Source: Sipunculus nudus (Eukaryota > Annelida > Sipuncula > Golfingiida > Sipunculidae). Taken from it: a DNA stretch of 64,000 nucleotides. The stretch is from the NCBI GenBank assembly GCA_026874595.1, contig CM049316.1:63407176-63471175 (forward strand). The letters run 5' to 3'. Numbering within the stretch: position 1 is the first letter of the stretch; each line of letters opens with the position of its first letter. The position numbers and the translations under genes were made by a program. The notes under the pieces are model-generated. The model had not been told where the DNA came from. It searched no databases and saw only the letters and a program-made list of their open reading frames with translations. This document shows, in pieces, positions 1 through 64,000 of the stretch.

Positions 1-1128
1 AAGATTTATTGTCAATTACAAAGAACGAAATATACCATGTTTGTAAGTCTGATAAAATTGTTTTAAAATGTTTGAATTATTTGTGTTGATGGCATTACTC
101 GAACAGATTCAGATATTTTTCGAAAACGTGTGAATCGAAAATACAAATTTCAAAGATTGCGCTTTACTGAGTACCCTCTAGTTATATTTGACCGATTGAA
201 TGAATGTACCGAAATATGATATATATTTAGCAAACGCTTATTTGAGCCCAGTGTAGGCGGTTGCATTATAGTTATCGGTTTTACCAAACGTCATGCCGCC
301 TGTCCGTCCGTCACGGTCGTTCGCGCGCATTGTAAAGTCAAAGACCGTTCCGGCCACTGCCGCGAATTTTGACTGAAGATATATACTTTTACCAGGACGA
401 GCGCGATTGATCTCAAACCGATCAGAAATCCGTAACGTCGACAGGCAGGCATCATAGAATTTTCTGATCACGAGCAATAACGAAGAACCTTTAATGTCTC
501 AGTCATTTCTGGTCATTATTCTGTGATATGTACTCTTAAAAAATAATTCACCACCTTGAAAATTAATGGAAAGCTGTTATAGACCGTATAAATATCACAG
601 TTCCCCGTATATTCTTTGTCCGGATTATTAATAATATTCTTTGGTGAGTGTTACGTAAGAGAGTAAATGAACGCATCCAGGTGGAGATAACATGAGTCAC
701 GGTAAGGTTGCATCACAGGTGTGCTTTGTACGCCAGGAGTAAGGTGGTCCCTGATCCAAGTGAATGACAATGGTCTGGAAATCGGATGAGTTCAAGAAAT
801 TACGCTATCTCGAAATCGGAAAGAATGCCGTAAATAGGAAATGTACTTTATCTGTTGCAGATTAAATAAATATTTATTTCGAGGTTGTAGACCTAACCTG
901 CAACAAAGTTTCATGAAGATCGCATCCTTACCTTTTAAAATTAGTTGCTGACAGACAGAGAGATCAACCGCGAAAGCGAGAGCATGAAATCAACAAACAC
1001 CGATAAAAACATAATGCCTCCTCACGAAGATGTAATAAAAATAATAAATATTTACAAGAATAATAATTATAATAAAAATTGTAATAATTATGATCGTGAA
1101 GGTGAAGGTCAGATCTGTATGAGATACT

Positions 1129-1144
1129 GGCTCTGAAAAGAGCC
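1129..1144 (-). terminator. Histone-type 3' stem-loop, copy 1
   Basis: On the - strand this reads GGCTCT, loop TTTC, AGAGCC, the form bound by stem-loop binding protein on metazoan histone pre-mRNAs. It is preceded by an A-rich stretch (AATACAA) as in histone genes. I see no clear purine-rich histone downstream element within the next 40 nt. Confidence 0.85.
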
Positions 1145-1181
1145 TTGTATTTAACTCAGTTTGAGTTTAACGGGTGTTTTC

Positions 1182-1475
1182 TCAGTTGGTGTTCTCCTGG
1201 TAGATTTGTCTGAGCTCCTGCTGAAGCACAGCCATCTGTTCCCGAAGTTTCTCTTTGTAGCGCCAGTAGGAAGCTCTGGTCTCAGGCAGAACCGCCAACT
1301 CAATGCGATTGTTGTAGCGACAGCCCCAAGCACCAGACTTCTCAGACCGCTGGTAACGCATTGCTGTTAGCTGCATTCTGTCTGCCAGTAAGGTCAGCTG
1401 CTGCTCTGCCCTCTTCAGCTTCATCTGTGTGAAGACAAGCTGCTTGTAGATAATGTTAGCTTCCGTTAATGCCAT
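1182..1475 (-). CDS. Small basic helical protein, array copy 1 (97 aa, unknown function)
   Basis: I do not recognise this protein. It is 97 residues. The commonest version has 6 K and 10 R against 9 E and 1 D, a net charge near +6. Residues about 3-45 and 57-94 look like two long amphipathic helices with heptad-like Leu/Ile/Met spacing, joined by a Gly/Trp/Cys/Asn-containing turn (about 47-56). It could form a helical hairpin or coiled-coil dimer. No signal peptide, membrane segment or histone-fold match is visible. The frame is bounded upstream by a TAA inside the TATA box. An upstream TTG also lies in frame, but the ATG at 1475 is the natural start. The short leader, lack of introns and histone-type stem-loop 37 nt after the TGA make the gene look like a replication-dependent histone gene. 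Cell-cycle or germline/embryonic expression is inference. Relative to the commonest protein (copy 5) this copy has H64P. Confidence 0.62.
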   Translation of the reverse strand: MALTEANIIYKQLVFTQMKLKRAEQQLTLLADRMQLTAMRYQRSEKSGAWGCRYNNRIELAVLPETRASYWRYKEKLREQMAVLQQELRQIYQENTN

Positions 1476-1520
1476 CTTGAGTACCAGAATGGATCTGCTG
1501 AACTGGGATGTGCAGTTCAA

Positions 1521-1528
1521 TTTTTATA
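1521..1528 (-). promoter_or_regulatory. TATA box of the array gene (copy 1; same place in every copy)
   Basis: On the - strand this reads TATAAAAA. It lies 46-53 nt upstream of the ATG in every unit. The TAA inside it closes the coding frame upstream, so the ATG is the first possible AUG start in that frame. Two start-site candidates follow: TTCAG about 30 nt downstream, and CCATTC (1487-1492), which resembles the PyCATTCPu cap motif of invertebrate histone genes but has T at the last position. Some copies have CCATTA instead, so the second candidate is not strictly kept. Confidence 0.65.
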
Positions 1529-1585
1529 CTCGAAGCTGAGTAGTTCAGTGACATGTTGGTGTAGTATCAGAGCATATAGACAGCC

Positions 1586-1591
1586 CACGTG
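1586..1591. promoter_or_regulatory. E-box CACGTG upstream of the array gene (copy 1)
   Basis: The palindrome CACGTG lies 111 nt upstream of the ATG. The equivalent in copy 4 is at 7373-7378, at the same distance. It is present in nearly every unit; unit 22 has CACATG instead. Such sites bind bHLH-zip factors (Myc/Max, USF). A role here is inference from position only. Confidence 0.4.
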
Positions 1592-1680
1592 ACACAAGTC
1601 TTTGTACTCCGTAGCGCGTGTGGTCTACTAGTGCTTGATGAGCGTCTCCGCCGCCAGCTACAGTTTTTTATGCGAAGTGT

Positions 1681-1743
1681 CTGAGGAGTTTGCCTAATTA
1701 CCTGAGAAGTTTGTTTGATTACCTGAGTAGTATGTTCAACTAG
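1681..1743. repeat. 21-bp subrepeats, three copies (unit 1)
   Basis: Three tandem 21-bp variants that begin CTGAG and share a central GTTTG/ATTTG core lie about 200 nt upstream of the gene. Equivalent triplets occur in most units. Because 21 is a multiple of three, a - strand frame stays open and would read a seven-residue repeat, but this frame has no ATG start. Confidence 0.7.
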
Positions 1744-3050
1744 AGTAGACACACGTCGGGTCCCCGATGATTGTGATATTTATATATTGGATATATATGT
1801 TTTTCATATAAAATTGCACAGTCAATTACAATGTACAAATTCATGATAGTCGTCGTGCGTCTGATCATTACAATTTTTCCCCAAACAGCGGACTTTTTAT
1901 TCAAATTTTCGGCTGTATCTGGAAGATTTATTGTCAATTAAAAAGAACGAAATATACCATGTTTGTAAGTCTGATAAAATTGTTTTAAAATGTTTGAATT
2001 ATTTGTGTTGATGGCATTACTCGAACAGATTCAGATATTTTTCGAAAACGTGTGAATCGAAAATACAAATTTCAAAGATTGCGCTTTACTGAGTACCCTC
2101 TAGTTATATTTGACCGATTGAATGAATGTACCGAAATATGATATATATTTAGCAAACGCTTATTTGAGCCCAGTGTAGGCGGTTGCATTATAGTTATCGG
2201 TTTTACCAAACGTCATGCCGCCTGTCCGTCCGTCACCGTCGTTCGCGCGCATTATTAACTCAAAGACCGTTCCGGCCACTGCCGCGAATTTTGATTGAAG
2301 ATATATACTTTTACCAGGACGAGCGCGATTGATCTCAAACCGATCAGAAATCCGTAACGCCGACAGGCAGGCATCATAGAATTTTCTGATCACGAGCAAT
2401 AACGAAGAACATTTAATGTCTCAGTCATTTCTGGTCATAATTCTGTGATATGTACTCTTAAAAAATAATTCACCACCTTGATAATTAATGGAAAGCTGTC
2501 ATAGACCGTATAAATATCATAGTTCCCCGTATATTCTGTGTCCGGATTATTAATAATATTCTTTGGTGAGTGTTACGTAAGAGAGTAAATGAACGCATCC
2601 AGGTGGAGATAACATGAGTCACGGTAAGGTTGCATCACAGGTGTGCTTTGGACGCCAGGAGTAAGGTGGTCCCTGATCCAAGTGAATGACAATGGTCTGG
2701 AAATCGGATGAGTTCAAGAAATTACGCTATCTCGAAATCGGAAAGAATGCCGTAAATAGGAAATGTACTTTATCTGTTGCAGATTAAATAAATATTTATT
2801 TCGAGGTTGTAGACCTAACCTGCAACAAAGTTTCATGAAAATCGCATCCTTACCTTTTAAAATTAGTTGCTGACAGACAGAGAGATCAACCGCGAAAGCG
2901 AGAGCATGAAATCAACAAACACCGATAAAAACATAATGCCTCCTCACGAAGATGTAATAAAAATAATAAATATTTACAAGAATAATAATTATAATAAAAA
3001 TTGTAATAATTATGATCGTGAAGGTGAAGGTCAGATCTGTATGAGATACT

Positions 3051-3066
3051 GGCTCTGAAAAGAGCC
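3051..3066 (-). terminator. Histone-type 3' stem-loop, copy 2
   Basis: Perfect 6-bp stem, loop TTTC, 37 nt after the stop codon. Confidence 0.85.
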
Positions 3067-3103
3067 TTGTATTTAACTCAGTTTGAGTTTAACGGGTGTT
3101 TTC

Positions 3104-3397
3104 TCAGTTGGTGTTCTCCTGGTAGATTTGTCTGAGCTCCTGCTGAAGCACAGCCATCTGTTCCCGAAGTTTCTCTTTGTAGCGCCAGTAGGAAGCTCTG
3201 GTCTCATGCAGAACCGCCAACTCAATGCGATTGTTGTAGCGACAGCCCCAAGCACCAGACTTCTCAGACCGCTGGTAACGCGTTGCTGTTAGCTGCATTC
3301 TGTCTGCCAGTAAGGTCAGCTGCTGCTCTGCCCTCTTCAGCTTCATCTGTGTGAAGACAAGCTGCTTGTAGATAATGTTAGCTTCCGTTAATGCCAT
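3104..3397 (-). CDS. Small basic helical protein, array copy 2
   Basis: The 97-codon frame is intact, with M39T relative to copy 5. Copies 9 and 17, the equivalent positions of the later higher-order repeats, share M39T. Confidence 0.6.
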   Translation of the reverse strand: MALTEANIIYKQLVFTQMKLKRAEQQLTLLADRMQLTATRYQRSEKSGAWGCRYNNRIELAVLHETRASYWRYKEKLREQMAVLQQELRQIYQENTN

Positions 3398-4984
3398 CTT
3401 GAGTACCAGAATGGATCTGCTGAACTGGGATGAGCAGTTCAATTTTTATACTCGAAGCTGAGTAGTTCAGTGACATGTTGGTGTAGTATCAGAGCATATA
3501 GACAGCCCACGTGACACAAGTCTTTGTACTCCGTAGCGCGTGTGGTCTACTAGTGCTTGATGAGCGTCTCCGCCGCCAGCTAAAGTTTTTTATGCGAAGT
3601 GTCTGAGGAGTTTGCCTAATTACCTGAGAAGTTTGTTTGATTACCTGAGTAGTATGTTCAACTAGAGTAGACACACGTCGGGTCCCCACGTCACCCGCTG
3701 ATTGTGATATTTATATATTGGATATATATGTTTTTCATATAAAATTGCACAGTCAATTACAATGTACAAATTCATGATAGTCGTCGTGCGTCTGATCATT
3801 ACAATTTTTCCCCAAACAGCGGACTTTTTATTCAAATTTTCGGCTGTATCTGGAAGATTTATTGTCATTTAAAAAGAACGAAATATACCATGTTTGTAAG
3901 TCTGATAAAATTGTTTTAAAATGTTTGAATTATTTGTGTTGATGGCATTACTCGAATAGATTCAGATATTTTTCGAAAACGTGTGAATCGAAAATACAAA
4001 TTTCAAAGATTGCGCTTTACTGAGTACCCTCTAGTTATATTTGACCGATTGAATGAATGTACCGAAATATGATATATATTTAGCAAACGCTTATTTGAGC
4101 CCAGTGTAGGCGGTTGCATTATAGTTATCGGTTTTACCAAACGTCATGCCGCCTGTCCGTCCGTCACCGTCGTTCGCGCGCATTATTAACTCAAAGACCG
4201 TTCCGGCCACTGCCGCGAATTTTGACTGAAGATATATACTTTTACCAGGACGAGCGCGATTGATCTCAAACCGATCAGAAATCCGTAACGTCGACAGGTA
4301 GGCATCATAGAATTTTCTGATCACGAGCAATAACGAAGAACATTTAATGTCTCAGTCATTTCAGGTCATAATTCTGTGATATGTACTCTTAAAAAATAAT
4401 TCATCACCTTGATAATTAATGGAAAGCTGTCATAGACCGTATAAATATCATAGTTCCCCGTATATTCTGTGTCCGGATTATTAATAATATTCTTTGGTGA
4501 GTGTTACGTAAGAGAGTAAATGAACGCATCCAGGTGGAGATAACATGAGTCACGGTAAGGAAATTGCGTGGTTTAATCACAGGTGTGCTTTGGACGCCAG
4601 GAGTAAGGTGGTCCCTGATTCCAGTGAATGACAATGGTCTGGAACTCGGATGAGTTCAAGAAAATACGCTATCTCGCAATCGGAAAGAATGCCGTAAATA
4701 GGAAATGTACTCTTTCGTGTTGCAGATTAAATAAATATTTATTCCGAGGTTGCAGACTTAAAACTGCAAAAAAGTTTCATCAAAATCCCATCCTTACCTT
4801 TTAAAATCAGTTGCTGATAGATCAACCCCCAAAGCGAGAGCATGAAATCAACAAACACTGATCAGAACATGATACCTCCTCACGAAGATAAAATAAAAAA
4901 TAAATATTTATAATAATGATAATTATAATAAAAATTGTAATAATTATGATCGTGAAGGTGAAGGTCAGATCTGTATGAGGTACT

Positions 4985-5000
4985 GGCTCTTAAAAGAGCC
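4985..5000 (-). terminator. Histone-type 3' stem-loop, copy 3 (TTTA loop)
   Basis: Same perfect stem with loop TTTA instead of TTTC, which as I understand the metazoan loop consensus is also tolerated. Confidence 0.83.
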
Positions 5001-5037
5001 TTGTATTTAACTCAGTTTGAGTTTTAGGGGTGTTTTC

Positions 5038-5331
5038 TCAGTTGGTGTTCTCCTGGCAGATTTGTCTAAGCTCCTGCTTGAGCAAAGCCATCTGTTCCCG
5101 AAGTTTCTCTCTGTAGCGCCAGTAGGAAGCTCTGGTCTCATGCAGTACCGCCAACTCAATGCGATTGTTGTAGCGACAGCCCCAAGCACCAGACTTCTCA
5201 GACCGCTGGTAACGCATTGCTGTTAGCTGCATTCTGTCTGCCAGTAACGTCAGCTGCTGCTCTGCCCTCTTCAGCTTTATCTGTGTGAAGACAAACTGCT
5301 CGTAGATAATGTTAGCTTCCGTAAATGCCAT
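5038..5331 (-). CDS. Small basic helical protein, array copy 3 (divergent variant)
   Basis: Intact, with eight substitutions relative to copy 5: L3F, K11E, L13F, M18I, K74R, V83L, Q85K and Y92C. Most are conservative and keep the helical pattern. Copies 10 and 18 have the same protein, so this is a stable subtype of the higher-order repeat. Confidence 0.6.
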   Translation of the reverse strand: MAFTEANIIYEQFVFTQIKLKRAEQQLTLLADRMQLTAMRYQRSEKSGAWGCRYNNRIELAVLHETRASYWRYREKLREQMALLKQELRQICQENTN

Positions 5332-6915
5332 CTGGAGTACCAGAATGGATCTGCTGAGCTGGGATGAGCAGCTCAATTTTTATACTCGAAGCTGAGTAGT
5401 TCAGTGACATGTTGGTGTAGTATCAGAGCATGTAGACAGCCCACGTGACACAAGTCTTTGTACTCCGTAGCGCGTGTGGTCTACTAGTGCTTGATGAGCG
5501 TCTCCGCCGCCAGCTAAAGTTTTTTATGCGAAGTGTCTGAGGAGTTTGCCTAATTACTTGAGTAGTTTGTTTGATTACCTGAGTAGTTTGTTTAACTAGA
5601 GTGGACACACGTCGGGTCCCCACGTCACCCGCTGATTGTGATATTTGAATATTGCATATATGTATATTTCATATAAAATTGCGCAGTCAATTACAATGTA
5701 TAAATTCATGATAGTCGTCATGCGTCTGATCATTACAATTTTTCCCCAAACAGCGGACTTTATATTAAAATTTTCGGCTGTATCTGGAAGATTTATTGTC
5801 AATTACAAAGAACGAAATATACCATGTTTGTAAGTCTGATAAAATTGTTTTAAAATGTTTGAATTATTTGTGTTGATGGCATTACTCGAACAGATTCAGA
5901 TATTTTTCGAAAACGTGTGAATCGAAAATACAAATTTCAAAGATTGCGCTTTACTGAGTACCCTCTAGTTATATTTGACCGATTGAATGAATGTACCGAA
6001 ATATGATATATATTTAGCAAACGCTTATTTGAGCCCAGTGTAGGCGGTTGCATTATAGTTATCGGTTTTACCAAACGTCATGCCGCCTGTCCGTCCGTCA
6101 CGGTCGTTCGCGCGCATTATAAACTCAAAGACCGTTCCGGCCACTGCCGCGAATTTTGACTGAAGATATATACTTTTACCAGGACGAGCGCGATTGATCT
6201 CAAACCGATCAGAAATCCGTAACGTTGACAGGCAGGCATCATAGAATTTTCTGATCACGAGCAATAACGAAGAACCTTTAATGTCTCAGTCATTTCTGGT
6301 CATTATTCTGTGATATGTACTCTTAAAAAATAATTCACCACCTTGAAAATTAATGGAAAGCTGTTATAGACCGTATAAATATCACAGTTCCCCGTATATT
6401 CTTTGTCCGGATTATTAATAATATTCTTTGGTGAGTGTTACGTAAGAGAGTAAATGAACGCATCCAGGTGGAGATAACATGAGTCACGGTAAGGTTGCAT
6501 CACAGGTGTGCTTTGGACGCCAGGAGTAAGGTGGTCCCTGATCCAAGTGAATGACAATGGTCTGGAAATCGGATGAGTTCAAGAAATTACGCTATCTCGA
6601 AATCGGAAAGAATGCCGTAAATAGGAAATGTACTTTATCTGTTGCAGATTAAATAAATATTTATTTCGAGGTTGTAGACCTAACCTGCAACAAAGTTTCA
6701 TGAAGATCGCATCCTTACCTTTTAAAATTAGTTGCTGACAGACAGAGAGATCAACCGCGAAAGCGAGAGCATGAAATCAACAAACACCGATAAAAACATA
6801 ATGCCTCCTCACGAAGATGTAATAAAAATAATAAATATTTACAAGAATAATAATTATAATAAAAATTGTAATAATTATGATCGTGAAGGTGAAGGTCAGA
6901 TCTGTATGAGATACT

Positions 6916-6931
6916 GGCTCTGAAAAGAGCC
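6916..6931 (-). terminator. Histone-type 3' stem-loop, copy 4
   Basis: Perfect stem, loop TTTC, 37 nt after the stop codon. Confidence 0.85.
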
Positions 6932-6968
6932 TTGTATTTAACTCAGTTTGAGTTTAACGGGTGTTTTC

Positions 6969-7262
6969 TCAGTTGGTGTTCTCCTGGTAGATTTGTCTGA
7001 GCTCCTGCTGAAGCACAGCCATCTGTTCCCGAAGTTTCTCTTTGTAGCGCCAGTAGGAAGCTCTGGTCTCAGGCAGAACCGCCAACTCAATGCGATTGTT
7101 GTAGCGACAGCCCCAAGCACCAGACTTCTCAGACCGCTGGTAACGCATTGCTGTTAGCTGCATTCTGTCTGCCAGTAAGGTCAGCTGCTGCTCTGCCCTC
7201 TTCAGCTTCATCTGTGTGAAGACAAGCTGCTTGTAGATAATGTTAGCTTCCGTTAATGCCAT
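6969..7262 (-). CDS. Small basic helical protein, array copy 4
   Basis: Intact, with H64P. The complete compact gene is easy to read here: TATA box 7308-7315, ATG at 7262, TGA at 6969 and stem-loop at 6916-6931. Copies 11 and 19 are its counterparts. Confidence 0.62.
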   Translation of the reverse strand: MALTEANIIYKQLVFTQMKLKRAEQQLTLLADRMQLTAMRYQRSEKSGAWGCRYNNRIELAVLPETRASYWRYKEKLREQMAVLQQELRQIYQENTN

Positions 7263-7378
7263 CTTGAGTACCAGAATGGATCTGCTGAACTGGGATGAGC
7301 AGTTCAATTTTTATACTCGAAGCTGAGTAGTTCAGTGACATGTTGGTGTAGTATCAGAGCATATAGACAGCCCACGTG

Positions 7379-8846
7379 ACACAAGTCTTTGTACTCCGTA
7401 GCGCGTGTGGTCTACTAGTGCTTGATGAGCGTCTCCGCCGCCAGCTAAAGTTTTTTATGCGAAGTGTCTGAGGAGTTTGCCTAATTACCTGAGAAGTTTG
7501 TTTGATTACCTGAGTAGTATGTTCAACTAGAGTAGACACACGTCGGGTCCCCACGTCACCCGCTGATTGTGATATTTATATATTGGATATATATGTTTTT
7601 CATATAAAATTGCACAGTCAATTACAATGTACAAATTCATGATAGTCGTCGTGCGTCTGATCATTACAATTTTTCCCCAAACAGCGGACTTTTTATTCAA
7701 ATTTTCGGCTGTATCTGGAAGATTTATTGTCAATTAAAAAGAACGAAATATACCATGTTTGTAAGTCTGATAAAATTGTTTTAAAATGTTTGAATTATTT
7801 GTGTTGATGGCATTACTCGAACAGATTCAGATATTTTTCGAAAACGTGTGAATCGAAAATACAAATTTCAAAGATTGCGCTTTACTGAGTACCCTCTAGT
7901 TATATTTGACCGATTAAATGAATGTACCGAAATATGATATATATTTAGCAAACGCTTATTTGAGCCCAGTGTAGGCGGTTGCATTATAGTTATCGGTTTT
8001 ACCAAACGTCATGCCGCCTGTCCGTCCGTCACCGTCGTTCGCGCGCATTATTAACTCAAAGACCGTTCCGGCCACTGCCGCGAATTTTGATTGAAGATAT
8101 ATACTTTTACCAGGACGAGCGCGATTGATCTCAAACCGATCAGAAATCCGTAACGCCGACAGGCAGGCATCATAGAATTTTCTGATCACGAGCAATAACG
8201 AAGAACATTTAATGTCTCAGTCATTTCTGGTCATAATTCTGTGATATGTACTCTTAAAAAATAATTCACCACCTTGATAATTAATGGAAAGCTGTCATAG
8301 ACCGTATAAATATCATAGTTCCCCGTATATTCTGTGTCCGGATTATTAATAATATTCTTTGGTGAGTGTTACGTAAGAGAGTAAATGAACGCATCCAGGT
8401 GGAGATAACATGAGTCACGGTAAGGTTGCATCACAGGTGTGCTTTGGACGCCAGGAGTAAGGTGGTCCCTGATCCAAAAGAATGACAATGGTCTGGAAAT
8501 CGGATGAGTTCAAGAAATTACGCTATCTCGAAATCGGAAAGAATGCCGTAAATAGGAAATATACTTTATCTGTTGCAGATTAAATAAATATTTATTTCGA
8601 GGTTGTAGACCTAACCTGCAACAAAGTTTCATGAAAATCGCATCCTTACCTTTTAAAATTAGTTGCTGACAGACAGAGAGATCAACCGCGAAAGCGAGAG
8701 CATGAAATCAACAAACACCGATAAAAACATAATGCCTCCTCACGAAGATGTAATAAAAATAATAAATATTTACAAGAATAATAATTATAATAAAAATTGT
8801 AATAATTATGATCGTGAAGGTGAAGGTCAGATCTGTATGAGATACT
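7379..8846. other. Representative inter-gene spacer (between gene copies 4 and 5)
   Basis: Every unit has an equivalent non-genic stretch of about 1.5 kb. Reading left to right from the E-box of copy 4, it holds a CpG-containing segment, three 21-bp subrepeats, an AT-rich tract with a short TA run, and a long AT-rich stretch. Next come a GC-richer segment around a tandem GTCCGTCC-type motif, the 11-nt indel site, and a very AT-rich block next to the stem-loop of the following gene. Open frames here mostly begin at TTG or GTG, and indels or stops break several of them in individual units. I see no RNA gene. Confidence 0.6.
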
Positions 8847-8862
8847 GGCTCTGAAAAGAGCC
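8847..8862 (-). terminator. Histone-type 3' stem-loop, copy 5
   Basis: Perfect stem, loop TTTC. Confidence 0.85.
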
Positions 8863-8899
8863 TTGTATTTAACTCAGTTTGAGTTTAACGGGTGTTTTC

Positions 8900-9193
8900 T
8901 CAGTTGGTGTTCTCCTGGTAGATTTGTCTGAGCTCCTGCTGAAGCACAGCCATCTGTTCCCGAAGTTTCTCTTTGTAGCGCCAGTAGGAAGCTCTGGTCT
9001 CATGCAGAACCGCCAACTCAATGCGATTGTTGTAGCGACAGCCCCAAGCACCAGACTTCTCAGACCGCTGGTAACGCATTGCTGTTAGCTGCATTCTGTC
9101 TGCCAGTAAGGTCAGCTGCTGCTCTGCCCTCTTCAGCTTCATCTGTGTGAAGACAAGCTGCTTGTAGATAATGTTAGCTTCCGTTAATGCCAT
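8900..9193 (-). CDS. Small basic helical protein, array copy 5 (commonest version)
   Basis: Used here as the reference protein. Copies 6, 12, 13, 16, 20 and 21 encode the same 97 residues. The unit has a 9-nt spacer deletion upstream (near 9484) that its counterpart, unit 12, lacks, so exchange between units has happened since the higher-order repeat duplicated. Confidence 0.62.
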   Translation of the reverse strand: MALTEANIIYKQLVFTQMKLKRAEQQLTLLADRMQLTAMRYQRSEKSGAWGCRYNNRIELAVLHETRASYWRYKEKLREQMAVLQQELRQIYQENTN

Positions 9194-10771
9194 CTTGAGT
9201 ACCATAATGGATCTGCTGAGCTGGGATGAGCAGTTCAATTTTTATACTCGAAGCTGAGTAGTTCAGTGACATGTTGGTGTAGTATCAGAGCATATAGACA
9301 GCCCACGTGACACAAGTCTTTGTACTCCGTAGCGCGTGTGGTCTACTAGTGCTTGATGAGCGTCTCCGCCGCCAGCTAAAGTTTTTTATGCGAAGTGTCT
9401 GAGGAGTTTGCCTAATTACCTGAGAAGTTTGTTTGATTACCTGAGTAGTATGTTCAACTAGAGTAGACACACGTCGGGTCCCCGATGATTGTGATATTTA
9501 TATATTGGATATATATGTTTTTCATATAAAATTGCACAGTCAATTACAATGTACAAATTCATGATAGTCGTCGTGCGTCTGATCATTACAATTTTTCCCC
9601 AAACAGCGGACTTTTTATTCAAATTTTCGGCTGTATCTGGAAGATTTATTGTCATTTAAAAAGAACGAAATATACCATGTTTGTAAGTCTGATAAAATTG
9701 TTTTAAAATGTTTGAATTATTTGTGTTGATGGCATTACTCGAATAGATTCAGATATTTTTCGAAAACGTGTGAATCGAAAATACAAATTTCAAAGATTGC
9801 GCTTTACTGAGTACCCTCTAGTTATATTTGACCGATTGAATGAATGTACCGAAATATGATATATATTTAGCAAACGCTTATTTGAGCCCAGTGTAGGCGG
9901 TTGCATTATAGTTATCGGTTTTACCAAACGTCATGCCGCCTGTCCGTCCGTCACCGTCGTTCGCGCGCATTATTAACTCAAAGACCGTTCCGGCCACTGC
10001 CGCGAATTTTGACTGAAGATATATACTTTTACCAGGACGAGCGCGATTGATCTCAAACCGATCAGAAATCCGTAACGTCGACAGGCAGGCATCATAGAAT
10101 TTTCTGATCACGAGCAATAACGAAGAACATTTAATGTCTCAGTCATTTCAGGTCATAATTCTGTGATATGTACTCTTAAAAAATAATTCATCACCTTGAT
10201 AATTAATGGAAAGCTGTCATAGACCGTATAAATATCATAGTTCCCCGTATATTCTGTGTCCGGATTATTAATAATATTCTTTGGTGAGTGTTACGTAAGA
10301 GAGTAAATGAACGCATCCAGGTGGAGATAACATGAGTCACGGTAAGGAAATTGCGTGGTTTAATCACAGGTGTGCTTTGGACGCCAGGAGTAAGGTGGTC
10401 CCTGATTCCAGTGAATGACAATGGTCTGGAACTCGGATGAGTTCAAGAAAATACGCTATCTCGCAATCGGAAAGAATGCCGTAAATAGGAAATGTACTCT
10501 TTCGTGTTGCAGATTAAATAAATATTTATTCCGAGGTTGCAGACCTAAAACTGCAAAAAAGTTTCATCAAAATCCCATCCTTACCTTTTAAAATCAGTTG
10601 CTGACAGATCAACCCCCAAAGCGAGAGCATGAAATCAACAAACACTGATCAGAACATGATACCTCCTCACGAAGATATAATAAAAAATAAATATTTATAA
10701 TAATGATAATTATAATAAAAATTGTAATAATTATGATCGTGAAGGTGAAGGTCAGATCTGTATGAGGTACT

Positions 10772-10787
10772 GGCTCTGAAAAGAGCC
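10772..10787 (-). terminator. Histone-type 3' stem-loop, copy 6
   Basis: Perfect stem, loop TTTC. Confidence 0.85.
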
Positions 10788-10824
10788 TTGTATTTAACTC
10801 AGTTTGAGTTTAACGGGTGTTTTC

Positions 10825-11118
10825 TCAGTTGGTGTTCTCCTGGTAGATTTGTCTGAGCTCCTGCTGAAGCACAGCCATCTGTTCCCGAAGTTTCTCTTTG
10901 TAGCGCCAGTAGGAAGCTCTGGTCTCATGCAGAACCGCCAACTCAATGCGATTGTTGTAGCGACAGCCCCAAGCACCAGACTTCTCAGACCGCTGGTAAC
11001 GCATTGCTGTTAGCTGCATTCTGTCTGCCAGTAAGGTCAGCTGCTGCTCTGCCCTCTTCAGCTTCATCTGTGTGAAGACAAGCTGCTTGTAGATAATGTT
11101 AGCTTCCGTTAATGCCAT
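10825..11118 (-). CDS. Small basic helical protein, array copy 6
   Basis: Intact and identical in protein to copy 5, although the flanking spacer on its left is of the class without the 11-nt deletion. Confidence 0.62.
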   Translation of the reverse strand: MALTEANIIYKQLVFTQMKLKRAEQQLTLLADRMQLTAMRYQRSEKSGAWGCRYNNRIELAVLHETRASYWRYKEKLREQMAVLQQELRQIYQENTN

Positions 11119-12702
11119 CTTGAGTACCATAATGGATCTGCTGAGCTGGGATGAGCAGTTCAATTTTTATACTCGAAGCTGAGTAGTTCAGTGACATGTT
11201 GGTGTAGTATCAGAGCATATAGACAGCCCACGTGACACAAGTCTTTGTACTCCGTAGCGCGTGTGGTCTACTAGTGCTTGATGAGCGTCTCCGCCGCCAG
11301 CTAAAGTTTTTTATGCGAAGTGTCTGAGGAGTTTGCCTAATTACTTGAGTAGTTTGTTTGATTACCTGAGTAGTTTGTGTCACTAGAGTGGACACACGTC
11401 GGGTCCCCACGTCACCCGCTGATTGTGATATTTAAATATTGCATATATGTATATTTCATATAAAATTGCACAGTCAATTACAATGTACAAATTCATGATA
11501 GTCGTCGTGCGTCTGATCATTACAATTTTTCCCCAAACAGCGGACTTTTTATTCAAATTTTCGGCTGTATCTGGAAGATTTATTGTCAATTAAAAAGAAC
11601 GAAATATACCATGTTTGTAAGTCTGATAAAATTGTTTTAAAATGTTTGAATTATTTGTGTTGATGGCATTACTCGAACAGATTCAGATATTTTTCGAAAA
11701 CGTGTGAATCGAAAATACAAATTTCAAAGATTGCGCTTTACTGAGTACCCTCTAGTTATATTTGACCGATTGAATGAATGTACCGAAATATGATATATAT
11801 TTAGCAAACGCTTATTTGAGCCCAGTGTAGGCGGTTGCATTATAGTTATCGGTTTTACCAAACGTCATGCCGCCTGTCCGTCCGTCACCGTCGTTCGCGC
11901 GCATTATTAACTCAAAGACCGTTCCGGCCACTGCCGCGAATTTTGATTGAAGATATATACTTTTACCAGGACGAGCGCGATTGATCTCAAACCGATCAGA
12001 AATCCGTAACGCCGACAGGCAGGCATCATAGAATTTTCTGATCACGAGCAATAACGAAGAACATTTAATGTCTCAGTCATTTCTGGTCATAATTCTGTGA
12101 TATGTACTCTTAAAAAATAATTCACCACCTTGATAATTAATGGAAAGCTGTCATAGACCGTATAAATATCATAGTTCCCCGTATATTCTGTGTCCGGATT
12201 ATTAATAATATTCTTTGGTGAGTGTTACGTAAGAGAGTAAATGAACGCATCCAGGTGGAGATAACATGAGTCACGGTAAGGTTGCATCACAGGTGTGCTT
12301 TGGACGCCAGGAGTAAGGTGGTCCCTGATCCAAGTGAATGACAATGGTCTGGAAATCGGATGAGTTCAAGAAATTACGCTATCTCGAAATCGGAAAGAAT
12401 GCCGTAAATAGGAAATGTACTTTATCTGTTGCAGATTAAATAAATATTTATTTCGAGGTTGTAGACCTAACCTGCAACAAAGTTTCATGAAAATCGCATC
12501 CTTACCTTTTAAAATTAGTTGCTGACAGACAGAGAGATCAACCGCGAAAGCGAGAGCATGAAATCAACAAACACCGATAAAAACATAATGCCTCCTCACG
12601 AAGATGTAATAAAAATAATAAATATTTACAAGAATAATAATTATAATAAAAATTGTAATAATTATGATCGTGAAGGTGAAGGTCAGATCTGTATGAGATA
12701 CT

Positions 12703-12718
12703 GGCTCTGAAAAGAGCC
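12703..12718 (-). terminator. Histone-type 3' stem-loop, copy 7
   Basis: Perfect stem, loop TTTC. Confidence 0.85.
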
Positions 12719-12755
12719 TTGTATTTAAATCAGTTTGAGTTTAACGGATGTTTTC

Positions 12756-13049
12756 TCAGTTGGTGTTCTCCTGGTAGATTTGTCTGAGCTCCTGCTGAAG
12801 CACAGCCATCTGTTCCCGAAGTTTCTCTTTGTAGCGCCAGTAGGAAGCTCTGGTCTCAGGCAGAACCGCCAACTCAATGCGATTGTTGTAGCGACAGCCC
12901 CAAGCACCAGACTTCTCAGACCGCTGGTAACGCGTTGCTGTTAGCTGCATTCTGTCTGCCAGTAAGGTCAGCTGCTGCTCTGCCCTCTTCAGCTTCATCT
13001 GTGTGAAGACAAGCTGCTTGTAGATAATGTTAGCTTCCGTTAATGCCAT
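12756..13049 (-). CDS. Small basic helical protein, array copy 7
   Basis: Intact, with M39T and H64P together. Copy 14 has the same pair. The 37-nt 3' segment has two base changes relative to its neighbours (near 12729 and 12748) but no length change. Confidence 0.6.
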   Translation of the reverse strand: MALTEANIIYKQLVFTQMKLKRAEQQLTLLADRMQLTATRYQRSEKSGAWGCRYNNRIELAVLPETRASYWRYKEKLREQMAVLQQELRQIYQENTN

Positions 13050-14636
13050 CTTGAGTACCAGAATGGATCTGCTGAACTGGGATGAGCAGTTCAATTTTTA
13101 TACTCGAAGCTGAGTAGTTCAGTGACATGTTGGTGTAGTATCAGAGCATATAGACAGCCCACGTGACACAAGTCTTTGTACTCCGTAGCGCGTGTGGTCT
13201 ACTAGTGCTTGATGAGCGTCTCCGCCGCCAGCTAAAGTTTTTTATGCGAAGTGTCTGAGGAGTTTGCCTAATTACCTGAGAAGTTTGTTTGATTACCTGA
13301 GTAGTATGTTCAACTAGAGTAGACACACGTCGGGTCCCCACGTCACCCGCTGATTGTGATATTTATATATTGGATATATATGTTTTTCATATAAAATTGC
13401 ACAGTCAATTACAATGTACAAATTCATGATAGTCGTCGTGCGTCTGATCATTACAATTTTTCCCCAAACAGCGGACTTTTTATTCAAATTTTCGGCTGTA
13501 TCTGGAAGATTTATTGTCATTTAAAAAGAACGAAATATACCATGTTTGTAAGTCTGATAAAATTGTTTTAAAATGTTTGAATTATTTGTGTTGATGGCAT
13601 TACTCGAATAGATTCAGATATTTTTCGAAAACGTGTGAATCGAAAATACAAATTTCAAAGATTGCGCTTTACTGAGTACCCTCTAGTTATATTTGACCGA
13701 TTGAATGAATGTACCGAAATATGATATATATTTAGCAAACGCTTATTTGAGCCCAGTGTAGGCGGTTGCATTATAGTTATCGGTTTTACCAAACGTCATG
13801 CCGCCTGTCCGTCCGTCACCGTCGTTCGCGCGCATTATTAACTCAAAGACCGTTCCGGCCACTGCTGCGAATTTTGACTGAAGATATATACTTTTACCAG
13901 GACGAGCGCGATTGATCTCAAACCGATCAGAAATCCGTAACGTCGACAGGCAGGCATCATAGAATTTTCTGATCACGAGCAATAACGAAGAACATTTAAT
14001 GTCTCAGTCATTTCAGGTCATAATTCTGTGATATGTACTCTTAAAAAATAATTCATCACCTTGATAATTAATGGAAAGCTGTCATAGACCGTATAAATAT
14101 CATAGTTCCCCGTATATTCTGTGTCCGGATTATTAATAATATTCTTTGGTGAGTGTTACGTAAGAGAGTAAATGAACGCATCCAGGTGGAGATAACATGA
14201 GTCACGGTAAGGAAATTGCGTGGTTTAATCACAGGTGTGCTTTGGACGCCAGGAGTAAGGTGGTCCCTGATTCCAGTGAATGACAATGGTCTGGAACTCG
14301 GATGAGTTCAAGAAAATACGCTATCTCGCAATCGGAAAGAATGCCGTAAATAGGAAATGTACTCTTTCGTGTTGCAGATTAAATAAATATTTATTCCGAG
14401 GTTGCAGACCTAAAACTGCAAAAAAGTTTCATCAAAATCCCATCCTTACCTTTTAAAATCAGTTGCTGACAGATCAACCCCCAAAGCGAGAGCATGAAAT
14501 CAACAAACACTGATCAGAACATGATACCTCCTCACGAAGATAAAATAAAAAATAAATATTTATAATAATGATAATTATAATAAAAATTGTAATAATTATG
14601 ATCGTGAAGGTGAAGGTCAGATCTGTATGAGGTACT

Positions 14637-14652
14637 GGCTCTTAAAAGAGCC
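14637..14652 (-). terminator. Histone-type 3' stem-loop, copy 8 (TTTA loop)
   Basis: Perfect stem, loop TTTA, retained although the gene is truncated. Confidence 0.83.
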
Positions 14653-14689
14653 TTGTATTTAACTCAGTTTGAGTTTTAGGGGTGTTTTC

Positions 14690-14983
14690 TCAGTTGGTGT
14701 TCTCCTGGCAGATTTGTCTGAGCTCCTGCTGAAGCACAGCCATCTGTTCCTGAAGTTTCTCTCTGTAGCGCTAGTAGGAAGCTCTGGTCTCATGCAGTAC
14801 CGCCAACTCAATGCGATTGTTGTAGCGACAGCCCCAAGCACCAGACTTCTCAGACCGCTGGTAACGCATTGCTGTTAGCTGCATTCTGTCTGCCAGTAAG
14901 GTCAGCTGCTGCTCTGCCCTCTTCAGCTTCATCTGTGTGAAGACAAGCTGCTTGTAGATAATGTTAGCTTCCGTTAATGCCAT
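14690..14983 (-). pseudogene. Array copy 8, truncated by nonsense codon (hybrid unit)
   Basis: Trp71 is a TAG codon (14771-14773), so only 70 residues could be made from the ATG. The C-terminal part (low coordinates) matches copy 15, including the same TAG. The N-terminal part matches copy 16. The switch lies between about 14811 and 14899, inside the coding region. Stem-loop and TATA box are intact. Confidence 0.7.
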
Positions 14984-16558
14984 CTTGAGTACCATAATGG
15001 ATCTGCTGAGCTGGGATGAGCAGTTCAATTTTTATACTCGAAGCTGAGTAGTTCAGTGACATGTTGGTGTAGTATCAGAGCATATAGACAGCCCACGTGA
15101 CACAAGTCTTTGTACTCCGTAGCGCGTGTGGTCTACTAGTGCTTGATGAGCGTCTCCGCCGCCAGCTAAAGTTTTTTATGCGAAGTGTCTGAGGAGTTTG
15201 CCTAATTACCTGAGAAGTTTGTTTGATTACCTGAGTAGTATGTTCAACTAGAGTAGACACACGTCGGGTCCCCGATGATTGTGATATTTATATATTGGAT
15301 ATATATGTTTTTCATATAAAATTGCACAGTCAATTACAATGTACAAATTCATGATAGTCGTCGTGCGTCTGATCATTACAATTTTTCCCCAAACAGCGGA
15401 CTTTTTATTCAAATTTTCGGCTGTATCTGGAAGATTTATTGTCAATTAAAAAGAACGAAATATACCATGTTTGTAAGTCTGATAAAATTGTTTTAAAATG
15501 TTTGAATTATTTGTGTTGATGGCATTACTCGAACAGATTCAGATATTTTTCGAAAACGTGTGAATCGAAAATACAAATTTCAAAGATTGCGCTTTACTGA
15601 GTACCCTCTAGTTATATTTGACCGATTGAATGAATGTACCGAAATATGATATATATTTAGCAAACGCTTATTTGAGCCCAGTGTAGGCGGTTGCATTATA
15701 GTTATCGGTTTTACCAAACGTCATGCCGCCTGTCCGTCCGTCACCGTCGTTCGCGCGCATTATTAACTCAAAGACCGTTCCGGCCACTGCCGCGAATTTT
15801 GATTGAAGATATATACTTTTACCAGGACGAGCGCGATTGATCTCAAACCGATCAGAAATCCGTAACGCCGACAGGCAGGCATCATAGAATTTTCTGATCA
15901 CGAGCAATAACGAAGAACATTTAATGTCTCAGTCATTTCTGGTCATAATTCTGTGATATGTACTCTTAAAAAATAATTCACCACCTTGATAATTAATGGA
16001 AAGCTGTCATAGACCGTATAAATATCATAGTTCCCCGTATATTCTGTGTCCGGATTATTAATAATATTCTTTGGTGAGTGTTACGTAAGAGAGTAAATGA
16101 ACGCATCCAGGTGGAGATAACATGAGTCACGGTAAGGTTGCATCACAGGTGTGCTTTGGACGCCAGGAGTAAGGTGGTCCCTGATCCAAGTGAATGACAA
16201 TGGTCTGGAAATCGGATGAGTTCAAGAAATTACGCTATCTCGAAATCGGAAAGAATGCCGTAAATAGGAAATGTACTTTATCTGTTGCAGATTAAATAAA
16301 TATTTATTTCGAGGTTGTAGACCTAACCTGGAACAAAGTTTCATGAAAATCGCATCCTTACCTTTTAAAATTAGTTGCTGACAGACAGAGAGATCAACCG
16401 CGAAAGCGAGAGCATGAAATCAACAAACACCGATAAAAACATAATGCCTCCTCACGAAGATGTAATAAAAATAATAAATATTTACAAGAATAATAATTAT
16501 AATAAAAATTGTAATAATTATGATCGTGAAGGTGAAGGTCAGATCTGTATGAGATACT

Positions 16559-16574
16559 GGCTCTGAAAAGAGCC
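16559..16574 (-). terminator. Histone-type 3' stem-loop, copy 9
   Basis: Perfect stem, loop TTTC. Confidence 0.85.
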
Positions 16575-16611
16575 TTGTATTTAACTCAGTTTGAGTTTAA
16601 CGGGTGTTTTC

Positions 16612-16905
16612 TCAGTTGGTGTTCTCCTGGTAGATTTGTCTGAGCTCCTGCTGAAGCACAGCCATCTGTTCCCGAAGTTTCTCTTTGTAGCGCCAGTAGG
16701 AAGCTCTGGTCTCATGCAGAACCGCCAACTCAATGCGATTGTTGTAGCGACAGCCCCAAGCACCAGACTTCTCAGACCGCTGGTAACGCGTTGCTGTTAG
16801 CTGCATTCTGTCTGCCAGTAAGGTCAGCTGCTGCTCTGCCCTCTTCAGCTTCATCTGTGTGAAGACAAGCTGCTTGTAGATAATGATAGCTTCCGTTAAT
16901 GCCAT
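16612..16905 (-). CDS. Small basic helical protein, array copy 9
   Basis: Intact, with N7I and M39T. N7I is private to this copy; the base change near 16885 also removes a stop in an overlapping, probably meaningless frame. Confidence 0.6.
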   Translation of the reverse strand: MALTEAIIIYKQLVFTQMKLKRAEQQLTLLADRMQLTATRYQRSEKSGAWGCRYNNRIELAVLHETRASYWRYKEKLREQMAVLQQELRQIYQENTN

Positions 16906-18492
16906 CTTGAGTACCAGAATGGATCTGCTGAACTGGGATGAGCAGTTCAATTTTTATACTCGAAGCTGAGTAGTTCAGTGACATGTTGGTGTAGTATCAG
17001 AGCATATAGACAGCCCACGTGACACAAGTCTTTGTACTCCGTAGCGCGTGTGGTCTACTAGTGCTTGATGAGCGTCTCCGCCGCCAGCTAAAGTTTTTTA
17101 TGCGAAGTGTCTGAGGAGTTTGCCTAATTACCTGAGAAGTTTGTTTGATTACCTGAGTAGTATGTTCAACTAGAGTAGACACACGTCGGGTCCCCACGTC
17201 ACCCGCTGATTGTGATATTTATATATTGGATATATATGTTTTTCATATAAAATTGCACAGTCAATTACAATGTACAAATTCATGATAGTCGTCGTGCGTC
17301 TGATCATTACAATTTTTCCCCAAACAGCGGACTTTTTATTCAAATTTTCGGCTGTATCTGGAAGATTTATTGTCATTTAAAAAGAACGAAATATACCATG
17401 TTTGTAAGTCTGATAAAATTGTTTTAAAATGTTTGAATTATTTGTGTTGATGGCATTACTCGAATAGATTCAGATATTTTTCGAAAACGTGTGAATCGAA
17501 AATACAAATTTCAAAGATTGCGCTTTACTGAGTACCCTCTAGTTATATTTGACCGATTGAATGAATGTACCGAAATATGATATATATTTAGCAAACGCTT
17601 ATTTGAGCCCAGTGTAGGCGGTTGCATTATAGTTATCGGTTTTACCAAACGTCATGCCGCCTGTCCGTCCGTCACCGTCGTTCGCGCGCATTATTAACTC
17701 AAAGACCGTTCCGGCCACTGCCGCGAATTTTGACTGAAGATATATACTTTTACCAGGACGAGCGCGATTGATCTCAAACCGATCAGAAATCCGTAACGTC
17801 GACAGGTAGGCATCATAGAATTTTCTGATCACGAGCAATAACGAAGAACATTTAATGTCTCAGTCATTTCAGGTCATAATTCTGTGATATGTACTCTTAA
17901 AAAATAATTCATCACCTTGATAATTAATGGAAAGCTGTCATAGACCGTATAAATATCATAGTTCCCCGTATATTCTGTGTCCGGATTATTAATAATATTC
18001 TTTGGTGAGTGTTACGTAAGAGAGTAAATGAACGCATCCAGGTGGAGATAACATGAGTCACGGTAAGGAAATTGCGTGGTTTAATCACAGGTGTGCTTTG
18101 GACGCCAGGAGTAAGGTGGTCCCTGATTCCAGTGAATGACAATGGTCTGGAACTCGGATGAGTTCAAGAAAATACGCTATCTCGCAATCGGAAAGAATGC
18201 CGTAAATAGGAAATGTACTCTTTCGTGTTGCAGATTAAATAAATATTTATTCCGAGGTTGCAGACTTAAAACTGCAAAAAAGTTTCATCAAAATCCCATC
18301 CTTACCTTTTAAAATCAGTTGCTGATAGATCAACCCCCAAAGCGAGAGCATGAAATCAACAAACACTGATCAGAACATGATACCTCCTCACGAAGATAAA
18401 ATAAAAAATAAATATTTATAATAATGATAATTATAATAAAAATTGTAATAATTATGATCGTGAAGGTGAAGGTCAGATCTGTATGAGGTACT

Positions 18493-18508
18493 GGCTCTTA
18501 AAAGAGCC
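18493..18508 (-). terminator. Histone-type 3' stem-loop, copy 10 (TTTA loop)
   Basis: Perfect stem, loop TTTA as in copies 3 and 18. Confidence 0.83.
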
Positions 18509-18545
18509 TTGTATTTAACTCAGTTTGAGTTTTAGGGGTGTTTTC

Positions 18546-18839
18546 TCAGTTGGTGTTCTCCTGGCAGATTTGTCTAAGCTCCTGCTTGAGCAAAGCCATC
18601 TGTTCCCGAAGTTTCTCTCTGTAGCGCCAGTAGGAAGCTCTGGTCTCATGCAGTACCGCCAACTCAATGCGATTGTTGTAGCGACAGCCCCAAGCACCAG
18701 ACTTCTCAGACCGCTGGTAACGCATTGCTGTTAGCTGCATTCTGTCTGCCAGTAACGTCAGCTGCTGCTCTGCCCTCTTCAGCTTTATCTGTGTGAAGAC
18801 AAACTGCTCGTAGATAATGTTAGCTTCCGTAAATGCCAT
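18546..18839 (-). CDS. Small basic helical protein, array copy 10 (divergent variant)
   Basis: Intact and the same protein as copy 3, exactly 13508 bp away. Confidence 0.6.
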   Translation of the reverse strand: MAFTEANIIYEQFVFTQIKLKRAEQQLTLLADRMQLTAMRYQRSEKSGAWGCRYNNRIELAVLHETRASYWRYREKLREQMALLKQELRQICQENTN

Positions 18840-20423
18840 CTGGAGTACCAGAATGGATCTGCTGAGCTGGGATGAGCAGCTCAATTTTTATACTCGAAGC
18901 TGAGTAGTTCAGTGACATGTTGGTGTAGTATCAGAGCATGTAGACAGCCCACGTGACACAAGTCTTTGTACTCCGTAGCGCGTGTGGTCTACTAGTGCTT
19001 GATGAGCGTCTCCGCCGCCAGCTAAAGTTTTTTATGCGAAGTGTCTGAGGAGTTTGCCTAATTACTTGAGTAGTTTGTTTGATTACCTGAGTAGTTTGTT
19101 TAACTAGAGTGGACACACGTCGGGTCCCCACGTCACCCGCTGATTGTGATATTTGAATATTGCATATATGTATATTTCATATAAAATTGCGCAGTCAATT
19201 ACAATGTATAAATTCATGATAGTCGTCATGCGTCTGATCATTACAATTTTTCCCCAAACAGCGGACTTTATATTAAAATTTTCGGCTGTATCTGGAAGAT
19301 TTATTGTCAATTACAAAGAACGAAATATACCATGTTTGTAAGTCTGATAAAATTGTTTTAAAATGTTTGAATTATTTGTGTTGATGGCATTACTCGAACA
19401 GATTCAGATATTTTTCGAAAACGTGTGAATCGAAAATACAAATTTCAAAGATTGCGCTTTACTGAGTACCCTCTAGTTATATTTGACCGATTGAATGAAT
19501 GTACCGAAATATGATATATATTTAGCAAACGCTTATTTGAGCCCAGTGTAGGCGGTTGCATTATAGTTATCGGTTTTACCAAACGTCATGCCGCCTGTCC
19601 GTCCGTCACGGTCGTTCGCGCGCATTATAAACTCAAAGACCGTTCCGGCCACTGCCGCGAATTTTGACTGAAGATATATACTTTTACCAGGACGAGCGCG
19701 ATTGATCTCAAACCGATCAGAAATCCGTAACGTTGACAGGCAGGCATCATAGAATTTTCTGATCACGAGCAATAACGAAGAACCTTTAATGTCTCAGTCA
19801 TTTCTGGTCATTATTCTGTGATATGTACTCTTAAAAAATAATTCACCACCTTGAAAATTAATGGAAAGCTGTTATAGACCGTATAAATATCACAGTTCCC
19901 CGTATATTCTTTGTCCGGATTATTAATAATATTCTTTGGTGAGTGTTACGTAAGAGAGTAAATGAACGCATCCAGGTGGAGATAACATGAGTCACGGTAA
20001 GGTTGCATCACAGGTGTGCTTTGGACGCCAGGAGTAAGGTGGTCCCTGATCCAAGTGAATGACAATGGTCTGGAAATCGGATGAGTTCAAGAAATTACGC
20101 TATCTCGAAATCGGAAAGAATGCCGTAAATAGGAAATGTACTTTATCTGTTGCAGATTAAATAAATATTTATTTCGAGGTTGTAGACCTAACCTGCAACA
20201 AAGTTTCATGAAGATCGCATCCTTACCTTTTAAAATTAGTTGCTGACAGACAGAGAGATCAACCGCGAAAGCGAGAGCATGAAATCAACAAACACCGATA
20301 AAAACATAATGCCTCCTCACGAAGATGTAATAAAAATAATAAATATTTACAAGAATAATAATTATAATAAAAATTGTAATAATTATGATCGTGAAGGTGA
20401 AGGTCAGATCTGTATGAGATACT

Positions 20424-20439
20424 GGCTCTGAAAAGAGCC
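20424..20439 (-). terminator. Histone-type 3' stem-loop, copy 11
   Basis: Perfect stem, loop TTTC. Confidence 0.85.
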
Positions 20440-20476
20440 TTGTATTTAACTCAGTTTGAGTTTAACGGGTGTTTTC

Positions 20477-20770
20477 TCAGTTGGTGTTCTCCTGGTAGAT
20501 TTGTCTGAGCTCCTGCTGAAGCACAGCCATCTGTTCCCGAAGTTTCTCTTTGTAGCGCCAGTAGGAAGCTCTGGTCTCAGGCAGAACCGCCAACTCAATG
20601 CGATTGTTGTAGCGACAGCCCCAAGCACCAGACTTCTCAGACCGCTGGTAACGCATTGCTGTTAGCTGCATTCTGTCTGCCAGTAAGGTCAGCTGCTGCT
20701 CTGCCCTCTTCAGCTTCATCTGTGTGAAGACAAGCTGCTTGTAGATAATGTTAGCTTCCGTTAATGCCAT
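20477..20770 (-). CDS. Small basic helical protein, array copy 11
   Basis: Intact, H64P; counterpart of copy 4. Confidence 0.62.
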   Translation of the reverse strand: MALTEANIIYKQLVFTQMKLKRAEQQLTLLADRMQLTAMRYQRSEKSGAWGCRYNNRIELAVLPETRASYWRYKEKLREQMAVLQQELRQIYQENTN

Positions 20771-22354
20771 CTTGAGTACCAGAATGGATCTGCTGAACTG
20801 GGATGAGCAGTTCAATTTTTATACTCGAAGCTGAGTAGTTCAGTGACATGTTGGTGTAGTATCAGAGCATATAGACAGCCCACGTGACACAAGTCTTTGT
20901 ACTCCGTAGCGCGTGTGGTCTACTAGTGCTTGATGAGCGTCTCCGCCGCCAGCTAAAGTTTTTTATGCGAAGTGTCTGAGGAGTTTGCCTAATTACCTGA
21001 GAAGTTTGTTTGATTACCTGAGTAGTATGTTCAACTAGAGTAGACACACGTCGGGTCCCCACGTCACCCGCTGATTGTGATATTTATATATTGGATATAT
21101 ATGTTTTTCATATAAAATTGCACAGTCAATTACAATGTACAAATTCATGATAGTCGTCGTGCGTCTGATCATTACAATTTTTCCCCAAACAGCGGACTTT
21201 TTATTCAAATTTTCGGCTGTATCTGGAAGATTTATTGTCAATTAAAAAGAACGAAATATACCATGTTTGTAAGTCTGATAAAATTGTTTTAAAATGTTTG
21301 AATTATTTGTGTTGATGGCATTACTCGAACAGATTCAGATATTTTTCGAAAACGTGTGAATCGAAAATACAAATTTCAAAGATTGCGCTTTACTGAGTAC
21401 CCTCTAGTTATATTTGACCGATTAAATGAATGTACCGAAATATGATATATATTTAGCAAACGCTTATTTGAGCCCAGTGTAGGCGGTTGCATTATAGTTA
21501 TCGGTTTTACCAAACGTCATGCCGCCTGTCCGTCCGTCACCGTCGTTCGCGCGCATTATTAACTCAAAGACCGTTCCGGCCACTGCCGCGAATTTTGATT
21601 GAAGATATATACTTTTACCAGGACGAGCGCGATTGATCTCAAACCGATCAGAAATCCGTAACGCCGACAGGCAGGCATCATAGAATTTTCTGATCACGAG
21701 CAATAACGAAGAACATTTAATGTCTCAGTCATTTCTGGTCATAATTCTGTGATATGTACTCTTAAAAAATAATTCACCACCTTGATAATTAATGGAAAGC
21801 TGTCATAGACCGTATAAATATCATAGTTCCCCGTATATTCTGTGTCCGGATTATTAATAATATTCTTTGGTGAGTGTTACGTAAGAGAGTAAATGAACGC
21901 ATCCAGGTGGAGATAACATGAGTCACGGTAAGGTTGCATCACAGGTGTGCTTTGGACGCCAGGAGTAAGGTGGTCCCTGATCCAAAAGAATGACAATGGT
22001 CTGGAAATCGGATGAGTTCAAGAAATTACGCTATCTCGAAATCGGAAAGAATGCCGTAAATAGGAAATATACTTTATCTGTTGCAGATTAAATAAATATT
22101 TATTTCGAGGTTGTAGACCTAACCTGCAACAAAGTTTCATGAAAATCGCATCCTTACCTTTTAAAATTAGTTGCTGACAGACAGAGAGATCAACCGCGAA
22201 AGCGAGAGCATGAAATCAACAAACACCGATAAAAACATAATGCCTCCTCACGAAGATGTAATAAAAATAATAAATATTTACAAGAATAATAATTATAATA
22301 AAAATTGTAATAATTATGATCGTGAAGGTGAAGGTCAGATCTGTATGAGATACT

Positions 22355-22370
22355 GGCTCTGAAAAGAGCC
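22355..22370 (-). terminator. Histone-type 3' stem-loop, copy 12
   Basis: Perfect stem, loop TTTC. Confidence 0.85.
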
Positions 22371-22407
22371 TTGTATTTAACTCAGTTTGAGTTTAACGGG
22401 TGTTTTC

Positions 22408-22701
22408 TCAGTTGGTGTTCTCCTGGTAGATTTGTCTGAGCTCCTGCTGAAGCACAGCCATCTGTTCCCGAAGTTTCTCTTTGTAGCGCCAGTAGGAAGC
22501 TCTGGTCTCATGCAGAACCGCCAACTCAATGCGATTGTTGTAGCGACAGCCCCAAGCACCAGACTTCTCAGACCGCTGGTAACGCATTGCTGTTAGCTGC
22601 ATTCTGTCTGCCAGTAAGGTCAGCTGCTGCTCTGCCCTCTTCAGCTTCATCTGTGTGAAGACAAGCTGCTTGTAGATAATGTTAGCTTCCGTTAATGCCA
22701 T
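22408..22701 (-). CDS. Small basic helical protein, array copy 12
   Basis: Intact and identical in protein to copy 5, its counterpart. Confidence 0.62.
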   Translation of the reverse strand: MALTEANIIYKQLVFTQMKLKRAEQQLTLLADRMQLTAMRYQRSEKSGAWGCRYNNRIELAVLHETRASYWRYKEKLREQMAVLQQELRQIYQENTN

Positions 22702-24288
22702 CTTGAGTACCATAATGGATCTGCTGAGCTGGGATGAGCAGTTCAATTTTTATACTCGAAGCTGAGTAGTTCAGTGACATGTTGGTGTAGTATCAGAGCA
22801 TATAGACAGCCCACGTGACACAAGTCTTTGTACTCCGTAGCGCGTGTGGTCTACTAGTGCTTGATGAGCGTCTCCGCCGCCAGCTAAAGTTTTTTATGCG
22901 AAGTGTCTGAGGAGTTTGCCTAATTACCTGAGAAGTTTGTTTGATTACCTGAGTAGTATGTTCAACTAGAGTAGACACACGTCGGGTCCCCACGTCACCC
23001 GCTGATTGTGATATTTATATATTGGATATATATGTTTTTCATATAAAATTGCACAGTCAATTACAATGTACAAATTCATGATAGTCGTCGTGCGTCTGAT
23101 CATTACAATTTTTCCCCAAACAGCGGACTTTTTATTCAAATTTTCGGCTGTATCTGGAAGATTTATTGTCATTTAAAAAGAACGAAATATACCATGTTTG
23201 TAAGTCTGATAAAATTGTTTTAAAATGTTTGAATTATTTGTGTTGATGGCATTACTCGAATAGATTCAGATATTTTTCGAAAACGTGTGAATCGAAAATA
23301 CAAATTTCAAAGATTGCGCTTTACTGAGTACCCTCTAGTTATATTTGACCGATTGAATGAATGTACCGAAATATGATATATATTTAGCAAACGCTTATTT
23401 GAGCCCAGTGTAGGCGGTTGCATTATAGTTATCGGTTTTACCAAACGTCATGCCGCCTGTCCGTCCGTCACCGTCGTTCGCGCGCATTATTAACTCAAAG
23501 ACCGTTCCGGCCACTGCCGCGAATTTTGACTGAAGATATATACTTTTACCAGGACGAGCGCGATTGATCTCAAACCGATCAGAAATCCGTAACGTCGACA
23601 GGCAGGCATCATAGAATTTTCTGATCACGAGCAATAACGAAGAACATTTAATGTCTCAGTCATTTCAGGTCATAATTCTGTGATATGTACTCTTAAAAAA
23701 TAATTCATCACCTTGATAATTAATGGAAAGCTGTCATAGACCGTATAAATATCATAGTTCCCCGTATATTCTGTGTCCGGATTATTAATAATATTCTTTG
23801 GTGAGTGTTACGTAAGAGAGTAAATGAACGCATCCAGGTGGAGATAACATGAGTCACGGTAAGGAAATTGCGTGGTTTAATCACAGGTGTGCTTTGGACG
23901 CCAGGAGTAAGGTGGTCCCTGATTCCAGTGAATGACAATGGTCTGGAACTCGGATGAGTTCAAGAAAATACGCTATCTCGCAATCGGAAAGAATGCCGTA
24001 AATAGGAAATGTACTCTTTCGTGTTGCAGATTAAATAAATATTTATTCCGAGGTTGCAGACCTAAAACTGCAAAAAAGTTTCATCAAAATCCCATCCTTA
24101 CCTTTTAAAATCAGTTGCTGACAGATCAACCCCCAAAGCGAGAGCATGAAATCAACAAACACTGATCAGAACATGATACCTCCTCACGAAGATATAATAA
24201 AAAATAAATATTTATAATAATGATAATTATAATAAAAATTGTAATAATTATGATCGTGAAGGTGAAGGTCAGATCTGTATGAGGTACT

Positions 24289-24304
24289 GGCTCTGAAAAG
24301 AGCC
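24289..24304 (-). terminator. Histone-type 3' stem-loop, copy 13
   Basis: Perfect stem, loop TTTC. Confidence 0.85.
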
Positions 24305-24341
24305 TTGTATTTAACTCAGTTTGAGTTTAACGGGTGTTTTC

Positions 24342-24635
24342 TCAGTTGGTGTTCTCCTGGTAGATTTGTCTGAGCTCCTGCTGAAGCACAGCCATCTGTT
24401 CCCGAAGTTTCTCTTTGTAGCGCCAGTAGGAAGCTCTGGTCTCATGCAGAACCGCCAACTCAATGCGATTGTTGTAGCGACAGCCCCAAGCACCAGACTT
24501 CTCAGACCGCTGGTAACGCATTGCTGTTAGCTGCATTCTGTCTGCCAGTAAGGTCAGCTGCTGCTCTGCCCTCTTCAGCTTCATCTGTGTGAAGACAAGC
24601 TGCTTGTAGATAATGTTAGCTTCCGTTAATGCCAT
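24342..24635 (-). CDS. Small basic helical protein, array copy 13
   Basis: Intact and identical in protein to copy 5; counterpart of copy 6. Confidence 0.62.
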   Translation of the reverse strand: MALTEANIIYKQLVFTQMKLKRAEQQLTLLADRMQLTAMRYQRSEKSGAWGCRYNNRIELAVLHETRASYWRYKEKLREQMAVLQQELRQIYQENTN

Positions 24636-26219
24636 CTTGAGTACCATAATGGATCTGCTGAGCTGGGATGAGCAGTTCAATTTTTATACTCGAAGCTGAG
24701 TAGTTCAGTGACATGTTGGTGTAGTATCAGAGCATATAGACAGCCCACGTGACACAAGTCTTTGTACTCCGTAGCGCGTGTGGTCTACTAGTGCTTGATG
24801 AGCGTCTCCGCCGCCAGCTAAAGTTTTTTATGCGAAGTGTCTGAGGAGTTTGCCTAATTACTTGAGTAGTTTGTTTGATTACCTGAGTAGTTTGTGTCAC
24901 TAGAGTGGACACACGTCGGGTCCCCACGTCACCCGCTGATTGTGATATTTAAATATTGCATATATGTATATTTCATATAAAATTGCACAGTCAATTACAA
25001 TGTACAAATTCATGATAGTCGTCGTGCGTCTGATCATTACAATTTTTCCCCAAACAGCGGACTTTTTATTCAAATTTTCGGCTGTATCTGGAAGATTTAT
25101 TGTCAATTAAAAAGAACGAAATATACCATGTTTGTAAGTCTGATAAAATTGTTTTAAAATGTTTGAATTATTTGTGTTGATGGCATTACTCGAACAGATT
25201 CAGATATTTTTCGAAAACGTGTGAATCGAAAATACAAATTTCAAAGATTGCGCTTTACTGAGTACCCTCTAGTTATATTTGACCGATTGAATGAATGTAC
25301 CGAAATATGATATATATTTAGCAAACGCTTATTTGAGCCCAGTGTAGGCGGTTGCATTATAGTTATCGGTTTTACCAAACGTCATGCCGCCTGTCCGTCC
25401 GTCACCGTCGTTCGCGCGCATTATTAACTCAAAGACCGTTCCGGCCACTGCCGCGAATTTTGATTGAAGATATATACTTTTACCAGGACGAGCGCGATTG
25501 ATCTCAAACCGATCAGAAATCCGTAACGCCGACAGGCAGGCATCATAGAATTTTCTGATCACGAGCAATAACGAAGAACATTTAATGTCTCAGTCATTTC
25601 TGGTCATAATTCTGTGATATGTACTCTTAAAAAATAATTCACCACCTTGATAATTAATGGAAAGCTGTCATAGACCGTATAAATATCATAGTTCCCCGTA
25701 TATTCTGTGTCCGGATTATTAATAATATTCTTTGGTGAGTGTTACGTAAGAGAGTAAATGAACGCATCCAGGTGGAGATAACATGAGTCACGGTAAGGTT
25801 GCATCACAGGTGTGCTTTGGACGCCAGGAGTAAGGTGGTCCCTGATCCAAGTGAATGACAATGGTCTGGAAATCGGATGAGTTCAAGAAATTACGCTATC
25901 TCGAAATCGGAAAGAATGCCGTAAATAGGAAATGTACTTTATCTGTTGCAGATTAAATAAATATTTATTTCGAGGTTGTAGACCTAACCTGCAACAAAGT
26001 TTCATGAAAATCGCATCCTTACCTTTTAAAATTAGTTGCTGACAGACAGAGAGATCAACCGCGAAAGCGAGAGCATGAAATCAACAAACACCGATAAAAA
26101 CATAATGCCTCCTCACGAAGATGTAATAAAAATAATAAATATTTACAAGAATAATAATTATAATAAAAATTGTAATAATTATGATCGTGAAGGTGAAGGT
26201 CAGATCTGTATGAGATACT

Positions 26220-26235
26220 GGCTCTGAAAAGAGCC
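26220..26235 (-). terminator. Histone-type 3' stem-loop, copy 14
   Basis: Perfect stem, loop TTTC. Confidence 0.85.
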
Positions 26236-26272
26236 TTGTATTTAAATCAGTTTGAGTTTAACGGATGTTTTC

Positions 26273-26566
26273 TCAGTTGGTGTTCTCCTGGTAGATTTGT
26301 CTGAGCTCCTGCTGAAGCACAGCCATCTGTTCCCGAAGTTTCTCTTTGTAGCGCCAGTAGGAAGCTCTGGTCTCAGGCAGAACCGCCAACTCAATGCGAT
26401 TGTTGTAGCGACAGCCCCAAGCACCAGACTTCTCAGACCGCTGGTAACGCGTTGCTGTTAGCTGCATTCTGTCTGCCAGTAAGGTCAGCTGCTGCTCTGC
26501 CCTCTTCAGCTTCATCTGTGTGAAGACAAGCTGCTTGTAGATAATGTTAGCTTCCGTTAATGCCAT
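26273..26566 (-). CDS. Small basic helical protein, array copy 14
   Basis: Intact, M39T and H64P; counterpart of copy 7, sharing its two 3' segment changes. Confidence 0.6.
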   Translation of the reverse strand: MALTEANIIYKQLVFTQMKLKRAEQQLTLLADRMQLTATRYQRSEKSGAWGCRYNNRIELAVLPETRASYWRYKEKLREQMAVLQQELRQIYQENTN

Positions 26567-28153
26567 CTTGAGTACCAGAATGGATCTGCTGAACTGGGAT
26601 GAGCAGTTCAATTTTTATACTCGAAGCTGAGTAGTTCAGTGACATGTTGGTGTAGTATCAGAGCATATAGACAGCCCACGTGACACAAGTCTTTGTACTC
26701 CGTAGCGCGTGTGGTCTACTAGTGCTTGATGAGCGTCTCCGCCGCCAGCTAAAGTTTTTTATGCGAAGTGTCTGAGGAGTTTGCCTAATTACCTGAGAAG
26801 TTTGTTTGATTACCTGAGTAGTATGTTCAACTAGAGTAGACACACGTCGGGTCCCCACGTCACCCGCTGATTGTGATATTTATATATTGGATATATATGT
26901 TTTTCATATAAAATTGCACAGTCAATTACAATGTACAAATTCATGATAGTCGTCGTGCGTCTGATCATTACAATTTTTCCCCAAACAGCGGACTTTTTAT
27001 TCAAATTTTCGGCTGTATCTGGAAGATTTATTGTCATTTAAAAAGAACGAAATATACCATGTTTGTAAGTCTGATAAAATTGTTTTAAAATGTTTGAATT
27101 ATTTGTGTTGATGGCATTACTCGAATAGATTCAGATATTTTTCGAAAACGTGTGAATCGAAAATACAAATTTCAAAGATTGCGCTTTACTGAGTACCCTC
27201 TAGTTATATTTGACCGATTGAATGAATGTACCGAAATATGATATATATTTAGCAAACGCTTATTTGAGCCCAGTGTAGGCGGTTGCATTATAGTTATCGG
27301 TTTTACCAAACGTCATGCCGCCTGTCCGTCCGTCACCGTCGTTCGCGCGCATTATTAACTCAAAGACCGTTCCGGCCACTGCTGCGAATTTTGACTGAAG
27401 ATATATACTTTTACCAGGACGAGCGCGATTGATCTCAAACCGATCAGAAATCCGTAACGTCGACAGGCAGGCATCATAGAATTTTCTGATCACGAGCAAT
27501 AACGAAGAACATTTAATGTCTCAGTCATTTCAGGTCATAATTCTGTGATATGTACTCTTAAAAAATAATTCATCACCTTGATAATTAATGGAAAGCTGTC
27601 ATAGACCGTATAAATATCATAGTTCCCCGTATATTCTGTGTCCGGATTATTAATAATATTCTTTGGTGAGTGTTACGTAAGAGAGTAAATGAACGCATCC
27701 AGGTGGAGATAACATGAGTCACGGTAAGGAAATTGCGTGGTTTAATCACAGGTGTGCTTTGGACGCCAGGAGTAAGGTGGTCCCTGATTCCAGTGAATGA
27801 CAATGGTCTGGAACTCGGATGAGTTCAAGAAAATACGCTATCTCGCAATCGGAAAGAATGCCGTAAATAGGAAATGTACTCTTTCGTGTTGCAGATTAAA
27901 TAAATATTTATTCCGAGGTTGCAGACCTAAAACTGCAAAAAAGTTTCATCAAAATCCCATCCTTACCTTTTAAAATCAGTTGCTGACAGATCAACCCCCA
28001 AAGCGAGAGCATGAAATCAACAAACACTGATCAGAACATGATACCTCCTCACGAAGATAAAATAAAAAATAAATATTTATAATAATGATAATTATAATAA
28101 AAATTGTAATAATTATGATCGTGAAGGTGAAGGTCAGATCTGTATGAGGTACT

Positions 28154-28169
28154 GGCTCTTAAAAGAGCC
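28154..28169 (-). terminator. Histone-type 3' stem-loop, copy 15 (TTTA loop)
   Basis: Perfect stem, loop TTTA. Confidence 0.83.
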
Positions 28170-28206
28170 TTGTATTTAACTCAGTTTGAGTTTTAGGGGT
28201 GTTTTC

Positions 28207-28500
28207 TCAGTTGGTGTTCTCCTGGCAGATTTGTCTGAGCTCCTGCTGAAGCACAGCCATCTGTTCCTGAAGTTTCTCTCTGTAGCGCTAGTAGGAAGCT
28301 CTGGTCTCATGCAGTACCGCCAACTCAATGCGATTGTTGTAGCGACAGCCCCAAGCACCAGACTTCTCAGACCGCTGGTAACGCATTGCTGTTAGCTGCA
28401 TTCTGTCTGCCAGTAACGTCAGCTGCTGCTCTGCCCTCTTCAGCTTTATCTGTGTGAAGACAAACTGCTCGTAGATAATGTTAGCTTCCGTAAATGCCAT
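28207..28500 (-). pseudogene. Array copy 15, truncated by nonsense codon
   Basis: Trp71 is TAG (28288-28290), the same lesion as copy 8. The N-terminal part carries L3F, K11E, L13F and M18I; the region beyond the stop carries K74R, R78Q and Y92C. This is the non-hybrid parent type of copy 8's C-terminal half. Confidence 0.7.
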
Positions 28501-30084
28501 CTTGAGTACCAGAATGGATCTGCTGAGCTGGGATGAGCAGCTCAATTTTTATACTCTAAGCTGAGTAGTTCAGTGACATGTTGGTGGAGTATCAGAGCAT
28601 GTAGACAGCCCACGTGACACAAGTCTTTGTACTCCGTAGCGCGTGTGGTCTACTAGTGCTTGATGAGCGTCTCCGCCGCCAGCTAAAGTTTTTTATGCGA
28701 AGTGTCTGAGGAGTTTGCCTAATTACTTGAGTAGTTTGTTTGATTACCTGAGTAGTTTGTGTCACTAGAGTGGACACACGTCGGGTCCCCACGTCACCCG
28801 CTGATTGTGATATTTAAATATTGCATATATGTATATTTCATATAAAATTGCGCAGTCAATTACAATGTATAAATTCATGATAGTCGCCATGCGTCTGATC
28901 ATTACAATTTTTCCCCAAACAGCGGACTTTATATTAAAATTTTCGGCTGTATCTGGAAGATTTATTGTCAATTACAAAGAATGAAATATACCATGTTTGT
29001 AAGTCTGATAAAATTGTTTTAAAATGTTTGAATTATTTGTGTTGATGGCATTACTCGAACAGATTCAGATATTTTTCGAAAACGTGTGAATCGAAAATAC
29101 AAATTTCAAAGATTGTGCTTTACTGAGTACCCTCTAGTTATATTTGACCGATTGAATGAATGTACCGAAATATGATATATATTTAGCAAACGCTTATTTG
29201 AGCCCAGTGTAGGCGGTTGCATTATAGTTATCGGTTTTACCAAACGTCATGCCGCCTGTCCGTCCGTCACGGTCGTTCGCGCGCATTATTAACTCAAAGA
29301 CCGTTCCGGCCACTGCCGCGAATTTTGACTGAAGATATATACTTTTACCAGGACGAGCGCGATTGATCTCAAACCGATCAGAAATCCGTAACGTCGACAG
29401 GCAGGCATCATAGAATTTTCTGATCACGAGCAATAACGAAGAACCTTTAATGTCTCATTCATTTCTGGTCATTATTCTGTGATATGTACTCTTAAAAAAT
29501 AATGCACCACCTTGAAAATTAATGGAAAGCTGTCATAGACCGTATAAATATCATAGTTCCCCGTATATTCTTTGTCCGGATTATTAATAATATTCTTTGG
29601 TGAGTGTTACGTAAGAGAGTAAATGAACGCATCCAGGTGGAGATAACATGAGTCACGGTAAGGTTGCATCACAGGTGTGCTTTGGACGCCAGGAGTAAGG
29701 TGGTCCCTGATCCAAGTGAATGACAATGGTCTGGAAATCGGATGAGTTCAAGAAATTACGCTATCTCGAAATCAGAAAGAATTCCGTAAATAGGAAATGT
29801 ACTTTATCTGTTGCAGATTAAATAAATATTTATTTCGAGGTTGTAGACCTAACCTGCAACAAAGTTTCATGAAAATCGCATCCTTACCTTTTAAAATTAG
29901 TTGCTGACAGACAGAGAGATCAACCGCGAAAGCGAGAGCATGAAATCAACAAACACCGATAAAAACATAATGCCTCCTCACGAAGATGTAATAAAAATAA
30001 TAAATATTTACAAGAATAATAATTATAATAAAAATTGTAATAATTATGATCGTGAAGGTGAAGGTCAGATCTGTATGAGATACT

Positions 30085-30100
30085 GGCTCTGAAAAGAGCC
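30085..30100 (-). terminator. Histone-type 3' stem-loop, copy 16
   Basis: Perfect stem, loop TTTC. Confidence 0.85.
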
Positions 30101-30137
30101 TTGTATTTAACTCAGTTTGAGTTTAACGGGTGTTTTC

Positions 30138-30431
30138 TCAGTTGGTGTTCTCCTGGTAGATTTGTCTGAGCTCCTGCTGAAGCACAGCCATCTGTTCCCG
30201 AAGTTTCTCTTTGTAGCGCCAGTAGGAAGCTCTGGTCTCATGCAGAACCGCCAACTCAATGCGATTGTTGTAGCGACAGCCCCAAGCACCAGACTTCTCA
30301 GACCGCTGGTAACGCATTGCTGTTAGCTGCATTCTGTCTGCCAGTAAGGTCAGCTGCTGCTCTGCCCTCTTCAGCTTCATCTGTGTGAAGACAAGCTGCT
30401 TGTAGATAATGTTAGCTTCCGTTAATGCCAT
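30138..30431 (-). CDS. Small basic helical protein, array copy 16
   Basis: Intact, same protein as copy 5. It is the unit type missing from higher-order copy A. Its N-terminal half and upstream spacer, including a 9-nt deletion near 30722, reappear in unit 8. Confidence 0.62.
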   Translation of the reverse strand: MALTEANIIYKQLVFTQMKLKRAEQQLTLLADRMQLTAMRYQRSEKSGAWGCRYNNRIELAVLHETRASYWRYKEKLREQMAVLQQELRQIYQENTN

Positions 30432-32006
30432 CTTGAGTACCATAATGGATCTGCTGAGCTGGGATGAGCAGTTCAATTTTTATACTCGAAGCTGAGTAGT
30501 TCAGTGACATGTTGGTGTAGTATCAGAGCATATAGACAGCCCACGTGACACAAGTCTTTGTACTCCGTAGCGCGTGTGGTCTACTAGTGCTTGATGAGCG
30601 TCTCCGCCGCCAGCTAAAGTTTTTTATGCGAAGTGTCTGAGGAGTTTGCCTAATTACCTGAGAAGTTTGTTTGATTACCTGAGTAGTATGTTCAACTAGA
30701 GTAGACACACGTCGGGTCCCCGATGATTGTGATATTTATATATTGGATATATATGTTTTTCATATAAAATTGCACAGTCAATTACAATGTACAAATTCAT
30801 GATAGTCGTCGTGCGTCTGATCATTACAATTTTTCCCCAAACAGCGGACTTTTTATTCAAATTTTCGGCTGTATCTGGAAGATTTATTGTCAATTAAAAA
30901 GAACGAAATATACCATGTTTGTAAGTCTGATAAAATTGTTTTAAAATGTTTGAATTATTTGTGTTGATGGCATTACTCGAACAGATTCAGATATTTTTCG
31001 AAAACGTGTGAATCGAAAATACAAATTTCAAAGATTGCGCTTTACTGAGTACCCTCTAGTTATATTTGACCGATTGAATGAATGTACCGAAATATGATAT
31101 ATATTTAGCAAACGCTTATTTGAGCCCAGTGTAGGCGGTTGCATTATAGTTATCGGTTTTACCAAACGTCATGCCGCCTGTCCGTCCGTCACCGTCGTTC
31201 GCGCGCATTATTAACTCAAAGACCGTTCCGGCCACTGCCGCGAATTTTGATTGAAGATATATACTTTTACCAGGACGAGCGCGATTGATCTCAAACCGAT
31301 CAGAAATCCGTAACGCCGACAGGCAGGCATCATAGAATTTTCTGATCACGAGCAATAACGAAGAACATTTAATGTCTCAGTCATTTCTGGTCATAATTCT
31401 GTGATATGTACTCTTAAAAAATAATTCACCACCTTGATAATTAATGGAAAGCTGTCATAGACCGTATAAATATCATAGTTCCCCGTATATTCTGTGTCCG
31501 GATTATTAATAATATTCTTTGGTGAGTGTTACGTAAGAGAGTAAATGAACGCATCCAGGTGGAGATAACATGAGTCACGGTAAGGTTGCATCACAGGTGT
31601 GCTTTGGACGCCAGGAGTAAGGTGGTCCCTGATCCAAGTGAATGACAATGGTCTGGAAATCGGATGAGTTCAAGAAATTACGCTATCTCGAAATCGGAAA
31701 GAATGCCGTAAATAGGAAATGTACTTTATCTGTTGCAGATTAAATAAATATTTATTTCGAGGTTGTAGACCTAACCTGCAACAAAGTTTCATGAAAATCG
31801 CATCCTTACCTTTTAAAATTAGTTGCTGACAGACAGAGAGATCAACCGCGAAAGCGAGAGCATGAAATCAACAAACACCGATAAAAACATAATGCCTCCT
31901 CACGAAGATGTAATAAAAATAATAAATATTTACAAGAATAATAATTATAATAAAAATTGTAATAATTATGATCGTGAAGGTGAAGGTCAGATCTGTATGA
32001 GATACT

Positions 32007-32022
32007 GGCTCTGAAAAGAGCC
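32007..32022 (-). terminator. Histone-type 3' stem-loop, copy 17
   Basis: Perfect stem, loop TTTC. Confidence 0.85.
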
Positions 32023-32059
32023 TTGTATTTAACTCAGTTTGAGTTTAACGGGTGTTTTC

Positions 32060-32353
32060 TCAGTTGGTGTTCTCCTGGTAGATTTGTCTGAGCTCCTGCT
32101 GAAGCACAGCCATCTGTTCCCGAAGTTTCTCTTTGTAGCGCCAGTAGGAAGCTCTGGTCTCATGCAGAACCGCCAACTCAATGCGATTGTTGTAGCGACA
32201 GCCCCAAGCACCAGACTTCTCAGACCGCTGGTAACGCGTTGCTGTTAGCTGCATTCTGTCTGCCAGTAAGGTCAGCTGCTGCTCTGCCCTCTTCAGCTTC
32301 ATCTGTGTGAAGACAAGCTGCTTGTAGATAATGTTAGCTTCCGTTAATGCCAT
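32060..32353 (-). CDS. Small basic helical protein, array copy 17
   Basis: Intact, M39T; counterpart of copies 2 and 9 and first unit of higher-order copy C. Confidence 0.6.
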   Translation of the reverse strand: MALTEANIIYKQLVFTQMKLKRAEQQLTLLADRMQLTATRYQRSEKSGAWGCRYNNRIELAVLHETRASYWRYKEKLREQMAVLQQELRQIYQENTN

Positions 32354-33940
32354 CTTGAGTACCAGAATGGATCTGCTGAACTGGGATGAGCAGTTCAATT
32401 TTTATACTCGAAGCTGAGTAGTTCAGTGACATGTTGGTGTAGTATCAGAGCATATAGACAGCCCACGTGACACAAGTCTTTGTACTCCGTAGCGCGTGTG
32501 GTCTACTAGTGCTTGATGAGCGTCTCCGCCGCCAGCTAAAGTTTTTTATGCGAAGTGTCTGAGGAGTTTGCCTAATTACCTGAGAAGTTTGTTTGATTAC
32601 CTGAGTAGTATGTTCAACTAGAGTAGACACACGTCGGGTCCCCACGTCACCCGCTGATTGTGATATTTATATATTGGATATATATGTTTTTCATATAAAA
32701 TTGCACAGTCAATTACAATGTACAAATTCATGATAGTCGTCGTGCGTCTGATCATTACAATTTTTCCCCAAACAGCGGACTTTTTATTCAAATTTTCGGC
32801 TGTATCTGGAAGATTTATTGTCATTTAAAAAGAACGAAATATACCATGTTTGTAAGTCTGATAAAATTGTTTTAAAATGTTTGAATTATTTGTGTTGATG
32901 GCATTACTCGAATAGATTCAGATATTTTTCGAAAACGTGTGAATCGAAAATACAAATTTCAAAGATTGCGCTTTACTGAGTACCCTCTAGTTATATTTGA
33001 CCGATTGAATGAATGTACCGAAATATGATATATATTTAGCAAACGCTTATTTGAGCCCAGTGTAGGCGGTTGCATTATAGTTATCGGTTTTACCAAACGT
33101 CATGCCGCCTGTCCGTCCGTCACCGTCGTTCGCGCGCATTATTAACTCAAAGACCGTTCCGGCCACTGCCGCGAATTTTGACTGAAGATATATACTTTTA
33201 CCAGGACGAGCGCGATTGATCTCAAACCGATCAGAAATCCGTAACGTCGACAGGTAGGCATCATAGAATTTTCTGATCACGAGCAATAACGAAGAACATT
33301 TAATGTCTCAGTCATTTCAGGTCATAATTCTGTGATATGTACTCTTAAAAAATAATTCATCACCTTGATAATTAATGGAAAGCTGTCATAGACCGTATAA
33401 ATATCATAGTTCCCCGTATATTCTGTGTCCGGATTATTAATAATATTCTTTGGTGAGTGTTACGTAAGAGAGTAAATGAACGCATCCAGGTGGAGATAAC
33501 ATGAGTCACGGTAAGGAAATTGCGTGGTTTAATCACAGGTGTGCTTTGGACGCCAGGAGTAAGGTGGTCCCTGATTCCAGTGAATGACAATGGTCTGGAA
33601 ATCGGATGAGTTCAAGAAAATACGCTATCTCGCAATCGGAAAGAATGCCGTAAATAGGAAATGTACTCTTTCGTGTTGCAGATTAAATAAATATTTATTC
33701 CGAGGTTGCAGACTTAAAACTGCAAAAAAGTTTCATCAAAATCCCATCCTTACCTTTTAAAATCAGTTGCTGACAGATCAACCCCCAAAGCGAGAGCATG
33801 AAATCAACAAACACTGATCAGAACATGATACCTCCTCACGAAGATAAAATAAAAAATAAATATTTATAATAATGATAATTATAATAAAAATTGTAATAAT
33901 TATGATCGTGAAGGTGAAGGTCAGATCTGTATGAGGTACT

Positions 33941-33956
33941 GGCTCTTAAAAGAGCC
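33941..33956 (-). terminator. Histone-type 3' stem-loop, copy 18 (TTTA loop)
   Basis: Perfect stem, loop TTTA. Confidence 0.83.
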
Positions 33957-33993
33957 TTGTATTTAACTCAGTTTGAGTTTTAGGGGTGTTTTC

Positions 33994-34287
33994 TCAGTTG
34001 GTGTTCTCCTGGCAGATTTGTCTAAGCTCCTGCTTGAGCAAAGCCATCTGTTCCCGAAGTTTCTCTCTGTAGCGCCAGTAGGAAGCTCTGGTCTCATGCA
34101 GTACCGCCAACTCAATGCGATTGTTGTAGCGACAGCCCCAAGCACCAGACTTCTCAGACCGCTGGTAACGCATTGCTGTTAGCTGCATTCTGTCTGCCAG
34201 TAACGTCAGCTGCTGCTCTGCCCTCTTCAGCTTTATCTGTGTGAAGACAAACTGCTCGTAGATAATGTTAGCTTCCGTAAATGCCAT
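33994..34287 (-). CDS. Small basic helical protein, array copy 18 (divergent variant)
   Basis: Intact, same protein as copies 3 and 10. A spacer base near 33601 differs from those two, a small sign of independent change. Confidence 0.6.
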   Translation of the reverse strand: MAFTEANIIYEQFVFTQIKLKRAEQQLTLLADRMQLTAMRYQRSEKSGAWGCRYNNRIELAVLHETRASYWRYREKLREQMALLKQELRQICQENTN

Positions 34288-35871
34288 CTGGAGTACCAGA
34301 ATGGATCTGCTGAGCTGGGATGAGCAGCTCAATTTTTATACTCGAAGCTGAGTAGTTCAGTGACATGTTGGTGTAGTATCAGAGCATGTAGACAGCCCAC
34401 GTGACACAAGTCTTTGTACTCCGTAGCGCGTGTGGTCTACTAGTGCTTGATGAGCGTCTCCGCCGCCAGCTAAAGTTTTTTATGCGAAGTGTCTGAGGAG
34501 TTTGCCTAATTACTTGAGTAGTTTGTTTGATTACCTGAGTAGTTTGTTTAACTAGAGTGGACACACGTCGGGTCCCCACGTCACCCGCTGATTGTGATAT
34601 TTAAATATTGCATATATGTATATTTCATATAAAATTGCGCAGTCAATTACAATTTATAAATTCATGATAGTCGTCATGCGTCTGATCATTACAATTTTTC
34701 CCCAAACAGCGGACTTTATATTAAAATTTTCGGCTGTATCTGGAAGATTTATTGTCAATTACAAAGAACGAAATATACCATGTTTGTAAGTCTGATAAAA
34801 TTGTTTTAAAATGTTTGAATTATTTGTGTTGATGGCATTACTCGAACAGATTCAGATATTTTTCGAAAACGTGTGAATCGAAAATACAAATTTCAAAGAT
34901 TGCGCTTTACTGAGTACCCTCTAGTTATATTTGACCGATTGAATGAATGTACCGAAATATGATATATATTTAGCAAACGCTTATTTGAGCCCAGTGTAGG
35001 CGGTTGCATTATAGTTATCGGTTTTACCAAACGTCATGCCGCCTGTCCGTCCGTCACGGTCGTTCGCGCGCATTATAAACTCAAAGACCGTTCCGGCCAC
35101 TGCCGCGAATTTTGACTGAAGATATATACTTTTACCAGGACGAGCGCGATTGATCTCAAACCGATCAGAAATCCGTAACGTCGACAGGCAGGCATCATAG
35201 AATTTTCTGATCACGAGCAATAACGAAGAACCTTTAATGTCTCAGTCATTTCTGGTCATTATTCTGTGATATGTACTCTTAAAAAATAATTCACCACCTT
35301 GAAAATTAATGGAAAGCTGTTATAGACCGTATAAATATCACAGTTCCCCGTATATTCTTTGTCCGGATTATTAATAATATTCTTTGGTGAGTGTTACGTA
35401 AGAGAGTAAATGAACGCATCCAGGTGGAGATAACATGAGTCACGGTAAGGTTGCATCACAGGTGTGCTTTGGACGCCAGGAGTAAGGTGGTCCCTGATCC
35501 AAGTGAATGACAATGGTCTGGAAATCGGATGAGTTCAAGAAATTACGCTATCTCGAAATCGGAAAGAATGCCGTAAATAGGAAATGTACTTTATCTGTTG
35601 CAGATTAAATAAATATTTATTTCGAGGTTGTAGACCTAACCTGCAACAAAGTTTCATGAAGATCGCATCCTTACCTTTTAAAATTAGTTGCTGACAGACA
35701 GAGAGATCAACCGCGAAAGCGAGAGCATGAAATCAACAAACACCGATAAAAACATAATGCCTCCTCACGAAGATGTAATAAAAATAATAAATATTTACAA
35801 GAATAATAATTATAATAAAAATTGTAATAATTATGATCGTGAAGGTGAAGGTCAGATCTGTATGAGATACT

Positions 35872-35887
35872 GGCTCTGAAAAGAGCC
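35872..35887 (-). terminator. Histone-type 3' stem-loop, copy 19
   Basis: Perfect stem, loop TTTC. Confidence 0.85.
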
Positions 35888-35924
35888 TTGTATTTAACTC
35901 AGTTTGAGTTTAACGGGTGTTTTC

Positions 35925-36218
35925 TCAGTTGGTGTTCTCCTGGTAGATTTGTCTGAGCTCCTGCTGAAGCACAGCCATCTGTTCCCGAAGTTTCTCTTTG
36001 TAGCGCCAGTAGGAAGCTCTGGTCTCAGGCAGAACCGCCAACTCAATGCGATTGTTGTAGCGACAGCCCCAAGCACCAGACTTCTCAGACCGCTGGTAAC
36101 GCATTGCTGTTAGCTGCATTCTGTCTGCCAGTAAGGTCAGCTGCTGCTCTGCCCTCTTCAGCTTCATCTGTGTGAAGACAAGCTGCTTGTAGATAATGTT
36201 AGCTTCCGTTAATGCAAT
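35925..36218 (-). pseudogene. Array copy 19, start codon lost
   Basis: The ATG is ATT here (36216-36218) while the remaining 96 codons are intact with H64P. The next in-frame Met is residue 18, so a normal product is unlikely unless a non-AUG start is used. TATA box and stem-loop remain. Confidence 0.6.
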
Positions 36219-37802
36219 CTTGAGTACCAGAATGGATCTGCTGAACTGGGATGAGCAGTTCAATTTTTATACTCGAAGCTGAGTAGTTCAGTGACATGTT
36301 GGTGTAGTATCAGAGCATATAGACAGCCCACGTGACACAAGTCTTTGTACTCCGTAGCGCGTGTGGTCTACTAGTGCTTGATGAGCGTCTCCGCCGCCAG
36401 CTAAAGTTTTTTATGCGAAGTGTCTGAGGAGTTTGCCTAATTACCTGAGAAGTTTGTTTGATTACCTGAGTAGTATGTTCAACTAGAGTAGACACACGTC
36501 GGGTCCCCACGTCACCCGCTGATTGTGATATTTATATATTGGATATATATGTTTTTCATATAAAATTGCACAGTCAATTACAATGTACAAATTCATGATA
36601 GTCGTCGTGCGTCTGATCATTACAATTTTTCCCCAAACAGCGGACTTTTTATTCAAATTTTCGGCTGTATCTGGAAGATTTATTGTCAATTAAAAAGAAC
36701 GAAATATACCATGTTTGTAAGTCTGATAAAAATGTTTTAAAATGTTTGAATTATTTGTGTTGATGGCATTACTCGAACAGATTCAGATATTTTTCGAAAA
36801 CGTGTGAATCGAAAATACAAATTTCAAAGATTGCGCTTTACTGAGTACCCTCTAGTTATATTTGACCGATTGAATGAATGTACCGAAATATGATATATAT
36901 TTAGCAAACGCTTATTTGAGCCCAGTGTAGGCGGTTGCATTATAGTTATCGGTTTTACCAAACGTCATGCCGCCTGTCCGTCCGTCACCGTCGTTCGCGC
37001 GCATTATTAACTCAAAGACCGTTCCGGCCACTGCCGCGAATTTTGATTGAAGATATATACTTTTACCAGGACGAGCGCGATTGATCTCAAACCGATCAGA
37101 AATCCGTAACGCCGACAGGCAGGCATCATAGAATTTTCTGATCACGAGCAATAACGAAGAACATTTAATGTCTCAGTCATTTCTGGTCATAATTCTGTGA
37201 TATGTACTCTTAAAAAATAATTCACCACCTTGATAATTAATGGAAAGCTGTCATAGACCGTATAAATATCATAGTTCCCCGTATATTCTGTGTCCGGATT
37301 ATTAATAATATTCTTTGGTGAGTGTTACGTAAGAGAGTAAATGAACGCATCCAGGTGGAGATAACATGAGTCACGGTAAGGTTGCATCACAGGTGTGCTT
37401 TGGACGCCAGGAGTAAGGTGGTCCCTGATCCAAAAGAATGACAATGGTCTGGAAATCGGATGAGTTCAAGAAACTACGCTATCTCGAAATCGGAAAGAAT
37501 GCCGTAAATAGGAAATATACTTTATCTGTTGCAGATTAAATAAATATTTATTTCGAGGTTGTAGACCTAACCTGCAACAAAGTTTCATGAAGATCACATC
37601 CTTACCTTTTAAAATTAGTTGCTGACAGACAGAGAGATCAACCGCGAAAGCGAGAGCATTAAATCAACAAACACCGATAAAAACATAATGCCTCCTCACG
37701 AAGATGTAATAAAAATAATAAATATTTACAAGAATAATAATTATAATAAAAATTGTAATAATTATGATCGTGAAGGTGAAGGTCAGATCTGTATGAGATA
37801 CT

Positions 37803-37818
37803 GGCTCTGAAAAGAGCC
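37803..37818 (-). terminator. Histone-type 3' stem-loop, copy 20
   Basis: Perfect stem, loop TTTC. Confidence 0.85.
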
Positions 37819-37855
37819 TTGTATTTAACTCAGTTTGAGTTTAACGGGTGTTTTC

Positions 37856-38149
37856 TCAGTTGGTGTTCTCCTGGTAGATTTGTCTGAGCTCCTGCTGAAG
37901 CACAGCCATCTGTTCCCGAAGTTTCTCTTTGTAGCGCCAGTAGGAAGCTCTGGTCTCATGCAGAACTGCCAACTCAATGCGATTGTTGTAGCGACAGCCC
38001 CAAGCACCAGACTTCTCAGACCGCTGGTAACGCATTGCTGTTAGCTGCATTCTGTCTGCCAGTAAGGTCAGCTGCTGCTCTGCCCTCTTCAGCTTCATCT
38101 GTGTGAAGACAAGCTGCTTGTAGATAATGTTAGCTTCCGTTAATGCCAT
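37856..38149 (-). CDS. Small basic helical protein, array copy 20
   Basis: Intact, same protein as copy 5, with a silent change in the Ala61 codon. Counterpart of copies 5 and 12. Confidence 0.62.
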   Translation of the reverse strand: MALTEANIIYKQLVFTQMKLKRAEQQLTLLADRMQLTAMRYQRSEKSGAWGCRYNNRIELAVLHETRASYWRYKEKLREQMAVLQQELRQIYQENTN

Positions 38150-39732
38150 CTTGAGTACCATAATGGATCTGCTGAGCTGGGATGAGCAGTTCAATTTTTA
38201 TACTCGAAGCTGAGTAGTTCAGTGACATGTTGGTGTAGTATCAGAGCATATAGACAGCCCACGTGACACAAGTCTTTGTACTCCGTAGCGCGTGTGGTCT
38301 ACTAGTGCTTGATGAGCGTCTCCGCCGCCAGCTAAAGTTTTTTATGCGAAGTGTCTGAGGAGTTTGCCTAATTACCTGAGAAGTTTGTTTGATTACCTGA
38401 GTAGTATGTTCAACTAGAGTAGACACACGTCGGGTCCCCACGTCACCCGCTGATTGTGATATTGAAATATTGCATATATGTATATTTCATATAAAATTGC
38501 ACAGTCAATTACAATGTACAAATTCATGATAGTCGTCGTGCGTCTGATCATTACAATTTTTCCCCAAACAGCGGACTTTTTATTCAAATTTTCGGCTGTA
38601 TCTGGAAGATTTATTGTCAATTAAAAAGAACGAAATATACCATGTTTGTAAGTCTGATAAAATTGTTTTAAAATGTTTGAATTATTTGTGTTGATGGCAT
38701 TACTCGAACAGATTCAGATATTTTTCGAAAACGTGTGAATCGAAAATACAAATTTCAAAGATTGCGCTTTACTGAGTACCCTCTAGTTATATTTGACCGA
38801 TTGAATGAATGTACCGAAATATGATATATATTTAGCAAACGCTTATTTGAGCCCAGTGTAGGCGGTTGCATTATAGTTATCGGTTTTACCAAACGTCATG
38901 CCGCCTGTCCGTCCGTCACCGTCGTTCGCGCGCATTATTAACTCAAAGACCGTTCCGGCCACTGCCGCGAATTTTGACTGAAGATATATACTTTTACCAG
39001 GACGAGCGCGATTGATCTCAAACCGATCAGAAATCCGTAACGCCGACAGGCAGGCATCATAGAATTTTCTGATCACGAGCAATAACGAAGAACATTTAAT
39101 GTCTCAGTCATTTCTGGTCATAATTCTGTGATATGTACTCTTAAAAATAATTCACCACCTTGATAATTAATGGAAAGCTGTCATAGACCGTATAAATATC
39201 ATAGTTCCCCGTATATTCTGTGTCCGGATTATTAATAATATTCTTTGGTGAGTGTTACGTAAGAGAGTAAATGAACGCATCCAGGTGGAGATAACATGAG
39301 TCACGGTAAGGTTGCATCACAGGTGTGCTTTGGACGCCAGGAGTAAGGTGGTCCCTGATCCCAGTGAATGACAATGGTCTGGAAATCGGATGAGTTCAAG
39401 AAATTACGCTATCTCGAAATCGGAAAGAATGCCGTAAATAGGAAATATACTTTATCTGTTGCAGATTAAATAAATATTTTTTTCGAGGTTGTAGACCTAA
39501 CCTGCAACAAAGTTTCATGAAAATCGCATCCTTACCTTTTAAAATTAGTTGCTGACAGACAGAGAGATCAACCGCGAAAGCGAGAGCATTAAATCAACAA
39601 ACACCGATAAAAACATAATGCCTCCTCACGAAGATGTAATAAAAATAATAAATATTTACAAGAATAATAATTATAATAAAAATTGTAATAATTATGATCG
39701 TGAAGGTGAAGGTCAGATCTGTATGAGATACT

Positions 39733-39748
39733 GGCTCTGAAAAGAGCC
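39733..39748 (-). terminator. Histone-type 3' stem-loop, copy 21
   Basis: Perfect stem, loop TTTC. Confidence 0.85.
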
Positions 39749-39785
39749 ATGTATTTAACTCAGTTTGAGTTTAACGGGTGTTTTC

Positions 39786-40079
39786 TCAGTTGGTGTTCTC
39801 CTGGTAGATTTGTCTGAGCTCCTGCTGAAGCACAGCCATCTGTTCCCGAAGTTTCTCTTTGTAGCGCCAGTAGGAAGCTCTGGTCTCATGCAGAACCGCC
39901 AACTCAATGCGATTGTTGTAGCGACAGCCCCAAGCACCAGACTTCTCAGACCGCTGGTAACGCATTGCTGTTAGCTGCATTCTGTCTGCCAGTAAGGTCA
40001 GCTGCTGCTCTGCCCTCTTCAGCTTCATCTGTGTGAAGACAAGCTGCTTGTAGATAATGTTAGCTTCCGTTAATGCCAT
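39786..40079 (-). CDS. Small basic helical protein, array copy 21
   Basis: Intact, same 97-residue protein as copy 5. The base just outside the stem on its plus-strand right flank differs (near 39749), but the stem itself does not. Confidence 0.62.
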   Translation of the reverse strand: MALTEANIIYKQLVFTQMKLKRAEQQLTLLADRMQLTAMRYQRSEKSGAWGCRYNNRIELAVLHETRASYWRYKEKLREQMAVLQQELRQIYQENTN

Positions 40080-41664
40080 CTTGAGTACCAGAATGGATCT
40101 GCTGAACTGGGATGAGCAGTTCAATTTTTATACTCGAAGCTGAGTAGTTCAGTGACATGTTGGTGTAGTATCAGAGCATATAGACAGCCCACGTGACACA
40201 AGTCTTTGTACTCCGTAGCGCGTGTGGTCTACTAGTGCTTGATGAGCGTCTCCGCCGCCAGCTACAGTTTTTTATGCGAAGTGTCTGAGGAGTCTGCCTA
40301 ATTACCTGAGTAGTTTGTTTGATTACCTGAGTAGTATGTTCAACTAGAGTAGACACACGTCGGGTCCCCACGTCACCCGCTGATTGTGATATTTATATAT
40401 TGGATATATATGTTTTTCATATAAAATTGCACAGTCAATTACAATGTACAAATTCATGATAGTCGTCGTGCGTCTGATCATTACAATTTTTCCCCAAGCA
40501 GCGGACTTTTTATTCAAATTTTCGGCTGTATCTGGAAGATTTATTGTCAATTAAAAAGAACGAAATATACCATGTTTGTAAGTCTGATAAAATTGTTTTA
40601 AAATGTTTGAATTATTTGTGTTGATGGCATTACTCGAACAGATTCAGATATTTTTCGAAAACGTGTGAATCGAAAATACAAATTTCAAAGATTGCGCTTT
40701 ACTGAGTACCCTCTAGTTATATTTGACCGATTGAATGAATGTACCGAAATATGATATATATTTAGCAAACGCTTATTTGAGCCCAGTGTAGGCGGTTGCA
40801 TTATAGTTATCGGTTTCACCAAACGTCATGCCGCCTGTCCGTCCGTCACGGTCGTTCGCGCGCATTTTTAACTCAAAGACCGTTCCGGCCACTGCCGCGA
40901 ATTTTGACTGAAGATATATACTTTTACCAGGAAGAGCGCGATTGATCTCAAACCGATCAGAAATCCGTAACGTCGACAGGCAGGCATCATAGAATTTTCT
41001 GATCACGAGCAATAACGAAGAACCTTTAATGTCTCAGTCATTTCTGGTCATTATTCTGTGATATGTACTCTTAAAAAATAATGCACCACCTTGAAAATTA
41101 ATGGAAAGCTGTTATAGACCGTATAAATATCATAGTTCCCGTATATTCTTTGTCCGGATTATTAATAATATTCTTTGGTGAGTGTTACGTAAGAGAGTAA
41201 ATGAACGCATCAAGGTGGAGATAACATGAGTCACGGTAAGGAAATTGCGTGGTTGCATCACAGGTGTGCTTTGGACGCCAGGAGTAAGGTGGTCCCTGAT
41301 TCCAGTAAATGACAATGGTCTGGAACTCGGATGAGTTCAAGATATTACGCTATCTCGAAATCGGAAAGAATGCCGTAAATAGGAAATGTACTCTATCATG
41401 TTGCAGATTAAATAAATATTTATTCCGAGGTTGCAGACCTAACCTGCAACAAAGTTTCATTAAAATCCGATCCTTACCTTTTAAAATCAGTTGCTGACAG
41501 ATCAACCCCGAAAGCGAGAGCATGAAATCAACAAACACTGATAAGAACATAATACCTCCTCACGAAGATATAATAAAAAATAAATATTTATAATAATGAT
41601 GATTATAATAAAAAATGTAATAATTATGATCGTGAAGGTGAAGGTCAGATCTGTATGAGATACT

Positions 41665-41680
41665 GGCTCTGAAAAGAGCC
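41665..41680 (-). terminator. Histone-type 3' stem-loop, copy 22
   Basis: Perfect stem, loop TTTC. Confidence 0.85.
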
Positions 41681-41717
41681 TTGTATTTAACTCGGTTTGA
41701 GTTTAACGGGTGTTTTC

Positions 41718-42011
41718 TCAGTTGGTGTTCTCCTGGTAGATTTGTCTGAGCTCCTGCTGAAGCACAGCCATCTGTTCCTGAAGTTTCTCTCTGTAGCGCC
41801 AGTAGGAAGCTCTGGTCTCATGCAACACCGCCAACTCAATGCGATTGTTGTAGCGACAGCCCCATGCACCAGACTTCTCAGACCGCTGGTAACGCATTGC
41901 TGTTAGCTGCATTCTGTCTGTCAGTAACGTCAGCTGCTGCTCTGCCCTCTTCAGCTTTATCTGTGTGAAGACAAACTGCTCGTAGATAATGTTAGCTTCC
42001 GTAAATGCCAT
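41718..42011 (-). CDS. Small basic helical protein, array copy 22
   Basis: Intact, with L3F, K11E, L13F, M18I, A31T, K74R and R78Q. It is the first strongly divergent edge copy with an intact frame; its upstream E-box is mutated to CACATG. Confidence 0.6.
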   Translation of the reverse strand: MAFTEANIIYEQFVFTQIKLKRAEQQLTLLTDRMQLTAMRYQRSEKSGAWGCRYNNRIELAVLHETRASYWRYREKLQEQMAVLQQELRQIYQENTN

Positions 42012-43601
42012 CTTGAGTACCAGAATGGATCTGCTGAGCTGGGATGAGAAGCTCAATTTTTATACTCGAAGCTGAGTAGTTCAGTGACATGTTGGTGTAG
42101 TATCAGAGCATGTAGACAGCCCACATGACACAAGTCTTTGTACTCCGTAGCGCGTGTGGTCTACTAGTGCTTGATGAGCGTCTCCGCCGCCAGCTAAAGT
42201 TTTTTATGCGAAGTGTCTGAGGAGTTTGCCTAATTACTTGAGTAGTTTGTTTGATTACCTGAGTAGTTTGTTCAACTAGAGTGGACACACGTCGGGTCCC
42301 CACGTCACCCGCTGATTGTGATATTTATATATTGCATATATGTATATTTCATATAAAATTGCGCAGTCAATTACAATGTTTAAATTCATGATAGTCGTCA
42401 TGCGTCTGATCATTACAATTTTTCCCCAAACAGCGGACTTTTTATTCAAATTTTCGGCTGTATCTGGAAGATTTATTGTCAATTACAAAGAACGAAATAT
42501 ACCATGTTTGTAAGTCTGATAAAATTGTTTTAAAATGTTTGAATTATTTGTGTTGATGGCATTACTCGAACAGATTCAGATATCTTTCGAAAACGTGTGA
42601 ATCGAAAATACAAATTTCAAAGACTGCGCTTTACTGAGTACCCTCCAGTTATATTTGACCGATTGAATGAATGTACCGAAATATGATATATATTTTGTAA
42701 ACGCTTATTTGAGCCCAATGTTGGCGGTTGCATTATAGTCATCGGTTTTACCAAACGTCATGCCGCCTGTCCGTCCTTCACGTTCGTTCACGCGAATTTT
42801 TAACTCAAAGACCGTTCCGGCCACTGCCGCGAATTTTGACTGAAAATATATACTTTTACCAGGACGAGCGCGATTCATCTCAAACCGATCAGAAATCCTT
42901 AACGCCGACAGGCAGCCATCATAGAATTTTCTGATCACGAGCAATAACGAAGAACATTTAATGTCTCAGTCATTTCTGGTCATAATTCTTTGATATGTAC
43001 TCTTACAAAATAATTCACCACCTTGATAATTAATGGAAAGCTGTCATAGACCGTATAAATATCATAGTTCCCCGTATATTCTATGTCCGGATTATTAATA
43101 ATATTCTTTTGTGAGTGTTACGTAAGAGAGTAAATAAACGCATCCAGGTGGAGATAACATGAGTCTCGGTAAGGAAATTGCGTGGTTGCATCACAGGTGT
43201 GCTTTGGACGCCAGGAGTAAGGCGGTCCCTGATTCCAGTGAATGACAATGGTCTGGAACTCGGATGAGTTCAAGAAATTACGCTATCTCGAAATCGGAAA
43301 GAAGGCCGTAAATAGGAAATGTACTCTATGGTGTTGCAGATTAAAAAAAAATATTTATTCCGATGTTGTAGACCTAACCTGCAAAAAGTTTCATCAAAAT
43401 CCCATCCTTGCCTTTTAAAATCAGTTGCTGACAGATCAACCCCCGAAAGGGAGAGCATGAAATCAACAAACAATGATAAAAACATAAAACCTCCTCACGA
43501 AGATGTTATAAAAATAATAAATATTTATAATAATGATAATTATAATAAAAATTGTAATAATTATGATCGTGAAGGTGAAGGTCAGATCTGTATGAGATAC
43601 T

Positions 43602-43617
43602 GGCTCTGAAAAGAGCC
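43602..43617 (-). terminator. Histone-type 3' stem-loop, copy 23
   Basis: Perfect stem, loop TTTC. Confidence 0.85.
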
Positions 43618-43654
43618 TTGTATTTAACTCAGTTTGAGTTTAACGGGTGTTTTC

Positions 43655-43948
43655 TCAGTTGGTGTTCTCCTGGTAGATTTGTCTGAGCTCCTGCTGAAGC
43701 ACAGCCATCTGTTCCCGAAGTTTCTTTTTGTAGCGCCAGTAGGAAGCTCTGGTCTCATGCAGAACCGCCAACTCAATGCGATTGTTGTAGCGACAGCCCC
43801 AAGCACCAGACTTCTCAGACCGCTGGTAACGCATTGCTGTTAGCTGCATTCTGTCTGCCAGTAAGGTCAGCTGCTGCACTGCCCTATTCAGCTTCATCTG
43901 TGTGAAGACAAACTGCTTGTAGATAATGTTAGCTTCCGTAAATGCCAT
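43655..43948 (-). CDS. Small basic helical protein, array copy 23
   Basis: Intact, with L3F, L13F, K21N, E24V and E75K. K21N and E24V are non-conservative within the first helix, so function may be altered. Confidence 0.57.
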   Translation of the reverse strand: MAFTEANIIYKQFVFTQMKLNRAVQQLTLLADRMQLTAMRYQRSEKSGAWGCRYNNRIELAVLHETRASYWRYKKKLREQMAVLQQELRQIYQENTN

Positions 43949-45546
43949 CTTGAGTACCAGAATGGATCTGCTGAGCTGGGATGAGCAGTTCAATTTTTAT
44001 ACTCGAAGCTGAGTAGTTCAGTGACATGTTGGTGTAGTATAAGAGCATATAGACAGCCCACGTGACACAAGTCTTTGTACTCCGTAGCGCGTGTGGTCTA
44101 CTAGTGCTTGATGAGCGTCTCCGCCGCCAGCTAAAGTTTTTTATGCGAAGTGTCTGAGGAGTCTGCCTAATTACCTGAGTAGTTTGTTTGATTACCTGAG
44201 TAGTATGTTCAACTAGAGTAGACACACGTCGGGTCCCCACGTCACCCGCTGATTGTGATATTTATATATTGGATATATGTGTTTTTCATATAAAATTGCA
44301 CAGTCAATTACAATGTACAAATTCATGATAGTCGTCGTGCGTCTGATCATTACGATTTTGCCCCAAACAGCGGACTTTTTATTCAAATTTTCGGCTGTAT
44401 CTGGAAGATTTATTGTCAATTAAAAAGAACGAAATATACCATGTTTGTAAGTCTGATGAATTTGTTTTAAAATGTTTGAATTATTTGTGTTGATGGCATT
44501 ACTCGAACAGATTCAGATATTTTTCGAAAACGTGTGAATCGAAAATACAAATTTCAAAGTTTGCGCTTTACTGAGTGCCCTCTAGTTATATTTGACCGAT
44601 TGAATGAATGTACCGAAATATGATATATATTAAGCAAACGCTTATTTGAGCCCAATGTAGGCGGTTGCATCATAGTTATCGGTTTTACCAAACGTCATGC
44701 CGCCTGTCCGTCCGTCACGGTCGTTTGCGCGCATTGTTAACTCAAAGACCGTTCCGGCCACTGCCGCGAATTTTGACTGAAAATATATACTTTTACCAGG
44801 ACGAGCGCGATTCATCTAAAACCGATCAGAAATCCGTAACGCCGACAGGCAGGCATCATAGAAATTTCTGATCACGAGCAATAACAAAGAACCTTTAATG
44901 TCTCAGTCATTTCTGGTCATAATTCTGTGAAATGTACTCTTAAAAAATAATTCACCACCTTGATAATTAATGGAAAGCTGTCTTAGACCGTATAAATATC
45001 ATAGTTCCCCGTATATTCTGTGTCCGGATTATTAATAATATTCTTTGGTGAGTGTTACGTAAGAGAGTAAATGAACGCATCCAGGTGGAGATAACATGAG
45101 TCACGGTAAGGAAATTGCGTGGTTGTATCACAGGTGGGCTTTGGACGCCAGGAGTAAGGTGGTCCCTGATCCCAGTGAATGACAATGGTCTGGAACTCGG
45201 ATGAGTTCAAGAAATTACGCTAACTCGAAATCGGAAAGAATGCCGTAAATAGGAAATGTACTCTATCGTGTTGCAGATTAAAAAAAAATATTTATTCAGA
45301 GGTTGTAGACCTAACCTGCAACAAAGTTTCATGAAAATCCCATCCTTACCTTTTAAAATCAGTTGCTGACAGACAGAGAGATCAACCCCGAAAGGGAGAG
45401 CATGAAATCAACAAAAACTGATAAAAACATAATACCTCCTCACGAAGATGTAATAAAAATAATAAATATTTATAATAATGATAATTATAATAAAAATTGT
45501 AATAATTATGATCGTGAAGGTGAAGGTCAGATCTGTATGAGATACT

Positions 45547-45562
45547 GGCTCTGAAAAGAGCC
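45547..45562 (-). terminator. Histone-type 3' stem-loop, copy 24
   Basis: Perfect stem, loop TTTC. Confidence 0.85.
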
Positions 45563-45599
45563 TTGTATTTAACTCAGTTTGAGTTTTAGGGGTGTTTTC

Positions 45600-45893
45600 T
45601 CAGTTGGTGTTCTCCTGGTAGATTTGTCTGAGCTCCTGCTGAAGCACAGCCATCTGTTCCTGAAGTTTCTCTCTGTAGCGCCAATAGGAAGGTCTGGTCT
45701 CATGCAACACCGCCAACTCAATGCGATTGTTGTAGCGACAGCCCCAAGCACCAGACTTCTCAGACCGATGGTAACGCATTGCTGTTAGCTGCATTCTGTC
45801 CGCCAGTAACGTCAGCTGCTGCTCTGCCCTTTTCAGCTTCATCTGTGTGAAGACAAACTGCTTGTAGATAATGTTAGCTTCCGTAAATGCCAT
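45600..45893 (-). CDS. Small basic helical protein, array copy 24
   Basis: Intact, with L3F, L13F, Q42H, A68P, K74R and R78Q. The proline at 68 would kink the second helix. Copy 25 has the same protein. Confidence 0.57.
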   Translation of the reverse strand: MAFTEANIIYKQFVFTQMKLKRAEQQLTLLADRMQLTAMRYHRSEKSGAWGCRYNNRIELAVLHETRPSYWRYREKLQEQMAVLQQELRQIYQENTN

Positions 45894-47489
45894 CTTGAGT
45901 ACCAGAATGGATCTGCTGAGCTGGGATGAGCAGCTCAATTTTTATACTCGAAGCTGAGTAGTTCAGTGACATGTTGGTGTAGTATCAGAGCATGTAGACA
46001 GCCCACGTGACACAAGTCTTTGTACTCCGTAGCGCGTGTGGTCTACTAGTGCTTGATGAGCGTCTCCGCCGCCAGCTAAAGTTTCTTATGCGAAGTGTCT
46101 GAGGAGTTTGCTTAATTACTTGAGTAGTTTGTTTGATTACCTGAGTAGTTTGTTCAACTAGAGTGGACACACGTCGGGTCTCCACGTCACCCGCTGATTG
46201 TGATATTTATATATTGGATATATGTATATTTCATATAAAATTGCGCAGTCAATTACAATATATAAATTCATGATAGTCGTCGTGCGTCTGATCATTACAA
46301 TTTTTCCCCAAACAGCGGACTTTTTATTCAAATTTTCGGCTGCATCTGGAAGATTTATTGTCAATCACAAAGAAGGAAATATACCATGTTTGTAAGTCTG
46401 ATAAAATTGTTTTAAAATGTTTGAATTATTTGTGTTGAAGGCATTACTCGAACAGATTAAGATATTTTTCGAAAACGTGTGAATCGAAAACACAAATTTC
46501 AAAGATTGCGCTTTACTGAGTACCCTCTAGTTATATTTGACCGATTGAATGAATGTACCGAAATATGATATATATTTAGCAAACGCTTATTTGAGCCCAG
46601 TGTAGGCGGTTGCATTATAGTGATCGGTTTTACCAAACGTCATGCCGCTTTGTCCGTCCGTCACGGTCGTTCGCGCGCATTATTAACTCAAAGACCGTTC
46701 CGGCCACTGCCGCGAATTTTGACTGAAGATATATACTTTTACCAGGACGAGCGCGATTGATCTCAAACCGATCAGAAATCCGTAACGTCGACAGGCAGGC
46801 ATCATAGAATTTTCTGATCACGAGCAATAACGAAGAACCTTTAATGGCTCAGTCATTTCTGGTCATTATTCTGTGATATGTAATTTAAAAAATAATGCAC
46901 CACCTTGATAATTAATGGAAAGCTGTTATAGACCGTATAAATATCATAGTTCCCCGTATATTCTGTGTCCGGATTATTAATAATATTCTTTGGTGAGTGT
47001 TACGTAAGAGAGTAAATGAACGCATCCAGGTGGAGATAACATGAGTCACGGTAAGGAAATTGCGTGGTTGCATCACAGGTGTGCTTTGGACGCCAGGAGT
47101 AAGGTGGTCCCTGATCCCAGTGAATGACAATGGTTTGGAACTCGGATGAGTTCAAGAAATTACGCTATCTCGAAATCGGAAAGAATGCCGTAAATAGGAA
47201 ATGTACTCTATCATGTTGCATATTAAAAAAATATTTATTCAGAGGTTGTAGACCTAACCTGCAACAAAGTTTCATGTAAATCCCATCCTTACCTTTTAAA
47301 ATCAGTTGCTGACAGACAGAGAGATCAACCCCGAAAGGGAGAGCATGAAATCAACAAACACTGATAAAAACATAATACCTCCTCACGAAGATGTAATAAA
47401 AATAATAAATATTTATAATAATGATAATTATAATAAAAATTGTAATAATTATGATCGTGAAGGTGAAGGTCAGATCTGTATGAGATACT

Positions 47490-47505
47490 GGCTCTGAAAA
47501 GAGCC
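47490..47505 (-). terminator. Histone-type 3' stem-loop, copy 25
   Basis: Perfect stem, loop TTTC. Confidence 0.85.
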
Positions 47506-47542
47506 TTGTATTTAACTCAGTTTGAGTTTTAGGGGTGTTTTC

Positions 47543-47836
47543 TCAGTTGGTGTTCTCCTGGTAGATTTGTCTGAGCTCCTGCTGAAGCACAGCCATCTGT
47601 TCCTGAAGTTTCTCTCTGTAGCGCCAATAGGAAGGTCTGGTCTCATGCAACACCGCCAACTCAATGCGATTGTTGTAGCGACAGCCCCAAGCACCAGACT
47701 TCTCAGACCGATGGTAACGCATTGCTGTTAGCTGCATTCTGTCCGCCAGTAACGTCAGCTGCTGCTCTGCCCTTTTCAGCTTCATCTGTGTGAAGACAAA
47801 CTGCTTGTAGATAATGTTAGCTTCCGTAAATGCCAT
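47543..47836 (-). CDS. Small basic helical protein, array copy 25
   Basis: Intact and the same protein as copy 24, 1943 bp away, as part of a recent one-unit duplication. Confidence 0.57.
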   Translation of the reverse strand: MAFTEANIIYKQFVFTQMKLKRAEQQLTLLADRMQLTAMRYHRSEKSGAWGCRYNNRIELAVLHETRPSYWRYREKLQEQMAVLQQELRQIYQENTN

Positions 47837-49431
47837 CTTGAGTACCAGAATGGATCTGCTGAGCTGGGATGAGCAGCTCAATTTTTATACTCGAAGCTGA
47901 GTAGTTCAGTGACATGTTGGTGTAGTATCAGAGCATGTAGACAGCCCACGTGACACAAGTCTTTGTACTCCGTAGCGCGTGTGGTCTACTAGTGCTTGAT
48001 GAGCGTCTCCGCCGCCAGCTAAAGTTTCTTATGCGAATTGTCTGAGGAGTTTGCTTAATTACTTGAGTAGTTTGTTTGATTACCTGAGTAGTTTGTTCAA
48101 CTAGAGTGGACACACGTCGGGTCTCCACGTCACCCGCTGATTGTGATATTTATATATTGGATATATGTATATTTCATATAAAATTGCGCAGTCAATTACA
48201 ATGTATAAATTCATGATAGTCGACGTGCGTCTGATCATTACAATTTTTTCCCAAACAGCGGACTTTTTATTCAAATTTTCGGCTGCATCTGGAAGATTTA
48301 TTGTCAATCACAAAGAAGGAAATATACCATGTTTGTAAGTCTGATAAAATTGTTTTAAAATGTTTGAATTATTTGTGTTGAAGGCATTACTCGAACAGAT
48401 TAAGATATTTTTCGAAAACGTGTGAATCGAAAACACAAATTTCAAAGATTGCGCTTTACTGAGTACCCTCTAGTTATATTTGACCGATTGAATGAATGTA
48501 CCGAAATATGATATATATTTAGCAAACGCTTATTTGAGCCCAGTGTAGGCGGTTGCATTATAGTGATCGGTTTTACCAAACGTCATGCCGCTTTGTCCGT
48601 CCGTCACGGTCGTTCGCGCGCATTATTAACTCAAAGACCGTTCCGGCCACTGCCGCGAATTTTGACTGAAGATATATACTTTTACCAGGACGAGCGCGAT
48701 TGATCTCAAACCGATCAGAAATCCGTAACGTCGACAGGCAGGCATCATAGAATTTTCTGATCACGAGCAATAACGAAGAACCTTTAATGGCTCAGTCATT
48801 TCTGGTCATTATTCTGTGATATGTAATTTAAAAAATAATGCACCACCTTGATAATTAATGGAAAGCTGTTATAGACCGTATAAATATCATAGTTCCCCGT
48901 ATATTCTGTGTCCGGATTATTAATAATATTCTTTGGTGAGTGTTACGTAAGAGAGTAAATGAACGCATCCAGGTGGAGATAACATGAGTCACGGTAAGGA
49001 AATTGCGTGGTTGCATCACAGGTGTGCTTTGGACGCCAGGAGTAAGGTGGTCCCTGATCCCAGTGAATGACAATGGTTTGGAACTCGGATGAGTTCAAGA
49101 AATTACGCTATCTCGAAATCGGAAAGAATGCCGTAAATAGGAAATGTACTCTATCATGTTGCATATTAAATAAATATATATTCCGAGGTTGCAGACCTAA
49201 CCTGCAACAAAGTTTCATCAAAATCCCATCCTTACCTTTTAAAATTAGTTGCTGACAGACAGATAGATCAACCGCGAAAGCGAGAGCATGAAATCTACAA
49301 ACACTGATAAAAACATAATACCTCCTCACGAAGATATAATAAAAAAATAAATATTTATAATAATGATAATTATAATAAAAATTGTAACAATTATGATCGT
49401 GAAGGTGAAGGTCAGATCTGTATGAGATACT

Positions 49432-49447
49432 GGCTCTGAAAAGAGCC
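49432..49447 (-). terminator. Histone-type 3' stem-loop, copy 26
   Basis: Perfect stem, loop TTTC. Confidence 0.85.
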
Positions 49448-49484
49448 TTGTTTTTAACTCAGTTTGAGTTTAACGGGTGTTTTC

Positions 49485-49780
49485 TCAGTTGGTGTTCTCC
49501 TGGTAGATTTGTCTGAGCTCCTGCTGAAGCACAGCCATCTGTTCCTGAAGTTTCTCTCTGTAGCGCCAGTAGGAAGCTCTGGTCTCATGCAGTACCGCTT
49601 ACACTCAATGCGATTGTTGTAGCGACAGCCCCATGCACCAGACTTCTCAGACCGCTTGTTACGCATTGCTGTTAGCTGCATTCTGTCTGCCAGTAACGTC
49701 AGCTGCTGCTCTGCCCTCTTCAGCTTCATCTGTGTGAAGACAAGCTGCTTGTAGATAATGTTAGCTTCCGTAAATGCCAT
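49485..49780 (-). pseudogene. Array copy 26, frameshifted by a 2-nt insertion
   Basis: Two extra bases after codon 59 (near 49600) shift the frame, so the C-terminal third reads out of phase and runs past the normal stop to 49454. Y41N and Q42K are also present. TATA box, 37-nt segment and stem-loop are kept. Confidence 0.7.
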
Positions 49781-51369
49781 CTTGAGTACCAGAACGGATC
49801 TGCTGAGCTGGGATGAGCAGCTCAATTTTTATACTCGAAGCTGAGTAGTTCATTGACATGTTGGTGTAGTATCAGAGCATGTAGACAGCCCACGTGACAC
49901 AAGTCTTTGTACTCCGTAGCCCGTGTGGTCTACTAGTGCTTGATGAGCGTCTCCGCCGCCAGCTAAAGTTTTTTATGCGAAGTGTCTGAGGAGTTTGCCT
50001 AATTACTTGAGTAGTTTGTTTGATTACCTGAGTAGTTTGTTCAACTAGAGTGGACACACGTCGGGTCCCCACGTCACCCTCTGATTGTGATATTTATATA
50101 TTGCATATATATGTATTTCATATAAAATTGCAAAGTCAATTACAATGTACAAATTCATGATAGTCGTCGTGCGTCTGATCATTACGATTTTTCCCCAAAC
50201 AGCGGACTTTTTATTCAAATTTTCGGCTGTATCTGGAAGATTTATTCTCAATTAAAAAGAACGAAATATACCATGTTTGTAAGTCTGATGAATTTGTTTT
50301 AAAATGTTTGAATTATTTGTGCTGATGGCATTACTCGAACAGATTAAGATATTTTTCTAAAACGTGTGAATCGAAAATACAAATTTCAAAGATTGCGCTT
50401 TACTGAGTACCCTCTAGTTATATTTGACCAATTGAATGAATGTACCGAAATATTATATATATTTAGCAAACGCTTATTTGAGCCCAGTGTAGGCGGTTAC
50501 ATCATAGTTATCGGTTTTACCAAACGTCATGCCGCCTGTCCGTCCGTCACGGTCGTTCGCGCGCATTGTTAACTCAAAGACCGTTCAGGCCACTGCCGCG
50601 AATTTTGACTGAAGATATATACTTTTACCAGGACGAGCGCGATTCATCTCAAACCGATCAGAAATCCTTAACGCCGACAGGCAGGCATCATAGAATTTTC
50701 TGATCACGAGCAATAACAAAGAACCTTTAATGTCTCAGTCATTTCTGGTCATAATTCTGTGATATGTACTCTTACAAAATAATTCACCACCTTGATAATT
50801 AATGGAAAGCTGTCATAGACCGTATAAATATCATAGTTCCCCGTATATTCTTTGTCTGGATTATTAATAATATTCTTTTGTGAGTGTTACGTAAGAGAGT
50901 AAATGAACGCATCTAGGTGGAGATAACATGAGTCACGGTAAGGAAATTGCGTGGTTGCATCACAGGTGTGCTTTGGACGCCAGGAGTAAGGCGGTCCCTT
51001 ATTCCAGTGAATTACAATGGTCTGGAACTCGGATGAGTTCAAGAAATTACGCTATCTCGAAATCGGAAAGAATGCCGTAAATAGGAAATGTACTCTATCG
51101 TGTTGCAGATTAAAAAAAAATATTTATTCCGATGTTGTAGACCTAACCTGCAAAAAGTTTCACCAAAATCCCATCCTTGCCTTTTAAAATCAGTTGCTGA
51201 CAGATCAACCCCCAAAGCGAGAGCATGAAATCAACAAACACTGATAAAAATATAAAACCTCCTCACGAAGATGTAATAAAAATAATAAATATTTATAATA
51301 ATGATAATTATAATAAAAATTGTAATAATTATGATCGTGAAGGTGAAGGTCAGATCTGTATGAGATACT

Positions 51370-51385
51370 GGCTCTGAAAAGAGCC
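51370..51385 (-). terminator. Histone-type 3' stem-loop, copy 27
   Basis: Perfect stem, loop TTTC. Confidence 0.85.
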
Positions 51386-51422
51386 TTGTATTTAATTCAG
51401 TTTGAGTTTAACGGGTGTTTTC

Positions 51423-51711
51423 TCAGTTGGTGTTCTCCTGGTAGATTTGTCTGAGCTCCTGCTGTAGCCATCTGTTCCTGAAGTTTCTCTCTGTAGCGCC
51501 AGTAGGAAGCTCTGGTCTCATGCAGTACCGCCAACTCAATGCGATTGTTGTAGCGACAGCCCCAAGCACCAGACTTCTCAGACCGCTGGTAACGCATTGC
51601 TGTTAGCTGCATTCTGTCTGCCAGTAAGGTCAGCTGCTGCTCTGCCCTCTTCAGCTTCATCTGTGTGAAGACAAACTGCTTGTAGATAATGTTAGCTTCC
51701 GTTAATGCCAT
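51423..51711 (-). pseudogene. Array copy 27, frameshifted by a 5-nt deletion
   Basis: Five bases are missing after codon 82 (near 51466), which replaces the last 15 residues with an out-of-phase tail ending at 51397. Copy 28 has the same deletion, so the two share an ancestor. Confidence 0.7.
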
Positions 51712-53299
51712 CTTGAGGACCAGAATGGATCTGCTGAGCTGGGATGAGCAGTTCAATTTTTATACTCGAAGCTGAGTAGTTCAGTGACATGTTGGTGTAG
51801 TATCAGAGCATATAGACAGCCCACGTGACACAAGTCTTTGTACTCCGTAGCGCGTGTGGTCTACTAATGCTTGATGAGCGTCTCCGCCGCCAGCTAAAGT
51901 TTTTTATGCGAAGTGTCTGAGGAGTTTGCCTAATTACCTGAGTAGTTTGTTTGATTACCTGAGTAGTATGTTCAACTAGAGTAGACACACGTCGGGTCCC
52001 CACGTCACCCGCTGATTGTGATATTTATATATTGGATATATGTGTTTTTCATATAAAATTGCACAGTCAATTACAATGTACAAATTCATGATAGTCGTCG
52101 TGCGTCTGATCATTACGATTTTTCCCCAAACAGCGGACTTTTTATTCAAATTTTCGGCTGTATCTGGAAGATTTATTGTCAATTAAAAAGAACGAAATAT
52201 ACCATGTTTGTAAGTCTGATGAATTTGTTTTAAAATGTTTGAATTATTTGTGTTGATGGCATTACTCGAACAGATTCAGATATTTTTCGAAAACGTGTGA
52301 ATCGAAAATACAAATTTCAAAGATTGCGCTTTACTGAGTGCCCTCTAGTTATATTTGACCGATAGAATGAATGTACCGAAATATGATATATATTTAGCAA
52401 ACGCTTATTTGAGCCCAGTGTAGGCGGTTGCATCATAGTTATCGGTTTTACCAAACGTCATGCCGCCTGTCCGTCCGTCACGGTCGTTCGCGCGCATTGT
52501 TAACTCAAAGACCGTTCAGGTCACTGCCGCGAATTTTGACTGAAAATATATACTTTTACCAGGACGAGCGCGATTCATCTCAAACCGATCAGAAATCCTT
52601 AACGTCGACAGGCAGGCATCATAGAATTTTCTGATCACGAGCAATAACAAAGAACCTTTAATGTCTCAGTCATTTCTGGTCATAATTCTGTGATATGTAC
52701 TCTTAAAAAATAATTCACCACCTTGATAATTAATGGAAAGCTGTCTTAGACCGTATAAATATCATAGTTCCCCGTATATTCTGTGTCCGGATTATTAATA
52801 ATATTCTTTGGTGAGTGTTACGTAAGAGAGTAAATGAACGCATCCAGGTGGAGATAACATGAGTCACGGTAAGGAAATTGCGTGGTTGCATCACAGGTGT
52901 GCTTTGGACGCCAGGAGTAAGGTGGTCCCTGATTCCAGTGAATGACAATGGTCTGGAACTCGGATGAGTTCAAGAAATTACGCTATCTCGCAATCGGAAA
53001 GAATGCCGTAAATAGGAAATGTACTCTTTCGTGTTGCAGATTAAATAAATATTTATTCCGAGGTTGCAGACCTAAAACTGGAACCAAGTTTCATCAAAAT
53101 CCCATCCTTACCTTTTAAAATCAGTTGCTGACAGATCAACCCCCAAAGCGAGAGCATGAAATCAACAAACACTGATAAGAACATAATACCTCCTCACGAA
53201 GATATAATAAAAAAATAGATATTTATAATAATGATAATTATAATAAAAATTGTAATAATTATGATCGTGAAGGTGAAGGTCAGATCTGTATGAGATACT

Positions 53300-53315
53300 G
53301 GCTCTGAAAAGAGCC
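53300..53315 (-). terminator. Histone-type 3' stem-loop, copy 28
   Basis: Perfect stem, loop TTTC. Confidence 0.85.
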
Positions 53316-53352
53316 TTGTATTTAACTCAGTTTGAGTTTAACGGGTGTTTTC

Positions 53353-53641
53353 TCAGTTGGTGTTCTCCTGGTAGATTTGTCTGAGCTCCTGCTGTAGCCA
53401 TCTGTTCCTGAAGTTTCTCTCTGTAGCGCCAGTAGGAAGCTCTGGTCTCATGCAGTACCGCCAACTCAATGCGATTGTTGTAGCGACAGTCCCAAGCACC
53501 AGACTTCTCAGACCGCTGGTAACGCATTGCTGTTAGCTGCATTCTGTCTGCCAGTAACGTCAGCTGCTGCTCTGCCCTCTTCAGCTTTATCTGTGTGAAG
53601 ACAAACTGCTCCTAGATAATGTTAGCTTCCGTAAATGCCAT
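53353..53641 (-). pseudogene. Array copy 28, nonsense codon plus 5-nt deletion
   Basis: Codon 10 (Tyr) is TAG (53612-53614), and the 5-nt deletion of copy 27 follows near the 3' end. This is the most damaged copy, yet its stem-loop is still perfect. Confidence 0.75.
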
Positions 53642-55240
53642 CTTGAGTACCAGAATGGATCTGCTGAGCTGGGATGAGCAGCTCAATTTTTATACTCGAA
53701 GCTGAGTAGTTCAGTGACATGTTGGTGTAGTATCAGAGCATGTAGACAGCCCACGTGACACAAGTCTTTGTACTCCGTAGCGCGTGTGGTGTACTAGTGC
53801 TTGATGAGCGTCTCCGCCGCCAGCTAAAGTTTTTTATGCGAAGTGTCTGAGGGGTTTGCCTAATTACTTGAGTAGTTTGTTTGATTACCTGAGTAGTTTG
53901 TTCAACTTGAGTGGACACACGTCGGGTCCCCACGTCACCCGCTGATTGTGATATTTATATATTGCATATATATATATTTCATATAAAATTGCGCAGTCAA
54001 TTACAATGTATAAATTCATGATAGTCGTCATGCGTCTGATCATTACGATTTTGCCCCAAACAGCGGACTTTTTATTCAAATTTTCGGCTGTATCTGGAAG
54101 ATTTATTGTCAATTACAAAGAACGAAACATACCATGTTTGTAAGTCTGATAAAATTGTTTTAAAATGTTTGAATTATTTGTGTTGATGGCATTACTCGAA
54201 CAGATTCAGATTTTTTTCTAAAACGTGTGAATCGAAAATACAAATTTCAAAGATTGCGCTTTACTGAGTACCCTCCAGTTATATTTGACCGATTGAATGA
54301 ATGTACCGAAATATTATATATATTTTGTAAACGCTTATTTGAGCCCAATGTTGGCGGTTGCATTATAGTCATCGGTTTTACCAAACGTCATGCCGCCTGT
54401 CCGTCCGTCACGTTCGTTCGCGCGAATTTTTAACTCAAAGACCGTTCCGGCCACTGCCGCGAATTTTTACTGAAGATATATACTTTTACTAGGACGAGCG
54501 CGATTCATCTCAAACCGATCAGAAATCCTTAACGCCGACAGGCAGCCATCATAGAATTTTCTGATCACGAGCAATAACGAAGAACATTTAATGTCTCAGT
54601 CATTTCTGGTCATAATTCTTTGATATGTACTCTTACAAAATAATTCACCACCTTGATAATTAATGGAAAGCTGTCATAGACCGTATAAATATCATAGTTC
54701 CCCGTATATTCTTTGTCCGGATTATTAATAATATTCTTTTGTGAGTGTTACGTAAGAGAGTAAATGAACGCATCCAGGTGGAGATAACATGAGTCACGGT
54801 AAGGAAATTGCGTGGTTGCATCACAGGTGTGCTTTGGACGCCAGGAGTAAGGCGGTCCCTTATTCCAGTGAATGACAATGGTCTGGAACTCGGATGAGTT
54901 CAAGAAATTACGCTATCTCGAAATCGGAAAGAAGGCCGTAAATAGGAAATGTACTCTATCGTGTTGCAGATTAAAAAAAAATATTTATTCCGATGTTGTA
55001 GACCTAACCTGCAAAAAATTTCATCAAAATCCCATCCTTGCCTTTTAAAATCAGTTGCTGTCAGATCAACCCCCAAAGCGAGAGCATGAAATCAATTAAC
55101 ACTGATAAAAACATAATACCTCCTCACGAAGATGTAATAAAAATAATAAATATTTATAATAATGATAATTATAATAAAAATTGTAATAATTATGATCGTG
55201 AAGGTGAAGGTCAGATCTGTATGAGATACTGGCTCTGAAA

Positions 55241-55256
55241 AGAGCCTTGTATTTAA
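55241..55256 (-). terminator. Histone-type 3' stem-loop, copy 29
   Basis: Perfect stem, loop TTTC. Confidence 0.83.
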
Positions 55257-55283
55257 TTCAGTTTGAGTTTAACGGGTGTTTTC

Positions 55284-55577
55284 TCAGTTGGTGTTCTCCT
55301 GGTAGATTTGTCTGAGCTCCTGCTGAAGCACAGCCATCTGTTCCCGAAGTTTCTCTTTGTAGCGCCAGTAGGAAGCTCTGGTCTCATGCAGAACCGCCAA
55401 CTCAATGCGATTGTTGTAGCGACAGCCCCAAGCACCAGACTTCTCAGACCGCTGGTAACGCATTTCTGTTAGCTGCATTCTGTCTGCCAGTAAGGTCAGC
55501 TGCTGCTCTGCCCTCTTCAGCTTCATCTGTGTGAAGACAAACTGCTTGTAGATAATGTTAGCTTCCGTAAATGCCAT
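55284..55577 (-). CDS. Small basic helical protein, array copy 29
   Basis: Intact, with L3F, L13F and A38E. Confidence 0.58.
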   Translation of the reverse strand: MAFTEANIIYKQFVFTQMKLKRAEQQLTLLADRMQLTEMRYQRSEKSGAWGCRYNNRIELAVLHETRASYWRYKEKLREQMAVLQQELRQIYQENTN

Positions 55578-57165
55578 CTTGAGTACCAGAATGGATCTGC
55601 TGAGCTGGGATGAGCAGTTCAATTTTTATACTCGAAGCTGAGTAGTTCAGTGACATGTTGGTGTAGTATCAGAGCATATAGACAGCCCACGTGACACAAG
55701 TCTTTGTACTCCGTAGCGCGTGTGGTCTACTAGTGCTTGATGAGCGTCTCCGCCGCCAGCTAAAGTTTTTTATGCGAAGTGTCTGAGGAGTTTGCCTAAT
55801 TACCTGAGTAGTTTGTTTGATTACCTGAGTAGTATGTTCAACTAGAGTAGAAACACGTCGGGTCCCCACGTCACCCGCTGTTTGTGATATTTATATATTG
55901 GATAGATGTGTTTTTCATATAAAATTGCACAGTCAATTACAATGTACAAATTCATGATAGTCGTCGTGCGTCTGATCATTACGATTTTGCCCCAAACAGC
56001 GGACTTTTTATTCAAATTTTCGGCTGTATCTGGAAGATTTATTGTCAATTAAAAAGAACGAAATATACCATGTTTGTAAGTCTGATGAATTTGTTTTAAA
56101 ATGTTTGAATTATTTGTGTTGATGGCATTACTCGGACAGATTCAGATATTTTTCGAAAACGTGTGAATCGAAAATACAAATTTCAAAGTTTGCGCTTTAC
56201 TGAGTGCCCTCTAGTTATATTTGACCGATTGAATGAATGTACCGAAATATGATATATATTAAGCAAACGCTTATTTGAGCCCAATGTAGGCGGTTGCATC
56301 ATAGTTATCGGTTTTACCAAACGTCATGCCGCCTGTCCGTCCGTCACGGTCGTTCGCGCGCATTGTTAACTCAAAGACCGTTCCGGCCACTGCCGCGAAT
56401 TTTGACTGAAAATATATACTTTTACCAGGACGAGCGCGATTCATCTCAAACCGATCAGAAATCCGTAACGCCGACAGGCAGGCAACATAGAATTTTCTGA
56501 TCAAGAGCAATAACAAAGAACATTTAATGTTTCAGTCATTTCTGGTCATAATTTGTGATATGTACCCTTAAAAAATAATTCACCACCTTGATAATTAATG
56601 GAAAGCTGTTTTAGACCGTATAAATATCATAGTTCCCCGTATATTCTGTGTCCGGATTATTAATAATATTCTTTGGTGAGTGTTACGTAAGAGAGTAAAT
56701 GAACGCATCCAGGTGGAGATAACATGAGTCACGGTAAGGAAATTGCGTGGTTGCATCACAGGTGTGCTTTGGACGCCAGGAGTAAGGTGGTCCCTGATTC
56801 CAGTGAATGACAATGGTCTGGAACTCGGATGAGTTCAAGAAATTAAGTTATCTCGCAATCGGAAATAATGCCGTAAATAGGAAATGTACTCTATCGTGTT
56901 GCAGATTAAATAAATATTTATTCCGAGGTTATAGACCTAACCTGCAACAAATTTTCATCAAAATCCCATCCTTACCTTTTTTAAATCAGTTGCTGACAGA
57001 TCAACCCCCAAAGCGAGAGTATGAAATCAACAAACACTGATAAAAACATAATGCCTCCTCACAAAGATATAATAAAAATAATAAATATTTATAATAATAA
57101 TAATTATAATAAAAATTGTAATTATTATGATCGTGAAGGTGAAGGTCAGATCTGTATGAGATACT

Positions 57166-57181
57166 GGCTCTGAAAAGAGCC
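57166..57181 (-). terminator. Histone-type 3' stem-loop, copy 30
   Basis: Perfect stem, loop TTTC. Confidence 0.85.
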
Positions 57182-57218
57182 TTGTATTTAACTCAGTTTG
57201 AGTTTTAGGGGTGTTTTC

Positions 57219-57512
57219 TCAGTTGGTGTTCTCCTGGTAGATTTGTTTGAGCTCCTGCTGAAGCACAGCCATCTGTTCCTGAAGTTTCTCTCTGTAGCGC
57301 CAGTAGGAAGCTCTGGTCTCATGCAGCACCGCCAACTCAATGCGATTGTTGTAGCGACAGCCCCAAGCACCAGACTTCTGAGACCGCTGGTAACGCATTC
57401 CTGTTAGCTGCATTCTGTCTGCCAATAACGTCAGCTGCTGCTCTGCCCTTTTCAGCTTCATCTGTGTGAAGACAAACTGCTTGTAGATAATGTTAGCTTC
57501 CTTAAATGCCAT
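57219..57512 (-). CDS. Small basic helical protein, array copy 30
   Basis: Intact, with L3F, T4K, L13F, A38G, E45Q, K74R, R78Q and R89K. T4K is shared only with copy 31. The spacer upstream also has a replaced stretch around 57652-57665 shared in part with unit 31. Confidence 0.58.
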   Translation of the reverse strand: MAFKEANIIYKQFVFTQMKLKRAEQQLTLLADRMQLTGMRYQRSQKSGAWGCRYNNRIELAVLHETRASYWRYREKLQEQMAVLQQELKQIYQENTN

Positions 57513-57716
57513 CTTGAGTACCAGAATGGATCTGCTGAGCTGGGATGAGCAGCTCAATTTTTATACTCGAAGCTGAGTAGTTCAGTGACATGTTGGTGTA
57601 GTATCAGAGCATGTAGACAGCCCACGTGACAGAAGTCTTTGTACTCCGTAGCGCTTGACGTCTTGTAGTGCTTGATGAGCGTCTCCGCCGCCAGCTAAAG
57701 TTTTTATCCGAAGTGT

Positions 57717-57800
57717 CTGAGGAGTTTGCCTGATTACCTGAGTAGTTTGTTTCATTACCTGAGTAGTTTGTTTGATTACCTGAGGAGTTTGTTCAACTAG
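57717..57800. repeat. 21-bp subrepeats expanded to four copies (unit 30)
   Basis: Four 21-bp variants start at 57717, 57738, 57759 and 57780. Most units have three, so this is a local gain of one repeat, shared with unit 31. Confidence 0.75.
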
Positions 57801-57853
57801 AGTGGACACACGTCGGGTCCCCACGTCACCCGCTGATTGTGATATTTATATAT

Positions 57854-57856
<3 letters not shown>

Positions 57857-57884
<28 letters not shown>
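57857..57884. repeat. (AT)14 microsatellite
   Basis: An uninterrupted run of 14 AT dinucleotides sits where other units have only a short imperfect TA tract. Unit 31 has 12 nt at the equivalent place (59834-59845). It accounts for part of the extra length of unit 30. Confidence 0.85.
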
Positions 57885-57887
<3 letters not shown>

Positions 57888-59141
57888 TCATATAAAATTG
57901 CGCAGTCAATTACAATGTATAAATTTATGATAGTCGTCATGCGTCTGGTCATTACAATTTTTCCCCAAACAGCGGACTTTTTATTCAAATTTTCGGCTGT
58001 ATCTTGAAGATTTATTGTCAATTAAAAAGAACGAAATATACCATGTTTTTAAGTCTGATATAATTGTTTTAAAATGTTTGAATTATTTGTGTTGATGGCA
58101 TTGCTCGAAAAGATTCAGATATTTTTCTAAAACGTATGAATCGAAAATACAAATTTCAAAGATTGCGCTTTACTGAGTACCCTCCAGTTATATTTGACCG
58201 ATTGAATGAATGTACCGAAATATTATATATATTTTGCAAACGCTTATTTGAGCCCAATGTTGGCGGTTGCATTATAGTCATCGGTTTTACCAAACGTCAT
58301 GCCGCCTGTCCGTCCGTCACGGTCGTTCGCGCGCATTGTTCACTCAAGGACCGTTCCGGCCACTGCCGCGAATTTTGACTGAAGATATATACTTTTACCA
58401 GGACGAGCGCGATTCACCTCAAACCGATCAGAAATCCTGAACGCCGACAGGCAGCCATTGTAGAATTTTCTGATCACCAGCAATAACGAAGAACCTTTAA
58501 TGTCTCAGTCATTTCTGGTCATAATTCTTTGATATGTACTCTTACAAAATAATTCACCACCTTGATAATTATTTGAAAGCTGTCATAGACCGTATAAATA
58601 TCATAGTTCCCCGTATATTCTGTGTCCGGATTATTAATAATATTCTTTGGTGAAATGTTACGTAAGAGAGTAAATGAACGCATCCAGGTGGAGATAACAT
58701 GAGTCACGGTAAGGAAATTGCGTGGTTGCATCACAGGTGTGCTTTGGACGCCAGGAGTAAGGCGGTCCCTGATCCCAGTGAATGACAATGGTCTGGAGCT
58801 CGGATGAGTTCAAGAAATTACGCTATCTCGAAATCGGAAAGAATGCCGTAAATAGGAAATGTACTCTATCGTGTTGCAGATTACAAAAAATATTTATTCC
58901 GATGTTGTAGACCTAACCTACAACAAAGTTTCATCAAAATCCAATCCTTACCTTTTTCAAATCAGTTGCTCACAGATCAACCCCCAAAGGGAGAGCATGA
59001 AATCAACGAACACTGATAAAAACATAATGCCTCCTCACAAAGATATAATAAAAATAATAAATATTTATAATAATAATAATTATAATAAAAATAGTTATTA
59101 TTATGATCGTGAAGGTGAAGGTCAGATCTGTATGAGATACT

Positions 59142-59157
59142 GGCTCTGAAAAGAGCC
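59142..59157 (-). terminator. Histone-type 3' stem-loop, copy 31
   Basis: Perfect stem, loop TTTC. Confidence 0.85.
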
Positions 59158-59194
59158 TTGTATTTAACTCAGTTTGAGTTTTAGGGGTGTTTTC

Positions 59195-59488
59195 TCAGTT
59201 GGTGTTCTCCTGGTAGATTTGTCTGAGCTCCTGCTGAAGCACAGCCATCTGTTCCTGAAGTTTCTCTCTGTAGCGCCAATAGGAAGCTCTGGTCTCATGC
59301 AGCACCGCCAACTCAATGCGATTGTTGTAGCGACAGCCCCAAGCACCAGACTTCTCAGACCGCTGGTAACGCATTGCTGTTAGCTGCATTCTGTCTGCCA
59401 GTAACGTCAGCTGCTGCTCTACCCTTTTCAGCTTCATCTGTGTGAAGACAAACTGCTTGTAGATAATGTTAGCTTCCTTAAATGCCAT
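59195..59488 (-). CDS. Small basic helical protein, array copy 31 (last)
   Basis: Intact, with L3F, T4K, L13F, A23V, K74R and R78Q. Although last in the array and about 570 bp from the array end, it keeps its frame, TATA box and stem-loop. Confidence 0.58.
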   Translation of the reverse strand: MAFKEANIIYKQFVFTQMKLKRVEQQLTLLADRMQLTAMRYQRSEKSGAWGCRYNNRIELAVLHETRASYWRYREKLQEQMAVLQQELRQIYQENTN

Positions 59489-59693
59489 CTTGAGTACCAG
59501 AATGGATCTGCTGAGCTGGGATGAGCAGCTCAATTTTTATACTCGAAGCTGAGTAGTTCAGTGACATGTTGGTGTAGTATCAGAGCATGTAGACAGCCCA
59601 CGTGACAGAAGTCTTTGTACTCCGTAGCGCTTGACGTCTTCTAGTGCTTGATGAGCGTCTCCGCCGCCAGCTAAAGTTTTTTATGCGAAGTGT

Positions 59694-59777
59694 CTGAGGA
59701 TTTTGCCTAATTACCTGAGTAGTTTTTTTGATTACCTGAGTAGTTTGTTTGATTACCTGAGTAGTTTGTTCAACTAG
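59694..59777. repeat. 21-bp subrepeats expanded to four copies (unit 31)
   Basis: Four 21-bp variants start at 59694, 59715, 59736 and 59757, the same expansion as in unit 30. This suggests the two end units share recent ancestry. Confidence 0.75.
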
Positions 59778-60054
59778 AGTGGACACACGTCGGGTCCCCA
59801 CGTCACCCGCTGATTGTGATATTTATATATTGCATATATATATATGTTTCATATAAATTGCGCAGTCAATTACAATGTATTAATTTATGATAGTCGTCAT
59901 GCGTCTGATCAGTACAATTTTTCCCAAAACAGGGGACTTTTTATTCAAATTTTCGGCTGTATCTTGAAGATTTATTGTCAATTAAAAAGAACGAAATATA
60001 CCATGTTTTTAAGTCTGATAAAATTGTTTTAAAATGTTTGAATTATTTGTGTTG

Positions 60055-60470
60055 GGGGTGCGCATGCGCGAAGGTGAGCATTCAATATTTTCCTGGACCA
60101 CAAAATGTATATACTACGTGGAATTATGTGTTCTAATAGTTTTTGGACTTAAGGGAAGCGTTGTGTGAAAGCCTTGTATACCGTGGACGGACCTTATTGG
60201 AGAGTACGCGATCTTATTTTTTGTGTTTCTCGGAAAACGTAAGTTGAAAAATCCTCACCCACAAACTCATTAAATTATCGCTCACCTTCCGCACATATTC
60301 CGCGCCCCAGAGGGTGACAGATGTTATGTCATGTGACTTCATTGGTCTTTGACTAAACGTGACCGCAAGTTCATTCATGCAAGTTCTAATCCAAGGTCAG
60401 TTCTGTTTGTTTACGCTGCATGCTCATAGCCTTGATTTGAATAGACTGCTGTACGTTTCCACATAAGACG
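60055..60470 (+). other. LINE 5' leader (416 nt), possible internal promoter
   Basis: No ORF is apparent. It begins with an NRF-1-type palindrome (60059-60070). A 10-bp perfect inverted repeat pairs 60070-60079 with 60280-60289. A sequence resembling a 5' splice site, AAC/GTAAGT, occurs near 60239. No TATA box is evident. The alternative is that part of this is host flank with its own promoter. Confidence 0.5.
60059..60070. promoter_or_regulatory. NRF-1-type palindrome
   Basis: TGCGCATGCGCG fits the NRF-1 consensus YGCGCAYGCGCR at every position. It lies 4 bp from the array/LINE junction, where a 5' internal LINE promoter would be expected. Confidence 0.5.
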
Positions 60471-61961
60471 ATGGATAATTTGTCGGACAATTTAGGCAGT
60501 TCTGCAGACATTATCGCTCGCTCATTGGACCTTGTCAATAATGACGATAATCTGGGTTTTGAAGATTTTACTTTAAATCAAGCCTGTAACCAACAAGATA
60601 GTGCTGAAATTCTCCTTCAGGATATACGTGGTCTTCCAAAGGAGTTGTTTTTGGCAAAACTTGTCAATTATTCAATTAATAACATGGAATGGCTGGAATC
60701 GCTGAGAAACAGGTTGTTTAGCAGCGCAAGTGAAATTGAAGGTTTTCCGTCAGGAACCTTGATCAAAAGACATCAACCACGTACCCCCTTGGGTGATCCT
60801 CTTATTTTAAAGTTAGCCAAAGACTGTTATATCTTGGACAATTTCATCGAAAATGGAGAAACTGAAGATTTAAAGGAGATTTTCAGTCAGAAACCAGGTT
60901 ACAGGCAGTGTTCGGTTTCCTGCACACCGCAACCTCGTTCGACGGTTAACACTGATTCTACTTCTCAACCTTTAGTTCCGACTGGGTGTACTGACTGTGC
61001 TCATGATAGTGAGTTCGCTTGCATAGGAAACAAAAACCAAACGCTGTTGTTTACAAACACGCTATCTGAACTCCGAATTTTAATAGAAGAATTGAGAGGT
61101 TCAGTCGTCAGCAGTGAGGCGAGGTTAGAAAGTAGTGTTGCATTTTTTAAACAGGAATTAGAATTAAAGTCTACAGAGTTGTCAAATTTACATAACAGAA
61201 GCAGATCAGAGTTAGAGTCTATCCGGACGGAATTAGCTGGTGTGGAAGAGCACTCAAAAGAGAAAGTTGATAGATTAGAGAATGAGCTGGCTATTGTTCA
61301 TGAGAAGGTCAAAGATCTAGAATTTAAATTGTTATCAGCTGATGCGGAATGTGAACGGTTAAGGAGGAAAGTGAAAGACCTAGAAGATGAAACTAGCCAT
61401 CTTAAAGCCGATCGGAGAAGGTACAAGAATTCAGAGAAAGATCGGGATAGTGAGATTAAACATGTACAATACAAAGTCGATTGCATTTCTAATTCGCTAA
61501 CATATAACAGAGGGAAATTGACAAATATACCATCAAGTCCCAACAAAACAAATAACCGGTCTTTTGCAAATGTTGTTTTGTCTGATGAACATACATCCCC
61601 GAGAATACATGGTTCCCCGGAGCAACCAGATTCTGCAGCTGCTGATCCGATCATTATATCTTCAACACCTGAGAACCGTGAGATTCACTCACATTCGACA
61701 GTAACTCAGTCTCCTGGACGAGACGTCACATCTGTAGAGCTGAAGCGACCAAGCTCTACAATTCCTGTAAGGATAACGTCGGGTCAAGGTCGGAATGTGA
61801 ATCATGGATTTCATGTGCCCTCCCTTAATAATGGTAATCCAACTGTTGGGACCAATGTTAGTCAATATCGTGATGTGTCCAATGCTGATCCACTGGAAAG
61901 CACTTTCGTTCGTACAGGTAAATTTAACCTGGGTAATATTAGACAAAACATCGTATCGTGA
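60471..61961 (+). CDS. LINE ORF1, coiled-coil RNA-binding-type protein (C-terminus displaced)
   Basis: The 496-residue frame starts at an ATG. The N-terminal 130 residues look folded. A Cys/His group follows (C173, C176, H178, C184; zinc binding is uncertain). A long, strongly predicted coiled coil spans residues about 196-345, and the remainder is Ser/Pro/Asn-rich and probably disordered. LINE ORF1 proteins of this design trimerise through the coiled coil and bind element RNA to form the transposition particle. The frame ends at 61961 with an unremarkable tail. A conserved-looking C-terminal segment continues in the next frame, so this copy is probably frameshifted near 61940 and its ORF1 is likely defective. 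Confidence 0.75.
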   Translation: MDNLSDNLGSSADIIARSLDLVNNDDNLGFEDFTLNQACNQQDSAEILLQDIRGLPKELFLAKLVNYSINNMEWLESLRNRLFSSASEIEGFPSGTLIKRHQPRTPLGDPLILKLAKDCYILDNFIENGETEDLKEIFSQKPGYRQCSVSCTPQPRSTVNTDSTSQPLVPTGCTDCAHDSEFACIGNKNQTLLFTNTLSELRILIEELRGSVVSSEARLESSVAFFKQELELKSTELSNLHNRSRSELESIRTELAGVEEHSKEKVDRLENELAIVHEKVKDLEFKLLSADAECERLRRKVKDLEDETSHLKADRRRYKNSEKDRDSEIKHVQYKVDCISNSLTYNRGKLTNIPSSPNKTNNRSFANVVLSDEHTSPRIHGSPEQPDSAAADPIIISSTPENREIHSHSTVTQSPGRDVTSVELKRPSSTIPVRITSGQGRNVNHGFHVPSLNNGNPTVGTNVSQYRDVSNADPLESTFVRTGKFNLGNIRQNIVS

Positions 61962-62211
61962 CATTGAACGCTATGTGTGCAGTCGAGGCGTACAGTTAAA
62001 ACTACTCCGATTGCTGACCAACACAAATCGTGGAAGAATCGGGCCATTTATTGAGGTGCATTGGTCGTCCATTCCAGTGGTAACAAGAGCGCAGTTCTGG
62101 CCTTGGGATGTGTATATTCGCAGATGGTGGCCCAGGAATGATACAGGGCTACACGGGACTCGAGTGTTTGTTTCAAGGACAAGAACTGGCTCCTATGGTA
62201 CCTTTACTTAA
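61942..62211 (+). pseudogene. LINE ORF1 C-terminal segment in the +1 frame
   Basis: From about 61942 the protein-like signal is in the frame one base ahead of ORF1 and runs to a TAA at 62209-62211. It includes a FWP-x-D-V-x-I-R-R type motif, which I associate with the C-terminal end of ORF1 in invertebrate LINEs. The simplest reading is a single small indel between 61920 and 61955. Programmed frameshifting is possible, but I see no classic slippery site. The left end is approximate. Confidence 0.55.
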
Positions 62212-62283
62212 CGAACTGAGCCAATAATTCATATTCTTTTTTTTTCTCTCCTGTGTACAGCCATTTAAATTAATTCTTTTCAA
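62212..62283 (+). other. ORF1-ORF2 spacer
   Basis: A short non-coding gap with a T-rich run near 62237. Nothing else is visible. Confidence 0.5.
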
Positions 62284-64000
62284 ATGAATATGAAAATTCT
62301 AAACATTTCTTGTTTTAACGTTAGAGGCATAATGCCTTCTGCATTATATGTCAGTAATTTACTTGAAGTTAACAACATCGATATACTTGGTATATCTGAA
62401 CACTGGCTGTTTGAGGATAATATGTATTTTTTAGGGTCTCTGCACCAGGATTATATGTATTACGGTATATCTGATGCTAGTCTTGATCCGTATTGCTCTC
62501 ACCGGAGAGGTAAAGGAGGGGTTGCCCTCCTGTGGCGCAAAAGTTTGAGGGCCGCTGTTAAGCCAATTGTTCGTGATGATCTCGGTGATCGTATTGTAGG
62601 TTTGTCACTAACTTTGAAATGCAATACTACATTATATCTCTTCAATGCCTACTTACCATGCTCTTCAAGTGATGTTTCAAGCTTTTCTGAACACCTCGAT
62701 ATATTGTTTAATCTATTTTATGAATATAGTTCGTCTGGTATGGTCTTAATGATGGGGGACTTTAATGCTGAAGTAAAGGGCAAATATTACAATTCACGCG
62801 AGGATTTCCGGACTGCGTTATTGGGCTCCTATGTTGAAGATTGTTCATTGTGTTCTATTTTTTCAGAACTGCCAATACACGGCCCACGGTGTTCTTATTT
62901 GTCTGGATCAAATAAGTCATTAATTGATCATGTACTATTGCCCATAGAGAAGTTACATTTGGTACAGTGTTGTAAAATCTTAGATGATCACGAACTAAAT
63001 ACGTCCGATCATTTACCACTCATTTTTGAGATTGATTTTTCTCCAATTCATTATGGCAAACCAAATTATACAAGGGTTAATTTCCACTGGGAGAGATTTG
63101 ATAAAGCAAGTTTAAGTCATTTGTACTGTACTCCCTTAGGGGAAAGGCTAAGCAGAATTCAAGTGCCTGACAGTAGATCAGCTACGAGTGCTGCAGTAAG
63201 TGGCTATTATGATAATCTCGTAACAGCAATTCTGAAAACCTCCATGTTAAATATTCCTCAGCGCAGGTTTAATAAACACCTGAAGCCAAATTGGCACTCA
63301 GAACTTAAACCATGGCATGATATCATGCAAACAAAACGCAGACTGTGGATTGCAGATGATCGTCCAAGGGGTGATGCGCACCATTCATATGTAGAATATA
63401 AAATGGCAAAGCGTGCTTTCAGGTGTCAAATGAGACAATATCACGAAAACAATGAACGATTATTCTTTGAACAACTTGACTCTGATTCAGATGTTGATAT
63501 TAACAAATTCTGGCACAAAGTTAAAAGCCGACGTAAACGTCGTAACTGCATTCAGGCAGAGATGCGTTTCTCTGATTCTGCTGTAATTAGAGATCCCCAA
63601 GCAATCGCCGACGGTTGGGCAAGTTATTTTGAAGCTCTGTATGATCCTCTGGAATGTCCACATTTCGATGCTAATCATAAAGCTAACATAGAGGAACGGC
63701 TCAACGAGTATTTTAAAATGTCTCATAAAAACTTTTGCATTATATTGGACAAACCAATCACACTTTTAGAAATTTATAAAGAAATCATGAAGTTAGGCAA
63801 GGGAAAAGCACCCGGAATAGATAACATCAGCAATGAGCATCTAATCTATGGCGGGCCCTTGCTGACACAGCATATTACTAATTTGTTCAATTTAATATTT
63901 TCTGCTGGAATGATTCCTGGTCAGATGAAAATGGGGATGGTAATTACCATACCAAAAAGTGGAAACCGCTCAGGGTCTGATCCAAACAACTATAGAGGGA
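62284..64000 (+). CDS. LINE ORF2, endonuclease and reverse transcriptase (partial, 572 codons in window)
   Basis: The frame starts at ATG 62284, 72 nt after the ORF1 tail, and has no stop up to the window edge. Residues 1-245 form an exonuclease-endonuclease-phosphatase (APE-type) domain: N12 in the first strand motif, the catalytic-type E39 in SEHW, GDFN with D159 and N161, and SDH at 241-243. These are the residues expected for an active nicking endonuclease. A linker of about 250 residues leads to the start of reverse transcriptase, with GKAPGID at 507-513 and NNYRG at the very end. The palm YxDD motif lies beyond the window. The enzyme nicks target DNA and reverse-transcribes element RNA there (target-primed reverse transcription). 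The visible part has no lesion, unlike ORF1. Confidence 0.9.
   Translation, partial: MNMKILNISCFNVRGIMPSALYVSNLLEVNNIDILGISEHWLFEDNMYFLGSLHQDYMYYGISDASLDPYCSHRRGKGGVALLWRKSLRAAVKPIVRDDLGDRIVGLSLTLKCNTTLYLFNAYLPCSSSDVSSFSEHLDILFNLFYEYSSSGMVLMMGDFNAEVKGKYYNSREDFRTALLGSYVEDCSLCSIFSELPIHGPRCSYLSGSNKSLIDHVLLPIEKLHLVQCCKILDDHELNTSDHLPLIFEIDFSPIHYGKPNYTRVNFHWERFDKASLSHLYCTPLGERLSRIQVPDSRSATSAAVSGYYDNLVTAILKTSMLNIPQRRFNKHLKPNWHSELKPWHDIMQTKRRLWIADDRPRGDAHHSYVEYKMAKRAFRCQMRQYHENNERLFFEQLDSDSDVDINKFWHKVKSRRKRRNCIQAEMRFSDSAVIRDPQAIADGWASYFEALYDPLECPHFDANHKANIEERLNEYFKMSHKNFCIILDKPITLLEIYKEIMKLGKGKAPGIDNISNEHLIYGGPLLTQHITNLFNLIFSAGMIPGQMKMGMVITIPKSGNRSGSDPNNYRG

Follow-up and report, generated by a model that had tools for sequence, protein, structure and literature searches.

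The window, the whole 64-kb stretch of DNA that was analysed, contains 31 copies of a tandem array on C11 that comprises 46 copies over ~93 kb. The 46 hairpins of the array lie at C11:63385604-63478445, hence the array runs past the window on both sides; three further units follow downstream of a LINE retrotransposon, outside the window. A tandem non-histone family with a histone-type hairpin, as noticed in an earlier sequence-only reading, is thus confirmed and is bigger than first described. Within the window, the 31 units are spaced by 1922-1976 bp from hairpin to hairpin and form higher-order repeats (e.g. u3=u10, u4=u11, u6=u13). The features are, in window positions:

1..60054, minus strand: tandem block, 31 units of the 46-copy array
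1182..1475, minus: u01 ORF, 97 aa; hairpin 1129-1144
3104..3397, minus: u02 ORF, 97 aa; hairpin 3051-3066
5038..5331, minus: u03 ORF, 97 aa; hairpin 4985-5000, loop A
6969..7262, minus: u04 ORF, 97 aa; hairpin 6916-6931
8900..9193, minus: u05 ORF, 97 aa, extra in-frame ATG 4 codons upstream; hairpin 8847-8862
10825..11118, minus: u06 ORF, 97 aa, extra in-frame ATG 4 codons upstream; hairpin 10772-10787
12756..13049, minus: u07 ORF, 97 aa; hairpin 12703-12718
14690..14983, minus: u08 ORF broken, W71*; hairpin 14637-14652, loop A
16612..16905, minus: u09 ORF, 97 aa; hairpin 16559-16574
18546..18839, minus: u10 ORF, 97 aa; hairpin 18493-18508, loop A
20477..20770, minus: u11 ORF, 97 aa; hairpin 20424-20439
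22408..22701, minus: u12 ORF, 97 aa, extra in-frame ATG 4 codons upstream; hairpin 22355-22370
24342..24635, minus: u13 ORF, 97 aa, extra in-frame ATG 4 codons upstream; hairpin 24289-24304
26273..26566, minus: u14 ORF, 97 aa; hairpin 26220-26235
28207..28500, minus: u15 ORF broken, W71*; hairpin 28154-28169, loop A
30138..30431, minus: u16 ORF, 97 aa, extra in-frame ATG 4 codons upstream; hairpin 30085-30100
32060..32353, minus: u17 ORF, 97 aa; hairpin 32007-32022
33994..34287, minus: u18 ORF, 97 aa; hairpin 33941-33956, loop A
35925..36218, minus: u19 ORF, start lost (ATG to ATT); hairpin 35872-35887
37856..38149, minus: u20 ORF, 97 aa, extra in-frame ATG 4 codons upstream; hairpin 37803-37818
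39786..40079, minus: u21 ORF, 97 aa; hairpin 39733-39748
41718..42011, minus: u22 ORF, 97 aa; hairpin 41665-41680
43655..43948, minus: u23 ORF, 97 aa; hairpin 43602-43617
45600..45893, minus: u24 ORF, 97 aa; hairpin 45547-45562
47543..47836, minus: u25 ORF, 97 aa; hairpin 47490-47505
49485..49780, minus: u26 ORF frameshifted; hairpin 49432-49447
51423..51711, minus: u27 ORF frameshifted; hairpin 51370-51385
53353..53641, minus: u28 ORF frameshifted, also Y10*; hairpin 53300-53315
55284..55577, minus: u29 ORF, 97 aa; hairpin 55231-55246
57219..57512, minus: u30 ORF, 97 aa; hairpin 57166-57181
59195..59488, minus: u31 ORF, 97 aa; protein used as query of the genome search
59142..59157, minus: u31 histone-type hairpin GGCTCTTTTCAGAGCC, beginning 37 nt past the stop
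59122..59133, minus: u31 histone-downstream-element-like ATACAGATCTGA, start at +9 after the hairpin (compared with host histone genes)
59535..59541, minus: u31 TATA box, TATAAAA, -53 from ATG
59549..59558, minus: u31 AACTACTCAG element, directly upstream of TATA
60055..64000, plus: non-LTR (LINE) retrotransposon inside the array; coiled-coil ORF1 60471-61961, endonuclease/RT ORF2 from 62287

The sequence-only reading had assigned to each unit, on the minus strand, a TATA box, a 97-codon frame, and a hairpin 37 nt past the stop. The hairpin, GGCTCTTTT[C/A]AGAGCC, was found on that strand in 31 of 31 units with 0 expected (100 shuffles). It measures 16 nt, with a 6-bp stem and a 4-nt U-rich loop, and lies shortly 3' of the stop; the variable loop base is C in 26 units and A in 5. 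The distance of 37 nt held in every intact unit of the window, and is 14-128 nt at other loci. TATAAAA occurs 53 nt 5' of the start-codon position in all 31 units, as does the AACTACTCAG element at -70. The latter element of u31 also recurs in a 21-bp minisatellite (59710-59770). The claim of one frame per unit stood in part: 25 of the 31 units keep the intronless 97-codon frame intact, and it is broken in u08 and u15 (both W71*), u19 (ATG lost), and u26-u28 (frameshifted, with Y10* in addition in u28).

No other 58-nt segment of the unit varies as little as the one made up of the hairpin plus 42 nt (2 changes vs a mean of 10.2). The hairpin alone has 1 change within the array vs 3.3 expected (P 0.16). 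No match reached the gathering score in an Rfam scan of the window; the Rfam Histone3 model gave 22 bits with the hairpins of u30 and u31 (E 0.0069, 3.1 kb searched, gathering score 34). When 16 ends were compared (5 histone and 11 others, unlinked paralogs included), the stem had changed on both sides at 4 of 6 pairs, yielding 14 such cells vs 3.4 in shuffles; full pairing of the stem is partly by construction, as pairing was a condition for locating the hairpins. Further pair types in the same 16 ends numbered 5, which was not above the shuffles, 492 of 500 of which were equally high.

Genome-wide, KGCTCTTHTMAGAGCM occurs 147 times vs 4 in the control. Its presence in unrelated repeats, named beforehand as an outcome speaking against the proposal, was looked for, and 92 of 100 places listed among the 147 sit 3' of H1 or of these non-histone genes. 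The other 8 of these 100 are without assigned gene (C2:30772921, C3:79164538, C3:79204913, C4:69824407, C5:60598632, C8:44134205, C10:685926, and C10:51291770). Two sites chosen for reading as hairpins without known gene, C5:60598632 and C13:67400289, lacked both a downstream element and any frame of ≥50 codons that ends in the 200 nt upstream. An alternative stem, GGTTCT..AGAACC, is dispersed in the genome (250 vs 8 in the control) and is therefore not diagnostic alone.

To describe the downstream element, we used a weight matrix built solely from the host genome's own H1, H2A, H2B, H3, and H4 genes, which were confirmed by Pfam; the consensus in this lineage is about ATTCAGATCTAR, starting ~9 nt past the hairpin. 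All 16 non-histone loci read that bear a hairpin had their best match 8-10 nt past it, 14 of them at +9 (Fisher P 3e-17, with loci treated as independent). Single-locus values were weak at C1:30.96, C1:96.4, and C10:25.2 (P 0.05-0.09), and at C1:30.98, where the loop is altered, the match was not above background (P 0.81). The spaced hairpin-plus-element pattern occurs at 61 places in the genome and at 0 in the control: 46 in the array of the window, 13 directly 3' of further members of the family, and 2 without assigned gene. A chance origin of the hairpin is unlikely because hairpin and element recur together beside unlinked paralogs. With respect to the processing factors, two adjacent matches to the SLBP domain PF15247 exceeded the cut-off at C1:29.647-29.648 Mb. 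The Rfam U7 model gave no match for U7 snRNA, and also found none in control genomes; a pattern-based U7 candidate proved to be a dispersed repeat and was rejected.

The genome (1.43 Gb) harbors relatives of the window gene in further arrays and at dispersed loci:

C3:79.2 Mb: relatives, at least 26 among the matches listed
C2:72.6 Mb: relatives, at least 60 among the matches listed (one unit of 60 read)
C3:18.8-19.0 Mb: relatives, at least 27 among the matches listed
Dispersed relatives: at least 27 loci with E<=1e-9 among the matches listed
C2:30.7 Mb: doubtfully related array with the same 3' end, 49 copies

Thirteen loci outside the window, comprising all 10 distinct loci of the first protein search and 3 of the second, were chosen on protein similarity alone and then read, and 12 of them carried the hairpin. 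At the close relative at C3:50.93 Mb no hairpin occurred in the 900 nt read, and AATAAA is located at +108. At C3:18.8-19.0 Mb, where GGTTCT was the sole stem tested, a GGTTCT hairpin follows 6 of 27 matches. Most members read encode 96-120 aa with a conserved RY...RY core, and the product is probably a small, mostly helical protein. Codon periodicity was maximal over the frame (P 0.001). Values of dN/dS were 0.16-0.28 for array copies against the C1 and C4 paralogs. Within the array, 13 of 45 changes were synonymous (P 0.28), indicating weak selection on the protein there; the total of changes was low (P 0.04). No relatives of the protein were found beyond the family's own members.

Since the host histone element lies at a fixed offset, stems have changed on both sides in unlinked paralogs, and dN/dS is low, we consider it very likely that the array and its relatives give rise to histone-type, SLBP/U7-processed messages of a non-histone family. 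This supports the original proposal of a lineage-specific non-histone protein with a histone-type 3' end and tandem amplification. From the function of such elements in histone genes we infer processing, timing, abundance, and function of the family as follows. In these genes, which are organised like replication-dependent histone genes and combine a TATA promoter and a short intronless frame with a hairpin close to the stop and the histone downstream element of the lineage, SLBP would bind the hairpin, while the U7 snRNP would pair with the downstream element; the U7 5' end is expected to pair with ATTCAGATCT. Cleavage of the pre-mRNA between hairpin and element would then release a short non-polyadenylated mRNA, produced and kept when histone mRNA is, i.e. 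in S phase, oocytes, and cleavage embryos, and the tandem copies would provide high output.

Three other explanations were weighed against such histone-type messages. It appears unlikely that the role of the hairpin is confined to the stability or translation of otherwise polyadenylated mRNAs, as in some histone variants with dual 3' ends. In 29 of 31 window units, AATAAA does follow the start of the hairpin at a distance of 256-266 nt, and poly(A) signals 3' of a hairpin have been reported for histone genes of C. elegans (PMC1924863) and bdelloids (H2Abd and H2Abd1; PMC2642717), and for the variant H2A.X (PMC7807067), as a possible signal in the latter two. The bdelloid genes and H2A.X, which share this arrangement with the window units, encode histones. 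The C. elegans mRNAs still end past the hairpin (PMC1924863), and a near-fixed U7-type element would be unexpected if SLBP binding alone mattered.

It is quite unlikely that the proteins are histone-fold or chromatin proteins diverged beyond recognition, whose 3' end was simply inherited from a histone gene. Their 3' end is of the same kind as that of H1 to H4 and several members are basic (pI 9-10.8), but others are neutral or acidic (pI 5.0-6.5). The 23 Pfam families listed at E<=1 for 13 members included no histone or linker-histone domain, nor was a histone family detected in two further array proteins (E<=0.1), whereas the host's five histones were recognised at once. Likewise, matches in a PDB profile search were coiled coils, e.g. 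BAP31 and the dynein stalk (best E 0.0035), with no histone chain among them. The initial judgment that the protein is not recognisable as H2A, H2B, H3, H4, or H1 was borne out. It is very improbable, in our view, that satellite-like or decaying DNA which at one time acquired a histone 3' end makes up the arrays, with a frame that has ceased to be, or never was, a working gene. Six of 31 broken frames, near-neutral change within the array, satellite-like higher-order repeats, and stop codons that occur also in some copies of other arrays would all fit decay. Yet 25 of 31 window copies are intact, the protein family persists at unlinked loci with 18-67% identity to the window copy and dN/dS among paralogs mostly of 0.12-0.45, and hairpin and element were retained while the stems changed on both sides.

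To our knowledge, histone messages are the only ones known to end in this way. The family shares with replication-dependent histone genes the 6-bp/4-nt hairpin soon after the stop, a near-fixed element of the same kind, the TATA box, the intronless frame, and tandem arrays; it differs in that its protein is not a recognisable histone and that each unit read holds one gene and no quintet. A tandem of H1 in this genome, at C2:27.13 Mb, shares the 16-nt hairpin GGCTCTTTTCAGAGCC exactly and has CAGATCT as its downstream element, but encodes a linker histone (Pfam), with the element one base farther from the hairpin. Other short, lineage-specific genes of animals are also tandemly amplified into many near-identical copies, e.g. 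Drosophila Stellate; these are, in contrast, ordinary polyadenylated genes and are not known to carry a histone-type end.

Taken together, the family is likely to represent a second large clientele of the histone 3'-end machinery, with ~159 copies in four arrays or clusters (among the matches listed), at least 27 dispersed loci, and a 49-copy array that may be separate, and with histone-type ends and a U7-type element at all but one locus read. The histone-only rule would then be false in this lineage, and a family of small helical proteins would be supplied as DNA replicates or be kept in the egg alongside histone mRNA. If the mRNAs lack poly(A), they would escape poly(A)-selected RNA-seq, which may be the reason that such genes seem undescribed. 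The findings suggest that a second gene family has co-opted a cell-cycle control so far regarded as exclusive to histones. If a non-histone family indeed possesses every cis element of this kind of gene, the pathway would prove to be open to new genes; the family also provides a natural test of which cis elements suffice, and would point to a protein needed in bulk alongside histones.

Tandem units on the - strand fill most of the window, and a LINE takes up the remainder. The units are 94.3–100% identical to each other and form higher-order repeats (u3=u10, u4=u11 and u6=u13 among others). The sequence-only reading had assigned a TATA box, a 97-codon ORF and a histone-type hairpin to every unit. 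The exact hairpin, GGCTCTTTT[C/A]AGAGCC, was indeed present in 31/31 units with 0 expected from shuffles, and TATAAAA occurred at a fixed place, 53 nt upstream of the start-codon position, likewise in 31/31. The ORF claim had to be narrowed, as the frame is intact in 25/31 units and broken in six:

1-60054, - strand: 31 tandem units (u01-u31)
u08 and u15, - strand: frame broken, W71* in both
u19, - strand: frame broken, start loss
u26, - strand: frame broken
u27 and u28, - strand: frames broken, 289 nt each
60055-64000, continuing to about 63.473 Mb of contig C11: LINE inside the array

The complete array holds 46 hairpins across ~93 kb, with 12 to the left of the window, 31 inside and 3 to the right of the LINE. 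Hairpin spacing across the LINE (63466317 to 63474526) implies an insertion of ~6.3 kb. Its nearest named relatives (30–37% identity) are from scallops and from bacterial MAGs labelled Thiodiazotropha and Sedimenticola, while the best matches (38–39%) come from unnamed sources. The LINE-bearing MAG sequences are probably host DNA, since both genera are bivalve symbionts. These LINE matches would point to a mollusc, perhaps a bivalve, as the source.

Among the frames that recur between units, that of 97 codons is the longest, and three-base periodicity is maximal over it. On the opposite strand, 17/31 units share a frame of 50 codons. Upstream, AACTACTCAG is found at -70 relative to the start-codon position in 31/31 units, its core appearing again near -250, and a 21-bp minisatellite of ~2-4 copies (e.g. 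59710-59770) is located ~230-280 nt before each ATG. The core CTACTCAG is common to the minisatellite and the site just upstream of TATA. Ten spacer frames from one unit gave no histone match, and no structured RNA or tRNA reached gathering score within the window.

The classical histone downstream element (HDE) is CAAGAAAGA; its best match carried 4 mismatches in 31/31 units, which is not above background. After this failure, the element was taken from the histone genes of the same genome, i.e., H1 (contig C2, 27.13 Mb; written C2:27.13 hereafter) and H2B, H4, H3 and H2A (C2:98.4), all confirmed by Pfam. All five carry the hairpin, followed by ATTCAGATCTAA, ATCAAGATCTGA, ATTCATATCTAG, ATTCAGTTCTCA or ATTCAGTTCTAA. 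A position weight matrix (PWM) was built from these five genes alone and slid across the 35 nt following each non-histone hairpin. The best position fell at +8 to +10 after the hairpin in 16/16 non-histone loci and at +9 in 14/16 (Fisher P 3e-17, with loci taken as independent, an assumption only partly true of paralogs). Single-locus P values ranged from 0.0004 to 0.81, the worst being C1:30.98, and at C3:79.2 both the edge copy and the ORF-bearing copy scored 6.7 at +9. Three of the 16 loci (C2:41.9, C4:46.1 and C2:30.7) had been discovered by their hairpin, and none by the element. The downstream element of these genes, ATTCAGATCT, is of the type found in this genome's histone genes. Genome-wide, the pattern GGNNCTTNTNAGNNCC plus 12 nt plus AGATCT occurred at 61 places in 1.43 Gb, compared to 0 in a reversed control; 46 of these are the array and another 13 are located 3' of other members of the family. 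The two further hairpin-plus-element sites, C12:44632621 and C13:49418773, have no gene assigned to them.

Non-histone stems comprise GGCTCT, TGCTCT, GGTCCT, GGTTCT and GGCCTT. In an alignment of 16 rows (5 histone and 11 other ends), two-sided changes occurred at 4/6 stem pairs, and pairing fell to 10–60% when the stem partner was slid; full pairing is partly by construction, and the number of pair types was not above that of shuffles. Within the unit, variation is lowest over the 58 nt made up of the hairpin plus 42 nt, the latter length chosen post hoc, and the hairpin by itself is not significantly conserved within the array. One stretch read (L082, 1686-1731) carries the same histone hairpin twice, at a distance of 30 nt, with the element after the second copy only, and degenerate hairpin-like repeats lie past the stop and ahead of the element-bearing hairpin in two others (L072 and L073). 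GGTTCT..AGAACC occurred at 250 places genome-wide versus 8 in the control; the 100 places listed are mostly dispersed, with at least 15 in C3:18.8-19.0, at least 6 of which directly follow a tblastn match on its 3' side, and these dispersed hairpins, of the GGTTCTTTTAAGAACC type, are perhaps part of a repeat element. GGTCCT..AGGACC occurred at 15 places versus 2 in the control, and only 2 adjoin family members.

The window corresponds to C11:63407176-63471175 in a 1.4265-Gb assembly of 153 contigs. When this assembly was queried by tblastn with the window protein, 79 rows had E<=1; they include relatives at 36–67% identity on C1, C4 and C13 and weak matches to a second array on C3 (E 0.07-0.7). 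With a C5 relative as second query, the best 150 of 230 candidates included an array at C3:79.2 (at least 26 rows, one partial), an array at C2:72.58-72.69 (at least 60 rows, 1.66-kb unit) and a cluster on both strands at C3:18.78-18.97 (at least 27 rows, E 4e-5 to 6e-4). At least 27 dispersed loci reached E<=1e-9 in either search, and a hairpin lies 3' of the match at 23 or more of the 27 listed. Examination covered 24/27, the loci outside the count being C2:23.76, C13:60.19 and a broken fragment at C3:79.154. Ten of the 23 hairpins were read directly, one of them with a changed loop (C1:30.98). The others were assigned by place in the genome-wide pattern matches, eight with their letters shown and five by hairpin-plus-element place with letters not shown (C2:36.71, C3:27.472, C3:27.477, C4:57.88 and C11:41.332). 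The remaining examined locus, C3:50.93, is closely related to the C3 array gene but has no hairpin in the stretch read and carries AATAAA at +108; it is possibly a member that has gone over to poly(A), a natural contrast. Of the weaker relatives, the one read (C14:14.400) has both hairpin and element; the others are a further pair at C14 and loci at C4:93.7, C4:58.05, C5:45.6 and C3:31.7.

This 3' end was also seen in the other arrays. Among the matches listed, TGCTCTTTTCAGAGCA occurs 3' of at least 25/26 rows at C3:79.2, and a GGTTCT stem, the one type counted, 3' of at least 6/27 rows at C3:18.8-19.0. Hairpin and element were both present in the single member read of that cluster and in the single unit read, of 60 listed, at C2:72.6. 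An array first found via its hairpin (C2:30697965-30772124; 49 copies, 1.374-kb unit, 108-aa frame, histone-type 3' end) has the exact hairpin after at least 45/49 copies among the matches listed. Its protein resembles the family weakly (10.5 bits), which makes it a doubtful member and possibly a second non-histone client of the histone-type end; the one other relative of this array is at C4:47.6 (53%).

Most members read encode 96-120 aa; the C2:72.6 frame has 140 aa, reduced to 103 if an inner ATG is used. A single conserved block is present, with K19, L30, R40, Y41 and Y73 invariant in 13 sequences. As the sequence-only reading had proposed, the protein is not a recognisable histone: Pfam assigned no histone family to any of 13 members, the best E-value being 0.0055 (RGM_C, 2 members). 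Profile resemblance to the coiled coils of BAP31 and the dynein stalk (E 0.0035-0.009), which is resemblance and not homology, suggests a helical protein. Hydrophobic periodicity of the helices was not significant (P 0.96 and 0.65), and a coiled coil beyond this resemblance is not claimed. Because pI spans 5.0 to 10.8 across members, a general DNA-binding role for the whole family is unlikely.

Changes within the array comprised 13 synonymous (14.2 expected at the spacer rate), 28 missense (39.7 expected), 3 stop (4.1 expected) and 1 start (0.6 expected). The excess of synonymous change was not significant (P 0.28) and total change was somewhat low (P 0.04), indicating almost neutral protein evolution inside the array. 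Comparison of paralogs, restricted to pairs with pN <0.42, is the stronger sign of coding: array copies compared with the genes on C1 and C4 (61–67% identity) gave a dN/dS of 0.16-0.28, and the value was 0.12-0.45 for pairs with measurable dS except a young C1 pair (0.71), dS being saturated in the remaining pairs.

The search for protein relatives that the earlier reading had proposed returned none for the window's own subfamily in 5.8 billion proteins: one sequence gave no candidate, and 10 variants gave 27, none at E<=10. Viral contigs (queried with the window protein, the hairpin pattern and another subfamily) contained no relative, and neither did prokaryote genome contigs. Judged from these searches, orphan status applies to the window's own subfamily only.

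By analogy with histone genes, SLBP would bind the hairpin and U7 snRNP the downstream element, and the transcript would be cut between them. An SLBP gene is present in the genome. U7 snRNA was not found there; the one pattern candidate (AGATCT..AATTTKTCTAG, 19 places versus 11 in the control) was rejected, as the two copies read (L088 and L089, at C11:50.06 and C2:65.88) are a dispersed repeat with AGATCTGAATTTTGCAAATTT[G/T]TCTAG, a mimic of the U7 5' part with no 3' stem. The purine-rich element varies in bivalve histone genes, as in Lucina (PMC6210712), and the histone genes of nematodes and rotifers carry downstream elements of their own (PMC1924863, PMC2642717); a lineage-specific element would therefore not be strange.

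In the full-text literature searched, mostly outside subscription journals and including PMC2413145 and PMC12153100, a histone-type 3' end was not found for any non-histone gene of an animal. The machinery is known, and, as far as these searches go, a large non-histone family using it is not. By analogy with histone genes, such a 3' end may yield an mRNA that is coupled to S phase or stored in the egg and encodes a protein required in bulk alongside histones.
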